Positions 1 through 64,000 of a stretch of DNA of 64,000 nucleotides are shown here, piece after piece (position 1 is the first letter of the stretch; every line of letters begins with the position of its first letter). The notes below the pieces were generated by a model. The model searched no databases, was not told where the DNA came from, and saw only the letters and a program-made list of their open reading frames with translations. The stretch is from an uncultured Saprospiraceae bacterium (GTDB taxonomy: Bacteria; Bacteroidota; Bacteroidia; Chitinophagales; Saprospiraceae). Location of the stretch: NCBI GenBank assembly GCA_937950315.1, contig CALFDU010000017.1, positions 1 through 64,000 of the forward strand, in the 5' to 3' direction. The translations under genes were made by a program, and so were the position numbers.

Positions 1-1041
1 GGTGCTCACGGTGGTGAGAAAAAAGTAAGTGAAATCAATGACGATAACCTCACTTACAAAAAAGAAAAACATTTTAAGAATCTTCGCCAATTAACCTTTG
101 GTGGTGACAATGCAGAAGCATACTGGAGCTTTGATGATAAATCATTGGTCTTTCAATCTACCAACCCTGAGTGGGGAGTAGAGTGTGACCAGATTTATAT
201 CATGGATCCATTCACAGATAAAAAACCAGGGGATAAATCGAAAATTGTAAGTACTGGAAAAGGAAGAACAACTTGCAGTTACTATCTACCAGGAAATAAA
301 TCCATCGTGTACTCATCTACACACAAAGGCGATGCAGCTTGTCCTCATGTTCCTGAAAGAACAGGTGGAAAATATGTTTGGCCGATTTATTCAGATTTTG
401 AAATCTACACCGCTGATCTTGATGGTAACATATTGAGTCAATTGACAGATTCTCCTGGGTATGATGCCGAGCCGACTGTTTCACCTAAAGGCGATCTTAT
501 CGTATTTACTTCTATCCGTTCTGGAGACCTAGAATTATACACAATGAAGATTGATGGAAGCGATGTAAAGCAAGTTACTTCTGGTCTGGGTTATGACGGA
601 GGAGCGTTCTTTTCACCTGATGGCACAAAATTGATTTTTAGATCTTCTCGTCCTAAGACACCAGAAGCCATCAAAGAATACAAAGACCTTTTGAAAATTG
701 GTCAAGTGCAACCTACCGAAATGGAATTATATGTTTGTAATGTAGATGGATCAGACCTAAAGAAAATAACAGATCTCGGGAATGCCAATTGGGCACCATT
801 TTTCCACCCATCAGGCGAGAAAGTGATTTTTAGTAGTAACCACAATAGTAAGAGAGGATTTCCTTTCAACCTATTCATGGTGAATCTTGATGGAACCGGT
901 CTTGAGCAAATTAGCTATGATGATACGTTTGATTCTTTCCCAATGTTCTCTCACGATGGAAAGTATTTGGTGTTCTCATCAAACAGAAACAACGGTGGTA
1001 CAAGAGATACCAATCTATTCTTAGCAGAATGGGTTGACTAG
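1..1041 (+). CDS. TolB-like WD40/PD40 beta-propeller protein, 5' end missing
   Basis: The reading frame is open from the first base of the window, so the N-terminus lies upstream and about 346 codons are visible. Several propeller blades of the PD40/TolB type can be seen. Each has a 'SPDG or SPKG, then two or three hydrophobic residues, then F-[RT]-S' core followed by 'ELYTMKIDGSD' or 'LYVCNVDGSD' and a '[QK][IV]T' turn. This is the pattern of periplasmic or surface propellers related to the TolB C-terminal domain. In Bacteroidota such proteins are usually exported and often stand alone, away from tol-pal genes. No tol, pal or OmpA-like gene follows; the gene ends at a hairpin terminator and the next gene is unrelated. 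The exact role is unknown. The family call is firm, the function is not. Confidence 0.8.
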   Translation, partial: GAHGGEKKVSEINDDNLTYKKEKHFKNLRQLTFGGDNAEAYWSFDDKSLVFQSTNPEWGVECDQIYIMDPFTDKKPGDKSKIVSTGKGRTTCSYYLPGNKSIVYSSTHKGDAACPHVPERTGGKYVWPIYSDFEIYTADLDGNILSQLTDSPGYDAEPTVSPKGDLIVFTSIRSGDLELYTMKIDGSDVKQVTSGLGYDGGAFFSPDGTKLIFRSSRPKTPEAIKEYKDLLKIGQVQPTEMELYVCNVDGSDLKKITDLGNANWAPFFHPSGEKVIFSSNHNSKRGFPFNLFMVNLDGTGLEQISYDDTFDSFPMFSHDGKYLVFSSNRNNGGTRDTNLFLAEWVD

Positions 1042-1061
1042 TATCATAATACTCAAAAATA

Positions 1062-1096
1062 CAAGAAAGGCTTACCAATATGGTAGGCCTTTCTTG
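1062..1096 (+). terminator. Rho-independent terminator after the propeller gene
   Basis: A 16-base stem (1062-1077 pairs with 1081-1096, one G-T wobble) encloses a three-base loop and ends in a T-rich tail. It sits 20 bases after the stop codon. The A-rich 5' side could also let it work on the opposite strand. Confidence 0.75.
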
Positions 1097-1228
1097 TTTG
1101 AAATCCAATCAATGATCATATATTCCATTTGTTACCAATCATACATGTTAATAAAAATCAAATGTTATCAAATACTTGATTCTTCGCCAAGGAGCAAGTA
1201 GCTTTAAGAAAATATAGTTTCTTATTTC

Positions 1229-2326
1229 ATGTCAAGCAATCAGTACCAAAATCTAAAATATGTCACAGGCTTCTTGTCTGCAGTCTGCTTGGCATTTGGT
1301 ACCATTGGTCTTTTTTGGACCATTACGGATGATTGTTCTGACATCCAAGCAAATTATAATCTCATTGCTCGTAACATCGGCATCGTAGCATTGCTATACT
1401 TCACCATGAACCTGCTTACCAATAGCGATGAAAAAATTGAGAAACTGAGTTTGATTTCTTGGATCACTTCTAGGTATTACATGATTTACTTGCTGGTCCC
1501 TACCGCAGTGAATAAAATCATGAATCTCCATTACAATTATAGCTACATCCAAGCCAATGAAAGGATCATGGATCTTGACCCTAAAAGCCTCGTGTGGACG
1601 GTTTACTCCTCTTCCGACACCTATGAAATGCTGATTGGGATAGGGCAGATCATCATCATTTTGATGTTGACATTTAGGCGTACCACCCCGATTGCCGTAT
1701 TGTTACTTTTCCCGATTTTGATCAACAACCTGGCCATTGCCGGGATCTTTGATTCTTGTTATAAGCTGAGCTATGCGAGATCGGTATTCTTAACCTTTGG
1801 AATCTTGCTTTATCTAGTGCCTGAGCTCTTAGACTGGGTACGATCGATCAATTATAAAAAACTCTTGTGGTTTGAAAAGGGTAGACTACTGCATGCAAGA
1901 AATGTGATCAACATGCTGAAAATTATCTTGATCGTGGGATTGATGATTCAGCAGTTTTGGAAATTGGATAGGTCTAGGAATTATTATCGGATGAGTAAAG
2001 ATCACCCAATTGTTGGAATCTGGTCTGTTGAATCTGTTAATGCTTCAACAGAAGATTTTCCTAATTTCAATCGATTGATTTTTGAAAAAAGTATTGTTGG
2101 TAATGTAGAAGTAAAAGACAGTCTTTCTCAATTCTACTACATCGTTGATACAACCTACAACCAATTGGAATTTTATAACTTCCAAGATTTTCGTTCCTTG
2201 GATCTCAAAGGTCGATATCAGATGATTGATTCCACTACAGTAAAATATGTGGGGCGCAACAATAGGGACTCTTTGCAATTTATAATGAAGAAGCAAAAAG
2301 TGATGAACCCAGAACTGGAAAAGTAA
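1229..2326 (+). CDS. Hypothetical multi-pass membrane protein with C-terminal soluble domain
   Basis: Not firmly recognised. The 365-aa product has about seven hydrophobic segments in residues 10-245 (roughly 10-31, 49-63, 78-98, 133-149, 152-173, 186-204 and 226-244). A soluble C-terminal domain of about 110 residues follows. The membrane part resembles the DoxX-like fold in spacing (a 'YEMLIGIGQ' helix before a 'RRTTPIAVLLLFPI' helix). The tail begins 'HPIVGIWSVES', which recalls the lipocalin-like 'GxW' start of small beta-barrels. Both resemblances are weak and by eye. It stands alone between a terminator and the convergent helicase gene, with only 13 bases between the two stop codons. 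No signal peptide is needed because the first helix can serve as anchor. Confidence 0.7.
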   Translation: MSSNQYQNLKYVTGFLSAVCLAFGTIGLFWTITDDCSDIQANYNLIARNIGIVALLYFTMNLLTNSDEKIEKLSLISWITSRYYMIYLLVPTAVNKIMNLHYNYSYIQANERIMDLDPKSLVWTVYSSSDTYEMLIGIGQIIIILMLTFRRTTPIAVLLLFPILINNLAIAGIFDSCYKLSYARSVFLTFGILLYLVPELLDWVRSINYKKLLWFEKGRLLHARNVINMLKIILIVGLMIQQFWKLDRSRNYYRMSKDHPIVGIWSVESVNASTEDFPNFNRLIFEKSIVGNVEVKDSLSQFYYIVDTTYNQLEFYNFQDFRSLDLKGRYQMIDSTTVKYVGRNNRDSLQFIMKKQKVMNPELEK

Positions 2327-2339
2327 TCAATGTTTTTCG

Positions 2340-4604
2340 CTACTCCTCAATCACCTCCAACTTAGCATATCGTAGCGCAATTCTTTTCTGACTATTCTCT
2401 ACCAAATCAAAAAACTCGATGGTTGCAATCTTGCTGTCATCGATCGCCAATATTTTTCCTTTACCAAATCTCAAGTGCAACACCGTCATTCCTTTTTTCA
2501 AAGTATGAGACGGTACTGGATTGAAATTGTCAGGATCGATATAATCCAATTTCTTTTGAATCTTCGGTGCTCTGATGCCACCTAGTTTTTTAGGAACAGA
2601 AAAGCGATCTGCATTTCTCATGGTAATCACAGCATCGTAGTTTTCTACTGGGATTTCCTCAATAAATCGACTTGGTTCATTGTTCCTGATAGAACCATAC
2701 TGATATCTCGTATTGGCAGATGAAAGAGTAAGAAATTCCTCAGCTCTTGTGATTGCGACGTAAAACAATCGTCGCTCCTCATCCAGCTGGTTGGGATCAC
2801 TTAAAGACATGTATGAAGGAAATAAATTCTCCTCAAGTCCTACTACAAATACCGAGCGATACTCAAGCCCCTTGGCAGCATGCACCGACATCAAGGTGAT
2901 GGAATCATTGTCTGTTCCTTCATTGTCTTGATCTGTCATCAGTGAAATACCTTGAAGGTATTTGGCCAGGCTTCTATCCGCATTGTATTCTTCTCCTTCT
3001 TCAATCACATCGTCTTCTACGAATTCTTGAATACCATCAAGCAATGAATTGATATTTTCAAGACGATTCATGCTATCCATGCTTCCTTCATTTTTATACA
3101 ACTCCGTGATACCACATTTTCTTGCGATATAACAAGCTGCTTCATAGGCATTATCTGTTACCACCTTGGTCTGGAAGTTCTTGACCAACTTCACAAAGTC
3201 GTGCAGTTTTTGCCTAGCACGACCCTTGAATTCGATAGCCTTCAATACTTCCACAATACTCATCTCATTGTCATCCGCCAGCTGTATCAATTGCTCTACG
3301 GTCGTTTTCCCAATTCCTCTTTTAGGAAAATTCACCACACGCTTGAAAGCCTCATTGTCTTTGGAGTTTACCGCTAATCTAAAGTAGGCAATCAAGTCTT
3401 TGATTTCCTTCCTTTGATAAAATGATGTTCCTCCAAAAATTTTATACGGTAAATTATACCTCCTCAAAAATTCCTCAAATATCCTTGACTGCGAATTGGT
3501 CCTATACAATATGGCGATGTCCTTATTGGATATTCCAAACCTATTTTTATGTTCAACGATCGTATCGGCCACTCTTTTCCCTTCATCAGTATCTGTCATC
3601 GCCTTGATCAACTTGATCTTCTCTCCGCCGTCTTTATCTGTCCAGATTTTTTTCTGAATTTGTCTTTTGTTGTGGGTGATCACCTGATTGGCAGCCTCTA
3701 CGATATAATTGGTAGATCTATAATTTTGTTCAAGTTTGTATACCTCAACATTCTTATAGTCATTCTGAAATTGCAAGATATTTTCAATCGTAGCGCCTCT
3801 AAATGAATAGATGCTCTGTGCATCATCTCCTACGATACAGATGTTTTCTCCGCTACCTTCATATTGGGAAAGCAATTTCATGATTTCGTATTGTAGATAG
3901 TTGGTATCCTGGAACTCATCAACCAATAAATACTTGAATTGATTTTGGTACTTGGCTCTGATGTCTGGATGTTTGTACAATACCTTAAACATCATCAACA
4001 GTAGATCATCAAAGTCCATGGCTCCTGCTTGTTTACACTTCTTGGTGTATTTGTCATAGATGACCTGAAGCATCGGTCTGTTTGCCATTCGATCTTGACT
4101 CATGAGGTCTTCATTGACGGCATACATTTTTGGTGTGATGAGATTACTCTTGGCGCTACTGATTCTTGATCGCACCATTCCGTTGGGGTAGGACTTAGAA
4201 TTCAGGCCTAGACTTTTGATAATCTCATTGATTAGACTTTTACTATCGTCCGTATCATAAATACTAAAATCATTGGGATAACCAATATGATGTGCTTCTA
4301 CCCGCAAGATTCTAGCAAAAATAGAGTGGAAAGTGCCAGCCCACATTCTATTCGCTCCAGATCCTACCACTTGCTCAATACGATCCTTCATTCCTCTTGC
4401 TGCCTTATTGGTAAAAGTCAAGGCAAGAATATTCCAAGGCGCAACACCCTTGTTCATCAAATGTGCGATACGATAGGTCAAAACTCTCGTTTTACCTGAA
4501 CCTGGCCCAGCAATGACCATTACTGGCCCCTCTGTGGCTTCAACCGCTTTACGCTGGATTTCATTTAATTCTTCTAAGTAAGAATGAGTTGTGGGTAGTG
4601 ACAT
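2340..4604 (-). CDS. pcrA: ATP-dependent DNA helicase, PcrA/UvrD family
   Basis: This is a superfamily 1A 3'-5' DNA helicase used in nucleotide excision repair and in clearing stalled replication and recombination intermediates. The 754-aa length is normal for the family. Visible motifs: Q-motif (LNEIQRKAV, about 13-21), Walker A GPGSGKT (33-39), DExx box LLVDEFQDTN, motif III VGDDAQSIYSFRG, motif IV QNYRS, motif V SVHAAKGLEY and motif VI FYVAITRAE. The C-terminal 50 residues (KGMTVLHLRFGKGKI...) match the Tudor-like tail of PcrA that contacts RNA polymerase. The start is an ATG at 4602-4604, 73 bases from the divergent DUF2142 start. The whole core is intact. Confidence 0.95.
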   Translation of the reverse strand: MSLPTTHSYLEELNEIQRKAVEATEGPVMVIAGPGSGKTRVLTYRIAHLMNKGVAPWNILALTFTNKAARGMKDRIEQVVGSGANRMWAGTFHSIFARILRVEAHHIGYPNDFSIYDTDDSKSLINEIIKSLGLNSKSYPNGMVRSRISSAKSNLITPKMYAVNEDLMSQDRMANRPMLQVIYDKYTKKCKQAGAMDFDDLLLMMFKVLYKHPDIRAKYQNQFKYLLVDEFQDTNYLQYEIMKLLSQYEGSGENICIVGDDAQSIYSFRGATIENILQFQNDYKNVEVYKLEQNYRSTNYIVEAANQVITHNKRQIQKKIWTDKDGGEKIKLIKAMTDTDEGKRVADTIVEHKNRFGISNKDIAILYRTNSQSRIFEEFLRRYNLPYKIFGGTSFYQRKEIKDLIAYFRLAVNSKDNEAFKRVVNFPKRGIGKTTVEQLIQLADDNEMSIVEVLKAIEFKGRARQKLHDFVKLVKNFQTKVVTDNAYEAACYIARKCGITELYKNEGSMDSMNRLENINSLLDGIQEFVEDDVIEEGEEYNADRSLAKYLQGISLMTDQDNEGTDNDSITLMSVHAAKGLEYRSVFVVGLEENLFPSYMSLSDPNQLDEERRLFYVAITRAEEFLTLSSANTRYQYGSIRNNEPSRFIEEIPVENYDAVITMRNADRFSVPKKLGGIRAPKIQKKLDYIDPDNFNPVPSHTLKKGMTVLHLRFGKGKILAIDDSKIATIEFFDLVENSQKRIALRYAKLEVIEE

Positions 4605-4677
4605 CCTACAAAAATCTAAAATTATTATTTGCTATATATATAAACCTGAAGTTTTTTTAAAACTATATCTTGGAACC

Positions 4678-6045
4678 ATGTCTAGCAGCACGCAAAAGTA
4701 CTTTCTAGCAATCAGTTTGTTCTTTGGACTGATCTATGTCTTCCTTATTCCGCCTTTTCAAGCGCCTGATGAGGATAACCACTTTTTTAGATGTTATCAG
4801 CTAGCCACACCTACACCATCCCAAGAAAGTAGTCCAAGTGATCGATTGGGTGGGGTACTACCTTCCTCCCTACAGGATTATGCGCAGCAATTTGAATACC
4901 TACGTTTTAATTACGAAGGGAAGATCAGTTACGATGGGCTCAACACTTTTAATGAACAAAAGATGGATAAGGTCAACATGCGATTTGTTGATTTTAGTAA
5001 TACGGCCATGTATTTTCCAAGCTCTTACTTGAGTCATATCCCTATTATGGCCATGGCAAGTAGGTCCAGCATGAAGCCATCAGCCCTTTTGTATTTGATG
5101 AGAGTGGTTTCTCTTTTGACATGGATTCTTGTAGTTATCTGGGCTTTTAAATTTCATGAGAGTGAATTGTTGTTTTACATCACTTTGTTGCCCAGTCTGC
5201 TCGTGCTCCATTCATCTGTTACCGCTGATGTTGTTTCCAATAGTATCGCCTTTTTCCTAACAGCATATATTTTTCATTTGCGCAAGCAGAAAGAGTTGAT
5301 CAGTGTTAAGCAGATTTTATTTTTTGCGATTCCTATGATAATATTATCTGTCAACAAGATCGCTTATTTGCCTTTGGTCCTTCTTTGGTTTTTACTGCCT
5401 TTCGGCAAATGTTTATCCAAGGGTAGATATTACACTACGTTTTTATTAATTGCAATTAGCTGTATTTTATTGACAGGGCTGTGGGCAAATCGTGTAAATG
5501 ATAATTACATCACCTACGAAAATTACGATCCAGAATATCGTGAAAGCCAACAAATAAAACCCAATGGTGATCCGGTAAAACAAACGAAATATGTGTTGTT
5601 GCATCCAGTAGAATTCACGATGAATATGGTAAAATCATACCTGTCGGTTGCCCAAGCAACCGTCGCCCATCTCACAGGTAAATTTGGTTGGGAAAAGAAT
5701 TATTTACCATGGTGGATGATTGGATTGCTTGCCATCAATCTTCTATTAATAATCTTGTCTACCAAAGAGGGTTTTGTATTGAGAGATAAATTGTGGATGT
5801 TGATAATTGTGCTATCAACTTTATCCCTGCTTGCAGTGATCATGTATGGAATATATTCTGCTGTCGGAAATGATTATGTACACAACCTAGGAGGAAAATA
5901 TCTCATCCCGATTTTTCCTCTCATGGCGTTTTTGTTTTCAACCAAACTTGTGCAAAAAAACTGGTCGCAGAAAATCACCATTCCAATTTTATTACTTGCA
6001 CATGTCACCATGTTGTATTCCATATTGGCCCGTTATTATTTTTGA
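4678..6045 (+). CDS. DUF2142-family polytopic membrane protein
   Basis: A predicted integral membrane protein of 455 aa with about ten hydrophobic segments. The N-terminal loop 'PPFQAPDEDNHFFR' and the late 'GGKYLIPIFPLMAF' segment are the hallmarks of DUF2142, whose members are thought to act in cell-envelope glycan assembly, perhaps as GT-C-like glycosyltransferases. The acidic PDE motif lies in the first periplasmic loop, where GT-C enzymes place catalytic acidic residues. The frame is open upstream to a GTG at 4591, but those 29 residues are non-conserved and overlap the divergent helicase start, so the ATG at 4678 is preferred. The stop overlaps the next possible start as ATGA. Substrate is unknown. 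Confidence 0.8.
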   Translation: MSSSTQKYFLAISLFFGLIYVFLIPPFQAPDEDNHFFRCYQLATPTPSQESSPSDRLGGVLPSSLQDYAQQFEYLRFNYEGKISYDGLNTFNEQKMDKVNMRFVDFSNTAMYFPSSYLSHIPIMAMASRSSMKPSALLYLMRVVSLLTWILVVIWAFKFHESELLFYITLLPSLLVLHSSVTADVVSNSIAFFLTAYIFHLRKQKELISVKQILFFAIPMIILSVNKIAYLPLVLLWFLLPFGKCLSKGRYYTTFLLIAISCILLTGLWANRVNDNYITYENYDPEYRESQQIKPNGDPVKQTKYVLLHPVEFTMNMVKSYLSVAQATVAHLTGKFGWEKNYLPWWMIGLLAINLLLIILSTKEGFVLRDKLWMLIIVLSTLSLLAVIMYGIYSAVGNDYVHNLGGKYLIPIFPLMAFLFSTKLVQKNWSQKITIPILLLAHVTMLYSILARYYF

Positions 6046-6302
6046 ATTTCTTAGTGCAATGGCGAAGTGAAATTTTGCTCTTTGCCAAACCTTTAATCCT
6101 ATCCGATGATGGGTTATCGTTTTCAACAGATCAACTTACATCTCGTGGAAAAATGAATCGATTTAATGTCAGTACATGCTTACGATATGTAAATTTTAAA
6201 GGGTATTATCAATTGACTGTTTCTGTTATTCCAAATAGCCACCATTTGATATTTCGCCTTCTAAGCCTATTATTTTTAATACTTTTACTAAATGGAATTT
6301 AA
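6042..6302 (+). CDS. Possible small membrane-anchored protein, 86 aa
   Basis: Not recognised. The ATG overlaps the upstream stop as ATGA and the last 11 bases overlap the start of the protease gene, an arrangement typical of coupled operon genes. The product has a strand-like N-terminal part ('EILLFAKPLILSDDGLSFS') and one hydrophobic C-terminal segment (about 68-84) that could anchor it. It faintly recalls small PH-like membrane proteins. The tight overlap at both ends is the only real support; it could equally be a chance open frame in the 246-base gap between two true genes. Confidence 0.45.
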   Translation: MNFLVQWRSEILLFAKPLILSDDGLSFSTDQLTSRGKMNRFNVSTCLRYVNFKGYYQLTVSVIPNSHHLIFRLLSLLFLILLLNGI

Positions 6303-7005
6303 CCCAATAAAAGATTTCTGGAATTTCATAAATTATCCAGTGAGGCATACCTATGAGCAACAAGTGCCACAGCCTTTTCTATATGTCAATGTGCTTTTTA
6401 TATGTGCTTTCTTTATCAACATCTTAGCGATGTCGATTGTCACTTCCTTGGTCATTGATCTCAATGATATTGGAAATGTATTTGACGATATGGACTATGG
6501 GTTTTTTGCCATGTTTGGCATTGCTGTAATCGCTGCACCCTTGGTAGAAGAACTGATTTTTAGATTTCCTTTAAGAAACAAGAAGGCTTTATCTGTCCTT
6601 GTTGGTTTTATTGCAGCTGCTTTAACCGCCATCGTATGTGCAGGACAAGGTTATCCAGAAGGAGCATATGTTGCAGCGCCAGCTGTTTTTTTGATTTTCA
6701 TGATGACCTTGGTGATTAATAAAAAAGCATGGGACGGATGGCAGTTTAAGTTGGACCATTGGTATCCTTATATTTTTTTCCTTGTTGCTGGGATCTTTGG
6801 ATTCATCCATATATACAATTACGAGCTTTCAGCCTTTTCATGGTGGATGGCTCCATTGATAGTTATTCCTCAATTCGTACTAGCACTTTTTCTAGGCTTT
6901 GCTAGATTGAGGGTTGGGTTTTGGGCTTGTATCTATATGCATGCCTTAAACAATACAATTCCAGTCGTATTGGTTTTTTTGATGAAGGATGCAATGGTAG
7001 GGTAA
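6292..7005 (+). CDS. CPBP-family intramembrane glutamic endopeptidase (Rce1/CAAX-protease type)
   Basis: A 237-aa polytopic protein with the three family motifs. Motif 1 is 'EELIFRFPLR' (paired glutamates plus arginine, about 85-94), motif 2 is 'FGFIHIYNY' and motif 3 is 'YMHALNNTIP', whose histidine and asparagine help form the active site. Known members cleave or process membrane or prenylated proteins, and bacterial members also act in bacteriocin self-protection or envelope processing. No peptide precursor or immunity gene is seen here, so the substrate is unknown. It is last in a three-gene run with the DUF2142 gene and overlaps the small frame before it by 11 bases. Confidence 0.85.
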   Translation: MEFNPIKDFWNFINYPVRHTYEQQVPQPFLYVNVLFICAFFINILAMSIVTSLVIDLNDIGNVFDDMDYGFFAMFGIAVIAAPLVEELIFRFPLRNKKALSVLVGFIAAALTAIVCAGQGYPEGAYVAAPAVFLIFMMTLVINKKAWDGWQFKLDHWYPYIFFLVAGIFGFIHIYNYELSAFSWWMAPLIVIPQFVLALFLGFARLRVGFWACIYMHALNNTIPVVLVFLMKDAMVG

Positions 7006-7085
7006 CGTGATTGCTTTTTTTCATTTATTGAAACTGGCAAAAGACCAATAGTAAGTAATGAAAAAAAGTCCTTTAAATACAGACA

Positions 7086-7250
7086 TAAAAAAAACCCACT
7101 CACGTTTGAGCAGGTTTATTTTTTTGAATAATTTTCAACACCCTTTGATAATAAGACAGGGAAATGAGCGTCTACCCCTACGGTGTGTAGATGAAAAATT
7201 CATATTTTATTATTTATATGTGTATGTCTTTGATAAGCAGTATTCAGAGT
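7086..7250. repeat. Direct repeat copy 1, containing a hairpin terminator
   Basis: The first about 78 bases (7087-7164) are nearly identical to 7341-7418. Similarity then fades over a further 80 or so bases. The block begins with an A-run, a hairpin (about 7092-7115) and a T-run, which is the form of a bidirectional Rho-independent terminator. Confidence 0.75.
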
Positions 7251-7339
7251 TCAATCTCATGTCGTATGAGGAAGTATCTGGTTTTTATCTTTTAAAACCA
7301 AGTGGGTGAGAACATAAGAATGGGATCTCAGTAAAAGGC

Positions 7340-7503
7340 AAAAAAAAACCTACTCACGTTTGAGCAGGTTTATTTTTTTGAATAATTTTCAACACCCTTT
7401 GATAATAAGACAGGGAAAAGAAGGTCTACCCCTACAGCAGGTGATAAAAAAATTAAATTTTATTTTTTATATGCGTATATGTTTGATAAACAGTGTTTAG
7501 GTT
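7340..7503. repeat. Direct repeat copy 2, containing a hairpin terminator
   Basis: Second copy, offset 254 bases from the first. The hairpin (about 7347-7370) carries one stem mismatch against two in copy 1. It lies just past the stop codon of the antiporter gene, which reads toward it. Confidence 0.75.
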
Positions 7504-7538
7504 TTGTCCCTTAATCTTATTGAAGTCAGAAAAAACGA

Positions 7539-9380
7539 TTATTCTTCTTCTCCTTCATACAATTCATCAACCCGCTTACCCATATATATCAATGCACTTC
7601 CATTTGATACCTCAGTGTTTTCTGAAAAGGATCCTATTATTCCTAGGCTTCCATCAGCGTTCTTAAGGAAAGTAGGAATACTTCTTTCGACAGAGTGTAG
7701 TTTGTTGATAACATCCTTGTATTCTTCCTTTGAACTAATGGCTACTTCATGGAATGTTGGGTAATCTCTAGCTACCTCACTGAAGTTGATATAATCATCT
7801 GTGTGTGAGAAGAGCCCTGCTTTTGGATTGTTTGACGGATCTTTCATCTCTTCTGCTGAAACCAATCTATGTGCTCCATTTTCACCATATAGTTTTGAGT
7901 ATCTCTCAAGAATATATTTGTTCACATCATTACTTGATGTCATCGCCATCAAGTATCCCATGTCGTTCAATTCTATGTTGTCTACCAGATCATCAGAATA
8001 AATGTTTCCTTGGAATGCTGTGATGCCATCAGATTTTGCTATTTCTATATTGGTAAAGTTGTTGTCAACCAAGGCTACAGTCCTTCCACTATCCATCAAG
8101 TATTTGGCCATCAATCGAGACGCCTTATGAGCACCTATGATCAATATACCATTGCTCTTGATCAATGTTACACCCAACATTTTTGCAACTATAGATGCAG
8201 TGGTAGCATTCAAAAGAACAGTTCCTAATACAATCATAAATACAGTAGGTGTTATAATCTCAGCATAAGGAACTCCTAACTCTGTTAATTTCAAACCAAA
8301 TAAGGAAGCAATACCTGCAGCAACAATACCTCTTGGACCTACCCAACTGATAAACAGTTTGTCATTTTTAGTAAGCTCTGAATTGGCAGTACTGGCAAAT
8401 ACAGCAATGGGACGAATAACCAAAATAACCACCAAAAACAAGATTAAATATTTGAACTCTAATAGTAGTTTTAAATCCTCCAGATTAATATTTGCCGAAA
8501 GGAGAATAAATAAAATGGATATTAATAAAATACTCAGTGCTTCTTTAAATTCTAAAATTTCTTTTAGGTTAGGTACATCCATGTTTCCAAGTACAAGACC
8601 CATTACAACAACCGTCAATAATCCCGACTCATGCACCAACATGTCCGAGCCGACAAATACTCCAAGAACCAATGCCAAGGTAAATAAGTTAAGAAGGTAG
8701 TGAGGAATCCACTTGCGCTTGATCATCTGATACAATCCATACGCCGCTACAAAACCCAATACAAAGCCTATAAGGAGAATCATACCAAATTGTGATAATG
8801 CGTGCACAGTGAAATTGTCTCCCCCAGTTGTCTTTATAAATTCAAAAACCAAAACTGCTACCAATGCCCCGACAGGATCAATCAAAATCCCTTCCCATTT
8901 CAATACAGTAGAGATGTTTTTCTTCAGAGGTATATTTCTCAAGATCGGAGCAATAACCGTCGGACCCGTAACTATAATCAATGCTGAAAATAGAAAAGCA
9001 ATCGTCCATGGAACATCCAAAATAAATTTGGCAGCCAACCCAGCTCCAACAAAAGTGATGGCGCTTCCCAAGCTAATTAACTTCCCAATTGCTGGTCCAA
9101 CACCCTTTATTTCCGTCCTTTTCAAGGTTAATCCTCCTTCAAATAGAATGATTCCAATGGACAATGAAACGAAGTAAAACAAGGTTTGACCAGGAAAAAG
9201 CCCTTTAGTCCCATTATATATAGGCTCCAACCACTTCAAACCATCAGCGGTTTTTAAGGTTGATAAGGGGCCTACACAGAGTCCTATGAGTATCAAAGGT
9301 AGTATTGCTGGTACTTTTACTCTCCAGGCCAACCATTGAGCAAAGATTCCAAGGATGATTATTGCGGCAATTTCTAACAT
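7539..9380 (-). CDS. Cation:proton antiporter (CPA family) with RCK/TrkA-N domain
   Basis: The 613-aa protein probably exchanges sodium or potassium for protons across the inner membrane. Residues 1 to about 390 form the 12-13 helix Na/H exchanger fold, with 'GPTVIAPIL' in the helix 4-5 region, a 'LFEGGLTLK' segment and 'WVGPRGIVAAGIASLF' near the end of the membrane domain. Residues about 400-520 form a Rossmann-like RCK (TrkA-N) domain beginning 'GILIIGAHKASRLMAKYL', expected to bind a nucleotide ligand and gate transport. The tail (about 560-605) looks like a TrkA-C/RCK-C remnant. Ion preference cannot be read from the sequence. The ATG start is clear, and 171 bases separate it from the divergent M36 protease gene. 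Confidence 0.88.
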   Translation of the reverse strand: MLEIAAIIILGIFAQWLAWRVKVPAILPLILIGLCVGPLSTLKTADGLKWLEPIYNGTKGLFPGQTLFYFVSLSIGIILFEGGLTLKRTEIKGVGPAIGKLISLGSAITFVGAGLAAKFILDVPWTIAFLFSALIIVTGPTVIAPILRNIPLKKNISTVLKWEGILIDPVGALVAVLVFEFIKTTGGDNFTVHALSQFGMILLIGFVLGFVAAYGLYQMIKRKWIPHYLLNLFTLALVLGVFVGSDMLVHESGLLTVVVMGLVLGNMDVPNLKEILEFKEALSILLISILFILLSANINLEDLKLLLEFKYLILFLVVILVIRPIAVFASTANSELTKNDKLFISWVGPRGIVAAGIASLFGLKLTELGVPYAEIITPTVFMIVLGTVLLNATTASIVAKMLGVTLIKSNGILIIGAHKASRLMAKYLMDSGRTVALVDNNFTNIEIAKSDGITAFQGNIYSDDLVDNIELNDMGYLMAMTSSNDVNKYILERYSKLYGENGAHRLVSAEEMKDPSNNPKAGLFSHTDDYINFSEVARDYPTFHEVAISSKEEYKDVINKLHSVERSIPTFLKNADGSLGIIGSFSENTEVSNGSALIYMGKRVDELYEGEEE

Positions 9381-9551
9381 ATATTAAATTTCTCTAATCC
9401 AAATATACAGGAATTAGCTATCCGTACTAAATGTATTGGGCATTACATAAAAACAATAAGCTATTTAATACCTTTATATATAGAAGAATAATTTGAATCA
9501 TGCGGCTGTTTACACATATTTAACGCATGATTTGATCAACCACACCCGATT

Positions 9552-12500
9552 ATGATCAAACATAGCAAAACACTTGTATTGATATCCTTATGTCTATTTG
9601 TGATATCCAATAAAGCTATATATGCCCAAAATTCATGGGTTCCTACCGCTTTTCAATTTCTTAAGGACAAGGATGAGAATTTTAATCTAAAAGTCTCCGA
9701 TTTTAGTAATCCTATTGTTACTGATGAGTATACTTCGAGAGGAATAACACATATTTACTACAACCAACAATGGAATGGGATTCCAATATTTAACCGCAGT
9801 CTTTCTGTCGCAATACGTCAGAACGAATTCAGGTATGCAAGTCAGAATTATATCTCATTAGAGGATTTTTCGAAAACTGATTTTACGGCAGCGTTTAATC
9901 CCGATCAAATAATCTCACAAGCCGCTCAAATTGCAGAACTAGATTATAGCGGAGATTTTCAACAAACAGAAGTAAGGAGCGAGTTTCAGATAAAAGGAAT
10001 GTCAAGCATTTCGCAAGAAGAAATATACATTGAAAAGACCTATGAGGTAGTAGGGAATAATCTTATTCCAGCATGGCTTGTTGGAATTTTTCATGATGAT
10101 GAATCCAAATGGTGGCAATACCATATCAATGCCGATACTGGTGAACTTATCAATAGGACCAGCTGGACGATTGAATGTAATTTTGACCATGATCACTGCG
10201 ATGCAGACCATACGATGGCGAGTCATTATAAACCAATGATCGTAGGTACTCCTAAAACTCATAAAGTGGCTGCGGCTTCTGTGATGAACAACACTTATGA
10301 AGTTTTTGCAGTCCCATTATTTAGTCCTTTGTATGGGGATAGAACCGTGGAAACAACTCCTTGGAGTCCTGCCTTAAATGCCTCTCCGTATGGATGGCAT
10401 GATGATAACGGAATACCAGGAGCGGAATATACAGTGACAAGAGGAAATAACGTTAGAGCTGTAGAGGATGGAGATGCAAACAACAATGGTGGATATTCTC
10501 CTGACGGAGGAGCAGATCTTGATTTTCAGTTTCCTTTTGATCCTACAGATGCTCCGGCCGATTATCTAGATGCAGCAATCGTTAATCTTTTCTACTGGAA
10601 TAATATGTTGCATGATATATTTTACCAATATGGTTTTGATGAAGCCAGTGGTAATTTTCAAGAAAACAACTATGGAAACGGAGGTGCACAATCTGATATG
10701 GTGAATGCTGATGCGCAAGATGGATCCGGCACCAACAATGCCAACTTCTCAACCCCACCAGATGGAAGTAATCCGAGAATGCAGATGTTTGTTTGGACAG
10801 TTGGAACCACCATCGATTTTGAAGTAACATCACCTTCTAATATTTCAGGAGATTACTTTGCTACTGGTGCCAATTTTGGTCCTAGTTCTGGCACATTTTC
10901 TGGCGAATTGATTGAATCAATACCAGCAGATGCTTGCTCGACTATCACCAATCCAAGCGCTTTGGACGGAAATATTGCTTTGATTGATAGAGGTGATTGT
11001 ACCTTTGTTTCTAAAGTAAATGAAGCACAAGATGCAGGCGCTATTGCTGTAGTAATTTGTAACAATGTGCCAGGAAACCCAATCACAATGGGCGGCAACG
11101 ACTCAGGAATAAATATCCCCTCGATCATGCTTTCTCAAGCTGATTGTGATATCATCAAAGCCGAAATTCCTTCAGTAGAAGTCGTCTTTACATTGAATGA
11201 TACTGGCGAGCTAGATTCTGACTTAGACAACAGTGTAATTGCTCATGAATACGGACACGGAATATCCATTAGACTAACAGGAGGACCAAACAATTCTAAT
11301 TGCCTTTCTGGTAGCGAACAAATGGGAGAAGGGTGGTCCGACTTTTTAGGATTAATCACTGGTATTGAAGATGGTGATGTCGGCGAGACTGGAAAAGGTA
11401 TTGGTTCTTATTTGGTTAACGAACCTGCTACTTCCAACGGGATAAGGACTTGGCCTTATTCGACAGATATGAGTATCAATCAACATACCTATGATGATAT
11501 AAAAACAGAATCCGTTCCGCATGGTGTTGGAACCGTTTGGGCAATCATGTTGTGGGAGATGACATGGGAACTAATCAGTGTTCATGGTTTTGACTCCGAT
11601 TTTTATAATGGAGTAGGTGGTAATAATATCGCCATGGCTTTGGTGATAGAAGGATTAAAATTGCAACCTTGTAATCCAGGATTTGTAGATGGAAGAGATG
11701 CCATTCTTGCCGCAGATGATCTATTGTACGGCGGAGCAAATAATTGCTTGATATGGAATGCTTTTGCTAAGAGAGGTCTAGGAGTTTCAGCAACACAAGG
11801 ATCTTCCGCTAGTAGGTCTGACGGTGATGAAGCCTTTGATACTCCTGCATCGTGTGATGGAGATATGATCATTAACGTTGTTGGAGAAGCGATGGCAACA
11901 GTAGGAGATACCATAGCGTATACTATTTCTGCAACCAATATCGCTGGTTTTAATGCAACTGGTGTAACGATCACAGATGATCTCCCTGATGGCTTGGAAT
12001 ATGTTCCAGGAACCCTAACTCTTGGGACAGAAGACAATGGTATTATCACAGCTACACAAGCCATCTTGGCACCCAATGCTATAATGACAACAGATTTTGA
12101 TGTAGAGATAACCAATACGACCGAGACGTCAAGCATTAATGTTTATGAAGATTTTGAATTTGATTATTCAGAATGGCAAGTAAGCTCTGGACAAGGCTCA
12201 GCGATTTTTGAATATTCAACGAGCAATCCTTATAGAGGTGCAGGTTCATTTTTTGTACCTAATACCGAGTTTCAAAACTCACAATTTCTTACCATTGAAA
12301 ACGTGACATTGAATCATACGCCAATGTTTGTTTTCAACCATTTTTATGATGTAGAGGAAGGAAGAGATGGAGGAATGGTTGAAATTAGTATCGATGGGGG
12401 TACCACATGGATTGACTTGGGTGGTCAGATGCTGGAGAATGGTTATACTGGAGTTCTTGAGGATGGCACCAACGATGACATTGACGATAGAGAGGCTTTT

Positions 12501-13760
12501 ACAGGCTATAGTCAGACCTACATGAGAACACTTATTGATCTTGCTCCTTATGCTGATCAAACGGTAGATATAAGGTTTTTCTTTGGATCCAATGATGCAA
12601 GACATGACGATGGATGGTACATAGATGACATCATAATTTATGATGGTTTCTTGTTGACCAATACAGCCTGTGTAACCACCAATCAAGGATTTACTATTTG
12701 CGGAGATACACAGACTTTGATTCTACCAGATTGCGAAGAATTCAACAGATATTTTGCAGATCTGGACGATGATGGATTTGGTGATGTTACAAGTGAAATT
12801 ATTGCTTGCGTTGGACCTGCCAATAGCTCAGTGAATAGCTCAGATTGTGATGATACAGATAGCTCCATCAATCCAGGAGCAGTAGAGATATGTGGAGACG
12901 GAATCGATCAAGATTGTAATGGAATGATCGATGATTGTATTGCTGATAACTGTACCGTCATAGACGACGAAGACTTAGAGGCAGATTGGGGTATTTGGAT
13001 TGATGGTGGAGTAGACTGCCTTAGAACCATCAACGACGCTCAATTTGCCAATTCTGGTGTATACTGCATTCGTCTTCGTGACAATTCATCAACTTCATTT
13101 GTATCTACACCATCGATGGATTTATCCATTTATGAGTCCATGCAGATAGATGTAAGTTTCTTGACTTTAGGTTATGATACAGGCGATCAATTATTCTTGG
13201 AATCCTCTGAAGATGGAGGAGTGACTTGGTCTACAATCCAAGTGTGGGAATATCTTACGGATATCTTCAACGATACTCGATACAATGAATCTGTTGATCT
13301 TACTGGTCCTTTTTCAGCGACAACAACTTTAAGATTCCGTAACGATGCGCCTTCTGATTTGAGAAGGGTATATCTTGATGATTTTTATATAGAAGGTTGC
13401 CTGCCGGAAGGAGCACCAAGTTGTTTTGATGGAATACAAAATCAAGATGAAACGGGAATAGATTGCGGTGGTACTAGTTGTAACCCTTGTACTTCAGATG
13501 GATGTGTTTCTGATTATGCTTCCGCAAATAAGCTTACTGGTTTGGCAGATACAAGTGCGGATTTTGAAACCAATGGAGTTATTGAATCTTGTCAAGTAAT
13601 CGGAGTAAACGCCATTGTTGATTATGATTCACAATCTGAAGTGTTGTTGGATGTTGGATTTGAAGTAAAGATAGGTGCCGAAATAGAAATATTTATAGAC
13701 GGATGTAATAACGGAAGTGGCGGAAATAATCTGAATGGAGAAGAAGAGAAAAAGGAATAA
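9552..13760 (+). CDS. Secreted M36 (fungalysin-like) zinc metalloprotease, multidomain
   Basis: Extracellular peptidase of 1402 aa. A signal peptide covers residues 1-25 (cut after YAQ). An FTP/PepSY-like propeptide follows to about 220. The catalytic domain carries the zinc motif HEYGH at 565-569 and the third ligand in 'GEGWSDF' at about Glu593. A PA domain ('DRGDCTFVSKVNEAQDAGAIAV') is inserted before the zinc site. After the catalytic domain come a DUF11-like adhesive module ('VTITDDLPDGLEYVPGTL'), a jelly-roll/MAM-like module, a MopE-type metal-binding motif ('DCDDTDSSINPGA..ICGDGIDQDCNG'), a second jelly roll, a short 'GIDCGGTSCNPC' motif and a final 'VLLDVGFEVKIGAEIEIFIDGC' module of the 3-coathanger type. 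It ends in a charged EEEKKE tail, not in a standard T9SS domain. An alternative secretion signal may be used. Confidence 0.9.
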   Translation: MIKHSKTLVLISLCLFVISNKAIYAQNSWVPTAFQFLKDKDENFNLKVSDFSNPIVTDEYTSRGITHIYYNQQWNGIPIFNRSLSVAIRQNEFRYASQNYISLEDFSKTDFTAAFNPDQIISQAAQIAELDYSGDFQQTEVRSEFQIKGMSSISQEEIYIEKTYEVVGNNLIPAWLVGIFHDDESKWWQYHINADTGELINRTSWTIECNFDHDHCDADHTMASHYKPMIVGTPKTHKVAAASVMNNTYEVFAVPLFSPLYGDRTVETTPWSPALNASPYGWHDDNGIPGAEYTVTRGNNVRAVEDGDANNNGGYSPDGGADLDFQFPFDPTDAPADYLDAAIVNLFYWNNMLHDIFYQYGFDEASGNFQENNYGNGGAQSDMVNADAQDGSGTNNANFSTPPDGSNPRMQMFVWTVGTTIDFEVTSPSNISGDYFATGANFGPSSGTFSGELIESIPADACSTITNPSALDGNIALIDRGDCTFVSKVNEAQDAGAIAVVICNNVPGNPITMGGNDSGINIPSIMLSQADCDIIKAEIPSVEVVFTLNDTGELDSDLDNSVIAHEYGHGISIRLTGGPNNSNCLSGSEQMGEGWSDFLGLITGIEDGDVGETGKGIGSYLVNEPATSNGIRTWPYSTDMSINQHTYDDIKTESVPHGVGTVWAIMLWEMTWELISVHGFDSDFYNGVGGNNIAMALVIEGLKLQPCNPGFVDGRDAILAADDLLYGGANNCLIWNAFAKRGLGVSATQGSSASRSDGDEAFDTPASCDGDMIINVVGEAMATVGDTIAYTISATNIAGFNATGVTITDDLPDGLEYVPGTLTLGTEDNGIITATQAILAPNAIMTTDFDVEITNTTETSSINVYEDFEFDYSEWQVSSGQGSAIFEYSTSNPYRGAGSFFVPNTEFQNSQFLTIENVTLNHTPMFVFNHFYDVEEGRDGGMVEISIDGGTTWIDLGGQMLENGYTGVLEDGTNDDIDDREAFTGYSQTYMRTLIDLAPYADQTVDIRFFFGSNDARHDDGWYIDDIIIYDGFLLTNTACVTTNQGFTICGDTQTLILPDCEEFNRYFADLDDDGFGDVTSEIIACVGPANSSVNSSDCDDTDSSINPGAVEICGDGIDQDCNGMIDDCIADNCTVIDDEDLEADWGIWIDGGVDCLRTINDAQFANSGVYCIRLRDNSSTSFVSTPSMDLSIYESMQIDVSFLTLGYDTGDQLFLESSEDGGVTWSTIQVWEYLTDIFNDTRYNESVDLTGPFSATTTLRFRNDAPSDLRRVYLDDFYIEGCLPEGAPSCFDGIQNQDETGIDCGGTSCNPCTSDGCVSDYASANKLTGLADTSADFETNGVIESCQVIGVNAIVDYDSQSEVLLDVGFEVKIGAEIEIFIDGCNNGSGGNNLNGEEEKKE

Positions 13761-13800
13761 ATATTCCTCTAATTTGATGATGATGAATGATTTCCTTTAG

Positions 13801-14598
13801 ATGAGGTATTTTATTCATCTTTCGTTTGATGGCACCAATTATAGTGGTTGGCAAAGACAACATGAAACCAACAACACTTTACAAGAAGTAGTCGAATCTA
13901 CACTTAGCGCACTATTAAAAAAACAAATACGCGTTTACGGCTGTGGTCGCACCGATGCAGGTGTACACGCCAGCCAATATGTAGTTCAGTTGGATATAGA
14001 TAGGGCTCCTTTATTTGACCTAAAATTCCGGTTAAACAAAAATCTGCCTAGCGATATTGCTGTATTCGATGTTTTTGAAGTTGAAGACAATATACATTGC
14101 CGATATGACGCCATATCTCGCACTTACGACTATTTTCTGCACTGGAAGAAGGATTCACACTTAATCAACTATAGTTCTTTCTATGATGGCCTTACCTTGG
14201 ATTTTGATCTCATGAAAAAAGCTGCCATGCTGATTGAAAACACTGTGGACTTCAAGCCACTTTGCAAACAACCTGATTTTTACGAAAATACAGAATGCAA
14301 TATCTCAAATTGTCAATTATTTATAGATGACGAACGAGGTCGCATGCGATTTACTATCACAAGCAATCGATTCCTTAGAGGTATGATTAGGCATTGCATT
14401 TTCTTCTTATTAAAAGTAGGAAGTGGCAAAATGACAATAGACGATTTTCAAAAAATACTGAACCAAGAACTTCAATTAAAACAAAAACAACCGGCACTTC
14501 CCAATGGCTTATTTTTAAGTATGATCAAGTACCCGACCATCAACTTAAAAGAGTCAAGTAGTTTAATAAAGATGCTAAAGATCGGCTTAGATAAATAA
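13801..14598 (+). CDS. truA: tRNA pseudouridine(38-40) synthase TruA
   Basis: Converts uridine to pseudouridine at positions 38-40 of the tRNA anticodon stem-loop. The 265-aa length is typical. The N-terminal 'FDGTNYSGWQRQ' and the catalytic 'GCGRTDAGVHA' (Asp52, equivalent to the invariant TruA aspartate) are intact, as is 'NRFLRGMIRH' in the C-terminal half. The start is an ATG 40 bases after the M36 stop. No functional link with the protease next to it is evident. Confidence 0.95.
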   Translation: MRYFIHLSFDGTNYSGWQRQHETNNTLQEVVESTLSALLKKQIRVYGCGRTDAGVHASQYVVQLDIDRAPLFDLKFRLNKNLPSDIAVFDVFEVEDNIHCRYDAISRTYDYFLHWKKDSHLINYSSFYDGLTLDFDLMKKAAMLIENTVDFKPLCKQPDFYENTECNISNCQLFIDDERGRMRFTITSNRFLRGMIRHCIFFLLKVGSGKMTIDDFQKILNQELQLKQKQPALPNGLFLSMIKYPTINLKESSSLIKMLKIGLDK

Positions 14599-14624
14599 TG
14601 GGTTGCAGATAGAATTTAACCTGA

Positions 14625-14654
14625 GAAAAAGATTGCTTGTCGAGCAAGTTTTTG
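14625..14654 (+). terminator. Possible weak terminator after truA
   Basis: A short stem (TTGCT with AGCAA, five-base loop) is extended by an A-run pairing with a T-run. The stem is short, so termination here is only plausible. A stronger hairpin lies further on. Confidence 0.35.
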
Positions 14655-14734
14655 GAAACGATTAATGCGCATTGTTCTGGTTTACGCTATCTCTATTCTT
14701 TACATTTAGACTTAATTTTTTCTCACAAACAAGT

Positions 14735-14853
14735 AGATCCAATTACAATTTTCCCACAAAAAAAAGCATCCAATAGTTTCCTATTAGATGCTTCAATATT
14801 TATTTTTCAATAGTATCAATCTGCATAAAAGCAGGATGATTGTAATTGGATCT
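14735..14853. repeat. 15-base inverted repeat flanking the terminator
   Basis: The 15 bases at 14735-14749 are the exact reverse complement of 14839-14853, with the terminator hairpin between them. The right arm touches the stop codon of the minus-strand protease gene. Confidence 0.7.
14764..14793. terminator. Bidirectional terminator between truA and the convergent protease
   Basis: A 13-base stem (14764-14776 with 14781-14793, one mismatch) has a four-base loop. An A-run lies on the left and a T-rich stretch on the right, so it can end transcription from both sides, most strongly for the minus-strand gene. Confidence 0.7.
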
Positions 14854-17800
14854 TATTTTACCACAACCATTTTTTCGTAATTTACACTTCCTGCAGACTC
14901 TATACTTATAAAGTAAATTCCCGCTGGGTAATCCTTAACACTTATTTCAATTTTAGTATCTCCTGTGTAGTTACTTTGACTAAATACTTGTCCATTCAAG
15001 TTGGTAAGTGAAAGATTGTAGTTCTTTCCATTGGTATTATTGATTGTGATGATACTCGACTCTTTAACAGGGTTCGGTACTATGCTAATGTCAACCAATT
15101 CCAAAATGTCCTCCACATCCGATGTAAATGAATCATCAATTTCAATATTAAATGATGTAATATCTATCCAACCCCCTTCTCCGTCAATACATGTAAATGT
15201 AAATTGATCAGAAGTAGCAGATTCATCTTCACTATAGTATCTTACTTGATTTCCATTGATGTTTTTCTGCGTGTATTGACTTCCAATTACAGCAACTTCT
15301 CCTTCAATTTCCAGTCTACCACTGGTTGGCAAATCAACAACAGTATAGATCAATTCTTCTGAAGTATTGTTGGCATCCTCAACCAATAAGTAATCGGTTT
15401 CTACTCTTACCCAAGATCCTGGGAATACTCCCAAAGTATTGTTGTTGACTAGGAATGGTGCATCTAAAGTCTCACTTGAGCAAACCTGAAGCTCAAATTC
15501 TTCAAACGTACCTCCTGCTCCTACAGTTTGATCGTTTATATGAAAATACCAAGACCCTTGCGTAGACTCACCGTTAAAAATTGACAATGGTTCTTCCGGT
15601 TGGTATGTTTCATTAAATGGACATGAGATAGTAATCGGAGATGAATCCTCAAATCCACAATTAAAGTTATCATTGGTTGATCCACACTCATTAGAAACCA
15701 TTATCGCTCTTGTGCCTGCAGGGCTTTCTAGTGAAAAAACTAAGTTAGAGAATCGTTGGTGATCTCCGCTTACTTTTTTGACAGCAACCGCTGATACTTG
15801 TCCTTCTTCTGCGACGAAAGCTTCTTTTGTTACAGTGAAATCACCAGATCCAGAAGCAGAAATATTTTTTACTCCATCTTCTGAAACAAAAGTTCTACAA
15901 CTTAATGCAACTGTTCCAAATGTGTTAAGTCTTGTTGGCTCTCCAGCAAAACATTTGTTGTTTGGAGTTACCCTCCAATAGTACAATGTACTCTTCTCTA
16001 ACGTTGATGTTGGTTCAAAAGAATTGGTTGTTACATTATTATTAAATTCTACAGTTGATGCCCCAAAAGCTGGACTTGTCGCCAATTCAAAGATGTAGTT
16101 TTCTGCATTTCTCGCTTCTTCCCATTGGAAAGTAGGGAATTGCTCAACACCCGAAGAACCGTTCACTGGAAAACTCAATGCCAAATCGCTAAAGTCAGTA
16201 GCAGTTATGTTCAAGAATATTGGTTGTTCGATAGTATCAGTCCCACTTATAGATCTTAGCGTTACCTCATAATTACCAGTGATGGCATCATCCGTAATGT
16301 CAAAACTTAATGATGTAGAACCATCAGGTTGTATACTGCTTTCTGAAAATATTGGAGTAACTCCAGTTGGTAATCCTTCTGAAATATCAAATTCAACCGT
16401 CTCAGCATATCCTAAAAATGCTGAAGATTGAATTTCTAAATCCGGAGATGCTGGAGCACAAACGTCAAAGAAATTATTAGATAGCTCATAAATATACGAT
16501 GGCTCTGTAGGAGCTTCAATAACAAATCCAGAGTTACCCATGTCATAAAACACATTTCCTACAGACTGAACTTTGATTCTTGCATCAAGAGTTTGTGCAT
16601 TAGGAATTCTCACAACTTGCTCACCATCATTTGGCGTATTTCTTACAAGTACTCGATCAAATGTTCTACCATCATCAGTTGATAAAAGAATATCTACCAA
16701 TTGACAATTTACAGGCTCTTGATCGGTGTTACTAACATCCCATCTAACTTCTAGCTCTTGCCCTACAGTCGCACCATCAGGATTGATATTTGGCTGCGTT
16801 ACAAGGAAAGGGCCTGAATTACCAGCTACATGCATTTCAAGTTCTTCCCATACAGTTGCAGTTCCTATTGGATTCTGATCTCTTACAACAAATCTAAAAG
16901 TTAAGTCTCTTTCGTAATCTGGTAAAATTTCAATGTCCCTATCTAAATTTGCTCTTACCCATTGTATTCTTGGAAAGAACCTGTTTGATTCTTCATCGGC
17001 AGCTACTGAAATAAATGATGGAGCATTTCCTTGTGGACTTCCTAGCGGGCTCGTTGGACCTAAGTTGTATTGATCCCAACCGTAAAACAATACATCACCA
17101 TCTTCATCTGTAGCACTTGCATCCAATTCAAATGGAGTCGACATGGGAATAAAAAATCCATTTTCATATGGCATATCAATTACAGGCTCGTTGTTTAACT
17201 CGTCTGTTTTAAGTCCACAACCTCCAACCTGTTCTCTTGAAAATTCAGTCATTTGAAGCAACGAACCTGCAGAAAAGTAATCATCAGAAACTCCGGTGTT
17301 ACTAGATCCACAAAGTCCAGCATAAGACATGATGGTGGATCCACTTCCTGGTTCATAAGCCCAACCTGCAGACATTTGATCTTCAGATCCAGGGCAATGA
17401 TTCCAAGAGTGCGATGCACTGAATTGATGTCCTATTTCATGGGCAATTACATTACTAGCAAAACTTGTTATGTTTGACCCTCCTACACAACTTACTCCAT
17501 TTGCTTTGTTGAAACTACATAAACTTCCTAATGCAGCAATACCAGCAACACCATCGGTACATCCTCTAGTAAATACATGACCAATGTCATACGAGTCCTG
17601 AGGAATGAGGCCATTGATGGCAGCAGAGTTTTCACCAATCAGTTCTCTTCCTTGTGCAGGGAAAAAATATGGATCCGAGTTTGGGTCTAAATGTATTATT
17701 CTTTCAATATCGTCTATCAACATAAAGTTAACTGCAATATTTAATTCGTAAATCTGTGAAAGTCTAGAAGCAGCCAAATTAAATTGAACAAGAACATCTT

Positions 17801-18491
17801 CTACGGTTCCTCCAACTATTTGCCCATATTCACCCGTACATGCAATAGCCATTCTATAAGTTCTTATTGGAATCGCTGCTACAGATCTTGAAATATCTTC
17901 AGGAGTCGTTTGTTGCTCTGCACTCGTATCATGTGTCCCACATGTTTTCCAATATGGATCTGGTTCTTCCTGATCTTTGATATAATAACTTTGATATGCT
18001 TTTGGATTGTCAGGGAAAATTGGATCCAAATAAATCGTTCCCTCTGAACTCGAAATCACTCCATTGAATCCATCTTTACTTACAATAAATCTCATGACAT
18101 GATTGCCATCTTCAGATAAAGCTTTGTAACTTTTAATATTTGGATATTTGGCAGCTAGTTTTGGAGCCATCACAGGAGCATTCCATACATCAAAAGATAC
18201 CATCTTACCATCTGGAAATGGAACTTCTATGATGTCTTTGTTTCTTCTCGTTTTAGAAAAGTCTCTGTCTGAAACCTTCTTTAGGTCTTTTTTGAGCTCA
18301 TCCATATCTAAAGTGAATGCAGAGTAGGCTGTGGGAGTTACAATTCTGTTTCCACTTCTATAGTTGTCAATGCCTGACTTGTCGAGTTTAGTCCAAGCCG
18401 ACTGTGCTATTAAGTTTGGAAAAAAAAATGCAATAAAAATAAGGGATATAGAAAAGCGCATGTACCTAAGATTATTTAATTCTAACACCAT
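14853..18491 (-). CDS. Reprolysin-like zinc metalloprotease with P domain and T9SS type A sorting domain
   Basis: Secreted protease of 1212 aa from the first ATG. A second ATG at 18461 (residue 11) gives a better signal peptide (MRFSISLIFIAFFFPNLIAQ) and may be the true start. After a propeptide (about 30-190) the catalytic domain carries 'HEIGHQFSASH' at 351-361, the metzincin zinc motif, with 'TIMSYAGLCG' downstream as the Met-turn. Fibronectin/Ig-like modules follow. A proprotein-convertase P-like jelly roll lies at about 875-1005, then a cadherin-like segment. The last about 78 residues ('SIVPNPVKESS' to 'KMVVVK') are a T9SS C-terminal sorting domain, so the protein should cross the outer membrane by the Por/T9SS translocon and be released or anchored there. 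The gene reads toward the bidirectional terminator. Confidence 0.9.
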   Translation of the reverse strand: MVLELNNLRYMRFSISLIFIAFFFPNLIAQSAWTKLDKSGIDNYRSGNRIVTPTAYSAFTLDMDELKKDLKKVSDRDFSKTRRNKDIIEVPFPDGKMVSFDVWNAPVMAPKLAAKYPNIKSYKALSEDGNHVMRFIVSKDGFNGVISSSEGTIYLDPIFPDNPKAYQSYYIKDQEEPDPYWKTCGTHDTSAEQQTTPEDISRSVAAIPIRTYRMAIACTGEYGQIVGGTVEDVLVQFNLAASRLSQIYELNIAVNFMLIDDIERIIHLDPNSDPYFFPAQGRELIGENSAAINGLIPQDSYDIGHVFTRGCTDGVAGIAALGSLCSFNKANGVSCVGGSNITSFASNVIAHEIGHQFSASHSWNHCPGSEDQMSAGWAYEPGSGSTIMSYAGLCGSSNTGVSDDYFSAGSLLQMTEFSREQVGGCGLKTDELNNEPVIDMPYENGFFIPMSTPFELDASATDEDGDVLFYGWDQYNLGPTSPLGSPQGNAPSFISVAADEESNRFFPRIQWVRANLDRDIEILPDYERDLTFRFVVRDQNPIGTATVWEELEMHVAGNSGPFLVTQPNINPDGATVGQELEVRWDVSNTDQEPVNCQLVDILLSTDDGRTFDRVLVRNTPNDGEQVVRIPNAQTLDARIKVQSVGNVFYDMGNSGFVIEAPTEPSYIYELSNNFFDVCAPASPDLEIQSSAFLGYAETVEFDISEGLPTGVTPIFSESSIQPDGSTSLSFDITDDAITGNYEVTLRSISGTDTIEQPIFLNITATDFSDLALSFPVNGSSGVEQFPTFQWEEARNAENYIFELATSPAFGASTVEFNNNVTTNSFEPTSTLEKSTLYYWRVTPNNKCFAGEPTRLNTFGTVALSCRTFVSEDGVKNISASGSGDFTVTKEAFVAEEGQVSAVAVKKVSGDHQRFSNLVFSLESPAGTRAIMVSNECGSTNDNFNCGFEDSSPITISCPFNETYQPEEPLSIFNGESTQGSWYFHINDQTVGAGGTFEEFELQVCSSETLDAPFLVNNNTLGVFPGSWVRVETDYLLVEDANNTSEELIYTVVDLPTSGRLEIEGEVAVIGSQYTQKNINGNQVRYYSEDESATSDQFTFTCIDGEGGWIDITSFNIEIDDSFTSDVEDILELVDISIVPNPVKESSIITINNTNGKNYNLSLTNLNGQVFSQSNYTGDTKIEISVKDYPAGIYFISIESAGSVNYEKMVVVK

Positions 18492-18564
18492 ATAGTGCCT
18501 TACAAATATAAAATAGTCAAGCTATAAATGTGGTACTTTTTGTGTAATAATGGCGACTCCTGGA

Positions 18565-21500
18565 CTAAAATAAGATTTTCATCTGCCCCGAAAATGTATG
18601 TACCGTTCTATTATCTCCAGATTTCCTGCCACCATAGTTGATATTGGCGTCAATCTGCTTGCCTATCCTTTGGGTATAATTAATCGACCAAACCCAATTA
18701 TTACCCGTTGTAAGTCCCTGCAACATCTCCAATTCGACAGGCGATCCTGATGTCCCATTGAACTCATTCAATACATAATTTAAATTGGCACTCAAGTTTG
18801 ATTTTTGTAACCTCCTCCAGGTTAATTCTGCCCCTAAATCCTGAGAATTGTTTTCCTCAAACCCTTGCGTGTTTTTCTGATTCCCATAACTGTATGACAA
18901 GGTCCACCTAAGCGTTTTATTCATTCTTACAACCACTTTCGGAGTAATTGAATAGAAATCAATATCGAAATTTTTTGCAGCATAATTTTCTGCGATGCTC
19001 ACTCTTTTTCCCTGTTCTCCTTCCAGAGATATGTCTACCTTTTTCTTGACATTATATCTCGCTTTCGCAAATGTTGCAGATCGTTGCCTCTCTTCAAATC
19101 CACTAATCAAAACTATCCGATTCTGATTTCTTCTTGTGCCAATTTCTCCATTAAATATTGTCGAACCTTGGTTGATATAAAGCGTATGATCAAAGTTGTT
19201 TCCGAAGCTTACAATCTCAGGATCCAATAGACTAAAATTAAATGAATCTGTAAATCGATTATTGGTTCCTGATGTCTTTTTTATCAAATGATACCTCGAC
19301 CTCCAAAACAGTGTTCTAGTCCACTTAAAATATACGCTCTCTTTGCTAATGAACTTGGATGGACGGACATCGAGCAATTGCCTAAATTCTGTCTTAGCAG
19401 TCCTTATAAATTCATTATTAAATACCACAAATCTTTCGAAATTTCCCAAGTCTCCAAAGGGCGCAATTTCAAACTCATTTACCTGTTGAATGTTATCAAA
19501 ATTATAATCATTCCAGATATAACTTCCCTCTCCTGTCTGAACCATCAGATATCGATATTCTTGCTTCGGCTCTTGACCTGATCCAGTTTCGTACAATGAC
19601 TCTGATCTCAGCCCTTGATTGAATAAATTTACCTTGTAATTTATTCTACCAAAAAAACTTGTATTCGGGTCATTGTCTGAAATATTTGGATTGAGAATAT
19701 TTAATTCTCGATAGGTAGTATTTACGTTCAGGTCGGACCAGGATTGTCCAGTCCAATGTATATTTAATTTGTATTCATTGGTGCTGCTTTCAATCCCAAA
19801 GTCTGTGGGGTCCTCAGCCAAAGCCCAGTCATTACGCTTGTTTGCCGCCAATTGCATGTCGAGCTTCTCATTGATTTTCTTTCCTACATACACACCCATC
19901 CTCTCAAATTGGAAACTTAAATTATCTAGTTCTGAACTAAGTAATTCTAGTCGTTCGTTCTTTTCCTTATTGTAAAATCCACCATAAAACCACCCATCTT
20001 CTCCTGGCTTATTATTAAGTTCAAAGGTGGGTATAAAAAAGGTACTTTTGATGGTACTTGATTCAGCATTTAGAAGCTCGCCGGAGGCAAGGATATTCCA
20101 GTTTTTATCATTCCATGCAAGCGAGCCAAAATTCTTGTTACCCTGATAGTTTTCAAACTGTGAAAAATGGTTGAATTGATACAGTAAAGTCAAATTGTTT
20201 TTATACCGCAAACTGGCTTCCGCTTTCCCCAATAATTCATTGTATGAATCTTCCGTTTGATCCAAGCTCCAAATTCTTTGAAACTCTGTATCTCTGTATG
20301 GGTTTAATGCACTGAAATGGTCTTGAGCATACTCTGCAGAAAAGAAAGTACTCACCTTCCAATTTGAACCTTCTTTTAGTGGATTGGTTTGACTGTGATT
20401 AAGCATAAAAGCAGTCCCAGAATTATCATCATTGTCTATGTCAGAGAATCTATTTTGATCTGATTTGCTCAAGGCAAATTCAGCCCCTAAATTTGAATTT
20501 TTTCCCGTTTTTAAATTACCAAATAAGTTGATTAGTTGACGTTGTTTTGGTGTAATCAAGTTTATGACCGGATCATAGTTACCCATGTTGCTTCCAACAA
20601 ATTTATAGATCCTTTGATTGATGGTTAATTCTTCGTCGATTACATAAGATCCATTGTCAATTCCTACTTCAGAAAATGTCGCACCCACTGCATCAGGTCC
20701 TCCTTCCGCTGTAAATTCTAGGTACTGAATCCCAGTAACTGGATCAATTTTCAAAAAATATAGAACCGAGCTGACATCGTCTTCATCTGGGATGAATATT
20801 CCACTGATGACAGATCTTTGATCACCACTGTTAGTAAGAATGTCTAACCTTGTAGAATCAAGTTCAGCAAATCCTGAAATATTGGTATTATCTTGCTCAG
20901 AATAGAGGTTAACGCCAAATTCCCAGTTTTCTTCTGATACTGCAACCTCACCAGCATAGACCGTTCTTAAAAAGTTCTGATCAGTATATTCATATTCAAT
21001 GATGATTCGGCTAAATTGATTGATGATATGGTTGATGGTGAATTCTACTTCAGCGGTATTGTAGTCAATCACATAATCGTATTGTTCTCCTCTCACTAGT
21101 AGTTTTCCATCAGAATAGACCCTCTCAGTCCCGGAAAGCACGATTAAAAACCGCTCACCATCATTTCCAGTAAGTTTATATGGTCCCTGATTTCCTTCCG
21201 TTACATCCAATGTCTGTCTTGCAAATCTTCCTCTCGATACTGCGTATGATGCACTTCCATCAATCAATGTTTCGCCCAAAGTTTGGCTATGACCCAACGA
21301 AGCACCTTGTAGTTTTTTATAGTATTTGGTGAAATAGCGATCTTTTTCATCCAAAACGTAGTCTCCGGCCTTAAGAAATGACCTATTTTTTGATAATTCA
21401 ATATATACCTTGTCAAACTCCCGTAATTGCTGTGTGTTTCCCTCTGCTTGGATTGGGATATTGTCGTCAGAAATCACTCCTTTTACCTCCAATCCACCTC

Positions 21501-22017
21501 CTAAATCACCTTGCAATGTCATATCGAAGTTGGAATTCAAAACCAAATCTTGACTATTTCCAACAGCCAAACCTCTTGAAAAACTTCCTCGATAATCAAT
21601 TTTTTTAGAAGTAATAATTCGATCTGATACTTCAATATTGCCAAAATCATTTGCAATGTTGATTACGCGATCATTGAAAAGCATTTCTGTGGAATCAATT
21701 AGGCAAAATTTTTGCTGTAACACATCTGTGAAAGTTCTATATGATAGTTCAATACTGTCATTCGAAGTTTTACAGTTTGAACTAGGTCTGATTTTTATGG
21801 TGTTTTCACCAATTTCAATACCTGTTTCATCGGTACATTCTGCAGGATTAATTTGTACTGAACTAACTATTACGGGGCCTTTTGTGAAAATAAGAGTATC
21901 CGAATGGCTGGATATCATCATTTTGTGAAATCTATTAGGTTCATTTTGAGACATACCATGCTTAATTCCGCCTAAAAGAAAGGTGAATATTAAGATACAT
22001 ATTTTAAAGAAAGGCAA
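18565..22017 (-). CDS. Very large predicted outer-membrane beta-barrel protein
   Basis: A 1150-aa exported protein of unknown function. The only start that keeps the signal peptide (PFFKICILIFTFLLGG...MSQ) is a TTG at 22015-22017; a stop lies two codons upstream. The N-terminal third has the segments 'GNSQDLVLNSNFDMTLQGDL', 'VISDDNIPIQAEGNTQQL' and 'FDKVYIEL', a pattern also present in SprA-type translocon proteins. The rest is alternating aromatic/polar beta-strand sequence typical of barrels ('WSINYTQRIGKQIDANINYGG') and the chain ends in phenylalanine. It may be a distant relative of the large Bacteroidota barrels rather than SprA itself, which is about twice as long. It lies 73 bases upstream of the T9SS protease gene on the same strand. 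Confidence 0.7.
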   Translation of the reverse strand: MPFFKICILIFTFLLGGIKHGMSQNEPNRFHKMMISSHSDTLIFTKGPVIVSSVQINPAECTDETGIEIGENTIKIRPSSNCKTSNDSIELSYRTFTDVLQQKFCLIDSTEMLFNDRVINIANDFGNIEVSDRIITSKKIDYRGSFSRGLAVGNSQDLVLNSNFDMTLQGDLGGGLEVKGVISDDNIPIQAEGNTQQLREFDKVYIELSKNRSFLKAGDYVLDEKDRYFTKYYKKLQGASLGHSQTLGETLIDGSASYAVSRGRFARQTLDVTEGNQGPYKLTGNDGERFLIVLSGTERVYSDGKLLVRGEQYDYVIDYNTAEVEFTINHIINQFSRIIIEYEYTDQNFLRTVYAGEVAVSEENWEFGVNLYSEQDNTNISGFAELDSTRLDILTNSGDQRSVISGIFIPDEDDVSSVLYFLKIDPVTGIQYLEFTAEGGPDAVGATFSEVGIDNGSYVIDEELTINQRIYKFVGSNMGNYDPVINLITPKQRQLINLFGNLKTGKNSNLGAEFALSKSDQNRFSDIDNDDNSGTAFMLNHSQTNPLKEGSNWKVSTFFSAEYAQDHFSALNPYRDTEFQRIWSLDQTEDSYNELLGKAEASLRYKNNLTLLYQFNHFSQFENYQGNKNFGSLAWNDKNWNILASGELLNAESSTIKSTFFIPTFELNNKPGEDGWFYGGFYNKEKNERLELLSSELDNLSFQFERMGVYVGKKINEKLDMQLAANKRNDWALAEDPTDFGIESSTNEYKLNIHWTGQSWSDLNVNTTYRELNILNPNISDNDPNTSFFGRINYKVNLFNQGLRSESLYETGSGQEPKQEYRYLMVQTGEGSYIWNDYNFDNIQQVNEFEIAPFGDLGNFERFVVFNNEFIRTAKTEFRQLLDVRPSKFISKESVYFKWTRTLFWRSRYHLIKKTSGTNNRFTDSFNFSLLDPEIVSFGNNFDHTLYINQGSTIFNGEIGTRRNQNRIVLISGFEERQRSATFAKARYNVKKKVDISLEGEQGKRVSIAENYAAKNFDIDFYSITPKVVVRMNKTLRWTLSYSYGNQKNTQGFEENNSQDLGAELTWRRLQKSNLSANLNYVLNEFNGTSGSPVELEMLQGLTTGNNWVWSINYTQRIGKQIDANINYGGRKSGDNRTVHTFSGQMKILF

Positions 22018-22283
22018 GACCTATTTTTATTTAAGATATTGGTTTAAAATGACTTATAAATTACAAATTTATTACATATATTTGTAAAGTTTCATGAAAA
22101 GGTTGCTTATTATTCTATAAGTAAACGTATCCATCCCTATAATTAGTTGCAGTTATCATTATTGATGAGGAATTATAAGTGAATAAACACTTTTATGGTG
22201 CTTGAACTGACGTTTTATTGCCTATATTTGCCCTCTGAAATCAATATTGAAATTCAATAAATCCATAAGGCGAACAACAATTT
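22018..22283. promoter_or_regulatory. Divergent promoter region
   Basis: This 266-base gap separates the barrel gene from the divergent peroxidase gene. On the plus strand a Bacteroidota-type promoter is seen at 22202-22230: TTG at 22202-22204, 18-base spacer, TATATTTG at 22223-22230, about 54 bases before the peroxidase ATG. A second TATATTTG lies at 22077-22084 and, for the minus strand, TAAATTTG lies at 22064-22071, both without a clear -33 element. Confidence 0.5.
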
Positions 22284-24191
22284 ATGTTTTCAATTAAAGA
22301 AAATTTCTGCTGGGTCATTGCTTTTTTTGCATTCTTATCTAGTATGCAAGCCCAAGAAGTAAGGACAATTGATGGTTCAGAGAACAATCTAGCCAACCCT
22401 GAATGGGGAGCACATGGCACTCAGATTTTGAGACTTACGGACGTCAATTATGTGGACGGTTCAGGTCTTATTAATGATGAATTCATGCCCAACGAAAGAA
22501 GGGTTTCCAACGTAATATTCAATCAAGAAGGGTTAATAAATGATTTTGATAGTCACTCTGACTATGTATGGGCCTTTGGTCAATTTCTTGATCACGATAT
22601 TTCACTTGTAGAAAGTAACATAGCAGAAGATATTTCTATAATTGTACCGAATGGTGATGAAGTTTTCCCTGTTGGAAGCACAATCAGTCTCGCAAGATCT
22701 ACTGCCGTTGAAGGTACAGGTGTTGGCGCAGATAATCCTCGACAATATAGCAATGAGGTTACGGCATATTTGGATGGTTCTGTTGTTTATGGATCTTCAA
22801 TTGAAAGAGCCACTTGGCTGAGAACAAATGCCGGAGACGGTAAATTAAAAACTTCAGAAGGAGACTTACTTCCATGGAATACCATGTCTGGAGAATACAA
22901 TGATGATTTTGACCCAACTGCCCCATTTATGGCAGACGATACCAGATCTGGAGATAAAATGTTTGTAGCTGGGGACATAAGAGCAAACGAAAATCCTTTA
23001 CTTCTTACGATACACACAATGTTTGTAAGAGAACATAATAGACTTTGTGATGTTTTCGCCAATCAAAATCCGAATTGGGATGGAGAACGCCTGTATCAGG
23101 AGTCAAGAAGAATGATAGGCGCTTATATTCAGTCCATAACATATGAAGAATGGTTGCCTTCTATCGATATCGATATTCCTGAATATACCAGTTATAAGCC
23201 AAATGTTAATCCAGGTATCAACAATGTTTTTTCAGCTGCAGCTTTTAGAATGGGTCACACCTTGATCAATAGTCAGATTATAAGAATGAATAACGATGGA
23301 GAGATTATCAGTCAAGGTAATTTATCCCTTAAAGATGCTTTTTTCCGACCATTGGAAATTTTATTTGCAGGTGGAATAGAACCATATGCAAAAGGAATGG
23401 CTACTCAAGTCCAACAGGAAATGGATGCCAAAGTAATCGATGATGTTAGGAATTTCCTATTTGGAAATGGTACTGGAGGTTTAGATTTAGCTGCTATCAA
23501 TATCGCTAGAGGAAGAGATAGAGGTTTATCTGATTTCAATACCATTCGCGATAATTTTGGATTGGCTAAGCTTAACAATTGGAGTGACCTTACAGATGAC
23601 ATAAACGAAGCCACTTTGCTTCAGAATCTATATGGAAATGTTGATAATCTAGACCCTTGGGTTGGAATGTTGGCTGAAAAGCATATTGAAGGTTCAATGT
23701 TTGGAGACTTAGTAAGCATCATCATAGAACGCCAGTTCCAAGACTTAAGAGATGGTGATAGATTTTATTATGAAAATGATCCTGCGTTGTCTGAATCAAG
23801 AAAACAAATGATCAAAGACACAAGACTCAACGATATCATCATGAGAAATTGTGACATCGAAGTCATGCAAGAAAATGTATTCTCGGCAATGCCACATAGT
23901 GATATTCCTGATGGTCCTGACCTAGTAGAATCGCACTTAGAAGCCGCTATTTATCCTAATCCAGTAAGAGAAGGTACTCAGTTGAAAATCTTCGGACAGA
24001 AAGAAGAAGCTGTTACAGTGAGAATATTCGACAATCACGGTAGATTGCTTTATTCTGCATCAGATAATATCGTTGAAGGAGACAATTTCTTAAATCTATC
24101 GATGCAAACTCAGGACTGGCGTAATGGATTTTATAGCCTTGTAATTACCACTGAGGATAAGATTAAGACACTTAAGTTTACCATTCAGTAA
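22284..24191 (+). CDS. Animal-type haem peroxidase (peroxinectin-like) with T9SS sorting domain
   Basis: Extracellular peroxidase of 635 aa of the peroxidase-cyclooxygenase superfamily, which oxidises halides or small organics with hydrogen peroxide. Signal peptide residues 1-24 (ends MQAQ). The distal haem site is 'GQFLDHDI' with His104, whose neighbouring aspartates can bind haem covalently or bind calcium in the family. The proximal site is 'FRMGHTLI' with His325. Family landmarks 'FVREHNRLCD' and 'NIARGRDRGLSDFN' are intact, so the enzyme is likely active. Residues about 551-635 ('AIYPNPVREG' to the end) form a T9SS type A sorting domain. The haem must be acquired after export. It has its own promoter and stands alone. 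Confidence 0.93.
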   Translation: MFSIKENFCWVIAFFAFLSSMQAQEVRTIDGSENNLANPEWGAHGTQILRLTDVNYVDGSGLINDEFMPNERRVSNVIFNQEGLINDFDSHSDYVWAFGQFLDHDISLVESNIAEDISIIVPNGDEVFPVGSTISLARSTAVEGTGVGADNPRQYSNEVTAYLDGSVVYGSSIERATWLRTNAGDGKLKTSEGDLLPWNTMSGEYNDDFDPTAPFMADDTRSGDKMFVAGDIRANENPLLLTIHTMFVREHNRLCDVFANQNPNWDGERLYQESRRMIGAYIQSITYEEWLPSIDIDIPEYTSYKPNVNPGINNVFSAAAFRMGHTLINSQIIRMNNDGEIISQGNLSLKDAFFRPLEILFAGGIEPYAKGMATQVQQEMDAKVIDDVRNFLFGNGTGGLDLAAINIARGRDRGLSDFNTIRDNFGLAKLNNWSDLTDDINEATLLQNLYGNVDNLDPWVGMLAEKHIEGSMFGDLVSIIIERQFQDLRDGDRFYYENDPALSESRKQMIKDTRLNDIIMRNCDIEVMQENVFSAMPHSDIPDGPDLVESHLEAAIYPNPVREGTQLKIFGQKEEAVTVRIFDNHGRLLYSASDNIVEGDNFLNLSMQTQDWRNGFYSLVITTEDKIKTLKFTIQ

Positions 24192-24537
24192 ACAACATCT
24201 TGTATTTTTTTAATATATTTTATACCTAATTTAGGGTATAAATACTGGATATTCATTAATTTGATCATCTGACGAAATTGTACGTACTTATTTAGAATAC
24301 ATTATATACGTTCTTTCAAATTTTTTGAACGTTTCGTAAAAGTATTTTCTCAATGAGGTATAGCAATTTTTCCATATTTCATTGATAGTTAACGCTTAGT
24401 GTATTACATAATTTCGTAATGTGTTTTATAGTAAAAATGTAACCTTAGATTGGCACTACATTTGCTCAACTAGGGAAGAGAGTTAGGTCTATGGACCACT
24501 TTCAATAAACGAATTATTTTAAATCTTAATAACTTAT
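24192..24537. promoter_or_regulatory. Upstream region of the response regulator
   Basis: A 346-base AT-rich gap with no supported gene. A TACATTTG -7-like element lies at 24457-24464, about 74 bases before the ATG, without a clear -33 partner. A small dyad (ACGTTC at 24308-24313 and GAACGT at 24327-24332) could be a regulator site or chance. Confidence 0.35.
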
Positions 24538-25221
24538 ATGCCAACGGTTAAAACTGTAATTGTTGATCCCCAGTTAATGTTTGTACAAGGCTTACAAGCA
24601 CATTTGACTATTCAAAAAGAATTGGATGTAGAAGTGCTTACAACTTTGACAGATGGTGGAAATATAAGACAGGAGCTTTCAAAGTTTCCTGAAGTGGATT
24701 TATTGATTATGGAATTGAATCTGAAAGGTGAAGATGGATTGGAATTAATTCCAATGGTTAGAAAATACTTTCAAGATTTGAAAATACTAATCTGTACTTC
24801 ATACGATGATTACAGATATGTGAAAGAAGCATTAATAAACGGCGCTGACGGTTATATTTTGAAATCAAATTCTCTAGAGCATTTGATGCAAGGTATAGTC
24901 GATGTCCTTGATAATAATAGATACATCGCTCCTGGTTTGCACATTACCCCTCCAAACCATAAAAAGACATCAAAGGATACTGCTCAACCAAAAAATAGGT
25001 TTGAGGATCGATTTATTATTAAAAGAAAATTGACGAAAAGAGAACATGAAGTTTTGTCTCTGATCGCTCAAGCAAAGAACAACAAAGAAATAGCGGAGCA
25101 GCTATTTATAAGTGATCAAACTGTTTGTGTTCATAGGAAGAACATTATGAGGAAATTGGGCGTAAGAAATACGGTCAATTTAATCAAAATGGCCCTGGAA
25201 CATCAGCTTGTTCAATACTAA
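24538..25221 (+). CDS. NarL/LuxR-type response regulator with atypical receiver
   Basis: A 227-aa transcription factor. Residues 1-125 are a CheY-like receiver and residues about 160-225 a LuxR/NarL helix-turn-helix ('LTKREHEVLSLIAQAKNNKEIA', 'LFISDQTVCVHRKNIMRKLGVRN'). The receiver is unusual. The expected phospho-acceptor aspartate after the third strand is Glu59 ('LLIMELNLKGEDG'), and the acidic pair near residue 10 is reduced to 'VDPQ'. The switch Thr/Ser ('ICTSYDD') and the lysine ('YILKSN') are kept. Glutamate at this place often mimics the phosphorylated state, so the protein may be constitutively active or regulated by other means. No histidine kinase gene is adjacent. It lies just upstream, on the same strand, of the giant dockerin-like genes and is a candidate local regulator. 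Confidence 0.9.
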   Translation: MPTVKTVIVDPQLMFVQGLQAHLTIQKELDVEVLTTLTDGGNIRQELSKFPEVDLLIMELNLKGEDGLELIPMVRKYFQDLKILICTSYDDYRYVKEALINGADGYILKSNSLEHLMQGIVDVLDNNRYIAPGLHITPPNHKKTSKDTAQPKNRFEDRFIIKRKLTKREHEVLSLIAQAKNNKEIAEQLFISDQTVCVHRKNIMRKLGVRNTVNLIKMALEHQLVQY

Positions 25222-25332
25222 GAATAATACAGGACTTTACCTCCCCCGGTACTCTTTTCCCTGCTAAACTGAACGTTAGAAAAAATTACATGAATTATTT
25301 GCGCAAGCGAATAAACAAAACCGATTTTAACA

Positions 25333-28300
25333 ATGAAATCACTAACGTTTACAACACGTACAATTGCATCTAAAGCTGGAAAAAATGCTTTATTGTGCAC
25401 CTTATTAATTTTAGGATTCTTCAGCACTAATCCGCTGATGGCACAATGTCCACTACCATGTGGAAACACGCAATTATCTGTTAATGGAAGCTGTGAGGCA
25501 GAAATAACTCCAGGTACAATATTAACAGGAACGCTCGATGGCACATGTGCTTATAGAGTAATTATTACAGATTTAGACGATAATCTTATTGCTGAGTCAG
25601 AACTATTTGGAGGTGTATTATTGCATCCAACTATTTCTGTTAGTGATGGAACAGACTTCAAAGCAAGTGTAGCGTACACGGATGCTGATGGAGACGAATT
25701 TTCGTGTTGGAGTTATCTTACATTGGAAGATAAGTTGGCACCAAGTGTTGTTTGTCTAGATGATGTAACAGTAGCTTGTACAAAAAGCCATTCTGACGAT
25801 TTAATGACTTCAGCCAACCAGTGTCATACTGCAGAGTCTACAGACAATGTAAGTACCGATCCTGACGTGTTTGAATTCGCAATCGATGTAGCAAATTCTG
25901 CTTTACCTTGGGAGGTTATTACAGCCGCTCAGTTAAACATGGGAATTAGTTTTTCAGGTGTTGCTGCACCATTCGACGTTACGTTGGTAGGACCAGATGG
26001 TGCTTCTTATAGTGCGATGTATTCTCCAGCAGATGGAGTGAATGTGATGGCATTGATCGGACTTCAGGCCAGAGATGATATGGCCAATGGAGAATGGACA
26101 GTATTATTAAATACTTCAGGAATTGCTTCAATCAGTACAGCAGTTATGTGTATTGAAAGTACATCAATTTTTATTGATTCTCCAGATATCACTGACAACT
26201 GTTCAGATACTTCTGTAGACTTTTTATCAGATGATTTGATTGATTTAGATTGTGAAGGTCAGACTGCACCTATATGTGCTTTCGAAAGAATTATTTTATA
26301 TAGAGCTGTTGATGGATCTGATAACTACTCACCAACATGTAGTTTTACAATTTGCTATGAAAAACCTTCTCTGGTATCTGCTGAATTTGTATTTCCACCT
26401 AACGTGGATCTAACTTGCCAGCTTGATGATACCGATGGAGATGGGATTCCTGATTTTAATTTTAGCTCTTGGGATACCAACCAAAATGGTTACCCAGATC
26501 CTTCTGATGTAGGAGTAGGCTATCCAAGCATAGATGGTATCGATTTAATTCCAGGAGAAGAAAATTTATGTAAAATTTCTGTAGCTTATACTGATACAGT
26601 AATTGACATCTGTGATGGTGGTGGTTCATTCAAAGTTTTGAGAACTTGGACAGTTTTAGATTGGTGCGAAGGAACTTCAAGAACTTGGGTTCAGTCAATA
26701 AAAGTTGAAGATGATCAACCTCCATTTTTGGTTTGTCCTGCAGATACATTGACTTTTGAAGCAGCTGGTTATTCATGTACGGCTGACATAACTTTTGATC
26801 CTTTAAGTACTACTGACAAGACAGGTGTTCAATTTTTATTCGATTGCTCAAATGTTACTTTCGAAGTAGAATACTTGACTGCTGATGATAGAGACGTAAA
26901 TGAAGTTGATCAACCGTTTACACCAGCAATAAATAACAATGATGGAACATTTACCGCTGAAAATTTACCAGCAGATACTGTGTGGGTGAGATATGTAGCA
27001 ACCGATGCATGTGGTAATGTATCTGAATGTAGATTTGAAATATTTATAAGAGACAACGGCGCACCATTTGCCATTTGCGATCAGTTTACTGCTGTAGCTT
27101 TGAGTGAGGATGGATGGGCTAGAGCCAATGCAATTTCTTTTGACGACGGCTCTTACGATGCATGCACAGATGACGTGACATTCCAAGTAAGAAGACCTAG
27201 CACGCCTTGTAGCGCATTGCCGGATTACGATAGAGATGATACCTTGTTCGGCGACTATGTGCAGTTCTGCTGCGCTGATGCAGCGGAGGAATTTGTTCCA
27301 GTTGTGTTACTCGTAACAGATGCGTCTGGAAACACAAATACTTGTATGGTCAATGTTGAAGTTCAAGACAAATTTGGTCCTGATGTAACTTGTCCACAAA
27401 CCAACATTACGTTGACATGTGGTCAATATGATGCGGATGATTTATATGGTACTCCAAATAGACCAACAATTACAGATAACTGCACACCAAATATCGTTGC
27501 TGAATATGAAGATAGTGTCAGTATAGATGATGCCTGTGGAACAGGAACAGTTACAAGAAGATGGTTTTATACATTGGGAGCAAACAGAATTGATCTTGAT
27601 GACTGTACACAGAGAATTACCATTGATTCAGACTTTAATTCTGTAATTGTATTCCCAGGTGATTTAGATATTGATTGTTCTGAAGTTGCTACTTCATTGA
27701 ATGGTCCTACGATCAACGGAGTGCACGTAACTGATTACGAAGGATGCGCTAATTTTGCATATGCATTTGAAGATCAAAGATTTAATAATGTTGATGATAT
27801 ATGCTTTAAGATTATCAGAACACACACTGTCATTGATTGGTGTGTATATGTTCCAAATTCAGGAAACAATGCTGGTTTCTATACAGATACACAAGTAATA
27901 AGAGTATCCAATACCGCACCTCCAAGTATTCAAGAATGTGCAATGGAAATCTCTCAATCACTTGATGAGACAACATGTATGAATAGAGTAAGGTTGAATG
28001 TGCCTTGGGGATTTGATGACTGTATTCAAGAGCCAATCTTGCCTCATGATATGGGATATAATATCATGACCAATGGACAAATTGTCGAGGAGGTAGCTTC
28101 TATCTCAACAACAGATGGAACCATTACTTTGCAACCACTTCCGAAAGGAACACATACTGCCAATTTCTTTATTTTCAATAGTTGCAACAATCCGCCAGCT
28201 ACTTGTTCAGTGGATATAGTTGTTACAGAAACGGATACAATACCACCAGTACCTTATTGCTTTGGTGGCATCACAACAGTATTGATGAATCAAATGGGAG

Positions 28301-29805
28301 AATCACTACCAAGTGTTGAAATCTGGGCATCAGATTTTAATATTGGAGCTACCGATAATTGTACAGATTCAACTGACTTGGTATTTACTTTTGAAGATGG
28401 TTCTCAGTTTATGGAGCTAGGATGCGAAGACGAAGGCCTGATGACTATCTCAATTTTTGTAACCGATGAGTGTGGTAATTTTGATTTCTGTGAAACAACA
28501 ATTAGCATTCAAGCGAATGGATTGATATGCGATACAGTTGTGTTCGATTCAATGGGATTTGATCCTAATAATGTAAGGTTTAATCTTGCTGGATCTGTCT
28601 TTACAGAAAATGATGAAATGATCAAAGATGTTGAAGTAGTATTGAATAATATGAGTTCAGGATTTGATGATAGTAATGATACAGATGAAGAAGGACATTA
28701 CCTTTTCAATGACGTTTTAGCGAATGAAAATTATTCACTTGAAGCAGAAAAAGATGTTGACTATTTGAATGGAGTAAGTACACTTGATATTGTGCTTATT
28801 CAAAGACACATACTGGGAATAAGTGAGCTTGACAGTCCGTATAAGATTATTGCAGCAGATGCAAACAATTCTCAAACTGTTTCCGCATTGGATTTGGTAG
28901 AATTGAGGAAGTTGATACTAGGTGTTTATGATGAATTACCAGCCAACAACAGTTGGAGATTTGTAGACTCTGAATTTGTTTTTGTTGATGAAACATCACC
29001 ATGGCCATTCACAGAAACTATTGCAATCAACAACATGTCCGAAGACTTAATGACCAATGATTTTGTGGCTGTGAAGGTAGGAGATGTGAACAACAATGTG
29101 GTGATCCCAGGTTATGCTTCAAATGTAAATGTTGACTTTAGAAATTCAACGATTGTTAGTGTTGATAATGCAGCATTTACTAAAGGTGATTTGGTTTCAG
29201 TTCCATTGAATGCAGACTTCGATAATACATCAGGTTTACAGTTTGCTTTGAACTATGATTTCCACATGCTAGAGTTTGTAGGATTTAGTAGTGATAAATT
29301 TGCCTTGAGCGAAAACAACTATAGAGAAAGTCATCCAGGTATGATTTTATTCTCATGGAACGATGTCAAAAATGTAGATTTCATAGAGGCATTAAATGTT
29401 GAATTTAGAGCGGTTGCTGATGGTAACATTATGGACGCATCAATGGTCTTCGTAAATGAAATCTTGAGCAGCGAAATTTACAACGGAGCAAATGAAGTAA
29501 GTCAACTGAAATTACAAGTTGAAGGTCAAGTTGAAGCAATTGATCAATTGAGATTGTTACAAAACAAGCCTAATCCGTTTAGTGATAAAACCAACATTGG
29601 ATTCTACTTGCCTTCTCAAGGGAAAGCGACTGTAAGTATCCTTGATCTATCAGGTAAACTTATTTACAAGTACGAAGGAGATTTCAACAAAGGATTCAAT
29701 GAATTGGGAATAAATTCACATGATATCAAAGCAAATGGATTGCTTTATTATCAATTGGATACTGAGTTTGGCTCAGAAACCAAAAAGATGTTACTGATTA
29801 AGTAA
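25333..29805 (+). CDS. Giant secreted HYR/Ig-repeat protein with dockerin-like, cohesin-like and T9SS domains (paralogue 1)
   Basis: A surface or matrix protein of 1490 aa. Signal peptide about 1-38 (ends LMAQ). A cysteine-bearing N-terminal module ('CPLPCGNTQLSVNGSCEAEITP', about 39-145) is shared with the two paralogues. A P-domain-like jelly roll (about 160-280) and several HYR/Ig-like repeats follow, with 'DKLAPSVVC', 'DDQPPFLVCP' and 'DKFGPDVTCP' as repeat starts and 'TWTVLDWC' as a recurring core. The C-terminal block is a carboxypeptidase-regulatory-like domain, a dockerin-like pair of F-hands at about 1143-1200 ('NGVSTLDIVLIQRHILG' and 'ADANNSQTVSALDLVELR'), a cohesin-like domain (about 1275-1395) and a T9SS type A tail (about 1405-1490, 'LLQNKPNPF'). 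Likely exported by T9SS. Partner and binding target are not known. Confidence 0.85.
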   Translation: MKSLTFTTRTIASKAGKNALLCTLLILGFFSTNPLMAQCPLPCGNTQLSVNGSCEAEITPGTILTGTLDGTCAYRVIITDLDDNLIAESELFGGVLLHPTISVSDGTDFKASVAYTDADGDEFSCWSYLTLEDKLAPSVVCLDDVTVACTKSHSDDLMTSANQCHTAESTDNVSTDPDVFEFAIDVANSALPWEVITAAQLNMGISFSGVAAPFDVTLVGPDGASYSAMYSPADGVNVMALIGLQARDDMANGEWTVLLNTSGIASISTAVMCIESTSIFIDSPDITDNCSDTSVDFLSDDLIDLDCEGQTAPICAFERIILYRAVDGSDNYSPTCSFTICYEKPSLVSAEFVFPPNVDLTCQLDDTDGDGIPDFNFSSWDTNQNGYPDPSDVGVGYPSIDGIDLIPGEENLCKISVAYTDTVIDICDGGGSFKVLRTWTVLDWCEGTSRTWVQSIKVEDDQPPFLVCPADTLTFEAAGYSCTADITFDPLSTTDKTGVQFLFDCSNVTFEVEYLTADDRDVNEVDQPFTPAINNNDGTFTAENLPADTVWVRYVATDACGNVSECRFEIFIRDNGAPFAICDQFTAVALSEDGWARANAISFDDGSYDACTDDVTFQVRRPSTPCSALPDYDRDDTLFGDYVQFCCADAAEEFVPVVLLVTDASGNTNTCMVNVEVQDKFGPDVTCPQTNITLTCGQYDADDLYGTPNRPTITDNCTPNIVAEYEDSVSIDDACGTGTVTRRWFYTLGANRIDLDDCTQRITIDSDFNSVIVFPGDLDIDCSEVATSLNGPTINGVHVTDYEGCANFAYAFEDQRFNNVDDICFKIIRTHTVIDWCVYVPNSGNNAGFYTDTQVIRVSNTAPPSIQECAMEISQSLDETTCMNRVRLNVPWGFDDCIQEPILPHDMGYNIMTNGQIVEEVASISTTDGTITLQPLPKGTHTANFFIFNSCNNPPATCSVDIVVTETDTIPPVPYCFGGITTVLMNQMGESLPSVEIWASDFNIGATDNCTDSTDLVFTFEDGSQFMELGCEDEGLMTISIFVTDECGNFDFCETTISIQANGLICDTVVFDSMGFDPNNVRFNLAGSVFTENDEMIKDVEVVLNNMSSGFDDSNDTDEEGHYLFNDVLANENYSLEAEKDVDYLNGVSTLDIVLIQRHILGISELDSPYKIIAADANNSQTVSALDLVELRKLILGVYDELPANNSWRFVDSEFVFVDETSPWPFTETIAINNMSEDLMTNDFVAVKVGDVNNNVVIPGYASNVNVDFRNSTIVSVDNAAFTKGDLVSVPLNADFDNTSGLQFALNYDFHMLEFVGFSSDKFALSENNYRESHPGMILFSWNDVKNVDFIEALNVEFRAVADGNIMDASMVFVNEILSSEIYNGANEVSQLKLQVEGQVEAIDQLRLLQNKPNPFSDKTNIGFYLPSQGKATVSILDLSGKLIYKYEGDFNKGFNELGINSHDIKANGLLYYQLDTEFGSETKKMLLIK

Positions 29806-29824
29806 GATATAACTCCAACTATAA

Positions 29825-29859
29825 AGAAAGTCAAGGGTAGACTCTATCCTTGGCTTTCT
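29825..29859 (+). other. Strong hairpin without a T-run
   Basis: A 16-base-pair stem with wobble pairs closes a three-base loop, 20 bases after the stop of the first giant gene. No T-tract follows, so it may be a processing or mRNA-stability element, or a weak terminator. Confidence 0.5.
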
Positions 29860-29947
29860 GCGTAGTTAAGCCTCATATTAGTGTTTGCCTTCGTTTTCTT
29901 TATTGAAAATAACTTTCCTATTGATAGCTAATTAACATTTGGAATGT

Positions 29948-29955
29948 TAATTTTG
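29948..29955 (+). promoter_or_regulatory. Possible -7 promoter element before the cohesin-repeat gene
   Basis: TAATTTTG fits TAnnTTTG and lies 22 bases before the ATG. The nearest upstream TTG (29921-29923) leaves a 24-base spacer, longer than usual. Confidence 0.3.
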
Positions 29956-29977
29956 TCCTCTATACATTAAAATCCCG

Positions 29978-32900
29978 ATGATGCAAAAACACATTATCCT
30001 TTCTCTAGTTTGTTTATTCTTTTCATTTGGAGCAAATGCTCAGTTGGAAGTTGGCTTTTCGTCTTCTGATACAGCAGCGCCAGGTGGAACAGTAGACGTA
30101 GACGTTTCGGTTTCAAACTTTGACAATATCATTAGTGCCCAATACTTTATCCTATGGGATTCTTTGGTGCTATCATTTGACTCAGTTTTTAACGTAACGG
30201 ATGAATTGGAACAATTTTCAATAGGAAATATTGGAACTCCTGAAACCATCTTGAATGGTGAAGATGGAGAAATGACGGTTTCTTGGAGCCATTCAAGTAC
30301 CAACGCGTTCTCTCTTCCTGATAATACAGTACTTTTTACTGTAAGAATGAATGTAGAGGGCAACGATTGTGACTCAACAGCAGTTGCAATAGGAAATATT
30401 CCTCCTTTTCAAAATATTGAAGTAATTGACGGCGACTTCAACGATATAGGAGCAATCGCAACACCATTACCATTTGCACTACCAGGTACAGATTGTGAAT
30501 CTGGCGGTGGCGGCGGCGGTGGCGGCAATGATTTGCTTACGCTGAGCGGCTCAAATTTAAGTGGAGACATGGGAGACAATGTGTGCATGACAATCACTGT
30601 CGATAATTTCACAGATGTATTGGCTGCGCAAGGGGGTATGAGTTGGGATCCATCAGTTCTTAGCTATACTGGCGTAATGAACTTTGGTTTTCCTGATTTT
30701 GATGAAACGGCTTTTACTACAAATAATACGGATTCTGGTCAATTAAGCTTTTTGTGGTTTGATGATACCACCGTAAATCCAGTGACTTTACCGAATGGAA
30801 GTACCTTTTTTGATATATGTTTTGACATCATAGGTGCTCCGGGATCTTCAAGTTCTATTCAATTTGTAGATAGTCCAACAGTAGAATTCTCTAATTCTAA
30901 CAGTGAAGCAATACCGTTTACCACAACCAATATCACTATTTCCGTCAATGACGACGGAGGCGGTGGCGGCGGCGGCGGAGGTGGTGGCGGTTCCGCTGAT
31001 TTGACCATTACTGCTGAAAACGTTGCAGGTGCGCCTGGCACCAATGTTTGTGTGCCTATTACCGTTGATGGATTTGTAGATATACAAAGTGTACAGGGGG
31101 GAATTACGTGGGATGACAGTCAATTAAGCTTTACAGGTACTGATAATGAGGCACTTGCAAGCATGGCTTTCGGAGAAAATGGAAATTCCTTGAGTTTTGT
31201 TTGGTTTGATGATTCAGGTGTAATGCCTGTAACATTGCCTGATGGAGCTACTTTATTTGAAATATGTTTCGATGTTATTGGAACAGGAGGTACTACACAG
31301 ATCTCATTTGCTGAGAATCCACCTTTGGAATTCTCAGATTCTACGGGAGATGTACTAGAATTTGATGAAAATCCTGGTGTCTTTACCATTTCAGTCGGAG
31401 GAGTAATGCCTTTTGGGTTGAACTGTACTAATGCTACATTACCAAATGGTACCAATTCATGTATAGATATTACTACTGAAAACTTTACAAATATTGCTTC
31501 TGTACAACTTTCAATGACTTGGGACGCAAGTCAATTGACATACACCGGAGTTAATAATTTTGACCCAACGATTTCACCAGTAAGTGGACAGTTTAATCAA
31601 ACTGGTGCCAATGAATTGGGGCTTAGTTGGGCAAGTAGCAATGGGCAAGGGGTTACAGTTCCAAACAATACTACCATGTTTTCTATCTGTTTTGATGCAA
31701 TATCATGTAACGGAGCAGATATGACCGGCAGCTTGAATTTTGTAAGTGGATCTCAGGTTCCTATCGAGATTGGAGATGGAAATGCAGAAGTAGTGCCATT
31801 TGACTTTGAAACTTGTACTTATACCATTGATTGTGGAGGTGGAGAATGTGAAGTGAATTTTGGTACTGCCAATATTTCTGCACCGCAATGTTTCGGTCAG
31901 AGTACAGGAGGTATAACAGTAAATCCAATAGTAACTGGAGATGGATGTTCGTTGGTTTCATGTACTTGGTTTCAAGCCATCCCAGGAGGACAAGTAATTC
32001 CTACAACAGGATGTAATCTGACGGGTGTACCAGCTGGAAATTATTCATTGGTGGTTGATACAGGTAATGGAACTTTCCAAATGGATTACACAATTCCTAA
32101 TGCTCAACCAATTGAGATTCAATCAACAGTATTCCCAGTAACTTGTAACGCACTAGGAGGAATAAACACAACAATTACAGGTGGTTCAGGCAATTTTAGT
32201 TGTGAATGGCCATTCAATGGAGCGACAGGCTGCAACATTGGAGGTTTGGAACCTGGAGACTACACATTAATTATTACAGATAACGTTTTTGGGTGTTCGC
32301 AAGCGGCAGATTTTACTGTACCAGAAGACTTTGATTTACAAGGAACAGCAACAGCTTCAGGCGCTGATTGCGGAGGTGGTACAATCTCTATAACGATGAA
32401 TCAAGCAGGCCCGTTTAATTATGCATGGAGCCATGATCCTACAGTAAATGCTGCGGTTCAAAATAATTTAGATCCAGGGGCATATACTATTACGGTCACT
32501 GACCCTAATTTGAATTGTATGGAGATTGTTTCAGCTACAGTTGATCCAATGTCATCTTCATTAGAGATAGAATCTATCACGGTTAATCCTGCAACTTGCG
32601 TTGGAGGAGGGTCAGCAAGTATTAATATCGTTGGTGGGTGTTTGCCTTATTCTTGTGAAGTTACAGGAGGAAATACAATGTTAGACTGTGATAATCTGCA
32701 GGATTTAGCAGCTGGAATATATGGTATCATAGTAACCGATGCGAGTGGAACTATGGTGAGTGAATCATTTGTTGTTGATGAATTTGAGATGATTTCTGCA
32801 ACATTTACTAGCACAAATGTTTCTCTAACTGGTCCAGGTTCAATTCTAATAACGGATGTTGTAGGTGGCACAGGACCTTATACGTTCAATTGGACTACCA

Positions 32901-33814
32901 CAGGAGGAAGTGGAATCATACAAGGCCAACAGAATCAGACAATGTTGGGTGTAGGTTCATATACTTGCACTATTACTGATGTTAATGGATGTGAATTTGT
33001 TCTAGGACCTATAGAGATTACGGATCAAGATCCAGGCGCTCCAGTGATTGTAGCTCCTATATTTATAACGGATGTAGGTGGTTGTGGTGATGAATGTAAT
33101 GGAGCTGTACAAGCATCCATTACAGGAGGAACGGCGCCATTTACCTATAGTGTAACAGGTACAGACGGAGTAGTTATAGAATCAGATGAATTACCAATAG
33201 CAGGCATTTGCAAAGGAGATTATGTTTTTGCAGTTGTAGATGCAGTGGGTTTTGAAGACAGTGCTTCCATTGTAATAGGTGGTGTTGATGAAATTATGAT
33301 CACCGAAGAAGACAAAGAATGTGATGATGGAACTGATTCTGGCTCTATTACTATATCGGCAACAGGAGGAGCAGGAGGATTGACATTTTTGTGGTCAAAT
33401 GGAGATGAAACAATAATGCCTGAAAATTTAGCAGCAGGGGCTTATGGTGTTACTGTGACTGATGCGTCTGTGAATGCTTGTTCTGCCACTGCAGTATTTA
33501 CTGTTGAAATGTGTAATGAACCACCACCACAATCATGTGGAGAAAGTTCTACCGTGCTTACGCCAAATGGAGATGGCACGAATGATCTACTTTTTGTAGA
33601 GTGTGCTACAGACTTCCCTAACACTTTTGGTGTTTATGATAGATTTGGTAGACTTATTTATGAGACCAATGACTATAGCAACGATTGGGATGGGACAGAC
33701 CTCAATGGAGATATTGTAAACGAAGGAGTTTATTACTGGGTAATGGATTCTACCTTCGACAATGGAGTCAACAGAATTTACAAGGGATATGTGAACGTGA
33801 TAAGAGAAAACTAA
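29978..33814 (+). CDS. Cohesin-repeat scaffold-like surface protein with SprB-like repeats and T9SS type B tail
   Basis: A 1278-aa exported protein. Signal peptide 1-22 (ends ANAQ). Four cohesin-like modules run through residues about 23-625. Each shows the pattern 'V..VDNFTDVLAAQGGMSWDPSVLSYTGV', then a 'LSFLWFDD' strand and a 'LPNGSTFFDICFDI' strand. Modules 1-2 and 2-3 are joined by runs of 8 (176-183) and 12 (327-338) glycines. SprB-like Ig repeats follow ('ATCVGGGSASINIVGG', 'LAAGIYGIIVTDASG') to about 1175. The last 90 residues ('TVLTPNGDGTNDLLF', 'YDRFGRLIYETNDY..DWDG', 'VNEGVYYWVM') are the gliding-motility-associated type B T9SS tail. Type B cargo usually works with a PorP/SprF protein, which is encoded 37 bases downstream. 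The cohesin-like modules are plausible docking sites for the dockerin-like domains of the flanking giants; that pairing is inferred. Confidence 0.87.
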   Translation: MMQKHIILSLVCLFFSFGANAQLEVGFSSSDTAAPGGTVDVDVSVSNFDNIISAQYFILWDSLVLSFDSVFNVTDELEQFSIGNIGTPETILNGEDGEMTVSWSHSSTNAFSLPDNTVLFTVRMNVEGNDCDSTAVAIGNIPPFQNIEVIDGDFNDIGAIATPLPFALPGTDCESGGGGGGGGNDLLTLSGSNLSGDMGDNVCMTITVDNFTDVLAAQGGMSWDPSVLSYTGVMNFGFPDFDETAFTTNNTDSGQLSFLWFDDTTVNPVTLPNGSTFFDICFDIIGAPGSSSSIQFVDSPTVEFSNSNSEAIPFTTTNITISVNDDGGGGGGGGGGGGSADLTITAENVAGAPGTNVCVPITVDGFVDIQSVQGGITWDDSQLSFTGTDNEALASMAFGENGNSLSFVWFDDSGVMPVTLPDGATLFEICFDVIGTGGTTQISFAENPPLEFSDSTGDVLEFDENPGVFTISVGGVMPFGLNCTNATLPNGTNSCIDITTENFTNIASVQLSMTWDASQLTYTGVNNFDPTISPVSGQFNQTGANELGLSWASSNGQGVTVPNNTTMFSICFDAISCNGADMTGSLNFVSGSQVPIEIGDGNAEVVPFDFETCTYTIDCGGGECEVNFGTANISAPQCFGQSTGGITVNPIVTGDGCSLVSCTWFQAIPGGQVIPTTGCNLTGVPAGNYSLVVDTGNGTFQMDYTIPNAQPIEIQSTVFPVTCNALGGINTTITGGSGNFSCEWPFNGATGCNIGGLEPGDYTLIITDNVFGCSQAADFTVPEDFDLQGTATASGADCGGGTISITMNQAGPFNYAWSHDPTVNAAVQNNLDPGAYTITVTDPNLNCMEIVSATVDPMSSSLEIESITVNPATCVGGGSASINIVGGCLPYSCEVTGGNTMLDCDNLQDLAAGIYGIIVTDASGTMVSESFVVDEFEMISATFTSTNVSLTGPGSILITDVVGGTGPYTFNWTTTGGSGIIQGQQNQTMLGVGSYTCTITDVNGCEFVLGPIEITDQDPGAPVIVAPIFITDVGGCGDECNGAVQASITGGTAPFTYSVTGTDGVVIESDELPIAGICKGDYVFAVVDAVGFEDSASIVIGGVDEIMITEEDKECDDGTDSGSITISATGGAGGLTFLWSNGDETIMPENLAAGAYGVTVTDASVNACSATAVFTVEMCNEPPPQSCGESSTVLTPNGDGTNDLLFVECATDFPNTFGVYDRFGRLIYETNDYSNDWDGTDLNGDIVNEGVYYWVMDSTFDNGVNRIYKGYVNVIREN

Positions 33815-33851
33815 AAAAAGATAAATCTTAAAACTAAGAGAAATCCAAAAG

Positions 33852-34814
33852 ATGAAAAAGCAGCAAGTTTTATTAGTGTTTATAGCTTTCTTCCTTTGTT
33901 CACTATCGATGAGTGGACAGGCGAGGTACTTTGATGAGAGGTATATTACTACGCAACATTTTTTAAATCCAATCCTTCTTAATCCTGGGGCAGCTGGTAA
34001 CTCTGAGTACCACAGATTACTTGGAAACTACAGAAGCAATTGGTCTACCTTTCCAGGAGCTCCTAAGAGTTATTTTCTAAGCTATGACGGACCTATCGGC
34101 AATAGATTGGGATTCGGTGCTTTGGTATTAAACGATAGGGTAGGAGATCTACAAACTACAAAAGGACAAGCAACGATCAGTTATACTATAGAATCTGAGC
34201 TTAACAAGCTAGGTTTTGGTTTATCTGGTGAGTTTATTCAGCACCAATTGAATGGTTCGGTCGTAAGCAATGAATTAAATGCGCAAGATCCAGAGCTAGC
34301 CAATCGATTGGATGGAACAGATTTCTTTGATGTTTCGTTTGGTATCAATGGTTTGTACAATGGAAATATTAGCTACGGTTTGGTTTTCCCAAATTTGATT
34401 AGCACGAGATTGGATGGTGTAGATGAAGGGTTTGAAGACAACTTCAATTATATATTACATGCAGGTTTCCTTTGGGATGTTGATGGTTATGATTTTGATA
34501 TTGAGCCGTCAGTGTTTGTAAAACAATTGAACTACGTTCCTTTACATATTGATCTTAATGTCCTAATGCATTTTCTAGATGATAAGCTATTGGGAGGCGT
34601 GAGTTATACCATTGGAGCAGATGAAAGATTGGGTTTCACTCTTGGTACTAGAGTAAATGCATTGAATTTTGCTTATTCTTATAATATTTCAAGAAATGAA
34701 TTCATTAGCTATAACAATGGTTCTCATGAGTTTTCGGTAAGGGTTGATATTGGAAGAAAAGATGCAACTTCAGCGAGTTCTGAAGTGAAAGAAATGATGG
34801 AAGAAAATAAATAA
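33852..34814 (+). CDS. PorP/SprF family T9SS-associated outer-membrane protein
   Basis: A 320-aa outer-membrane barrel of the PorP/SprF family, which helps type B T9SS cargo cross or attach to the outer membrane. Signal peptide about 1-23 (ends SGQA). The diagnostic N-terminal segments are 'QHFLNPILLNPGAAGN', 'LLGNYRSNWSTFPGAPKSYFLSYD' and 'LGFGALVLNDRVGDL', followed by alternating beta strands. The gene follows the cohesin-repeat cargo by 37 bases, the classic sprB-sprF arrangement, and ends at a strong terminator, so the two form one operon. Confidence 0.93.
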   Translation: MKKQQVLLVFIAFFLCSLSMSGQARYFDERYITTQHFLNPILLNPGAAGNSEYHRLLGNYRSNWSTFPGAPKSYFLSYDGPIGNRLGFGALVLNDRVGDLQTTKGQATISYTIESELNKLGFGLSGEFIQHQLNGSVVSNELNAQDPELANRLDGTDFFDVSFGINGLYNGNISYGLVFPNLISTRLDGVDEGFEDNFNYILHAGFLWDVDGYDFDIEPSVFVKQLNYVPLHIDLNVLMHFLDDKLLGGVSYTIGADERLGFTLGTRVNALNFAYSYNISRNEFISYNNGSHEFSVRVDIGRKDATSASSEVKEMMEENK

Positions 34815-34836
34815 ATATAGAATTTATCTAATGGAT

Positions 34837-34872
34837 AAAAAGAGGCTCTGCATGAATGTAGAGCCTCTTTTT
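34837..34872 (+). terminator. Rho-independent terminator after the PorP/SprF gene
   Basis: AAAAGAGGCTCT pairs exactly with its reverse complement, three further pairs narrow the loop to four bases, and a T-run follows. Confidence 0.85.
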
Positions 34873-35441
34873 ATTTATGGTCCAAAATATTTTTAGAAGG
34901 CAGATATTACAATTTTCTGTATGTGTCTATAAAAAAATATCTACTATAACTTGTTGACTATCAAGATATTAGAGATATAATTAAAAAAAGTATATATATA
35001 ATTCCTCCATGTGTACTTTAGTTTTTAACTTTGACAAGATTTTGTTGTGAAACAAAGATTTTCACTTTTTTAAGAAGTACTTGAAACGTAATGCGTTCTA
35101 AGTATGCTTCTTAAATATTACGACTTATTGTAATATTTAATTTACCATTATTGTGGTAGCTTGAAGGAAGCTTGAAAATGTATCTTTGTCCCTGACGAAA
35201 ACTATACTTCAATAAGTTGGAGTATTAAAAGACGAAAAATCACTAAGCGTATAATTAAAAGGACGAAAGCTTGACTGGCGAAATCACCTCCCAAGTATTC
35301 CCCTTCAATTACGATATAAGTTTGGTTCACTAGGCTGACATGTTAAAACCATAAAGTTGGTTTGAATATGCCTTTTGTATTATGCTAAGAACCGATAAAG
35401 AACATTAGTTAACTTAATTTTTTAAATCAAAACTCAATCTC
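34873..35441 (+). promoter_or_regulatory. Long non-coding region with promoter and leader of the second giant operon
   Basis: No gene is supported in these 569 bases. A good Bacteroidota-type promoter lies at 35161-35188: TTG at 35161-35163, 17-base spacer, TATCTTTG at 35181-35188. If used, it gives an untranslated leader of about 245 bases before the ATG at 35442, unusually long compared with other genes here. No known riboswitch was recognised in it. Confidence 0.5.
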
Positions 35442-35888
35442 ATGAAAAGTGTATTAAAGACCTTTTCGCAGAACACTTGGAGCGTGGTAAGTAAAGCTTG
35501 CCTTTCTGTTCTATGTGTTTTTGTATTCTCCTCAATGGGGAACGCTCAGAGTTTTATGGAAGCGACTGATGCTCAACAAACCTTAAGACCTATTCTACAG
35601 AATATGAAGTCTGCTGGTTTGGAGAGTTTACAGCAAGCTAAAATAAAGCTTACTAACGATAATGGTGTTATGGTCCAACAGACCATCTCATCTGACGAAG
35701 TTGGTGAAATGAGTATCCGCTCAGAATATTATACCTCTTTATCAGGGTATATTGACTGGGTTAATTATCCTAACGTAGTTGCCAATGCAATCAACAGAAA
35801 TCATCAAAAGATGACCGGACGTTTTACAGCATCCGAAGATTTTCTTGATCTGTTGAGATTGGAGGTTACTGAATTACTAACCAATTAA
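35442..35888 (+). CDS. Small exported protein of unknown function
   Basis: A 148-aa protein with a long signal peptide (about 1-36, ends GNAQ). The mature part is mainly helical and polar, with 'SFMEATDAQQTLRPILQNM' at its start and no cysteine, so it carries no lipid anchor or disulphide. No family is recognised. The gene lies 17 bases before the 2143-aa giant and shares its promoter, so it is probably co-expressed. A role as chaperone, accessory subunit or matrix partner of the giant is possible but unproven. Confidence 0.75.
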   Translation: MKSVLKTFSQNTWSVVSKACLSVLCVFVFSSMGNAQSFMEATDAQQTLRPILQNMKSAGLESLQQAKIKLTNDNGVMVQQTISSDEVGEMSIRSEYYTSLSGYIDWVNYPNVVANAINRNHQKMTGRFTASEDFLDLLRLEVTELLTN

Positions 35889-35905
35889 AAAACAGCCAAT
35901 TAATT

Positions 35906-38900
35906 ATGAATAAGACGATACGAAATATAATTATGTTGTTGGTTGTTGGTATGATGTCATTTACGGCAGCTACTGCCCAGAACACATACACAATCAAAGC
36001 AACTGATACATTTGGCGACGGATGGAACGGTGGTGAATTGAATGTTACCGTTGCAGGTGTAACTACAAGTTATACTTTAGCAACAGGTGGTGCAATTGAA
36101 ACTGCTATTGGTTCATTTATGCTAGATATAGGCGATACTGCCGACATAGAACTATGTGGAGGATCTTTCCCTACTGAGATTGGTTGGTCTATTTGTGACC
36201 AAGATGGTCTTGTAGTTAGTTCAGGATCTGGTTCAGGTATTGCTGCAAATACTTGCGGACCAATATCAACATTGACAGCTGCAATTAACTGTGGACTGAC
36301 ACTTGTAAAAACGGACTCTTTCGGAGATTCGTGGAATGGTGCAATGATGGATGTTGTAGTGAATGGTGTAGTTGTTACAACAACAACTCACAATGGTGGT
36401 GCATTCTCAGAATGTCCATTGGCAGCGCCGGACGGAGCTACTGTTGAATTTGTATGGACTAGCTTAGGAACATTTGCTGGTGAATTAGGATTCGAAGTAG
36501 TAGATGCTTTTGGAGCTACTATATTTAGTACAGGTCCTGGTGGTCAAGCTTTAGGAACTGCATTTTCATATGTACAGGATTGTCCTGTGCCTTGTGGAGT
36601 TATTTGCCCTACTTCAGGTTCTGGAACTTGGGTTGAGCAATATTTCTTACAAGCTGGAGAATGCTGTGTACAAGCAACTATTCCTGTTGAGATTCAAGGT
36701 GATTGTGAAATCATCACAAGCGTTGAAGACGGACTTAATGATGATATACTTTGTACTTTAGAAGCTGGACCAAGTGCTGCTGATGATGCATGTGCTGAAT
36801 TACAGACATTTGATCCTGCAGCTGGAACACTTACTTTGATTGCACCAGATGATCCAGCATTCGGTGGTTCTGGAGCAAATGATTGTAATTTCTTTGGTCA
36901 AGTATGGCAAGTAAGTTTCCCTGCAGATGGACAAATCTGTTTTGATTGGGATGTTACAAGTGAAGATCCATCATTTGGTGGTGTAGATGCATTTGGATAC
37001 TCATTAGGAGTTGATTGGACTACTACGCCTGTTACAAGTGGTAACCTACTTAACTTTACAAATGTTATTGCTACAACAATTAGTAATGGTAACATGTGTG
37101 TACAAGGTGCAGCTGGTGAACAATTAGGATTGATCGCATTTGATGAATTCTTTGGTGCATTTAGCTTTGGTCCTGACGGAGTATTATCAGTTGATATTTC
37201 AAATTTTGAATTTCAAACTGTTGGTGAACTTCCTGAAGGAACTGTGAATTTCCAAACTGAACTATGTATTGGTGAAGATCAAATCGTTGAGGTTGCTTAT
37301 GACCTTACTGACGGAACTAGTATTTCATGTGAAGTGGAAATTGATGTTTTCGCATTCTCAGGTGATGTATCTACTGCACTAGCATGTAATGATGATGTTA
37401 ACATTTCTGTTGACGAATCATGTATGGTACTTATTGGTGCTGATATTTTCCTTGAAGGTGGACCTTATGCTTGTTTCGATGATTACATCGTAAGAATTAG
37501 ACCTTTCGGAGGAACTGATTATTTAGTTATTGATCCTGCAACTGGTGATACAAATGCAAACACTGCATATTTAGCATTGCCAGCAGGTCAACATATTTAT
37601 GAAGTACTTGATCCAGTAACAGGTAATACTTGTTGGGGATACTTCACTATTGAAGACAAATTCCCTCCATCATTGGAGTGTGATTGTCCAGTAGGTGGAA
37701 ATACAGATGCTTCATTCTTTACAGGTGAAATCGTAACAGGTGAAGACCCTGTTGCTGATTGGCAAGCTGTTGGCGGATGTCCAGCAACTCAACCTATCAA
37801 AGATGGAACTGCTCCAATTGCTGCAACTGAATTTGACGTTTTCGCTTTCACATTTGACTGCGAAGATGAAGATTATACAATCTCAGTTACTTCAAGCTGG
37901 GGTGATGCTCAAGCATACCTTTACAATGCACCTTTAGATCCTACAGATATTTGTGCTGGATTAGTTACTTATGATGGTGACGGAGGAGCAGGATTTGATT
38001 CAAATGTATGTGTAAATAGTACTGCAAGTGATCCAGCTGGAACAGTGTTCTACCTATACGTTTCTACTTGGGCTGCTGGTCAGTCAGGAACTTATGAAGT
38101 AGAAATCGAAGGTTCTTCTAAAGAATGTGGAGCTACTTTGATTGAAGGTATTACTGCACCAGAATGTTCATTCTTATGTTATGATGAGAATAACTGGGAA
38201 GTTATCGATCAATTACCAGGTGTAACAGTTGTAGATAACTGCGGCGCTGGCGACTTGACATCAAACGATGTTTGGATTGATGGAGAAGCTTGTGGAGAAA
38301 GAATTTTATTGAGAAACTGGTTGTTGACTGATCCTGCAACAGGAGAAACTACAACTTGTACTCAGGAGTTTGTATTCGAAGCTATTACTGTAGCTGACCT
38401 TACATTGCCTCCTGCAACTGTAACATTGGCTTGTGGTGGAGATTCATCACCTGAAGCAATTGCTGCAGACTTAGGATTAGAAACTGCATACCCTCACTTC
38501 TTTGTAGGTGATAAAGACTTTGATGATGATGGTAACTTTATCGGATTCGTACAAAGAGCTGTTGCAGTAAACAATAATGTTTGTAATTTATTTGCAAGCT
38601 ATACTGACGTGGATATTACTGATTGCCCAGGATGCCCTGGAAACAAGAAAGTAATTAGATCATGGTCTATTTTGGACTGGTGTGATGGAAGTACAACTCC
38701 ATACCAACAGATCATTAAGGCTTCTGATAGTGAAGCACCGTTTGTATCAGCACCAGATGTTACTGTAAGTGTTAACCCTTGGACTTGTACTGCAGAATTT
38801 TACCTGCCATGTCCAGAGCACTTAGGTGATGATTGTTATGGTGATAACCTTAACTATGAGGTAGTTGGACCGGCGGGTGTAACTATTACTCAGGTGTCAA

Positions 38901-41900
38901 GTACACTTTGCTCAACTGGGTACCAGTATATTGCTTCTGGTGCTCCTAAAACTATGTTCGATGCTCCGCATACGTTCACATACATTGCTACAGATTGTTG
39001 TGGAAATGTAGGTGAAGCTGATATCGCAGTAACCGTTCTAGATAACACGCCTCCAGTTGCTATTGCTAAAGAGAATATCGTAATTAGTTTGACTTCTACT
39101 CCAGGTCAGTCTAATGGAATTGCTAAAATGTTTCCTCAATCAGTGGACAACGGTTCACATGATGGAGATTGTGGACCTGTCGTTCTTGAAATTAGAAGAG
39201 CTGACGGAGCACCTGCATGTGATAACCTAGGAGTAGATGATCACAACAACAACGTAACATTCAACAATGATGCTACACCTAACGTACCTTCTGATGCTGC
39301 GCATCCAGATGACGATAGAGATGACACAGATGGTGGACAGTTCGTTAAATTCTGTTGTGAAGATTTAACTGACATTGATGATAACGGAAACGCTTTTGGT
39401 ATCGTAGAGGTACTATTAAGAGTTTGGGATGATGGAAATATGACTGGTGTTCACGGTGACTTTGTTGACCTGAATGCAGATGGTGATTTCCAAGACATTG
39501 GTGAGTTAGATAACTTCAGTGATACTTGGGCTTATGTAAGAGTTGAGGATAAATTGGCTCCACAAATCTCATGTCCTGCTGATATTACTTTGAAGTGTGA
39601 TCAAGATTACACAGATACATCATTAACTGGAATGGCTAGCGGATCTGCTACTTGTTCAGGAATTGGTGTTACATACTCAGATGATACTAACATTAGCACT
39701 TGTGGTGCAGGTATCGTAGTAAGAACTTGGTGTATTGATGGTACTAGCAACTGCTGTACTCAAAACATTACAATTGATTACTTCAGTACTTGGGATCCTT
39801 GTGATAGAAATACTGGTATCCTTTGGCCAAGAGATTATACTGGTGAAGATGATCCAGCTGATCCTTGGTGTGGAGATGAAGATTCTCCAAGAGATGCAAT
39901 TGACTGTGCTGATACTGATACAGGAATTCCTACATGGACTGATAGTGCATGTGACCTTATCGGATACAGCTTAGATAGTGATACTTTCTACTTCGAATCA
40001 GATGCTTGTTTCAAAGTATTGAACAACTGGTCTGTAATCAACTGGTGTATTTATAACCAAAATGATGCAGATTGGAACACAATTCTTAATGAAGGATTAG
40101 ATAACGATAACGATGGTATCCAGAACTTATTTGACGCCGATGATAACGGAAACGGTGTTGATGATAGTTACTACTTCGAGCCAAATCTTGGTGAGTCATT
40201 CCAATTCTACTTTGACGATCAAGGTGGATTGTACTGGGTGAACTATACTACGGGTGAAGCTGGAAGATTATATTCAGTAGACGTTTGGGATCTTATCTTG
40301 GTTGATAGTGATAATGGTTACTTCGGTACATTTGATCCAGAAGCTGAAGATGATGGTATCGCAGATGGACTTTACGAGCACGTTCAGGTTGTTAAATTGA
40401 TTGACACTGAAGCTCCAGAAGTATCAGCTGAGGAAAACTGTTTCCCAGTTGAAGAAAACTGTTCATTGATTCCACCAGTAACTGCAGTAGCTTGTGATAC
40501 ATTAAGCGATTGTAACTCTGAGTGGATTAAGTGGCAAGCTGAGGTTGATATCTATGGTGACTGGGAGGTAGACTACGTTTACTCTTCATTCATTGCTGAT
40601 ATCCCTGCTAACAGACCATTCTACGTTGAGCCAACGCAATCATGTGAAGAAGTTTCACTTACATTGCCTGCGCCTATTGAAGGTTCAAAAGCACAACACA
40701 GAGTATTATGGAGAGCAACTGATGGTTGTGGAAACGTAACTTCTTATACTTCATACTTCACAGTTGAAGATAAGAAAGCACCAACTCCATACTGTATTAA
40801 CTTGAGCACTGCTCTAATGGAAAATGGAGAAGTTGAGCTTTGGGCTTGTGACTTCGATTTAGGATCATTTGATAACTGTACTCCAACTGAATGGTTGAGA
40901 TTCACATTCGATGGACCTGAAGAAGGATTCTTAGCTCCTGAAGATACTCCAATGTGGAACCCACAGACTAGTTGCCAAGGTAAAGTATTTGACTGTGGTC
41001 ACTTTGCTATTGCTCAAGCGAATGGAGGAAACTACCCAGTAAGACTTTACGTATGGGATGAATGCGGAAACGTTGACTTCTGTATGGTTAACCTAAGATT
41101 GGTTGATAACAATTTAGGTTGTCCTGGTAATGGACCATCTAGAGAGATATCAGGAGAGATTTATACTGAAAATGGAGATATGGTTGAAGACGTAAAAGTT
41201 CAGTCAATGGATATCGCTACAAATAACATGATGGGTCAAACTGAATCTGATAACAATGGTAACTACCTTCTAGTTAGTGCTGAAGGTTATGACTATGAAG
41301 TATCAGCTGAGAAGAATGACGATTACTTGAACGGTGTTACTACTTTAGATTTAGTACTTATCCAAAGACATATTCTTGGATTACAAGATCTTGATTCACC
41401 ATACAAGTTGATTGCTGCAGATGCAAGTAACGATGAGAGAATCAGTGCAATTGATTTGATTCAATTGAGAAAGTTAATCTTAGGTATATACGATGAGTTA
41501 CCAAACAACGGTAGCTGGAGATTCGTAGATGCTGAGACTACACTTAATGCTGAACAACCATGGCCGTTTACAGAAACATTATCTATTGCTAACCTTACAA
41601 CTGACATGATCGAAGAAGATTTCGTGGGTGTTAAAGTAGGAGATGTAAATGGTAGTGTAGTAACTAACGGGTTTACTGGTTCTGTTGAAACATCAACAAG
41701 ACAAGCAAACGATCTTATTTTGAACGCAATCCCTACATTATCAGCAGGTGAAGTTACAATTGATGTTACTTCAGCTAACTTTAATGAGGTATCAGGTATG
41801 CAGTTCACAATGAACGTTAACGGTTTAGAATTAACAAGCGTTGAAGCTGGTGCACTAGACGTTACTGCAGAGAACTTTGCAGTAGTGAATGGTAAAGTAA

Positions 41901-42337
41901 CTTCAAGCTGGAATAGCGATGTAGCAGTTACAACTGACGAAGTATTGTTCACACTTACTTTCGCAGGAACTAACGCTGATGCAATTGCAATCAACTCAAG
42001 CATAACTAAAGCTGAAGCTTATGTAGGTTCAGACTTAGAAGCTGTAGGAGTTGCATTGGAGGCTGCTTCAGATAGCGACTTCGCACTTCTTCAGAATGAG
42101 CCGAATCCATTTAACAATGTAACATTTGTTGGATTTACTCTACCTGCAGACGGACAAGCTACCTTAACTGTATATGATGTTACTGGTAAAGTAATGACTA
42201 CAGTTTCAGGTAACTATTACAAAGGATACAATGAGATTGAGTTATCTAAAAAGGATATGAATACAAGTGGTGTAATGTACTATCAGTTAGATAGTGGAGA
42301 TTTCACTGCTACTAAGAAGATGATTATCCTGGATTAG
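35906..42337 (+). CDS. Giant 2143-aa HYR/Ig-repeat protein with dockerin-like, cohesin-like and T9SS domains (paralogue 2)
   Basis: The largest gene here. Signal peptide about 1-25 (ends ATAQ). Two copies of a 'DTFGDGWNGG / DSFGDSWNG' module open the mature part (near residues 34 and 136). The shared cysteine module of the paralogues sits internally (about 490-590, 'ACNDDVNISVDESC', ending 'CWGYFTIEDKFPPSLEC'). A PPC-like beta domain and many HYR-type repeats follow ('DKLAPQISCPADITLKC', 'DTEAPEVS', 'DKKAPTPYC'), with aspartate-rich calcium-binding-like loops such as 'DNDNDGIQNLFDADDNGNG'. The C-terminal block repeats that of paralogue 1: carboxypeptidase-regulatory-like, dockerin-like (about 1804-1865, 'NGVTTLDLVLIQRHILG', 'ADASNDERISAIDLIQLR'), cohesin-like (about 1935-2055) and T9SS type A tail (about 2060-2143). 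Codon choice favours AAC, TAC, TTC and GGT-type codons more than the neighbours, suggesting strong expression. Confidence 0.87.
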   Translation: MNKTIRNIIMLLVVGMMSFTAATAQNTYTIKATDTFGDGWNGGELNVTVAGVTTSYTLATGGAIETAIGSFMLDIGDTADIELCGGSFPTEIGWSICDQDGLVVSSGSGSGIAANTCGPISTLTAAINCGLTLVKTDSFGDSWNGAMMDVVVNGVVVTTTTHNGGAFSECPLAAPDGATVEFVWTSLGTFAGELGFEVVDAFGATIFSTGPGGQALGTAFSYVQDCPVPCGVICPTSGSGTWVEQYFLQAGECCVQATIPVEIQGDCEIITSVEDGLNDDILCTLEAGPSAADDACAELQTFDPAAGTLTLIAPDDPAFGGSGANDCNFFGQVWQVSFPADGQICFDWDVTSEDPSFGGVDAFGYSLGVDWTTTPVTSGNLLNFTNVIATTISNGNMCVQGAAGEQLGLIAFDEFFGAFSFGPDGVLSVDISNFEFQTVGELPEGTVNFQTELCIGEDQIVEVAYDLTDGTSISCEVEIDVFAFSGDVSTALACNDDVNISVDESCMVLIGADIFLEGGPYACFDDYIVRIRPFGGTDYLVIDPATGDTNANTAYLALPAGQHIYEVLDPVTGNTCWGYFTIEDKFPPSLECDCPVGGNTDASFFTGEIVTGEDPVADWQAVGGCPATQPIKDGTAPIAATEFDVFAFTFDCEDEDYTISVTSSWGDAQAYLYNAPLDPTDICAGLVTYDGDGGAGFDSNVCVNSTASDPAGTVFYLYVSTWAAGQSGTYEVEIEGSSKECGATLIEGITAPECSFLCYDENNWEVIDQLPGVTVVDNCGAGDLTSNDVWIDGEACGERILLRNWLLTDPATGETTTCTQEFVFEAITVADLTLPPATVTLACGGDSSPEAIAADLGLETAYPHFFVGDKDFDDDGNFIGFVQRAVAVNNNVCNLFASYTDVDITDCPGCPGNKKVIRSWSILDWCDGSTTPYQQIIKASDSEAPFVSAPDVTVSVNPWTCTAEFYLPCPEHLGDDCYGDNLNYEVVGPAGVTITQVSSTLCSTGYQYIASGAPKTMFDAPHTFTYIATDCCGNVGEADIAVTVLDNTPPVAIAKENIVISLTSTPGQSNGIAKMFPQSVDNGSHDGDCGPVVLEIRRADGAPACDNLGVDDHNNNVTFNNDATPNVPSDAAHPDDDRDDTDGGQFVKFCCEDLTDIDDNGNAFGIVEVLLRVWDDGNMTGVHGDFVDLNADGDFQDIGELDNFSDTWAYVRVEDKLAPQISCPADITLKCDQDYTDTSLTGMASGSATCSGIGVTYSDDTNISTCGAGIVVRTWCIDGTSNCCTQNITIDYFSTWDPCDRNTGILWPRDYTGEDDPADPWCGDEDSPRDAIDCADTDTGIPTWTDSACDLIGYSLDSDTFYFESDACFKVLNNWSVINWCIYNQNDADWNTILNEGLDNDNDGIQNLFDADDNGNGVDDSYYFEPNLGESFQFYFDDQGGLYWVNYTTGEAGRLYSVDVWDLILVDSDNGYFGTFDPEAEDDGIADGLYEHVQVVKLIDTEAPEVSAEENCFPVEENCSLIPPVTAVACDTLSDCNSEWIKWQAEVDIYGDWEVDYVYSSFIADIPANRPFYVEPTQSCEEVSLTLPAPIEGSKAQHRVLWRATDGCGNVTSYTSYFTVEDKKAPTPYCINLSTALMENGEVELWACDFDLGSFDNCTPTEWLRFTFDGPEEGFLAPEDTPMWNPQTSCQGKVFDCGHFAIAQANGGNYPVRLYVWDECGNVDFCMVNLRLVDNNLGCPGNGPSREISGEIYTENGDMVEDVKVQSMDIATNNMMGQTESDNNGNYLLVSAEGYDYEVSAEKNDDYLNGVTTLDLVLIQRHILGLQDLDSPYKLIAADASNDERISAIDLIQLRKLILGIYDELPNNGSWRFVDAETTLNAEQPWPFTETLSIANLTTDMIEEDFVGVKVGDVNGSVVTNGFTGSVETSTRQANDLILNAIPTLSAGEVTIDVTSANFNEVSGMQFTMNVNGLELTSVEAGALDVTAENFAVVNGKVTSSWNSDVAVTTDEVLFTLTFAGTNADAIAINSSITKAEAYVGSDLEAVGVALEAASDSDFALLQNEPNPFNNVTFVGFTLPADGQATLTVYDVTGKVMTTVSGNYYKGYNEIELSKKDMNTSGVMYYQLDSGDFTATKKMIILD

Positions 42338-42370
42338 TCCGGGGCCGAAAGAAAATCGGTTTTTGGGATG

Positions 42371-42406
42371 GCCTCTCTCCAATTTATTGGGGGGGGGCTT
42401 TTTTTT
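42371..42406 (+). terminator. Terminator with a nine-G stem arm
   Basis: GCCTCTCTCCAA pairs with TTGGGGGGGGGC using C-G and T-G pairs around a four-base loop, followed by eight T. It is related in sequence to the terminator of the third giant gene. Confidence 0.8.
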
Positions 42407-42958
42407 ATGCCTAATTCTGAGATGAATAAGAGTAATAACCCACATACACACACACGCACATTATTATTGAAAGAAGTATATCTCAATACTATTGGCTATT
42501 CATAATGATCAAGCTGATAAATAACTGCCTATTGGGGTAGGATTTAGTACTAATTATAAGACTTAACCACATACTACTTAGATATAGGTATCTAGACACC
42601 ATTCTTTAAGTATCCATCTATATCTATATAATGTATACTAAGTAGTTACAAACGCATTCCGTTTTAGCTCTACTAATAGAGATTCAAAATTAATTTCTTA
42701 AAATTTATATTAAATAAATTTCATATATGTAATGTTTATAGGCATTTCAATAGATGAAAAAAAATAATTATCAAATATACCCTAAACAGGGTATAAGAAC
42801 ATATTAAAGAAAATCTATATTTGTTCTATCAAATAGTTTAAACCGCTATTAGATAACCTACCTACCTAAGTTAATAGACCACGTAAACATTTAAGTATTT
42901 CTTATTTGCTAAGTGCTAATAAGCGCATTTATAGCTGTAAGAAAAAAAATTGGATCTC
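42407..42958 (+). promoter_or_regulatory. Non-coding region before the third giant gene
   Basis: No gene is supported in about 550 AT-rich bases. It holds a short CA-rich microsatellite (42441-42460), several dispersed TATATAT-type tracts and a TATATTTG -7 element at 42816-42823, about 135 bases before the ATG, without a clear -33 element. The leader ends in ATCTC directly before ATG, as does the leader of the 148-aa protein gene. Confidence 0.4.
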
Positions 42959-45900
42959 ATGGTCAACGTAAACTACACAGCCACTTCTTTGGTGAAGTCG
43001 GTAATCTTACTTACTCTTTTATTCTTAGGTTCACACCTAAATGCGCAATGCTCATTGGCATGTAACGGAACTACCCAAGTTTCTCTTGATGTTAATTGTG
43101 AAGCATTGATTACTCCAGATATGATTCTAAACGACCAAGCTACTTCCTGTCCAGGAGGTGATTTTGAAGTTGTTGTAATGGATCAAGGAAATAATCCAAT
43201 CCCTTCTAGTCCTTTAGTAACGGCAGGGTATTGTGATCAAACATTATATGTCAAAGTAATTGACCTTGCATCTGGAAATACTTGTTGGGGAGAAATTATA
43301 GTTGAAGATAAACTGGGACCAGTTATTACTTCATGTCCAACAGTGCCTGTTGAATATGCTTGTAGTGACTTTACAGAATTTGATGGACCTATTTTCACTG
43401 ATGCTTGTTCAGGAATAGTAGAGCCTATCTTATTATCTGAGGTTGTAGTACCATTGAACTGCGATCCAATGTTTATCCAAGAAGTAACTAGAACATATAC
43501 TGCGCAGGATGGTAAAGGAAATTATGCTCCTGAATGTACTGTTACATATAAATTATTAAGAATTGATTTAGGACCTCCTAACGAACCATTTGAGGGATGT
43601 CCTCAAACATATACTGTATTGGAAAACAATGCGCTTCAATGTGGAGGTGCTTTTTCAGCAGGACAAACAGGTGGTCTTATCTTAGATACAGACACCGATA
43701 ATGATGGTGTGTTAGACGCTGACTTGATCTGGGATGATAACGGAAACGGATACCCTGATGTAGAAGAATTTGCTGGACCTACTTTAAATGGTGTAGCATT
43801 GTATCCAACACCAGATTTCTATTGTAACATAGGAGTATTCTTTGATGATTTGATTTTACCTACAATTCCTGGACCAGGAGGAGGAACTTCATGTGTAACA
43901 AAGATTATGAGAACATGGTATGTTAGAGAATGGTGGTGTGGACAAGAAATTGAAAAGACTTGCGCTCAAATATTTGAAATAACGGATTTGGTTGATCCAG
44001 TATTAGTATGTACTGGACCGATAACCCTAACAACGAATGTTTCATTGAACCCTCATGATTCATCTTTTGGGTCAGTGAATTGTGGAGCAGAGGTTGCTTT
44101 TCCTTTACCACAGGCTACGGACAATTGTTCTAGCACTTTTAGTTACGATTTAGAATTTCCAGGTGGTTCAGTACAAGATTACCAAGTAGGTGAATTGATT
44201 GAATTACCAATGGGATCAAACACAGTTACTGTTACTGTATATGATGATTGTCATAATAGTAATAGCTGTGATATTACAGTTAATGTTGTTGACGATACGC
44301 CTCCAGTTGCTATATGTGATGAGTTTACAGCAGTAGGACTTACGAATAGTGGTCTTGCGCATGTTTTTGCAGAAACTTTTGATGATGGATCTTACGATGA
44401 TTGTCAACTAAAGAAGATGCTAGTAAGAAGAATGGATAATTCAAATTGTGATTGTTCTTATCCTGCTTACGATGATATGACTTATTTAGGAACGTACGAT
44501 GAGAGACATTACTACATTTCTCAAAAAGAAGCACAACCATTCTTAGCACATGCTATGGCAGAAGCAATGGGTGGATTTGTAGGAACAATGGGAAGTGATG
44601 ATCCTGCAGAAGGAGTTTGGATTGCTGAACAAGCATTTGCTATTCAATCTGATCCTTATATGTTGATCAGAAATGGTGAATTGACTGTCATCAATGCTCC
44701 AGGATCTATGGGAGCTAGTGCACCAGTCGATGGAGCTAGTTATAACTACATATATGAGCTGGATGATCCTTGTACTTTCTCTTCTTTCACAGAATTTTGC
44801 TGTGCAGATGTAGGAACAGAACAAATGGTTGTTTTCAGAGTGGTTGATATTTTCGGTAACTACAATGAATGTATGGTAACTGCAGAGGTTCAAGACAAAG
44901 CAGCACCAACAGTTATTTGCCCACCGGACATGACAGTTGATTGTGACATGGTCTACGATGTAAATAATTTGGATGTTGAGTTTGGATCAGCTACATTTTC
45001 AGGTAGTTGTGATGTGACAGAAGATGTTACATTCACAGAAGATTTATCTCAATGTAACCAAGGTTCACTTAAGAGAACATTTACTGGAACAAATGGAAAT
45101 GGTATCACAACTACTTGTGATCAGATAATATATTTCTTAAACCCAGATCCATTTACAGAAGATCAAATTGAATATCCTGACGATATTGATGAAGATGGTG
45201 GATGTTTTGATGAAGGAAACTATGATCCTGATGTAGTTGGATCACCAGTATTCTTGGGAGATGCATGTGATTTAGTAGGAGCAAATTATGAAGATCAGAC
45301 TTTCTTCTTCAATAATCAACAAGAGCAAGGTTGCTTTAAGATTTTAAGAAAGTGGACTGTTATTGACTGGTGTCAAACTGATGCTAACGGTAACTTCGTA
45401 ACATGGTCGCATACACAAATAATTAAAGTAAATAATTTAGAAGCACCTGAAATTGTTTGTCCTACAGGACCAATTAACGTGTGCACATTTGACCCTGACT
45501 GTGCGTCAGGAGATGTTACACTTACATTAAGCGCACAAGATGATTGTACGGCTGATGAGAACTTAGAGTGGACATACTATATTGATGCTTTCTGCGACGG
45601 TACTTTCCAAGATACTGTTTCAGGATACGGAGGACTTGCAGATGCATCAGGAAATTATCCAATAGGAACACACTGCATACTTTGGGCATTCTCAGATCAA
45701 TGTGGAAACATATCAACTTGTTCACAAGAATTTACAGTTACTAATTGTAAAGCACCAACACCATACTGTCTTAACGGATTGGCTGTAGATCTAATGCCAT
45801 TGGATACAGATAATGATGGTGAAAATGATTGGGGTATGGTAGAATTATGGGCATCTGATTTTGATGCAGGTAGTTTCCACCCATGTGGTAATGAAATTAC

Positions 45901-47356
45901 ATTGTCATTCAGTGCAGACCCAACAGAGACTAATATGATTTTCGATTGTACAACACTTGGCAATCAAATTGTAGAAATCTGGGTTACAAATGAACTTCCA
46001 GACGGCACTTTGATTCAAGCATATTGTGAGACTTTCGTAAATGTTCAAGATAACAACTTTGCATGTCCATCAGGTGGAAATGGAGGAGGAGACCCAGGAA
46101 ATGGTCAAGATCCTACTGAATTTATTGTAGAAGGAAGAATAGTTACAGAGAATCAAGTTGATGTACAAGAAGTATCTGTAGAGCTAGAAGGAGCAAACAT
46201 TGCAGACTACATGACTGATGTACAAGGAGCGTACGCTTTCCCTCCTATGCCAATGGGTGGTAGTTATATCATCGATCCAGCAAAAGATATTGATCCATTA
46301 AATGGAGTTACCACTTTAGATTTGGTGTTGATTCAAAGACATATTCTTGCTCTTGAAACTTTAGATAGTCCATACAAGCAGATTGCTGCTGATGCAAATA
46401 AAGATTACAGAATTTCATCTCTTGACCTTATTGACTTAAGAAAGTTGATCCTAGGTATTCATGATGAATTCCAAAGTAATGAGTCATGGGTTTTTGTTGA
46501 TGCGCAATATACATTCCCGTTTGATGATGCACTATCAGCTATCTACCCTGAGGTTTATGATCTAACAAATCTAAACTCAGATATGAACATTGATTTCATT
46601 GCTGTGAAAACAGGAGATGTCAACAACTCAGTACAATTCCAATTCAATGGAGACAATACTGATACTCGTACAAACAATAAGGTAGAGTTGAACATGATGA
46701 CTTCTGAGTTTATCAAAGGAGATAACCAAGAGTTTTCATTGTATGCAACAGAGGACATGGAAACTTATGGATTCCAGTTCACGATTGCAACTGACAAGTC
46801 TGTAAAAATCTTGGATGCATACTCTACAGATTTAGGAATTGATGAGAGTAATGTTGGATTCGCTTACGCAAATGAAGGATTTGTTACGGTAAGTTGGAAT
46901 ACGACTAGCTTGAAGAAGATTGCAGCAGGAACTAAGATTCTTACAATGGTTGCAGACATAGAACATGCTGCTAATCCAAATACGCAAATATCAATCAGCT
47001 CGCAGATAACATCAGCTGAATTATATACAAAGAACTATGACGTCAAGACTCCGGTGATTGTATTAGACGGTGAGCAAGGTAACGAAATTACATACACATT
47101 TGACTTATATCAAAACAGTCCGAATCCATTCACCGGAGCAACAGAAATTGGATTTGAATTGCCTGAGGCAAGTTCAGGAAGACTGACAATTACAGATATG
47201 AGTGGAAGAATTATCATGATAGAGAAAGGAGAATTTAACCAAGGAACCAACTGGATCACTATTTCAAAAGATCAGTTGAATGCTTCTGGTATCCTTTACT
47301 ACACATTGGAAACAAACGAATACACAGCTACCAGAAAGATGGTGGTTTTAAGATAA
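42959..47356 (+). CDS. Giant HYR/Ig-repeat protein with dockerin-like, cohesin-like and T9SS domains (paralogue 3)
   Basis: A 1465-aa protein. The frame extends to a TTG at 42950, but the ATG at 42959 directly precedes a signal peptide (ends LNAQ) and is preferred. The N-terminal cysteine module ('CSLACNGTTQVSLDVNCEALITP' through 'CWGEIIVEDKLGPVITSC') aligns with paralogue 1. HYR-type repeats follow, including 'TPPVAICDEFTAVGLT', also found in paralogue 1, and a 'DTDNDGVLDADLIWDDNGNGYPD' calcium-loop segment. The C-terminal block is carboxypeptidase-regulatory-like, dockerin-like (about 1110-1175, 'NGVTTLDLVLIQRHILA', 'ADANKDYRISSLDLIDLR'), cohesin-like (about 1240-1370) and T9SS type A tail (about 1382-1465, 'YQNSPNPF'). 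Likely the same cell-surface role as its paralogues. It has its own upstream region and terminator, so the three giants can be expressed separately. Confidence 0.87.
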   Translation: MVNVNYTATSLVKSVILLTLLFLGSHLNAQCSLACNGTTQVSLDVNCEALITPDMILNDQATSCPGGDFEVVVMDQGNNPIPSSPLVTAGYCDQTLYVKVIDLASGNTCWGEIIVEDKLGPVITSCPTVPVEYACSDFTEFDGPIFTDACSGIVEPILLSEVVVPLNCDPMFIQEVTRTYTAQDGKGNYAPECTVTYKLLRIDLGPPNEPFEGCPQTYTVLENNALQCGGAFSAGQTGGLILDTDTDNDGVLDADLIWDDNGNGYPDVEEFAGPTLNGVALYPTPDFYCNIGVFFDDLILPTIPGPGGGTSCVTKIMRTWYVREWWCGQEIEKTCAQIFEITDLVDPVLVCTGPITLTTNVSLNPHDSSFGSVNCGAEVAFPLPQATDNCSSTFSYDLEFPGGSVQDYQVGELIELPMGSNTVTVTVYDDCHNSNSCDITVNVVDDTPPVAICDEFTAVGLTNSGLAHVFAETFDDGSYDDCQLKKMLVRRMDNSNCDCSYPAYDDMTYLGTYDERHYYISQKEAQPFLAHAMAEAMGGFVGTMGSDDPAEGVWIAEQAFAIQSDPYMLIRNGELTVINAPGSMGASAPVDGASYNYIYELDDPCTFSSFTEFCCADVGTEQMVVFRVVDIFGNYNECMVTAEVQDKAAPTVICPPDMTVDCDMVYDVNNLDVEFGSATFSGSCDVTEDVTFTEDLSQCNQGSLKRTFTGTNGNGITTTCDQIIYFLNPDPFTEDQIEYPDDIDEDGGCFDEGNYDPDVVGSPVFLGDACDLVGANYEDQTFFFNNQQEQGCFKILRKWTVIDWCQTDANGNFVTWSHTQIIKVNNLEAPEIVCPTGPINVCTFDPDCASGDVTLTLSAQDDCTADENLEWTYYIDAFCDGTFQDTVSGYGGLADASGNYPIGTHCILWAFSDQCGNISTCSQEFTVTNCKAPTPYCLNGLAVDLMPLDTDNDGENDWGMVELWASDFDAGSFHPCGNEITLSFSADPTETNMIFDCTTLGNQIVEIWVTNELPDGTLIQAYCETFVNVQDNNFACPSGGNGGGDPGNGQDPTEFIVEGRIVTENQVDVQEVSVELEGANIADYMTDVQGAYAFPPMPMGGSYIIDPAKDIDPLNGVTTLDLVLIQRHILALETLDSPYKQIAADANKDYRISSLDLIDLRKLILGIHDEFQSNESWVFVDAQYTFPFDDALSAIYPEVYDLTNLNSDMNIDFIAVKTGDVNNSVQFQFNGDNTDTRTNNKVELNMMTSEFIKGDNQEFSLYATEDMETYGFQFTIATDKSVKILDAYSTDLGIDESNVGFAYANEGFVTVSWNTTSLKKIAAGTKILTMVADIEHAANPNTQISISSQITSAELYTKNYDVKTPVIVLDGEQGNEITYTFDLYQNSPNPFTGATEIGFELPEASSGRLTITDMSGRIIMIEKGEFNQGTNWITISKDQLNASGILYYTLETNEYTATRKMVVLR

Positions 47357-47383
47357 AGTAAGAGTTTACTGTTTTTGGGATGG

Positions 47384-47423
47384 GACCCCTCTCTAATAAA
47401 GATTAGAGGGGGTCTTTTTTTTT
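47384..47423 (+). terminator. Terminator after the third giant gene
   Basis: A 12-13 base-pair stem with one bulge, 47384-47397 against 47402-47414, then nine T. The preceding TTTTTGGGATGG is also present before the terminator at 42371. Confidence 0.85.
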
Positions 47424-47450
47424 ATAGGAATTTACCCAATATTTGCATCC

Positions 47451-47864
47451 ATGGCAAGGATAATGGGCATAGACTATGGAGTTAAAAGGACTGGAATATC
47501 GGTAACTGACTCTCTTCAAATAGCCGTACACCCATATAAGACGGTGCCTACAGCTCAATTATTCTCCACTCTGGAGAACTATTTTACGGAAGAAGAAGTT
47601 GAAAAGGTAGTATTTGGCTATCCAACTCATTCTGATGGAACGGACACCTATTTGGTGAAAGACGTAAAAAAATTTGCCGAAAGGCTCAAAAAAAAGTTTT
47701 CAGAATTACAAATTGACTATCAAGATGAATCATATTCGTCTTCTGATGCCAAGGAGATTATCTTAAGATCTGGTGTCAATAAGAAAGCTCGAAAGGATAA
47801 GTCTAAAGTTGACCTGGTCAGTGCAGTTATTATTTTACAAAGATATTTAAAACATATACCTTGA
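47451..47864 (+). CDS. ruvX: Putative pre-16S rRNA nuclease / Holliday junction resolvase RuvX (YqgF)
   Basis: An essential RNase H-fold nuclease that matures the 5' end of 16S rRNA and was first described as a Holliday junction resolvase. The 137-aa length is normal. The N-terminal 'MGIDYGVKRTGISVTD' carries the first catalytic aspartate, 'VVFGYP' and 'YQDESYSSSDA' the further conserved motifs, and 'KSKVDLVSAVIILQRYL' the last one. The stop codon overlaps the TTG start of def by four bases (TTGA), so the pair is translationally coupled. Confidence 0.93.
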   Translation: MARIMGIDYGVKRTGISVTDSLQIAVHPYKTVPTAQLFSTLENYFTEEEVEKVVFGYPTHSDGTDTYLVKDVKKFAERLKKKFSELQIDYQDESYSSSDAKEIILRSGVNKKARKDKSKVDLVSAVIILQRYLKHIP

Positions 47865-48418
47865 TTTTACCAATTTATGCATACGGTTATTCAGTTCTTA
47901 AAAAGGTTGCCAAACCCATCGAAAAGGATCATGAGAAGCTTGATGAGCTATTGAAAAACATGTGGGATACTATGTACAATGCCAATGGCGTAGGACTGGC
48001 TGGGCCACAAGTAGGAAAGTCTATCAGAATATTTTTGGTAGATACGGTTCAAATGGAAGATGTTGAAAAAGAAGTGAAGAAAGGAATTAAGAAGGCATTT
48101 ATCAATGCTGAAATTTTGGAAGAAACGGGTGACTCGTGGGCTTATGAAGAAGGATGCCTCAGCATTCCTCAGATAAGAGGTGATGTAGAAAGGCAAAAGA
48201 AAATTAAGATTAAATATCTTGATGAAAACTTTGAGGAACATATCGAAGAGTATGAAGGCATCAATGCTCGTGTCATCCAACATGAATATGATCATATTGA
48301 GGGCAAATTGTTTACTGAAAAATTGAAGCCTTTAAAAAAGAAGATGATAAAAAGTAAATTAGAAAAGATAAAATCGGGGAAGGTTGAAACAGAATACCGA
48401 ATGAAATTTCCTGGATAA
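47861..48418 (+). CDS. def: Peptide deformylase, TTG start
   Basis: Removes the formyl group from the N-terminal methionine of new proteins. All three metal-site motifs are intact: 'GVGLAGPQVG' (about 43-52), 'EGCLS' (Cys99) and 'HEYDH' (141-145). The N-terminus translated from TTG at 47861, 'MILPIYAYGY', matches the usual start of Bacteroidota deformylases, and no ATG lies nearby in frame, so TTG is taken as the real start. The 185-aa length is normal. It is coupled to ruvX by a four-base overlap. Confidence 0.95.
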   Translation: MILPIYAYGYSVLKKVAKPIEKDHEKLDELLKNMWDTMYNANGVGLAGPQVGKSIRIFLVDTVQMEDVEKEVKKGIKKAFINAEILEETGDSWAYEEGCLSIPQIRGDVERQKKIKIKYLDENFEEHIEEYEGINARVIQHEYDHIEGKLFTEKLKPLKKKMIKSKLEKIKSGKVETEYRMKFPG

Positions 48419-48473
48419 TTACTGACCTCAGTCTTGTCTTAAAAAGCTACTTTTACAAAAAAATACTTAGAAT

Positions 48474-49319
48474 ATGATGTCTTTAATGTTTATAGAGCAG
48501 ATGCCAGATTTTGCCTCTTCAGCGGTATGGTTGAGTTTATTGACACTGACGTTTTTAGAAATAGTACTTGGTGTTGATAATATCATTTTTATATCAATCA
48601 CAGCAAGTAGGTTGCCAGAAGAGCAACAGAAGAAAGCAACCAATATTGGGTTGGTATTGGCCATGTTTATGCGTATAGCGTTGTTGTTTGGTATTTCTTG
48701 GTTGATTGCCATGGAAAATCCATTTTTTAGTTTTGACTTCTTAGGCATAAAAGGGGCGTTGTCTGGACAAGCATTGATACTTATAGCTGGAGGAATTTTC
48801 TTGTTGTATAAAAGTGTCTCGGAAATACATCATAAACTGGAAGGGGATGATGGTGCAGAAGGTGGAAAAGGTAAGATGATAAGTATGCAACAGGCAATTG
48901 TTCAAATAACTTTGATCAATATTGTATTTTCATTTGATTCGATTTTGACGGCTGTCGGTATGACACAAGGCGTTGATGGTGCACTGGTGATTATGATTAT
49001 TGCTGTTGTGGTTTCGGTATTGATTATGATGATATTTGCAGTGCCTGTAGGTCGATTTGTAAACAAGCACCCAACCATTCAGATGTTGGGATTGTCATTC
49101 TTAATATTGATTGGTTTTATGTTGATATTGGAAGGGGCACACCTTGGACACATGACAATAGGTGGTCAAGAATTGAGTTCTATTCCTAAGGGGTATTTAT
49201 ATTTTGCCATTGCATTTTCGTTATTGGTTGAGTTTTTAAATATTCGATTGAGAAAAAATAAAAAGCCAATTCAACTTCATGGGGTTAGTGAAGACGCTAA
49301 AAAGGAAGGGATTATATAA
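48474..49319 (+). CDS. TerC-family integral membrane protein
   Basis: A 281-aa inner-membrane protein with about seven to eight helices. The family signature 'LTFLEIVLGVDNIIFISI' lies near residues 23-40, and a second acidic helix 'INIVFSFDSILTAVGM' lies near 142-157. These buried acidic residues define the TerC family, members of which take part in metal-ion (often manganese) export and tellurite resistance. The region 'HKLEGDDGAEGGKG' is a cytosolic loop. No other ter gene is nearby, so a tellurite role cannot be assumed. It is followed closely by the exonuclease gene. Confidence 0.9.
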   Translation: MMSLMFIEQMPDFASSAVWLSLLTLTFLEIVLGVDNIIFISITASRLPEEQQKKATNIGLVLAMFMRIALLFGISWLIAMENPFFSFDFLGIKGALSGQALILIAGGIFLLYKSVSEIHHKLEGDDGAEGGKGKMISMQQAIVQITLINIVFSFDSILTAVGMTQGVDGALVIMIIAVVVSVLIMMIFAVPVGRFVNKHPTIQMLGLSFLILIGFMLILEGAHLGHMTIGGQELSSIPKGYLYFAIAFSLLVEFLNIRLRKNKKPIQLHGVSEDAKKEGII

Positions 49320-49338
49320 ATCAAAATAAATTTATCAA

Positions 49339-50163
49339 ATGGAATTTCAATTAAAAAAGCCAATCGTATTTTTTGACATCGAGGCAACAGGTTTAAATGT
49401 GCTTAAGGATAAGATTGTACAAATTGCATTGATAAAATATAAACCTGGTGTTTCTGATCCGGAAGAATTGGAAATGATGATTAACCCAGGTATACCGATT
49501 TCTCCTGAGGCAATGAAGGTACATGGAATTACTCCGGAAATGCTAAAGAATAAACCAGGCTTTATTCAGGTGGCTCAACAGTTATATGATTTTATTGGCG
49601 ATGCAGATCTTGCTGGATATAATTCAGATCGATACGATATTCCTATGCTGATGGAAGAGTTTGCAAGAGCTGGTATGGAGTTGAATATAGATAACCGAAA
49701 CAATGTAGATGTACAGAAGATATTTTATATGATGGAGCCTCGTACATTAAAAGCAGCAGTAAGATTGTATTGCGGCAAGGAGCTTGAAGGAGCACACGAT
49801 GCATTGGCGGATGTAAGAGCAACAGTGGATGTGCTGAAGGGCCAGTTGGAAAGATATAAAGAAGTTGATTTTGAAGATGGGGATGGATTTATTACCAAAA
49901 CGCCAATTAGAAATGATATTGAAGCGTTAAGTAGTTTTACTAGGAATACAAGAACGGTTGACGCAACGCAGAGATTAAGGTATGATGGCAATGGAACCAT
50001 TGTTTTTAATTTTGGAAAATATATTGGTCAACCTGTTGCTAAACTTTTATACAAAGACAAGCAGTATTACAATTGGATCATGGAAAAGGATTTTTCTACC
50101 CAAGTCAAACAGATCATAAAAAAGTTGGTCAAAGAATATGAAAATAGCCTGCCTACTTCTTAG
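49339..50163 (+). CDS. DEDDh 3'-5' exonuclease (DnaQ-like)
   Basis: A 274-aa protein with the RNase T/DnaQ exonuclease domain at residues 8-170. The motifs are 'FFDIEATGLN' (Asp13, Glu15), 'HGITPEML', 'GYNSDRYDIPML' and 'HDALADVRAT', with the catalytic histidine and aspartate of the DEDDh class. A C-terminal region of about 90 residues ends in 'FNFGKYIGQPVAKLLYKDKQYYNWIMEKDFS', a DUF3820-like segment found in several bacterial exonuclease proteins. It probably trims DNA or RNA ends in repair. The last 26 bases overlap the next gene, which starts at 50138 in another frame. Confidence 0.88.
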   Translation: MEFQLKKPIVFFDIEATGLNVLKDKIVQIALIKYKPGVSDPEELEMMINPGIPISPEAMKVHGITPEMLKNKPGFIQVAQQLYDFIGDADLAGYNSDRYDIPMLMEEFARAGMELNIDNRNNVDVQKIFYMMEPRTLKAAVRLYCGKELEGAHDALADVRATVDVLKGQLERYKEVDFEDGDGFITKTPIRNDIEALSSFTRNTRTVDATQRLRYDGNGTIVFNFGKYIGQPVAKLLYKDKQYYNWIMEKDFSTQVKQIIKKLVKEYENSLPTS

Positions 50164-50923
50164 TCTTTTTTTATCAATAGTCTTGCTGGATTCTTGTGTT
50201 GAGCCTCAAGAAGGATGCTTCGATACTTTTTCTTCTAATTATAGCATTTTCGCAGATACGGAATGCGAAGATTGTTGTACTTATCCCAACCTGAATTTTA
50301 CCACTCGATATCTATACGGCGAGGATACCAATGTTGATAGTTCTATTTATTACCAAAATGAAGTTGATAGTTATTTTAAGCTAAGGTCATTTTATTTGGT
50401 CATGTCACAGTTTGAGTTACATGGTGATGAAGGTGATTACTTGGTGAGAAGTAAAACAGAAGACAAACTTATCAATGATGACTTATTGGGTTTAAAGTTT
50501 AGAACTACATCCAATAGTCCAGGTACAATTACAGTTGAGGATTCAATTAGATCCATTGATTTTACATTGGGGTTGCCGGTAGAATTGGATACTCCGAGTA
50601 GTCCAGATAATGAGTATTCAGTGATTGAGCTTTTGGTGGATTCAACATATTATGATGAGAATCTTGATCAGTTTTATAAGATGATCGTGGAAGTAGAGGT
50701 TGATTCTATGGCTGAAACTATATTATCTTTAGGCTTTCCCACTCTAGATATGGCATTGACTGATGATGTCGTCGCGGGCACTACTCGAGGTAATGCGTTA
50801 AATATCCAACTATCTGTGGATTTTATGCGTTTATTTGATGGTGTTCGATTTCAAGATGTAAATGAGGATGAAGCGAAAGTGTTGGTTTTGGAAAACATTG
50901 AGGAGGCCATAGAGTTTAACTAG
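50138..50923 (+). CDS. MbnP-like lipoprotein
   Basis: A 261-aa predicted lipoprotein. The signal peptide ends in 'SIVLLDSC', with the lipobox cysteine at residue 20. The mature protein is rich in beta strands. It resembles MbnP-type proteins in context and in segments such as 'YFKLRSFYLVMSQFEL', but it is much less similar to the family than the next gene. It has further cysteines near the N-terminus ('CFDTF', 'CEDCCTYP') that could bind metal or form disulphides. It overlaps the exonuclease gene by 26 bases and lies 13 bases before the MbnP gene, so it belongs to the same operon. Confidence 0.65.
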   Translation: MKIACLLLSLFLSIVLLDSCVEPQEGCFDTFSSNYSIFADTECEDCCTYPNLNFTTRYLYGEDTNVDSSIYYQNEVDSYFKLRSFYLVMSQFELHGDEGDYLVRSKTEDKLINDDLLGLKFRTTSNSPGTITVEDSIRSIDFTLGLPVELDTPSSPDNEYSVIELLVDSTYYDENLDQFYKMIVEVEVDSMAETILSLGFPTLDMALTDDVVAGTTRGNALNIQLSVDFMRLFDGVRFQDVNEDEAKVLVLENIEEAIEFN

Positions 50924-50936
50924 AAACAACAAGGTT

Positions 50937-51656
50937 ATGAAGTTAAGAATTTTAGGTTTGTTTGCGATTGCCACATTGATGGCAAGTTGTTCTGAAGAAG
51001 GGGCAGTATCTTTGAATTTTGTTGGTACCTATGATGGAGAACCATTGGTTTTGGGTGAATCTTTAAGTTACTTACCAGACTATGAAATCAGCTTGCTTGA
51101 ATCTGATTTTTACATCAGTGAAGTAGCATTGACAAGAGGCTCAGAAGTAATTACTTTAAAGGATATTGATTTTGTAGATTTTACCAATAATAATTTCACT
51201 CTTGAAAATGCGATTGCAGGGATTAATTTGACTTATGATGAAATTGAAGCAGGGACCTACGATGGAATTAGATTTGGGATTGGGGTGCCTCCTTCACAAA
51301 ATACAACCAGACCAGCTGACTATCCGTCAAGTAGTCCATTGAGTAAGCCTGGTTATTATTGGTTGGCTTGGGAGAGTTTTATTTTTAGCAAGTTTGCAGG
51401 GCAAGCGGATGGAAATGGCTTTTTCTTTCATACAGGGACGGATGAATTGTTTAGAACCTTTACCATTTCAAAAGATATCGTGATAACTGAAGACAATACA
51501 AGTACGGTTAAAATAATTCTTGATCACAAGGATTTGATGGTGTTTGATGGAAGTCTTTATGATGTGAAGGCTGTTCCGGCAAATCATGATCCATTGGAAT
51601 TGGGGCCTCTTGAGAATTTTGTAAACAACTATTCATCTGCGTTTAGCGCTCAATAA
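50937..51656 (+). CDS. MbnP family lipoprotein
   Basis: A 239-aa lipoprotein (lipobox 'LMASC', cysteine 18). The family pattern is clear: 'FYISEVAL' strand, 'GTYDGIRFGIGVPPSQN', 'YYWLAWESFIFSKFAG' and 'FFFHTG'. MbnP works with the dihaem enzyme MbnH; in methanotrophs MbnH oxidises a tryptophan of MbnP to kynurenine, which then binds copper. The MbnH-like gene follows directly with no gap (stop TAA at 51654-51656, ATG at 51657). The tryptophans in 'YYWLAW' are candidate substrates. No methanobactin precursor or maturase is nearby, so the pair likely serves another copper-related purpose. Confidence 0.85.
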   Translation: MKLRILGLFAIATLMASCSEEGAVSLNFVGTYDGEPLVLGESLSYLPDYEISLLESDFYISEVALTRGSEVITLKDIDFVDFTNNNFTLENAIAGINLTYDEIEAGTYDGIRFGIGVPPSQNTTRPADYPSSSPLSKPGYYWLAWESFIFSKFAGQADGNGFFFHTGTDELFRTFTISKDIVITEDNTSTVKIILDHKDLMVFDGSLYDVKAVPANHDPLELGPLENFVNNYSSAFSAQ

Positions 51657-52754
51657 ATGAAACTATCATTATTTGGAATATCAATATTTATTGTTCTCAG
51701 TCTAGGCGCATGTAAGGATTGTGAAGAACCAGTTGATTTAGGAGTATCACTTACTCATATTGAATATTCACCTGAAAGTTATAGTGTAGAAGTTTTTCCA
51801 GAATTTCCAGTTTTAGAGATACCTTCAGATAATGAGTTGACTTATGATGGGATACGATTGGGTCAACATTTGTTTTTTGATCCAATACTATCAGCAGATA
51901 GTACAATGTCATGTTCATCATGTCATTTTCCGGATAAAGCATTTACGGATAATCTAGGCGTTAGTACAGGCATAGATGGTATAGCGGGAACAAGGAGTTC
52001 GATGTCCTTGGTTAATCAGGCTTTTTACAATACGGGTTTGTTTTGGGATGGCAGAGTGGGGAGTCTTGAAGAGCAGGCTTTGTTACCGGTGGAAGATCCT
52101 ATTGAATTGCATAATAATTGGATAGAGCTGATAGATAAGCTTCAGGAGCATGAATTGTATCAAGAGTTGTTCAGAAAGGCCTTTGGGATAGAGCATAGTG
52201 GAGAAATGACCAAGGAGCTGGCGGCAAAGTCATTGGCCCAATATCAAAGAATCATTCTATCGGGAAATAGTTTGTTTGATCAAACACTAAGGGGTACATC
52301 GTCCTTGTCAGATGAAGCATTAGAGGGATTTAATATGTTTTTCGATTTTCCGGATACCAAAGATGCTGAGTGTGGTCATTGCCATCAATCACCATTGATG
52401 ACAGATAATACATTTAAGAATAATGGAATCACGGGTGTTGAGGATCTGGATGACTATGTTGATAAAGGATTTGGTGCCCTTACGGGAAATCCATTGGATA
52501 ATGGAAAATTTAGGGTGCCAAGCCTTAGAAATATAGAATTAACGGCTCCATATATGCATGATGGCCGCTTTGAAACACTTGAAGAAGTGATTGATCACTA
52601 TATTTCTGGAGGTCACCCATCTCCCAATAAAGACCCTCAGATAATACCTTTGACACTTAATGAAGTAGAAAAAGCGAATTTGAAGGCATTTCTTTTGACG
52701 TTGACAGATACTTCTTACCTAGATAATGAATTAATCACAAACCCATTTAATTGA
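51657..52754 (+). CDS. Dihaem cytochrome c peroxidase/MauG-type protein (MbnH-like)
   Basis: A 365-aa periplasmic lipoprotein (lipobox 'SLGAC', cysteine 19). Two haem c attachment motifs are present: CSSCH at 86-90 and CGHCH at 239-243. 'LGQHLFFDPILSADSTMSCSSCH' and 'FRVPSLRNIELTAPYMHDGRFETLEEVIDHY' are hallmarks of the CcpA/MauG superfamily. Next to an MbnP gene the best reading is an MbnH-like enzyme that modifies MbnP, rather than a plain peroxide-scavenging CcpA. The substrate is inferred only from context. Confidence 0.9.
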   Translation: MKLSLFGISIFIVLSLGACKDCEEPVDLGVSLTHIEYSPESYSVEVFPEFPVLEIPSDNELTYDGIRLGQHLFFDPILSADSTMSCSSCHFPDKAFTDNLGVSTGIDGIAGTRSSMSLVNQAFYNTGLFWDGRVGSLEEQALLPVEDPIELHNNWIELIDKLQEHELYQELFRKAFGIEHSGEMTKELAAKSLAQYQRIILSGNSLFDQTLRGTSSLSDEALEGFNMFFDFPDTKDAECGHCHQSPLMTDNTFKNNGITGVEDLDDYVDKGFGALTGNPLDNGKFRVPSLRNIELTAPYMHDGRFETLEEVIDHYISGGHPSPNKDPQIIPLTLNEVEKANLKAFLLTLTDTSYLDNELITNPFN

Positions 52755-52858
52755 TTTTCAGTAAGTTATGAATATATTATAAAAATAAATATATTATAAT
52801 ATCCATTTTTTGTCTTTGATAATTGAATAAATCCTCTGCATATTTGAATTGTGAAATC

Positions 52859-52886
52859 AAAACACCGGAAAAAGATTCGGTTTTTT
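52859..52886 (+). terminator. Probable terminator of the MbnP/MbnH operon
   Basis: ACCG pairs with CGGT, extended across one mismatch by an A-run pairing with a T-run, ten-base loop, six T. It lies about 105 bases after the stop codon. Confidence 0.5.
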
Positions 52887-52910
52887 GGATATGTTCATGG
52901 GATTACAATT

Positions 52911-52946
52911 GTTAAAGGTGGGTTGCTAAGGCAGCTTTCCTTTAAC
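52911..52946. ncRNA. Long imperfect hairpin, possible part of a small RNA
   Basis: GTTAAAGG pairs with CCTTTAAC, three weak pairs follow, and GTTGC pairs with GCAGC around a TAAG loop. Sixteen base positions can stack. There is no adjacent T-run, so it is not a simple terminator. Transcription is not shown. Confidence 0.4.
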
Positions 52947-53057
52947 AACTTTTAAAAAGAGATTGAGTTTTGTTATTATATAGTTGGTTTTCTATTGATT
53001 GCGTAAAAGCAATAAGTTAGCATCCAGAGCTAACGTTCATGGGATTAAACTTTAAGG

Positions 53058-53094
53058 TAGCCGTTAGATATAAATATATCAGCGGCTATTTTTT
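53058..53094 (+). terminator. Rho-independent terminator before the isomerase gene
   Basis: TAGCCG pairs with CGGCTA at the base (with wobble and one bulge further in), closing an AT-rich upper stem, and six T follow. It would end a transcript from the non-coding region before the sugar operon. Confidence 0.65.
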
Positions 53095-53203
53095 ATGCCC
53101 AAAGGTCGCCTATTAATAGAAAGTGTTAGGTGTACGGTATGTCTTCTTTTATTTTCTTGAAAATGACTATATTGGTTTTAGTTAAACCGATAAAATAACA
53201 ACA

Positions 53204-54076
53204 ATGGATAGACGTACAGCTTTGAAAATGGGAATGGTATCAGTTCCTGTTGTACTTGCTCCGGGTTTAAAATCATCGGCTAATAATCATGATAGCAATC
53301 TAAGTAATTTGATTGCAGAGAGAAAGTATCATCACTCAATATCTAGATGGTGTTATTCGAAAGTAGAAATCAATGAATTGGTTGCCTGGTGTAAGGAGCT
53401 CGGGATTGCTTCTATTGAATTGTTGGATAAGGAAGAGTATGATATTGTAAAAGCTGCAGGATTAGATTGTGCAATTGTAAATGGCAGTTCGTTAGGTTTG
53501 CAGAAAGGTTTTTGTAACCAAGAATATCATGCTCAGTTACTTGAAGATTATTCTAAATTGATACCCCAAGTAGCCAAAGATGGGCTAAAAACCATTATCA
53601 CTTTTTCTGGAAATAGAGTAGGTATATCAGATGAACAAGGATTGGCCAATTGTGTAATGGGATTGAGGCCTATTGTGGAAATGGCAAATGAGTATGGTCT
53701 GATGATTGTTATGGAATTGTTGAATAGCCATGTTGATCACAAGGATTATATGTGTGATAAGACTGAATGGGGAGTGGCATTGGTAGATGCTTTAGGTTTA
53801 GATAATTTTAGATTGCTCTATGACATTTACCACATGCAAATCATGGAAGGGAATGTTGTTGCTAATATTAGAAAGTACCATAAATATTTTGCGCATTATC
53901 ACACAGGTGGGGTGCCAGGAAGAAACGAGATAAATGCTTCACAAGAATTGAATTATCCATTCATAATGCAGGCTATAGCTGAGACAGGGTATGAAGGATA
54001 CATCGGGCAGGAATTTGTTCCTACCTGGGAGAATCCTTATGATTCATTGAAGGAAGCAATTAGTATTTGCTCATAA
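53204..54076 (+). CDS. Hydroxypyruvate-isomerase-like TIM-barrel protein with Tat-type signal
   Basis: A 290-aa sugar isomerase/epimerase of the AP-endonuclease-2 TIM-barrel family. The N-terminus 'DRRTALKMGMVSVPVVLAPG' has the twin arginine and hydrophobic stretch of a Tat signal, so it probably acts in the periplasm. The barrel carries metal-binding strand ends: 'IVMELLNS', 'LLYDIYHMQIMEG' (Asp and His), 'AHYHTGGVPGRNEI' (histidines) and 'YIGQEFVPTW' (Glu). This order matches hydroxypyruvate isomerase and related keto-sugar isomerases. It lies 11 bases before the GMC dehydrogenase gene and is the first gene of a three-gene sugar-oxidation operon. The natural substrate is unknown. Confidence 0.85.
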   Translation: MDRRTALKMGMVSVPVVLAPGLKSSANNHDSNLSNLIAERKYHHSISRWCYSKVEINELVAWCKELGIASIELLDKEEYDIVKAAGLDCAIVNGSSLGLQKGFCNQEYHAQLLEDYSKLIPQVAKDGLKTIITFSGNRVGISDEQGLANCVMGLRPIVEMANEYGLMIVMELLNSHVDHKDYMCDKTEWGVALVDALGLDNFRLLYDIYHMQIMEGNVVANIRKYHKYFAHYHTGGVPGRNEINASQELNYPFIMQAIAETGYEGYIGQEFVPTWENPYDSLKEAISICS

Positions 54077-54087
54077 ACAAACGAAAT

Positions 54088-55794
54088 ATGTATTTTGAAA
54101 GTAAAGGGAAGGCAGAAGTCACTTATGATGCGATAGTAGTAGGATCAGGAATAAGTGGTGGTTGGGCTGCTAAAGAACTAAGTGAAAAAGGATTGAAAAC
54201 ATTGATGCTAGAGAGAGGCCGGAAGGTAGCTCATGGCGAATATCCTACTGCGAATTCAGAATCTTGGGAAGACCCGAATAGAGGGAGAACTCCAACGGCT
54301 GAATTAGAGAAGCATTATCCAAAACAAAATAGAACTGGATATACAGTTAATGAATTTACAAAGCATTGGTGGATCAAAGATAGTGATCAACCGTATGGTG
54401 AGGATAAGCCATTTGATTGGATTAGAGGATACCATATGGGTGGGAGATCTCTTTTGTGGGGAAGGCAATCTTACAGATGGAGTCCAATGGACTTTGAAGC
54501 CAATGCGAAAGATGGTGTGGCTGTTGATTGGCCGATAAGATATAGTGATGTGGCTCCTTGGTATGACTATGTGGAACAGTTTGCTGGAATCAGTGGTCAG
54601 AATGAAGGTCTGAAGCAGTTGCCAGACGGTAAGTTTATGCCAGCGATGGAATTGAATTGTGTGGAGAAAAAGGTGAAGTCAGGAATGGCTAAGTCTTTTA
54701 AGAATAGGATGATGACGATTGGACGTGCAGCGCATCTTACAGAGGCTTTGCATAATCGCGGAACTTGCCAATATAGAAATAGATGTATAAGGGGATGTCC
54801 TTTTGGAGCATATTTCTCATCATTGGCTTCGACACTACCTGCGGCAGAAGTTACTGGTAATTTAACTACAGTTGCGAATGCAATTGTAACGTCCGTGATT
54901 TTTGATGACAAGACGCAGAAGGCAACAGGTGTAAGAGTAAAGGATGCCAATACAATGGAAGAAAAAGAATTCTTCGCAAAAGTAATTTTCCTTAATGCTT
55001 CGACGGTTGGTACTACCAGTATTTTGATGCATTCTACTTCAGAAAGATTTCCAGATGGCATGGGGAATGACAGTGGGGAATTGGGTCACAACATGATGGA
55101 TCATCATTTTAAGGTGGGCGCAACTGGAGATACAGAAGAATACAGAGATAAGTACTATAAAGGAAGAAGACCAAATGGAATTTATATTCCAAGATTTAGA
55201 AATTTAGGAACCAAAGCCACTAAGAAGGACTTCTTAAGAGGATATGGATATCAGGGAGGTGCGAGTAGAACTGGATGGCAAAAAACGGTGAAGGAAATGT
55301 CCTATGGTGAAGAATTTAAGCAAGCACTTACTCAACCAGGAGACTGGAGATTTGGTATAAATGGTTTTGGAGAGATACTACCGTATCATGAAAACAGAAT
55401 GTATCTGAATTATGATGTGAAAGACAAGTGGGGTTTACATACGGTAAACTTTGATGTAGAGATTAAGGAGAATGAAAGAAAGATGAGAGAAGATATGGCG
55501 CAAGCTGCTGTTGAGATTTGTGAAGCAGGAGGGTTAAAAAATGTGAAACCTTATGAAAGGGTATACAATCCTGGCAATGGGATTCATGAAATGGGCACAG
55601 CAAGAATGGGAAGAGATCCAAAGACTTCTGTATTGAACAAATGGAATCAGATCCATGCGGTAAAGAATGTATTTGTAACGGATGGTTCGTGTATGACTTC
55701 TGCTGCATGTCAGAATCCATCATTGACTTATATGGCATTAACGGCTCGAGCTGCAGATTATGCAGTGAGTGAATTAAAAAAGCAAAATCTATAA
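54088..55794 (+). CDS. GMC-family FAD-dependent sugar/alcohol dehydrogenase
   Basis: A 568-aa flavoprotein. The frame extends to a TTG at 54067, but the ATG at 54088 leaves a normal N-terminus and does not overlap the previous gene. The FAD-binding Rossmann motif 'VVGSGISGGWAAKELSEKGLKTLMLERG' lies near residue 18. 'YHMGGRSLLWGRQ' is the second flavin motif. The C-terminal 'FVTDGSCMTSAACQNPSLTYMALTARAADY' carries the active-site region; a histidine sits in 'GIHEMGTARMG' upstream. There is no export signal. A cysteine-rich 'CQYRNRCIRGCPFGAY' segment is typical of the membrane-type GMC sugar dehydrogenases paired with a Tat-exported small subunit. It probably oxidises a sugar, perhaps at C3, and is carried out together with the subunit encoded next. 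Confidence 0.9.
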   Translation: MYFESKGKAEVTYDAIVVGSGISGGWAAKELSEKGLKTLMLERGRKVAHGEYPTANSESWEDPNRGRTPTAELEKHYPKQNRTGYTVNEFTKHWWIKDSDQPYGEDKPFDWIRGYHMGGRSLLWGRQSYRWSPMDFEANAKDGVAVDWPIRYSDVAPWYDYVEQFAGISGQNEGLKQLPDGKFMPAMELNCVEKKVKSGMAKSFKNRMMTIGRAAHLTEALHNRGTCQYRNRCIRGCPFGAYFSSLASTLPAAEVTGNLTTVANAIVTSVIFDDKTQKATGVRVKDANTMEEKEFFAKVIFLNASTVGTTSILMHSTSERFPDGMGNDSGELGHNMMDHHFKVGATGDTEEYRDKYYKGRRPNGIYIPRFRNLGTKATKKDFLRGYGYQGGASRTGWQKTVKEMSYGEEFKQALTQPGDWRFGINGFGEILPYHENRMYLNYDVKDKWGLHTVNFDVEIKENERKMREDMAQAAVEICEAGGLKNVKPYERVYNPGNGIHEMGTARMGRDPKTSVLNKWNQIHAVKNVFVTDGSCMTSAACQNPSLTYMALTARAADYAVSELKKQNL

Positions 55795-55795
55795 A

Positions 55796-56353
55796 ATGGA
55801 CAGGAGAGAAGTATTAAAGTTATCGAGTGCATTGCTTGGGTATACGATAGTAGGAGGAACTGCTGCGGCAGTATTGTCAGGATGTAAGACAGATGCTAGC
55901 GTGGTGCCGGCGGATCTTGATCTGTTTGATGTGTCCACGTATGATTTGATTGTTGATGTTACTGAACGAATTATTCCTGCAACAGATACGCCAGGCGCTA
56001 AGGATGCCAATGTAGTAAGCTATCTTCATAATAGGTTGAAAAACTTTTCCACGAAAGAGGAATCTTCGATGATATTTGAAGGCTTAAAGTTGTTTGATTC
56101 AAAAGCAACAGCAAAGTTTGGCAAGGCGTATAATGATTTGCCTGGAGCGGAAAAAGACGAAATCATGAAATTGATGCAAGCTGAAGCATCCAAAGATGAC
56201 AAACATATATTCAATCAATTAAAGCAAGAAACTGTTGTAGGATTTTTTACATCAGAGGTGGGTGCGACTCAAGTATTGCGGTTTGACCCTGTTCCAGGAG
56301 AATATATTGGTTGCGTTGACTATAGTCCAGAAGATAAAGTCTGGGCATTGTAA
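55796..56353 (+). CDS. Gluconate 2-dehydrogenase subunit 3 family protein (Tat-exported small subunit)
   Basis: A 185-aa small subunit for a GMC dehydrogenase. The N-terminus 'DRREVLKLSSALLGYTIVGG' is a Tat signal, and 'VLSGC' suggests a lipoprotein cysteine just after it. The mature part contains 'VDVTERIIPATDTPGAKDANV', the family signature. In known systems this subunit carries the folded flavoprotein across the membrane by the Tat pathway. It starts one base after the GMC stop codon, so the pair is certainly co-translated. No cytochrome c subunit follows, so the electron acceptor is not evident. Confidence 0.92.
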   Translation: MDRREVLKLSSALLGYTIVGGTAAAVLSGCKTDASVVPADLDLFDVSTYDLIVDVTERIIPATDTPGAKDANVVSYLHNRLKNFSTKEESSMIFEGLKLFDSKATAKFGKAYNDLPGAEKDEIMKLMQAEASKDDKHIFNQLKQETVVGFFTSEVGATQVLRFDPVPGEYIGCVDYSPEDKVWAL

Positions 56354-56428
56354 GTTTTTCACGTAAAAAAGTAACAAATAGAGGTAATTACGTCTTAATA
56401 TCATAGAGCGGATATTGAGAGGATAGTG

Positions 56429-56436
56429 TATTTTTG
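56429..56436 (+). promoter_or_regulatory. Possible -7 promoter element of the aconitase gene
   Basis: TATTTTTG fits TAnnTTTG and lies 19 bases before the ATG. No well-spaced -33 element is seen. Confidence 0.35.
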
Positions 56437-56455
56437 CATCAACAAAATTTAAAAT

Positions 56456-58726
56456 ATGGCATTTGATATTGATTTAATTAGGAACCATTATGCTACTATG
56501 GCCGAAAGGGTAGGAAAAGCAAAAGCGGAACTTAACAGACCATTGACCTTGGCGGAGAAAATTCTTTACTCTCATTTACATGGAGACTCACCGATGAAGG
56601 GATATGAAAGAGGAAGTGATTATGTATTTTTTGCGCCTGATAGAGTTGCGATGCAAGATGCAACAGCACAGATGGCTTTGCTTCAATTTATGATGGCAGG
56701 GAAATCAAAAGTGGCAGTACCATCAACGGTACACTGTGACCACTTAATTCAAGCTAAAGTTGGGTCGGAGCAAGATTTGAAAGGAGCGATGGATATTAAT
56801 TCTGAAGTATATGATTTTTTGGAATCAGTATCTGATAAATATGGTCTTGGTTTTTGGAAGCCAGGAGCTGGTATTATTCATCAAGTAGTATTAGAGAATT
56901 ATGCATTTCCTGGAGGAATGATGATAGGAACAGATTCACATACTGTGAATGCTGGAGGGCTTGGTATGGTAGCGATTGGTGTAGGTGGAGCCGATGCGGT
57001 TGATGTGATGGTAGGAATGGGATGGGAGCTAAAGATGCCTAAGTTGATCGGAGTTAAATTAACAGGAAAATTAAGTGGATGGACATCTTCTAAAGATGTT
57101 ATTCTTAAAGTGGCGGGTATACTTACTGCCAAAGGAGGAACAGGAGCAATTGTAGAATATTTTGGAGATGGAGCAGAAGGACTGTCTTGTACTGGAAAAG
57201 GTACGATCTGTAATATGGGTGCAGAGATAGGAGCGACAACTTCATTGTTTGGGTATGGTGAAGCAATGGGTAGGTATTTAAGAGCAACTGATAGAGCGGA
57301 GATCGCAGATCTTGCAGATGGAGTGAGTGAGCATTTGACGGGTGATGCTGAATGTTATGCAGATCCAGAAAAATATTTTGATCAAGTTATTGAGATAAAT
57401 CTTGACGAATTAGAGCCATTGATCAATGGACCATTTACGCCAGACTTAGCTACTAAGATTTCTGATATGAAAGAAACGGCTCAAAAGAATGGTTGGCCGG
57501 AAGATCTTGAGTATTGTTTGATCGGTTCATGTACAAACTCTTCTTACGAAGATATTACGAGATCCGCATCTATTGCTCGTCAAGCGATTGCGAAAGGAAT
57601 TAAGCCTAAATCACAATTGACTATTACACCAGGTTCGGAGCAGGTAAGATTTACGCTTGAAAGAGACGGGGTGATCAAGGAATTGCAAGATATGGGTGCA
57701 TTGGTGTTTGCAAATGCATGCGGACCTTGTATAGGTCAGTGGGACAGAGCTGGAGCAGATAAGAAAGAAAAAAATAGTATCCTTCACTCATTCAATAGAA
57801 ACTTTTCTAAGAGAGCGGATGGTAATCCAAATACACATGCATTCGTGGCATCACCTGAAATCGTGACTGCGATTGCTTTATCAGGAAAGTTAGGATTCAA
57901 TCCGATGACGGATACCTTGACGACTGAGAGTGGTGAAGAAATTAAATTGGAAGAACCGACGGGACATGAATTACCGCCGAAAGGATTTGATGTTGAGGAT
58001 GCTGGGTACAATGCCCCTGTTGAAGATGGAAGTGGTGTAGAAGTAAAAGTAAGTCCGGATTCAGACAGATTACAATTGCTTACACCATTTGTGCCTTTGA
58101 AACAAGAAAACCTGACCAACAATAGGATATTAATCAAGGCGAGTGGGAAATGTACAACAGATCACATATCCATGGCGGGTCCTTGGTTGAAGTATAGAGG
58201 CCACTTACAGAATATCTCTAACAATTGCTTTATCGGAGCGATCAATGCTTTCAATGGTGATGCAAATAATGTAATCAACTATCAGACAAATGAATATATG
58301 GCTGTGCCTGATTCAGCTAGAGCGTATAGAGATAATGGGGTAGGTACAGTTGTGTTTGGGGAAGATAATTACGGAGAAGGATCATCGAGAGAACACGCGG
58401 CCATGGAGCCAAGGTTCTTGGGTGTGAACGCTGTGATTGTAAAATCATTTGCAAGGATCCATGAAACGAATCTTAAAAAGCAAGGGATGTTTGCATTGAC
58501 TTTTGCAGATCCTGCGGATTATGATAAAGTAAGACAGGATGATCATGTAAGTATTTTGGGTTTTGATACGATGGAGCCAGGCAAGAGATTGACGGTTCTA
58601 TTGAAGCATGCTGATGGTACTGAAGAGAGTTTTGAAGTGAACCATACTTACAACGAAGCTCAAATCGAGTGGGTAAGAAAAGGGTCAGCACTTAATAAGA
58701 TTAGATCAGATTTTGGTGTTAGCTAA
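56456..58726 (+). CDS. acn: Aconitate hydratase
   Basis: TCA-cycle enzyme that converts citrate to isocitrate through a [4Fe-4S] cluster. The 756-aa size and sequence fit the mitochondrial-type aconitases of Bacteroidota rather than the 890-aa AcnA. The cluster cysteines are in '[11 protein letters not shown]' and '[10 protein letters not shown]'. Substrate-site segments '[15 protein letters not shown]' and '[14 protein letters not shown]' are intact. The swivel domain occupies the C-terminal third. It has its own promoter-like element and a strong terminator, so it is a single-gene unit. Confidence 0.96.
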
Positions 58727-58743
58727 AATTTGTCATTGATAGA

Positions 58744-58779
58744 AAAGCCTCGTTAATTTTATTAGCGAGGCTTTTTTTT
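58744..58779 (+). terminator. Terminator after aconitase (shared with the convergent gene)
   Basis: AAGCCTCG pairs exactly with CGAGGCTT around an AT-rich loop, followed by eight T. It lies between two convergent stop codons. Confidence 0.85.
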
Positions 58780-58783
58780 AGTA

Positions 58784-59410
58784 TTAAGGTCTATAAATTT
58801 TTTCTTCTTTAATTTTTCGTGGACGGGATTCACCAGACAATCTATATCCTAAAACAAATCTAGTTGTGATGTCGTATTTGCCTATACTGTCTGCAAAAAA
58901 ATTGTAGGCATTATCAAAAAAATTGGTTCCTGTAATCCCATCAATGAAATCTCCTGTATTGTTTTGCAAAGAGCCATGGATTCTAAATCCAAGCCCACTT
59001 CCTATCTCCAAATAAAATTTTCGTGGAAGCATAATTTTGTAGCCGGACATGATTCCCATCGCCAATCTTTTGTGCCTGTAGATCGGGCTTCTGCTTGATC
59101 TATATTTGATATAAGGACCTATATAGTATCTGTCTAGCCCGTATTTAGGAAAGAGATAAAATTTTCCTATTAGTCTAAAACTGGTTGATTTGGCTTGAGA
59201 GAAATTTATATTTCTATATGGAATGGATACGCTTGGGCTGTATGTGCCATCTATGTCAAGGGCAAAATAATCAGTAAGTCCTGCTTCAAATCCACCTTTG
59301 ATATTTTTTGATAATAGGGCTGCAACTGGATCTACTTTGATGTCAAACTGGCCATATAAACCTTGTAATGGAAGGTATAAGCACAGGAAGAAAGTAATGA
59401 AGTGTTTCAT
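58784..59410 (-). CDS. Small outer-membrane beta-barrel-like protein, DUF3575-like
   Basis: A 208-aa exported protein. The frame opens at a TTG at 59416, but the ATG at 59410 starts a clean signal peptide (ends LYGQ). The mature chain alternates strands and turns ('FDIKVDPVAALLSKNIKGGFEAGLTDYFALDIDG', given here in abbreviated sense as the opening strands; 'RYYIGPYIKYRSS', 'FYLEIGSGLGFRI', 'TRFVLGYRLSG'), as in small porin-like barrels. The first strands resemble DUF3575. The last residues are basic and not a barrel strand. Function unknown. Confidence 0.65.
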   Translation of the reverse strand: MKHFITFFLCLYLPLQGLYGQFDIKVDPVAALLSKNIKGGFEAGLTDYFALDIDGTYSPSVSIPYRNINFSQAKSTSFRLIGKFYLFPKYGLDRYYIGPYIKYRSSRSPIYRHKRLAMGIMSGYKIMLPRKFYLEIGSGLGFRIHGSLQNNTGDFIDGITGTNFFDNAYNFFADSIGKYDITTRFVLGYRLSGESRPRKIKEEKIYRP

Positions 59411-59695
59411 GCCCAAAATGAATGTTTGAGAGTAAAGTTAGCCTAAAAAGCTCATAAAGGATATTGTACTAGTGACAATAGGGTTTAGTTTTGATGAAAT
59501 TGAGTGAAAGTTAATTGTTAAGATAAATGTGAAGTAGTCAATGTTTATTACCGTTTTAGGAAAAGGTTGGCATTATTTTTTTCATTGATGCAGCGTTCAT
59601 GGGATTTAATAGGTATATAGTTATAACCTTATGAATGCGTGTCATTTTTTACGTGTTTAATTCCTATTTTTACAATCATAAATAAAATACCATAC

Positions 59696-61663
59696 ATGAA
59701 GTATAAGTACTTTTTAACATTAATTTTTTCGGCCTTTTTTGTCATCAATGTGCAAGCACAAGAAGACTGTGATTGTCCAGAGCCAGATATCTATTCTGAA
59801 GGAATTTGTTTAATATCTACGATAGATACCTCCGCTCTGTGGGCTCCAGATGAATGTTTTGCTGCTTGTTGGTATGGAGATGAGTTTGAAATTATTGATT
59901 GCGAGGATGTTGATTGGGGAACAGGCGATGAATATGAGTGTGATTGTCCAGAAGAAGACTGGGAATCAGAGGGTTTTTGTATAGAATTAATGGATCCTTT
60001 GTTAGACACATTGGGATTTGATACTTTGGCTTTTGTCACTTGGGTTCCAAGTTTGTGTTTTGCGGATTGTTGGTATGCTGATTACGATTATGAAATTGCG
60101 GAGTGTGAAGAAAATGATTGGGAGTGGGAAGACGAATGTGATTGCCCTGAGGAGGATTGGGAATTGGAAGGGCTTTGCATAGAATTAATGGATCCTTCTT
60201 TTGATACATTGGGATTTGATTCATTGGCATTTATAACATGGGTTCCAAGTTTGTGTTTTGCAGACTGTTGGTATCCTGATTACGATTATGAAATTGCAGA
60301 GTGTGAAGAAAATGATTGGGAGTGGGAAGACGAATGTGATTGTCCTGAGGAGGATTGGGAATCAGAAGGACTTTGTATTGAACTCATTGACTTTTCGTTT
60401 GATACGTTGGGATTTGATTCGTTGGTTTTGAATGCATGGGTTCCAAGTTTGTGTTTTGCAGATTGTTGGTATGAGGGATATGAGTATGTAGTAGCAGATT
60501 GTGACAACGGATGGGAATGGGAAGACGAATGTGATTGTCCAGAAGAAGATTTGGAAACAGAAGGTATTTGTGTAGAAATATTTGACTTTGCATTTGATAC
60601 AACGGGGGTTGATTTTGATACACTTTCTTTTGTTACTTGGGTGCCGAGTATGTGTTACGCTGAGTGTTGGTATGAAGGTTCTGACATCCTTCTTTCAGAT
60701 TGTGATGATGGATGGGAATGGGAAGATGAATGTGATTGTCCAGAAGAAGATTGGGAATCGGAAGGAATTTGTATTGACTTAAGTAATACCGGATTGGATT
60801 CATTGGGATTTGATTTAGATTCGTTGGATTATGTAGCATGGGTGCCGAGTGAGTGTTTTGCTTCATGTTGGTACGGTGATGATTACACTGTAGTTGAATG
60901 TCCAGAGTACGATGATGGAGGTGGATTTGATTGGGAGTTGGAATGTGAATGTGAACTTGATTCTGAGGAAGGAATATGCATTTTGTATGTAACGGATATT
61001 GATTCACTTATAGAGTGGGTTCCTAATGAGTGTTTTGCTGATTGCTGGGGATTTGTAGACTACGAAGTTGTTGATTGTGAAGATTTCTGGGGATGGGGAG
61101 AAGAAGATGATAACGGAACTGAAATTGATTTTGAAGACAATGAATGTTTGACTGGATTGGTAGAAAGTGGAATAACTTTATTGCAAGAGTTTTTAATCGG
61201 CTTGCATGACTGTGAAATTTTGGTGTTAGATGAATGTGTATTGGCGGCTCCGATGTTTGCCTCAGATGAAGCATTTTTTGAATACTTGAGTGAGAATTGT
61301 CCAGAATGGTTTGGTGTAATCATGGATGAATCAGATGGACCATCTTTGTTTGAACAATTCAATGAAACACAGGGTAATACTGCAACAAGCAATGAAAATA
61401 TCATTGAAGGCTTGCATATTAAACTATTGGGTAATCCGGTTGTAGATCAACTGAATATACAGATCGATGCAACGGAAACGATGAACCTGAGCATGGAATT
61501 AAGAACCATTACGGGTACGAGCGTAGCTTATGAGTATATCACGGTAAATAAAGGCGCTCAAGTTTATACTGTAGGGACTTCGGAACTAGCGGGAGGAACT
61601 TATTTGATGACAATGATATCTGACAATGGGTTAGAAACAATCAAGTTTATGGTAGCAAAATAA
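59696..61663 (+). CDS. T9SS-secreted protein of seven six-cysteine acidic repeats
   Basis: A 655-aa exported protein. The open frame begins at a GTG at 59639, but the ATG at 59696 starts a normal signal peptide (ends VQAQ). Seven tandem repeats of about 55-71 residues start at DNA positions 59762, 59936, 60134, 60332, 60527, 60728 and 60941. Each has the pattern CxCPEx(n)EGxC...WVPSxCFAxCWY...xC, six cysteines in all, with many Asp, Glu and Trp ('NDWEWEDECDC' joins units). Repeats 2 and 3 are nearly identical and exactly 198 bases apart, so some duplication is recent. After a helical segment of about 100 residues, the last about 75 residues ('LLGNPVVDQLNIQI', 'ELAGGTYLMTM') form a T9SS type A tail. 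No family was recognised. It may form disulphide-rich beads that bind metal or glycan on the cell surface. Confidence 0.85.
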   Translation: MKYKYFLTLIFSAFFVINVQAQEDCDCPEPDIYSEGICLISTIDTSALWAPDECFAACWYGDEFEIIDCEDVDWGTGDEYECDCPEEDWESEGFCIELMDPLLDTLGFDTLAFVTWVPSLCFADCWYADYDYEIAECEENDWEWEDECDCPEEDWELEGLCIELMDPSFDTLGFDSLAFITWVPSLCFADCWYPDYDYEIAECEENDWEWEDECDCPEEDWESEGLCIELIDFSFDTLGFDSLVLNAWVPSLCFADCWYEGYEYVVADCDNGWEWEDECDCPEEDLETEGICVEIFDFAFDTTGVDFDTLSFVTWVPSMCYAECWYEGSDILLSDCDDGWEWEDECDCPEEDWESEGICIDLSNTGLDSLGFDLDSLDYVAWVPSECFASCWYGDDYTVVECPEYDDGGGFDWELECECELDSEEGICILYVTDIDSLIEWVPNECFADCWGFVDYEVVDCEDFWGWGEEDDNGTEIDFEDNECLTGLVESGITLLQEFLIGLHDCEILVLDECVLAAPMFASDEAFFEYLSENCPEWFGVIMDESDGPSLFEQFNETQGNTATSNENIIEGLHIKLLGNPVVDQLNIQIDATETMNLSMELRTITGTSVAYEYITVNKGAQVYTVGTSELAGGTYLMTMISDNGLETIKFMVAK

Positions 61664-61684
61664 AGTAGATAAATATATCTTTTG

Positions 61685-61718
61685 ATCCCGACTGAATCCA
61701 TTCAGTCGGGATTTTTTA
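61685..61718 (+). terminator. Strong terminator after the Cys-repeat gene
   Basis: TCCCGACTGAAT is followed almost at once by its perfect reverse complement, then a T-run. Confidence 0.88.
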
Positions 61719-61773
61719 TTTTAAATGATTTATAACAGTATTATTGAAGAAATAATTGGATTTTTGTAGAACG

Positions 61774-62223
61774 ATGAAGTATTTGATTATAATGGTTGTT
61801 TTGTTGAGTTCTGGGTTGATTACTGCCCAAGAAAAGGTCAGTGCATGGACAAATCTGGCAATGGTAACCAAGACCAAGACATACGATGTCAACTTTGGGA
61901 TGGAGATTGAGACCATCGAGCCTGGAATCATTGCACAACAACTAAACAATACAGAGGTAATGGTATCGGGTTATATTATTCCATTGACAGGGAAAATCGA
62001 ACAAAGTCATTTTATGTTTAGCAGATATCCTCAGAATATGTGTTTTTTTTGTGGGTTGGCTGGACCTGAATCGGCCATGCAAGTTTTCACAAAAGATGAA
62101 AAAAAAATGAAATTTACGCCCGAAAAAATATCACTTACGGGTACCTTACAAATCAATCAAGATGAAGCGAGTGGATTGATATATACATTAAGAAACGCAG
62201 AAGTTATAACAGGAGACAAATGA
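61774..62223 (+). CDS. Exported DUF3299-like protein with NMCFFCG motif (copy 1)
   Basis: A 149-aa exported protein. The frame reaches a TTG at 61756, but the ATG at 61774 starts the signal peptide (ends LITAQ). Mature features are 'VMVSGYIIPLTGKIEQSHFMFSRYPQNMCFFCGLAGPESAM' (spread over about residues 65-105; the key residues are the paired cysteines of CFFC) and a beta-rich ending. The 'V.V.GYIIPL' segment resembles DUF3299 periplasmic proteins. The CxxC pair could bind a metal ion or form a redox disulphide. Its stop overlaps the start of a paralogue (ATGA), so both are made together. Confidence 0.7.
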   Translation: MKYLIIMVVLLSSGLITAQEKVSAWTNLAMVTKTKTYDVNFGMEIETIEPGIIAQQLNNTEVMVSGYIIPLTGKIEQSHFMFSRYPQNMCFFCGLAGPESAMQVFTKDEKKMKFTPEKISLTGTLQINQDEASGLIYTLRNAEVITGDK

Positions 62224-62699
62224 TTAAACTTATTAAATACACCACGTTATTATTGGCTTTATTATTAATTAATAATACCAGTACCTATGCGCAGGAGGGT
62301 GAAGAATTAATGGTAATAAAAGAAGAAAGTCTTTGGAAGACACTTTCTAAAATAACTTATAAGCAAGAATACAATGAGTTGTTTGGCTTCAAAGTTGATA
62401 TTCCTGTATTTAGCAATCAAATTAAAGAATTAGAAGGCCAAGAGGTAGAAGTAAAAGGATATATTATTCCTATCGAAGGATATAAATCTCATAAAGAATT
62501 TATGTTTTCTGCTTTTCCATATAATATGTGTTTCTTCTGCGGTGGAGCAGGCCCGGAAACGGTTATGGAAGTGGCCTCTCTGGAACCTATCGAATATTCT
62601 GCTGAACAAATTAAGATAAAGGGCAAGCTTGTGCTGAATGATGATGACATCAATCGAATGATGTATATTCTTGAGGATGTGCGGCTTGTAGGGCAGTAA
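62220..62699 (+). CDS. Exported DUF3299-like protein with NMCFFCG motif (copy 2)
   Basis: A 159-aa paralogue of the preceding gene, with signal peptide ending 'TYAQ'. The shared core is 'VEVKGYIIPIEGYKSHKEFMFSAF' followed by 'NMCFFCGGAGPE' and a late 'IKIKGKLVLNDDDINRMMY' segment. The two proteins share order and motif but differ at many other positions, so the duplication is old. The CxxC cysteines and the following Gly-Pro-Glu are the most conserved part. The function is not known; a shared metal-handling or envelope redox role is possible. Confidence 0.72.
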   Translation: MIKLIKYTTLLLALLLINNTSTYAQEGEELMVIKEESLWKTLSKITYKQEYNELFGFKVDIPVFSNQIKELEGQEVEVKGYIIPIEGYKSHKEFMFSAFPYNMCFFCGGAGPETVMEVASLEPIEYSAEQIKIKGKLVLNDDDINRMMYILEDVRLVGQ

Positions 62700-62709
62700 A
62701 AAATTAAGT

Positions 62710-63339
62710 TTATTTTCGGCCAAAGTCGGCAGGAATTTCACCCCATACTTTGGTATTCCATTTTTTTATTGGGTTGCTGTAGGAAGTGCTTTTTAAGTAG
62801 CTTTCAGCCCGGCGTATCATTTCATGGATAAGTGCAGTTTCTTTTGTTTTCTTCAATGTAGTTTTTACTTTCTTGTTTCTCACCCAAGCCATGGCGGTGC
62901 GTGAGTCAGAATAGATAATGACGTCTTGTTTGTTTTGGAGTAGAGCGATGGCATGAACAAGTGCAAGGAATTCGCCAATATTGTTGGTGCCATGTTTGTA
63001 AGGGCCTTGCTTGAAGAGTTCTAGTCCAGAGAAGGTTTCTACCCCACGATATTCCATTAGGCCAGGGTTGCCACTGCAGGCTGCATCTACCGAAATACTG
63101 TTATCATCTATGGCACTACCAAATTGTTCGAGATTTACAGATTTTTTTTCACCTTTTTTGTCGATGGCTTCCCAATAGTTGCCAGCGAAAGCTTTTTTTG
63201 CTTCTGCCAGTGTTTTAAAGGATTTATACTTGGCTCCAGCCACCCCTTTGATGTTTTTTTGACATTCATCCCAGGTATTGAAGATACCTGTCTTCTTTCC
63301 TTGCCATACTACATAGTATTTTTTCTTATTTTTCGCCAC
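62710..63339 (-). CDS. rnhA: Ribonuclease HI with viroplasmin-like N-terminal domain, GTG start
   Basis: Degrades RNA in RNA-DNA hybrids. The 209-aa protein has an N-terminal 'YYVVWQGKKTGIFNTWDEC...AKYKSFKTLAEA' domain of the caulimovirus-viroplasmin type, which binds hybrids. The RNase H domain follows, with 'ISVDAACSGNPG' (first Asp), 'NNIGEFLALVHAI' (Glu) and 'IIYSDSRTAMAWV' (second Asp). The start is a GTG at 63337-63339; no in-frame ATG lies nearby and the N-terminus fits the family. The divergent tatD start is only 14 bases away, so promoters of the two genes must lie partly inside each other's coding region or 5' ends. Confidence 0.92.
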   Translation of the reverse strand: MAKNKKKYYVVWQGKKTGIFNTWDECQKNIKGVAGAKYKSFKTLAEAKKAFAGNYWEAIDKKGEKKSVNLEQFGSAIDDNSISVDAACSGNPGLMEYRGVETFSGLELFKQGPYKHGTNNIGEFLALVHAIALLQNKQDVIIYSDSRTAMAWVRNKKVKTTLKKTKETALIHEMIRRAESYLKSTSYSNPIKKWNTKVWGEIPADFGRK

Positions 63340-63353
63340 TAATAAGATTTGAT

Positions 63354-64000
63354 ATGTTTATAGATTCTCATGCACATTTGTATACCAGCCAATTTGACGA
63401 AGACAGAGATGCCGTCATTCAAAGGGCAATAGCATCGAATGTACAAAAAATATTTCTTCCAAATATTGATTCGAGCAGTACAGAGGCGATGTTTGATCTG
63501 GCGGAAAAATATCCAGATGTTTGTTTTCCGATGATGGGCTTGCATCCGTGTTCTGTTAAGGATAATTACGAGGACGAACTTGCCCATATTAAGGAAGTCC
63601 AATCTAGTAGAAAGATTTATGGGGTAGGAGAGATGGGTATTGACTTGTATTGGGATAAGACCTTTGAGAAAGAACAAGTGATTGCGTTTAGGACACAGAT
63701 CGAATGGGCCATTGAATGGAAGTTGCCGATCATTATTCATTCGCGAGATGCGCTGCATGTGACGCTTAATATCGTTGAGGAGATGCAGCATCCTGACTTA
63801 GTCGGTGTGTTTCATTGTTTTGCAGGTACCGTTGAAGAAGCGGAACGAATCATGAAAGTTGGATTCTATATGGGAGTAGGAGGTGTGGCTACTTTTAAAA
63901 ATGGAGGAATGGATAAGACGCTTCCTGGTATTGATATGAATGGAATTATCTTAGAAACAGATAGTCCATATTTGGCTCCAACTCCTCATCGAGGGAAGCG
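63354..64000 (+). CDS. tatD: TatD family metal-dependent hydrolase (DNase), 3' end missing
   Basis: A TIM-barrel metal-dependent nuclease implicated in DNA repair and DNA fragment degradation. About 215 codons are visible before the window ends; the family length is about 255-265. Metal-site motifs seen are 'FIDSHAHL', 'GLHPCSV', 'GVGEMGIDLYWD', 'IIIHSRDA', 'FHCFAG' and 'LETDSPYLAPTPHRGK'. All core motifs lie inside the window, so the missing part is the C-terminal helix region. The ATG at 63354 is the first in frame and starts directly at the conserved segment. Confidence 0.93.
   Translation, partial: MFIDSHAHLYTSQFDEDRDAVIQRAIASNVQKIFLPNIDSSSTEAMFDLAEKYPDVCFPMMGLHPCSVKDNYEDELAHIKEVQSSRKIYGVGEMGIDLYWDKTFEKEQVIAFRTQIEWAIEWKLPIIIHSRDALHVTLNIVEEMQHPDLVGVFHCFAGTVEEAERIMKVGFYMGVGGVATFKNGGMDKTLPGIDMNGIILETDSPYLAPTPHRGK

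Follow-up and report, generated by a model that had tools for sequence, protein, structure and literature searches.

Cohesin array, SprF partner and dockerin-bearing giant proteins in a Saprospiraceae genome: a probable enzyme-free surface scaffold

Introduction

The window analysed here, 64,000 nucleotides from an uncultured Saprospiraceae bacterium, contains a locus in which a cohesin-array protein, a PorP/SprF protein and three giant proteins, each ending in a dockerin-containing cassette, are encoded together. What would these cohesins and dockerins hold together? According to a passage of PMC5244752 that cites Peer et al. 2009, the role of such modules is unknown where no cellulosome is involved. 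The literature searched, subscription papers apart, yielded no account of Saprospiraceae dockerins or of a type IX secretion system (T9SS) combined with cohesins and dockerins like the present one, and no report of cohesins within SprB-type proteins. The reading that we favour, and consider reasonably probable from the sequences, is that an SprF-anchored, enzyme-free scaffoldin holds T9SS-exported giants via cohesin–dockerin bonds.

Results

Organisation of the locus

The locus coordinates were re-checked and the gene coordinates are correct (Table 1).

Table 1. Features of the locus. For the window, own-profile E-values are inflated, the profile having been seeded with modules from it.
Feature	Positions	Strand	Evidence and remarks
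LuxR-type response regulator	24538..25221	+	GerE 8e-22, Response_reg 2e-15 (Pfam); directly upstream
Giant 1, P0001, 1490 aa	25333..29805	+	signal peptide, Cys-rich HYR-like Ig repeats, C-terminal dockerin-cohesin cassette, type A tail
Giant 1 X module, CarboxypepD_reg-like	28582..28740	+	Pfam CarboxypepD_reg 2.6e-7, just under cut-off; own profile 3e-19
Giant 1 dockerin	28744..28938	+	Pfam Dockerin_1 2e-4, just under cut-off; own profile 3e-36
Giant 1 cassette cohesin	29122..29535	+	own profile 6e-33
Giant 1 T9SS type A sorting tail	29548..29802	+	TIGR04183 2.6e-7, over cut-off
Cohesin-array protein P0002, 1278 aa	29978..33814	+	signal peptide, 4 cohesins, SprB repeats, type B T9SS tail
Array cohesin 1	30059..30460	+	own profile; most diverged of the array
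Array cohesin 2	30539..30958	+	AlphaFold model, cohesin fold
Array cohesin 3	31001..31396	+	own profile
Array cohesin 4	31415..31840	+	own profile
SprB-repeat region of P0002	31898..33517	+	Pfam SprB 1.4e-9, three stretches
Type B T9SS tail of P0002	33542..33811	+	CHU_C E 1.5e-18 (Pfam); TIGR04131 over cut-off
PorP/SprF, P0003	33852..34814	+	Pfam PorP_SprF 2e-51, TIGR03519 6e-52
P4, small secreted protein	35442..35888	+	between SprF gene and giant 2
Giant 2, P0005, 2143 aa	35906..42337	+	
Giant 2 dockerin	41306..41500	+	Pfam Dockerin_1 2.7e-4, just under cut-off; own profile 2e-37
Giant 2 cassette cohesin	41690..42073	+	own profile 2e-36
Giant 2 T9SS type A tail	42080..42331	+	TIGR04183 6.6e-8, over cut-off
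Giant 3, P0006	42950..47356	+	start probably ATG at 42959
Giant 3 dockerin	46277..46471	+	Pfam Dockerin_1 2.8e-5, over cut-off; own profile 1e-34
Giant 3 cassette cohesin	46655..47074	+	own profile 3e-38
Giant 3 T9SS type A tail	47099..47350	+	TIGR04183 4.8e-8, over cut-off

The LuxR-type response regulator is the probable regulator of the locus. Its relatives stand immediately upstream of the locus in three genomes of the same genus (73–98% identity; in the third, the match covers 52 residues at the end of a contig) and in three further genera (37–43% identity), so that the upstream regulator recurs in four genera in total. The small protein P4 matched no family over cut-off in the Pfam and TIGR searches; relatives with 37–42% identity occupy the same position in G001, G002 and G004, a retention at genus level.

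The cohesin array and its anchor

The initial annotation had read four cohesin-like modules into P0002, and these are confirmed. Pfam Cohesin (PF00963) matches the protein in three stretches with an E-value of 9.6e-18, and our own profile finds all four modules at 1e-37 to 1e-47, subject to the inflation stated in Table 1. When a profile made from the four window cohesins alone was compared with the PDB, cellulosomal cohesins ranked first (E 6e-4). The AlphaFold model of array cohesin 2 has a pLDDT of 84, and all 50 PDB matches listed for it are cohesins, the best with an E-value of 6.7e-11 and a TM-score of 0.82. By the profile matches and the match of module 2 to the cohesin fold, a nine-stranded jelly roll, the modules of P0002 are four true cohesins.

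The type B tail and the PorP/SprF partner ascribed to P0002 are likewise supported by family matches (Table 1). Together with a T9SS translocon in the genome, in which SprA is represented by a partial match within a 605-aa frame, they make P0002 a type B substrate with an adjacent SprF gene. GldC is also present in this genome. The tails of type B substrates bind PorP-like proteins, and they require the linked shuttle (PMC9143113, PMC12618676).

The giants

All three giants carry the TIGR04183 tail that defines a T9SS type A substrate, in agreement with the initial annotation, and the F-hand pairs noted there have proved to be dockerins. Each pair shows the two F-hand repeats with calcium-loop ligands of a type I dockerin; PF00404 is over its cut-off in giant 3 and just under it in giants 1 and 2. 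Run against the PDB, a profile built from 14 paralogous dockerins matches solved dockerins at 5e-7 and 3e-6, so the dockerin assignment is secure. In calcium loop 2 the ligands D1, N/S3, S/D5, S/T9 and D12 are conserved, while loop 1 is atypical, with a leucine at position 5.

The cohesin-like domain claimed for each giant was undetected in P0001, P0005 and P0006 by the Pfam search. Its counterparts in paralogous giants of the same genome match Pfam Cohesin with E-values down to 8.5e-11, and hhalign relates the cassette cohesin family to the array cohesins with 95% probability (E 2e-8). Judged by family profile and hhalign alone, these domains are diverged cohesins. Chance F-hand or Ig look-alikes were rejected, since the profiles find solved cohesins and dockerins. 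For the complete cassette of 413 aa, an AlphaFold model from three rows reached a pLDDT of 42, too low for conclusions on docking.

The cassette across the genome

At the carboxy-terminus of the giants the modules follow the order X–dockerin–linker–cohesin–type A tail, and this cassette is found on 18 giants across the genome; the reading as a trio specific to this locus was accordingly rejected. The dockerin is its best-conserved module, with 62% identity among 15 paralogues; the linker has 39%, the sorting tail 33% and the cohesin 25%. A dockerin so well kept is expected if the giants share one partner. A cassette cohesin is present in 57 of the 65 dockerin proteins found and the full cassette in 55; in three of the eight exceptions an array-type cohesin replaces the cassette cohesin.

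In the cassette cohesin, Gln41 of a G-x-Q-F motif is 98% conserved, and Glu112 and Tyr114 are 95% conserved. The glutamine aligns with Gln37 of the solved complex 2Y3N, where that residue forms a hydrogen bond to the backbone of the dockerin (PMC8063739). All four array cohesins have the glutamine, as do about 74% of 90 non-cassette cohesins. The cassette cohesin, which keeps this residue, is a putative dockerin binder, its partner probably being the dockerin of its own chain or that of another giant.

Neither the locus nor the remaining dockerin and cohesin proteins scanned yielded a glycoside hydrolase or a carbohydrate-binding module (CBM). In 16 other dockerin or cohesin stretches, the Pfam scan returned adhesin-type domains, the sole enzyme domain being a redoxin on a dockerin protein without the cassette. 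A cellulosome, defined by dockerin-bearing polysaccharide-degrading enzymes and a CBM-bearing scaffoldin, was therefore rejected for this cargo, as the initial annotation had held; cohesins and dockerins occur here in one organism without cellulosomal enzymes, the noncellulosomal situation.

The neighbourhood in related genomes

A cohesin array, an SprF gene and a dockerin giant are adjacent in 13 of 20 testable genomes of the family, representing nine of 15 genera. In the pooled background, computed from hit lists, a type B gene lies near a dockerin in 5 of 167 cases (about 3%). Against this background the proximity of array and dockerin has a binomial p of 8e-11 at genus level, the neighbourhoods of related genomes being non-independent events. 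Among 27 type B genes in the window's genome, none other than the array gene has a dockerin domain within 15 kb; one of them stands immediately next to a giant of 5470 aa.

Two genera with arrays (G007 and G012) have no dockerin giant within the fetched flanks, and in G010 and G011 dockerins are present and array-type cohesins are not detectable. Separate single-cohesin proteins occur in G008 and several genera, and SprB-repeat or type B genes other than arrays adjoin dockerin giants at L080, L085, L102 and L113.

Discussion

By analogy with work on F. johnsoniae and P. gingivalis, from which we infer export and anchoring, P0002 would be a type IX export, tethered to the outer membrane through its type B tail and a PorP/SprF barrel of its own, and would display four cohesins outward atop a stalk of SprB repeats. 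Giants 1 to 3 and the 15 giants encoded elsewhere would be exported via their type A tails; after tail cleavage, the carboxy-terminal dockerin would plug into the array cohesins. Docking would gather giants that are otherwise free or LPS-linked into a coat of Cys-rich HYR/Ig-like arms. We infer both the binding of dockerins to the array and the coat or adhesive role. The earlier proposal that the dockerin ends of the giants bind the array gains only indirect support, from the conserved neighbourhood and interface residues. With the cassette on 18 scattered giants, the array would serve giants from the whole genome as a docking hub, not three neighbours alone.

Each giant carries both plug and socket, so that chaining of giant to giant, or self-docking, is also conceivable. 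In the former case, which appears rather unlikely, each dockerin would engage the cohesin in the following giant's cassette, giving carboxy-terminal fibres or a mesh, with the array confined to nucleating or capping the chains. The frequent co-occurrence of dockerin and cassette cohesin, the interface residues kept in a cohesin that has otherwise drifted to 25% identity, and the dockerins of G010 and G011 without detectable array-type cohesins all suit such chains. However, trans and cis binding fit these data alike, and the retention of arrays beside giants would be explained solely as an anchor. A combined arrangement, in which SprF-anchored arrays nucleate head-to-tail chains into an enzyme-free polymer coat that the T9SS/gliding machinery might move via SprF, seems similarly doubtful.

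Cis binding without any intermolecular assembly, the dockerin clamping its own-chain cohesin into a rigid carboxy-terminal unit for folding or T9SS export, is still less likely. It is favoured by the fixed order of dockerin, linker, cohesin and tail and by the 39% identity of the linker, but it leaves out the array cohesins, which are conserved beside dockerin giants on a chain without a dockerin, and the separate single-cohesin proteins. Least probable of all, and in our view very improbable, is that the cohesins and dockerins are mere structural Ig-like or spacer modules of surface proteins whose genes simply cluster. The four loci where other SprB-repeat or type B genes adjoin dockerin giants point that way; the contrast between background and arrays and the conservation of interface residues argue against it.

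The favoured arrangement, an anchored scaffoldin with docked giants, resembles the cellulosome joint used without enzymes, probably for a surface coat. Like the cellulosomes of Clostridium, Acetivibrio and Ruminococcus flavefaciens, it has tandem cohesins on a non-catalytic scaffoldin, many dockerin cargo proteins, the same cohesin and dockerin folds and the dockerin-binding glutamine. It differs in being exported by the T9SS and anchored through SprF, where cellulosomes use S-layer or sortase attachment, and in its scanned cargo, which lacks glycoside hydrolases and CBMs and consists of giant adhesin-like proteins, each also with a cohesin. Adaptor scaffoldins such as R. flavefaciens ScaC contain one cohesin and one dockerin. 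They share plug and socket per chain with the giants' cassette, whereas the giants are 1.4–5.5 kaa long with Ig-like arms and a T9SS tail. From SprB and SprF of Flavobacterium johnsoniae the locus shares the SprB repeats, the type B tail and the adjacent PorP/SprF gene, but P0002 is proposed to dock other proteins, not to serve direct gliding adhesion.

Ca. Stygibacter (Cloacimonadota; PMC8542988) is predicted from MAGs to have a cohesin scaffoldin with a carboxy-terminal surface-attachment sorting domain, for which that paper cites a T9SS review, and dockerin cargo. Its cargo, however, comprises GH18, GH57 and peptidases and its scaffoldin has CBMs (PMC8542988), in contrast to the enzyme-free giants, SprB repeats and linked SprF found here. 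In ANME archaea and their sulfate-reducing partners, too, noncellulosomal cohesin and dockerin proteins accompany HYR-type adhesion domains, with a proposed role in cell contact (PMC5244752, PMC10553843). They belong to other phyla, use other export and have no SprF-anchored array locus; pairing is predicted in both systems.

This compact, conserved and anchored locus is a test case for noncellulosomal cohesin and dockerin function. It also gives protein engineering a new source of natural joints, which probably depend on calcium. It links the cohesin–dockerin joint with the type IX system through a specific SprF anchor, and suggests a way in which Bacteroidota may retain giant type A exports at their surface.

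Module composition of the locus

All six genes of the initial annotation are present in the window with correct coordinates. They belong to a Bacteroidota MAG of 4.3 Mb in 165 contigs, which also encodes GldC and SprA (for SprA, the match is partial and falls in a 605-aa frame). Family and profile matches confirm that the array protein P0002 combines four cohesins with SprB repeats and ends in a type B T9SS tail; its neighbour P0003 is a PorP/SprF protein, and the giants P0001, P0005 and P0006 each have a dockerin and a diverged cohesin ahead of a type A tail.

The module identities are supported beyond visual reading and in-house profiles. A profile of the four window cohesins has cellulosomal cohesins as its top PDB matches (E 6e-4), improving to E 2e-5 when five relatives are added, and for the AlphaFold model of array cohesin 2 (pLDDT 84) 50 of the 50 PDB matches listed are cohesins, the best with E 7e-11 and TM 0.82. 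A profile of paralogous dockerins recovers solved dockerins (E 5e-7 and 3e-6), while the profile of the cohesins at the giants' carboxy-terminus (cassette cohesins) recovers type II cohesins (E 6e-5) and matches the array cohesins in profile-profile comparison (95%, E 2e-8). The array cohesins contain a conserved cysteine pair on two strands, each cysteine occurring in about 68% of 90 non-cassette cohesins (percentages are per cysteine, not per pair); this pair is probably a disulfide.

The LuxR response regulator gene directly upstream of the locus keeps its position within the genus and is also found immediately upstream in G009, G017 and G021 (37–43% identity). The haem peroxidase gene is kept upstream in two same-genus genomes (65–71% identity).

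Coordinates of features in the window and in three further loci
Feature	Position	Strand	Remarks
M36 fungalysin metalloprotease, secreted	9552-13760		PA domain, MopE metal-binding motif, DUF11; near locus
Reprolysin-like metalloprotease, secreted	14853-18491		Cadherin-like domain, T9SS tail; near locus
1150-aa ORF	18565-22017	-	Between reprolysin-like protease and peroxidase genes; nothing in Pfam at E 0.01
Animal-type haem peroxidase	22284-24191		Type A T9SS tail; Pfam An_peroxidase 1e-145
LuxR response regulator	24538-25221
P0001, giant 1	25333-29805	+
P0002, array protein	29978-33814	+
Array cohesin with cysteine pair	30539-30958		Example
P0003, PorP/SprF	33852-34814	+
P0005, giant 2	35906-42337	+
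G run, then T run	42376-42410		3' of giant 2, in 612-bp AT-rich gap preceding giant 3
P0006, giant 3	42950-47356	+
L084 (G000:C74), window's genome	3831-4874		348-aa redoxin (AhpC/TSA) protein, carboxy-terminal dockerin
L099 (G037:C161), another family of the order	424-6709		Two adjoining proteins
L104 (G005:C216), same genus	11194-14597		Array protein cut to one cohesin, two overlapping ORFs

A genome-wide cassette

Pfam finds 20 dockerins in the window's genome, and 18 of them, including the window's three, sit in a shared carboxy-terminal cassette of giant proteins, ordered X (CarboxypepD_reg-like), dockerin, linker (about 60 residues, WRFVD...GVKIGDVNG), cohesin and type A tail. With related genomes included, 57 of 65 dockerin proteins have the cassette cohesin, and in 55 the cassette is complete; of the remaining eight, three contain an array-type cohesin in its place. 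Array-type cohesins that are not accompanied by a dockerin were found in two gene products of the window's genome, P0002 and a protein of 689 aa with a single cohesin. At L099, both proteins are ordered cohesin, dockerin, linker, cohesin (array-type), type A tail, a possible intermediate architecture.

In further dockerin or cohesin proteins of the genome that were scanned, Pfam identifies HYR, DUF11, DUF7507, SdrD_B, C-type lectin and P-domains. Their sole enzyme domain is the redoxin of L084, on a protein lacking the cassette; no other dockerin protein seen in the genome is enzyme-like.

Conservation of the neighbourhood

Arrays fetched with their flanks from related genomes and annotated reveal a conserved block: a dockerin giant, an array protein (one to eight cohesins together with SprB repeats and a type B tail), SprF, and one or more dockerin giants. 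It is present, complete or partial, in the same-genus genomes G001–G004, where giants 1–3 have orthologues with 54–77% identity outside the cassette, and in genera G006, G009, G014, G017, G019, G020, G021 and G023. The array is immediately preceded, in seven genera (G006, G014, G016, G020, G021, G022, G024), by a gene for a small one-cohesin protein with a type A tail. In G007, G012, G015 (on a short contig), G016 (where the contig ends) and G022, the retrieved flanks of the array contained no dockerin giant, and none adjoined the single-cohesin array versions of G005 and G018. The G005 version (L104) has a split frame, through either a frameshift or an assembly error.

Leaving aside G013 and G024, where too little contig is available, the array neighbours a dockerin giant in 13 of the 20 genomes that could be assessed, or in 9 of 15 genera when counted by genus. 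No dockerin domain is found within 15 kb of any of the 27 other type B genes in the window's genome, though one of these genes (C2) directly adjoins a 5470-aa giant. In seven pooled genomes, selected for having the locus, 5 of the 167 listed type B genes other than arrays have a dockerin within 10 kb (relatives' type B matches were taken down to E ~2e-12, with four arrays added by hand). Against this 3% background, 9 of 15 genera corresponds to p ~8e-11, for genera that are not fully independent because of shared ancestry.

The predicted cohesin-dockerin interface

In solved complexes, the cohesin 8-3-6-5 sheet carries the dockerin helices and provides a glutamine that forms a hydrogen bond to the main chain of the dockerin (PMC8063739, PMC5934362). 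In B. cellulosolvens CohScaA11 (structure 2Y3N) this residue is Gln37 (PMC8063739); its counterpart in R. flavefaciens CohScaB5 is Gln778 (PMC5934362). The cassette-cohesin profile aligns G-x-Q-F to S-G-Y-Q37-F of 2Y3N; its glutamine is 98% conserved (n=57) despite 25% overall identity, and Glu112 and Tyr114 are 95% conserved. The interface glutamine is also present in all four window array cohesins and in about 74% of the 90 non-cassette cohesins, and hhalign places the cassette and array glutamines in register.

In the giants' dockerin, the second calcium loop is fully canonical, while the first has leucine at position 5, making its calcium use uncertain. Position 11, equivalent to Val-662 of RfDocScaA (PMC5934362), is mostly hydrophobic in both repeats. 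Among 15 paralogues, the dockerin is the most alike module (62% identity, with 33% for the T9SS tail and 25% for the cohesin), as expected if all dockerins share one partner.

Relation to known systems and proposed assembly

The system resembles a scaffoldin-dockerin assembly in its working. A cellulosome was ruled out, as the dockerin and cohesin proteins scanned include no cargo with GH or CBM domains. The system belongs among the noncellulosomal cohesin-dockerin sets, the function of which is described as unknown (PMC5244752). Two described systems come nearest to it. One is the set of cohesin/dockerin adhesins in ANME archaea and the bacteria they partner with (PMC10553843); the other, the Ca. 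Stygibacter scaffoldin, likewise has a surface-attaching carboxy-terminal domain, but its cargo is enzymes (PMC8542988). In the literature searched, no cohesin array of SprB type that is linked to SprF and accompanied by giant dockerin adhesins is described.

The initial interpretation, a T9SS-exported surface system in which the giants' dockerins bind the array cohesins, is plausible and now has comparative support from the neighbourhood and the contact residue; dockerin-array binding, the coat and a gliding role stay predictions. Type B tails bind, and require, linked PorP/SprF proteins, and type A tails go via PorV, with P. gingivalis anchoring them to anionic LPS (PMC9143113, PMC12618676). 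P0002 would be a scaffoldin held by SprF, to which the giants would attach via their dockerins. The cassette cohesin may bind another giant, forming a chain, the dockerin of its own chain, as a clamp, or something else. Docked on the array scaffoldin, the giants would build an enzyme-free coat.
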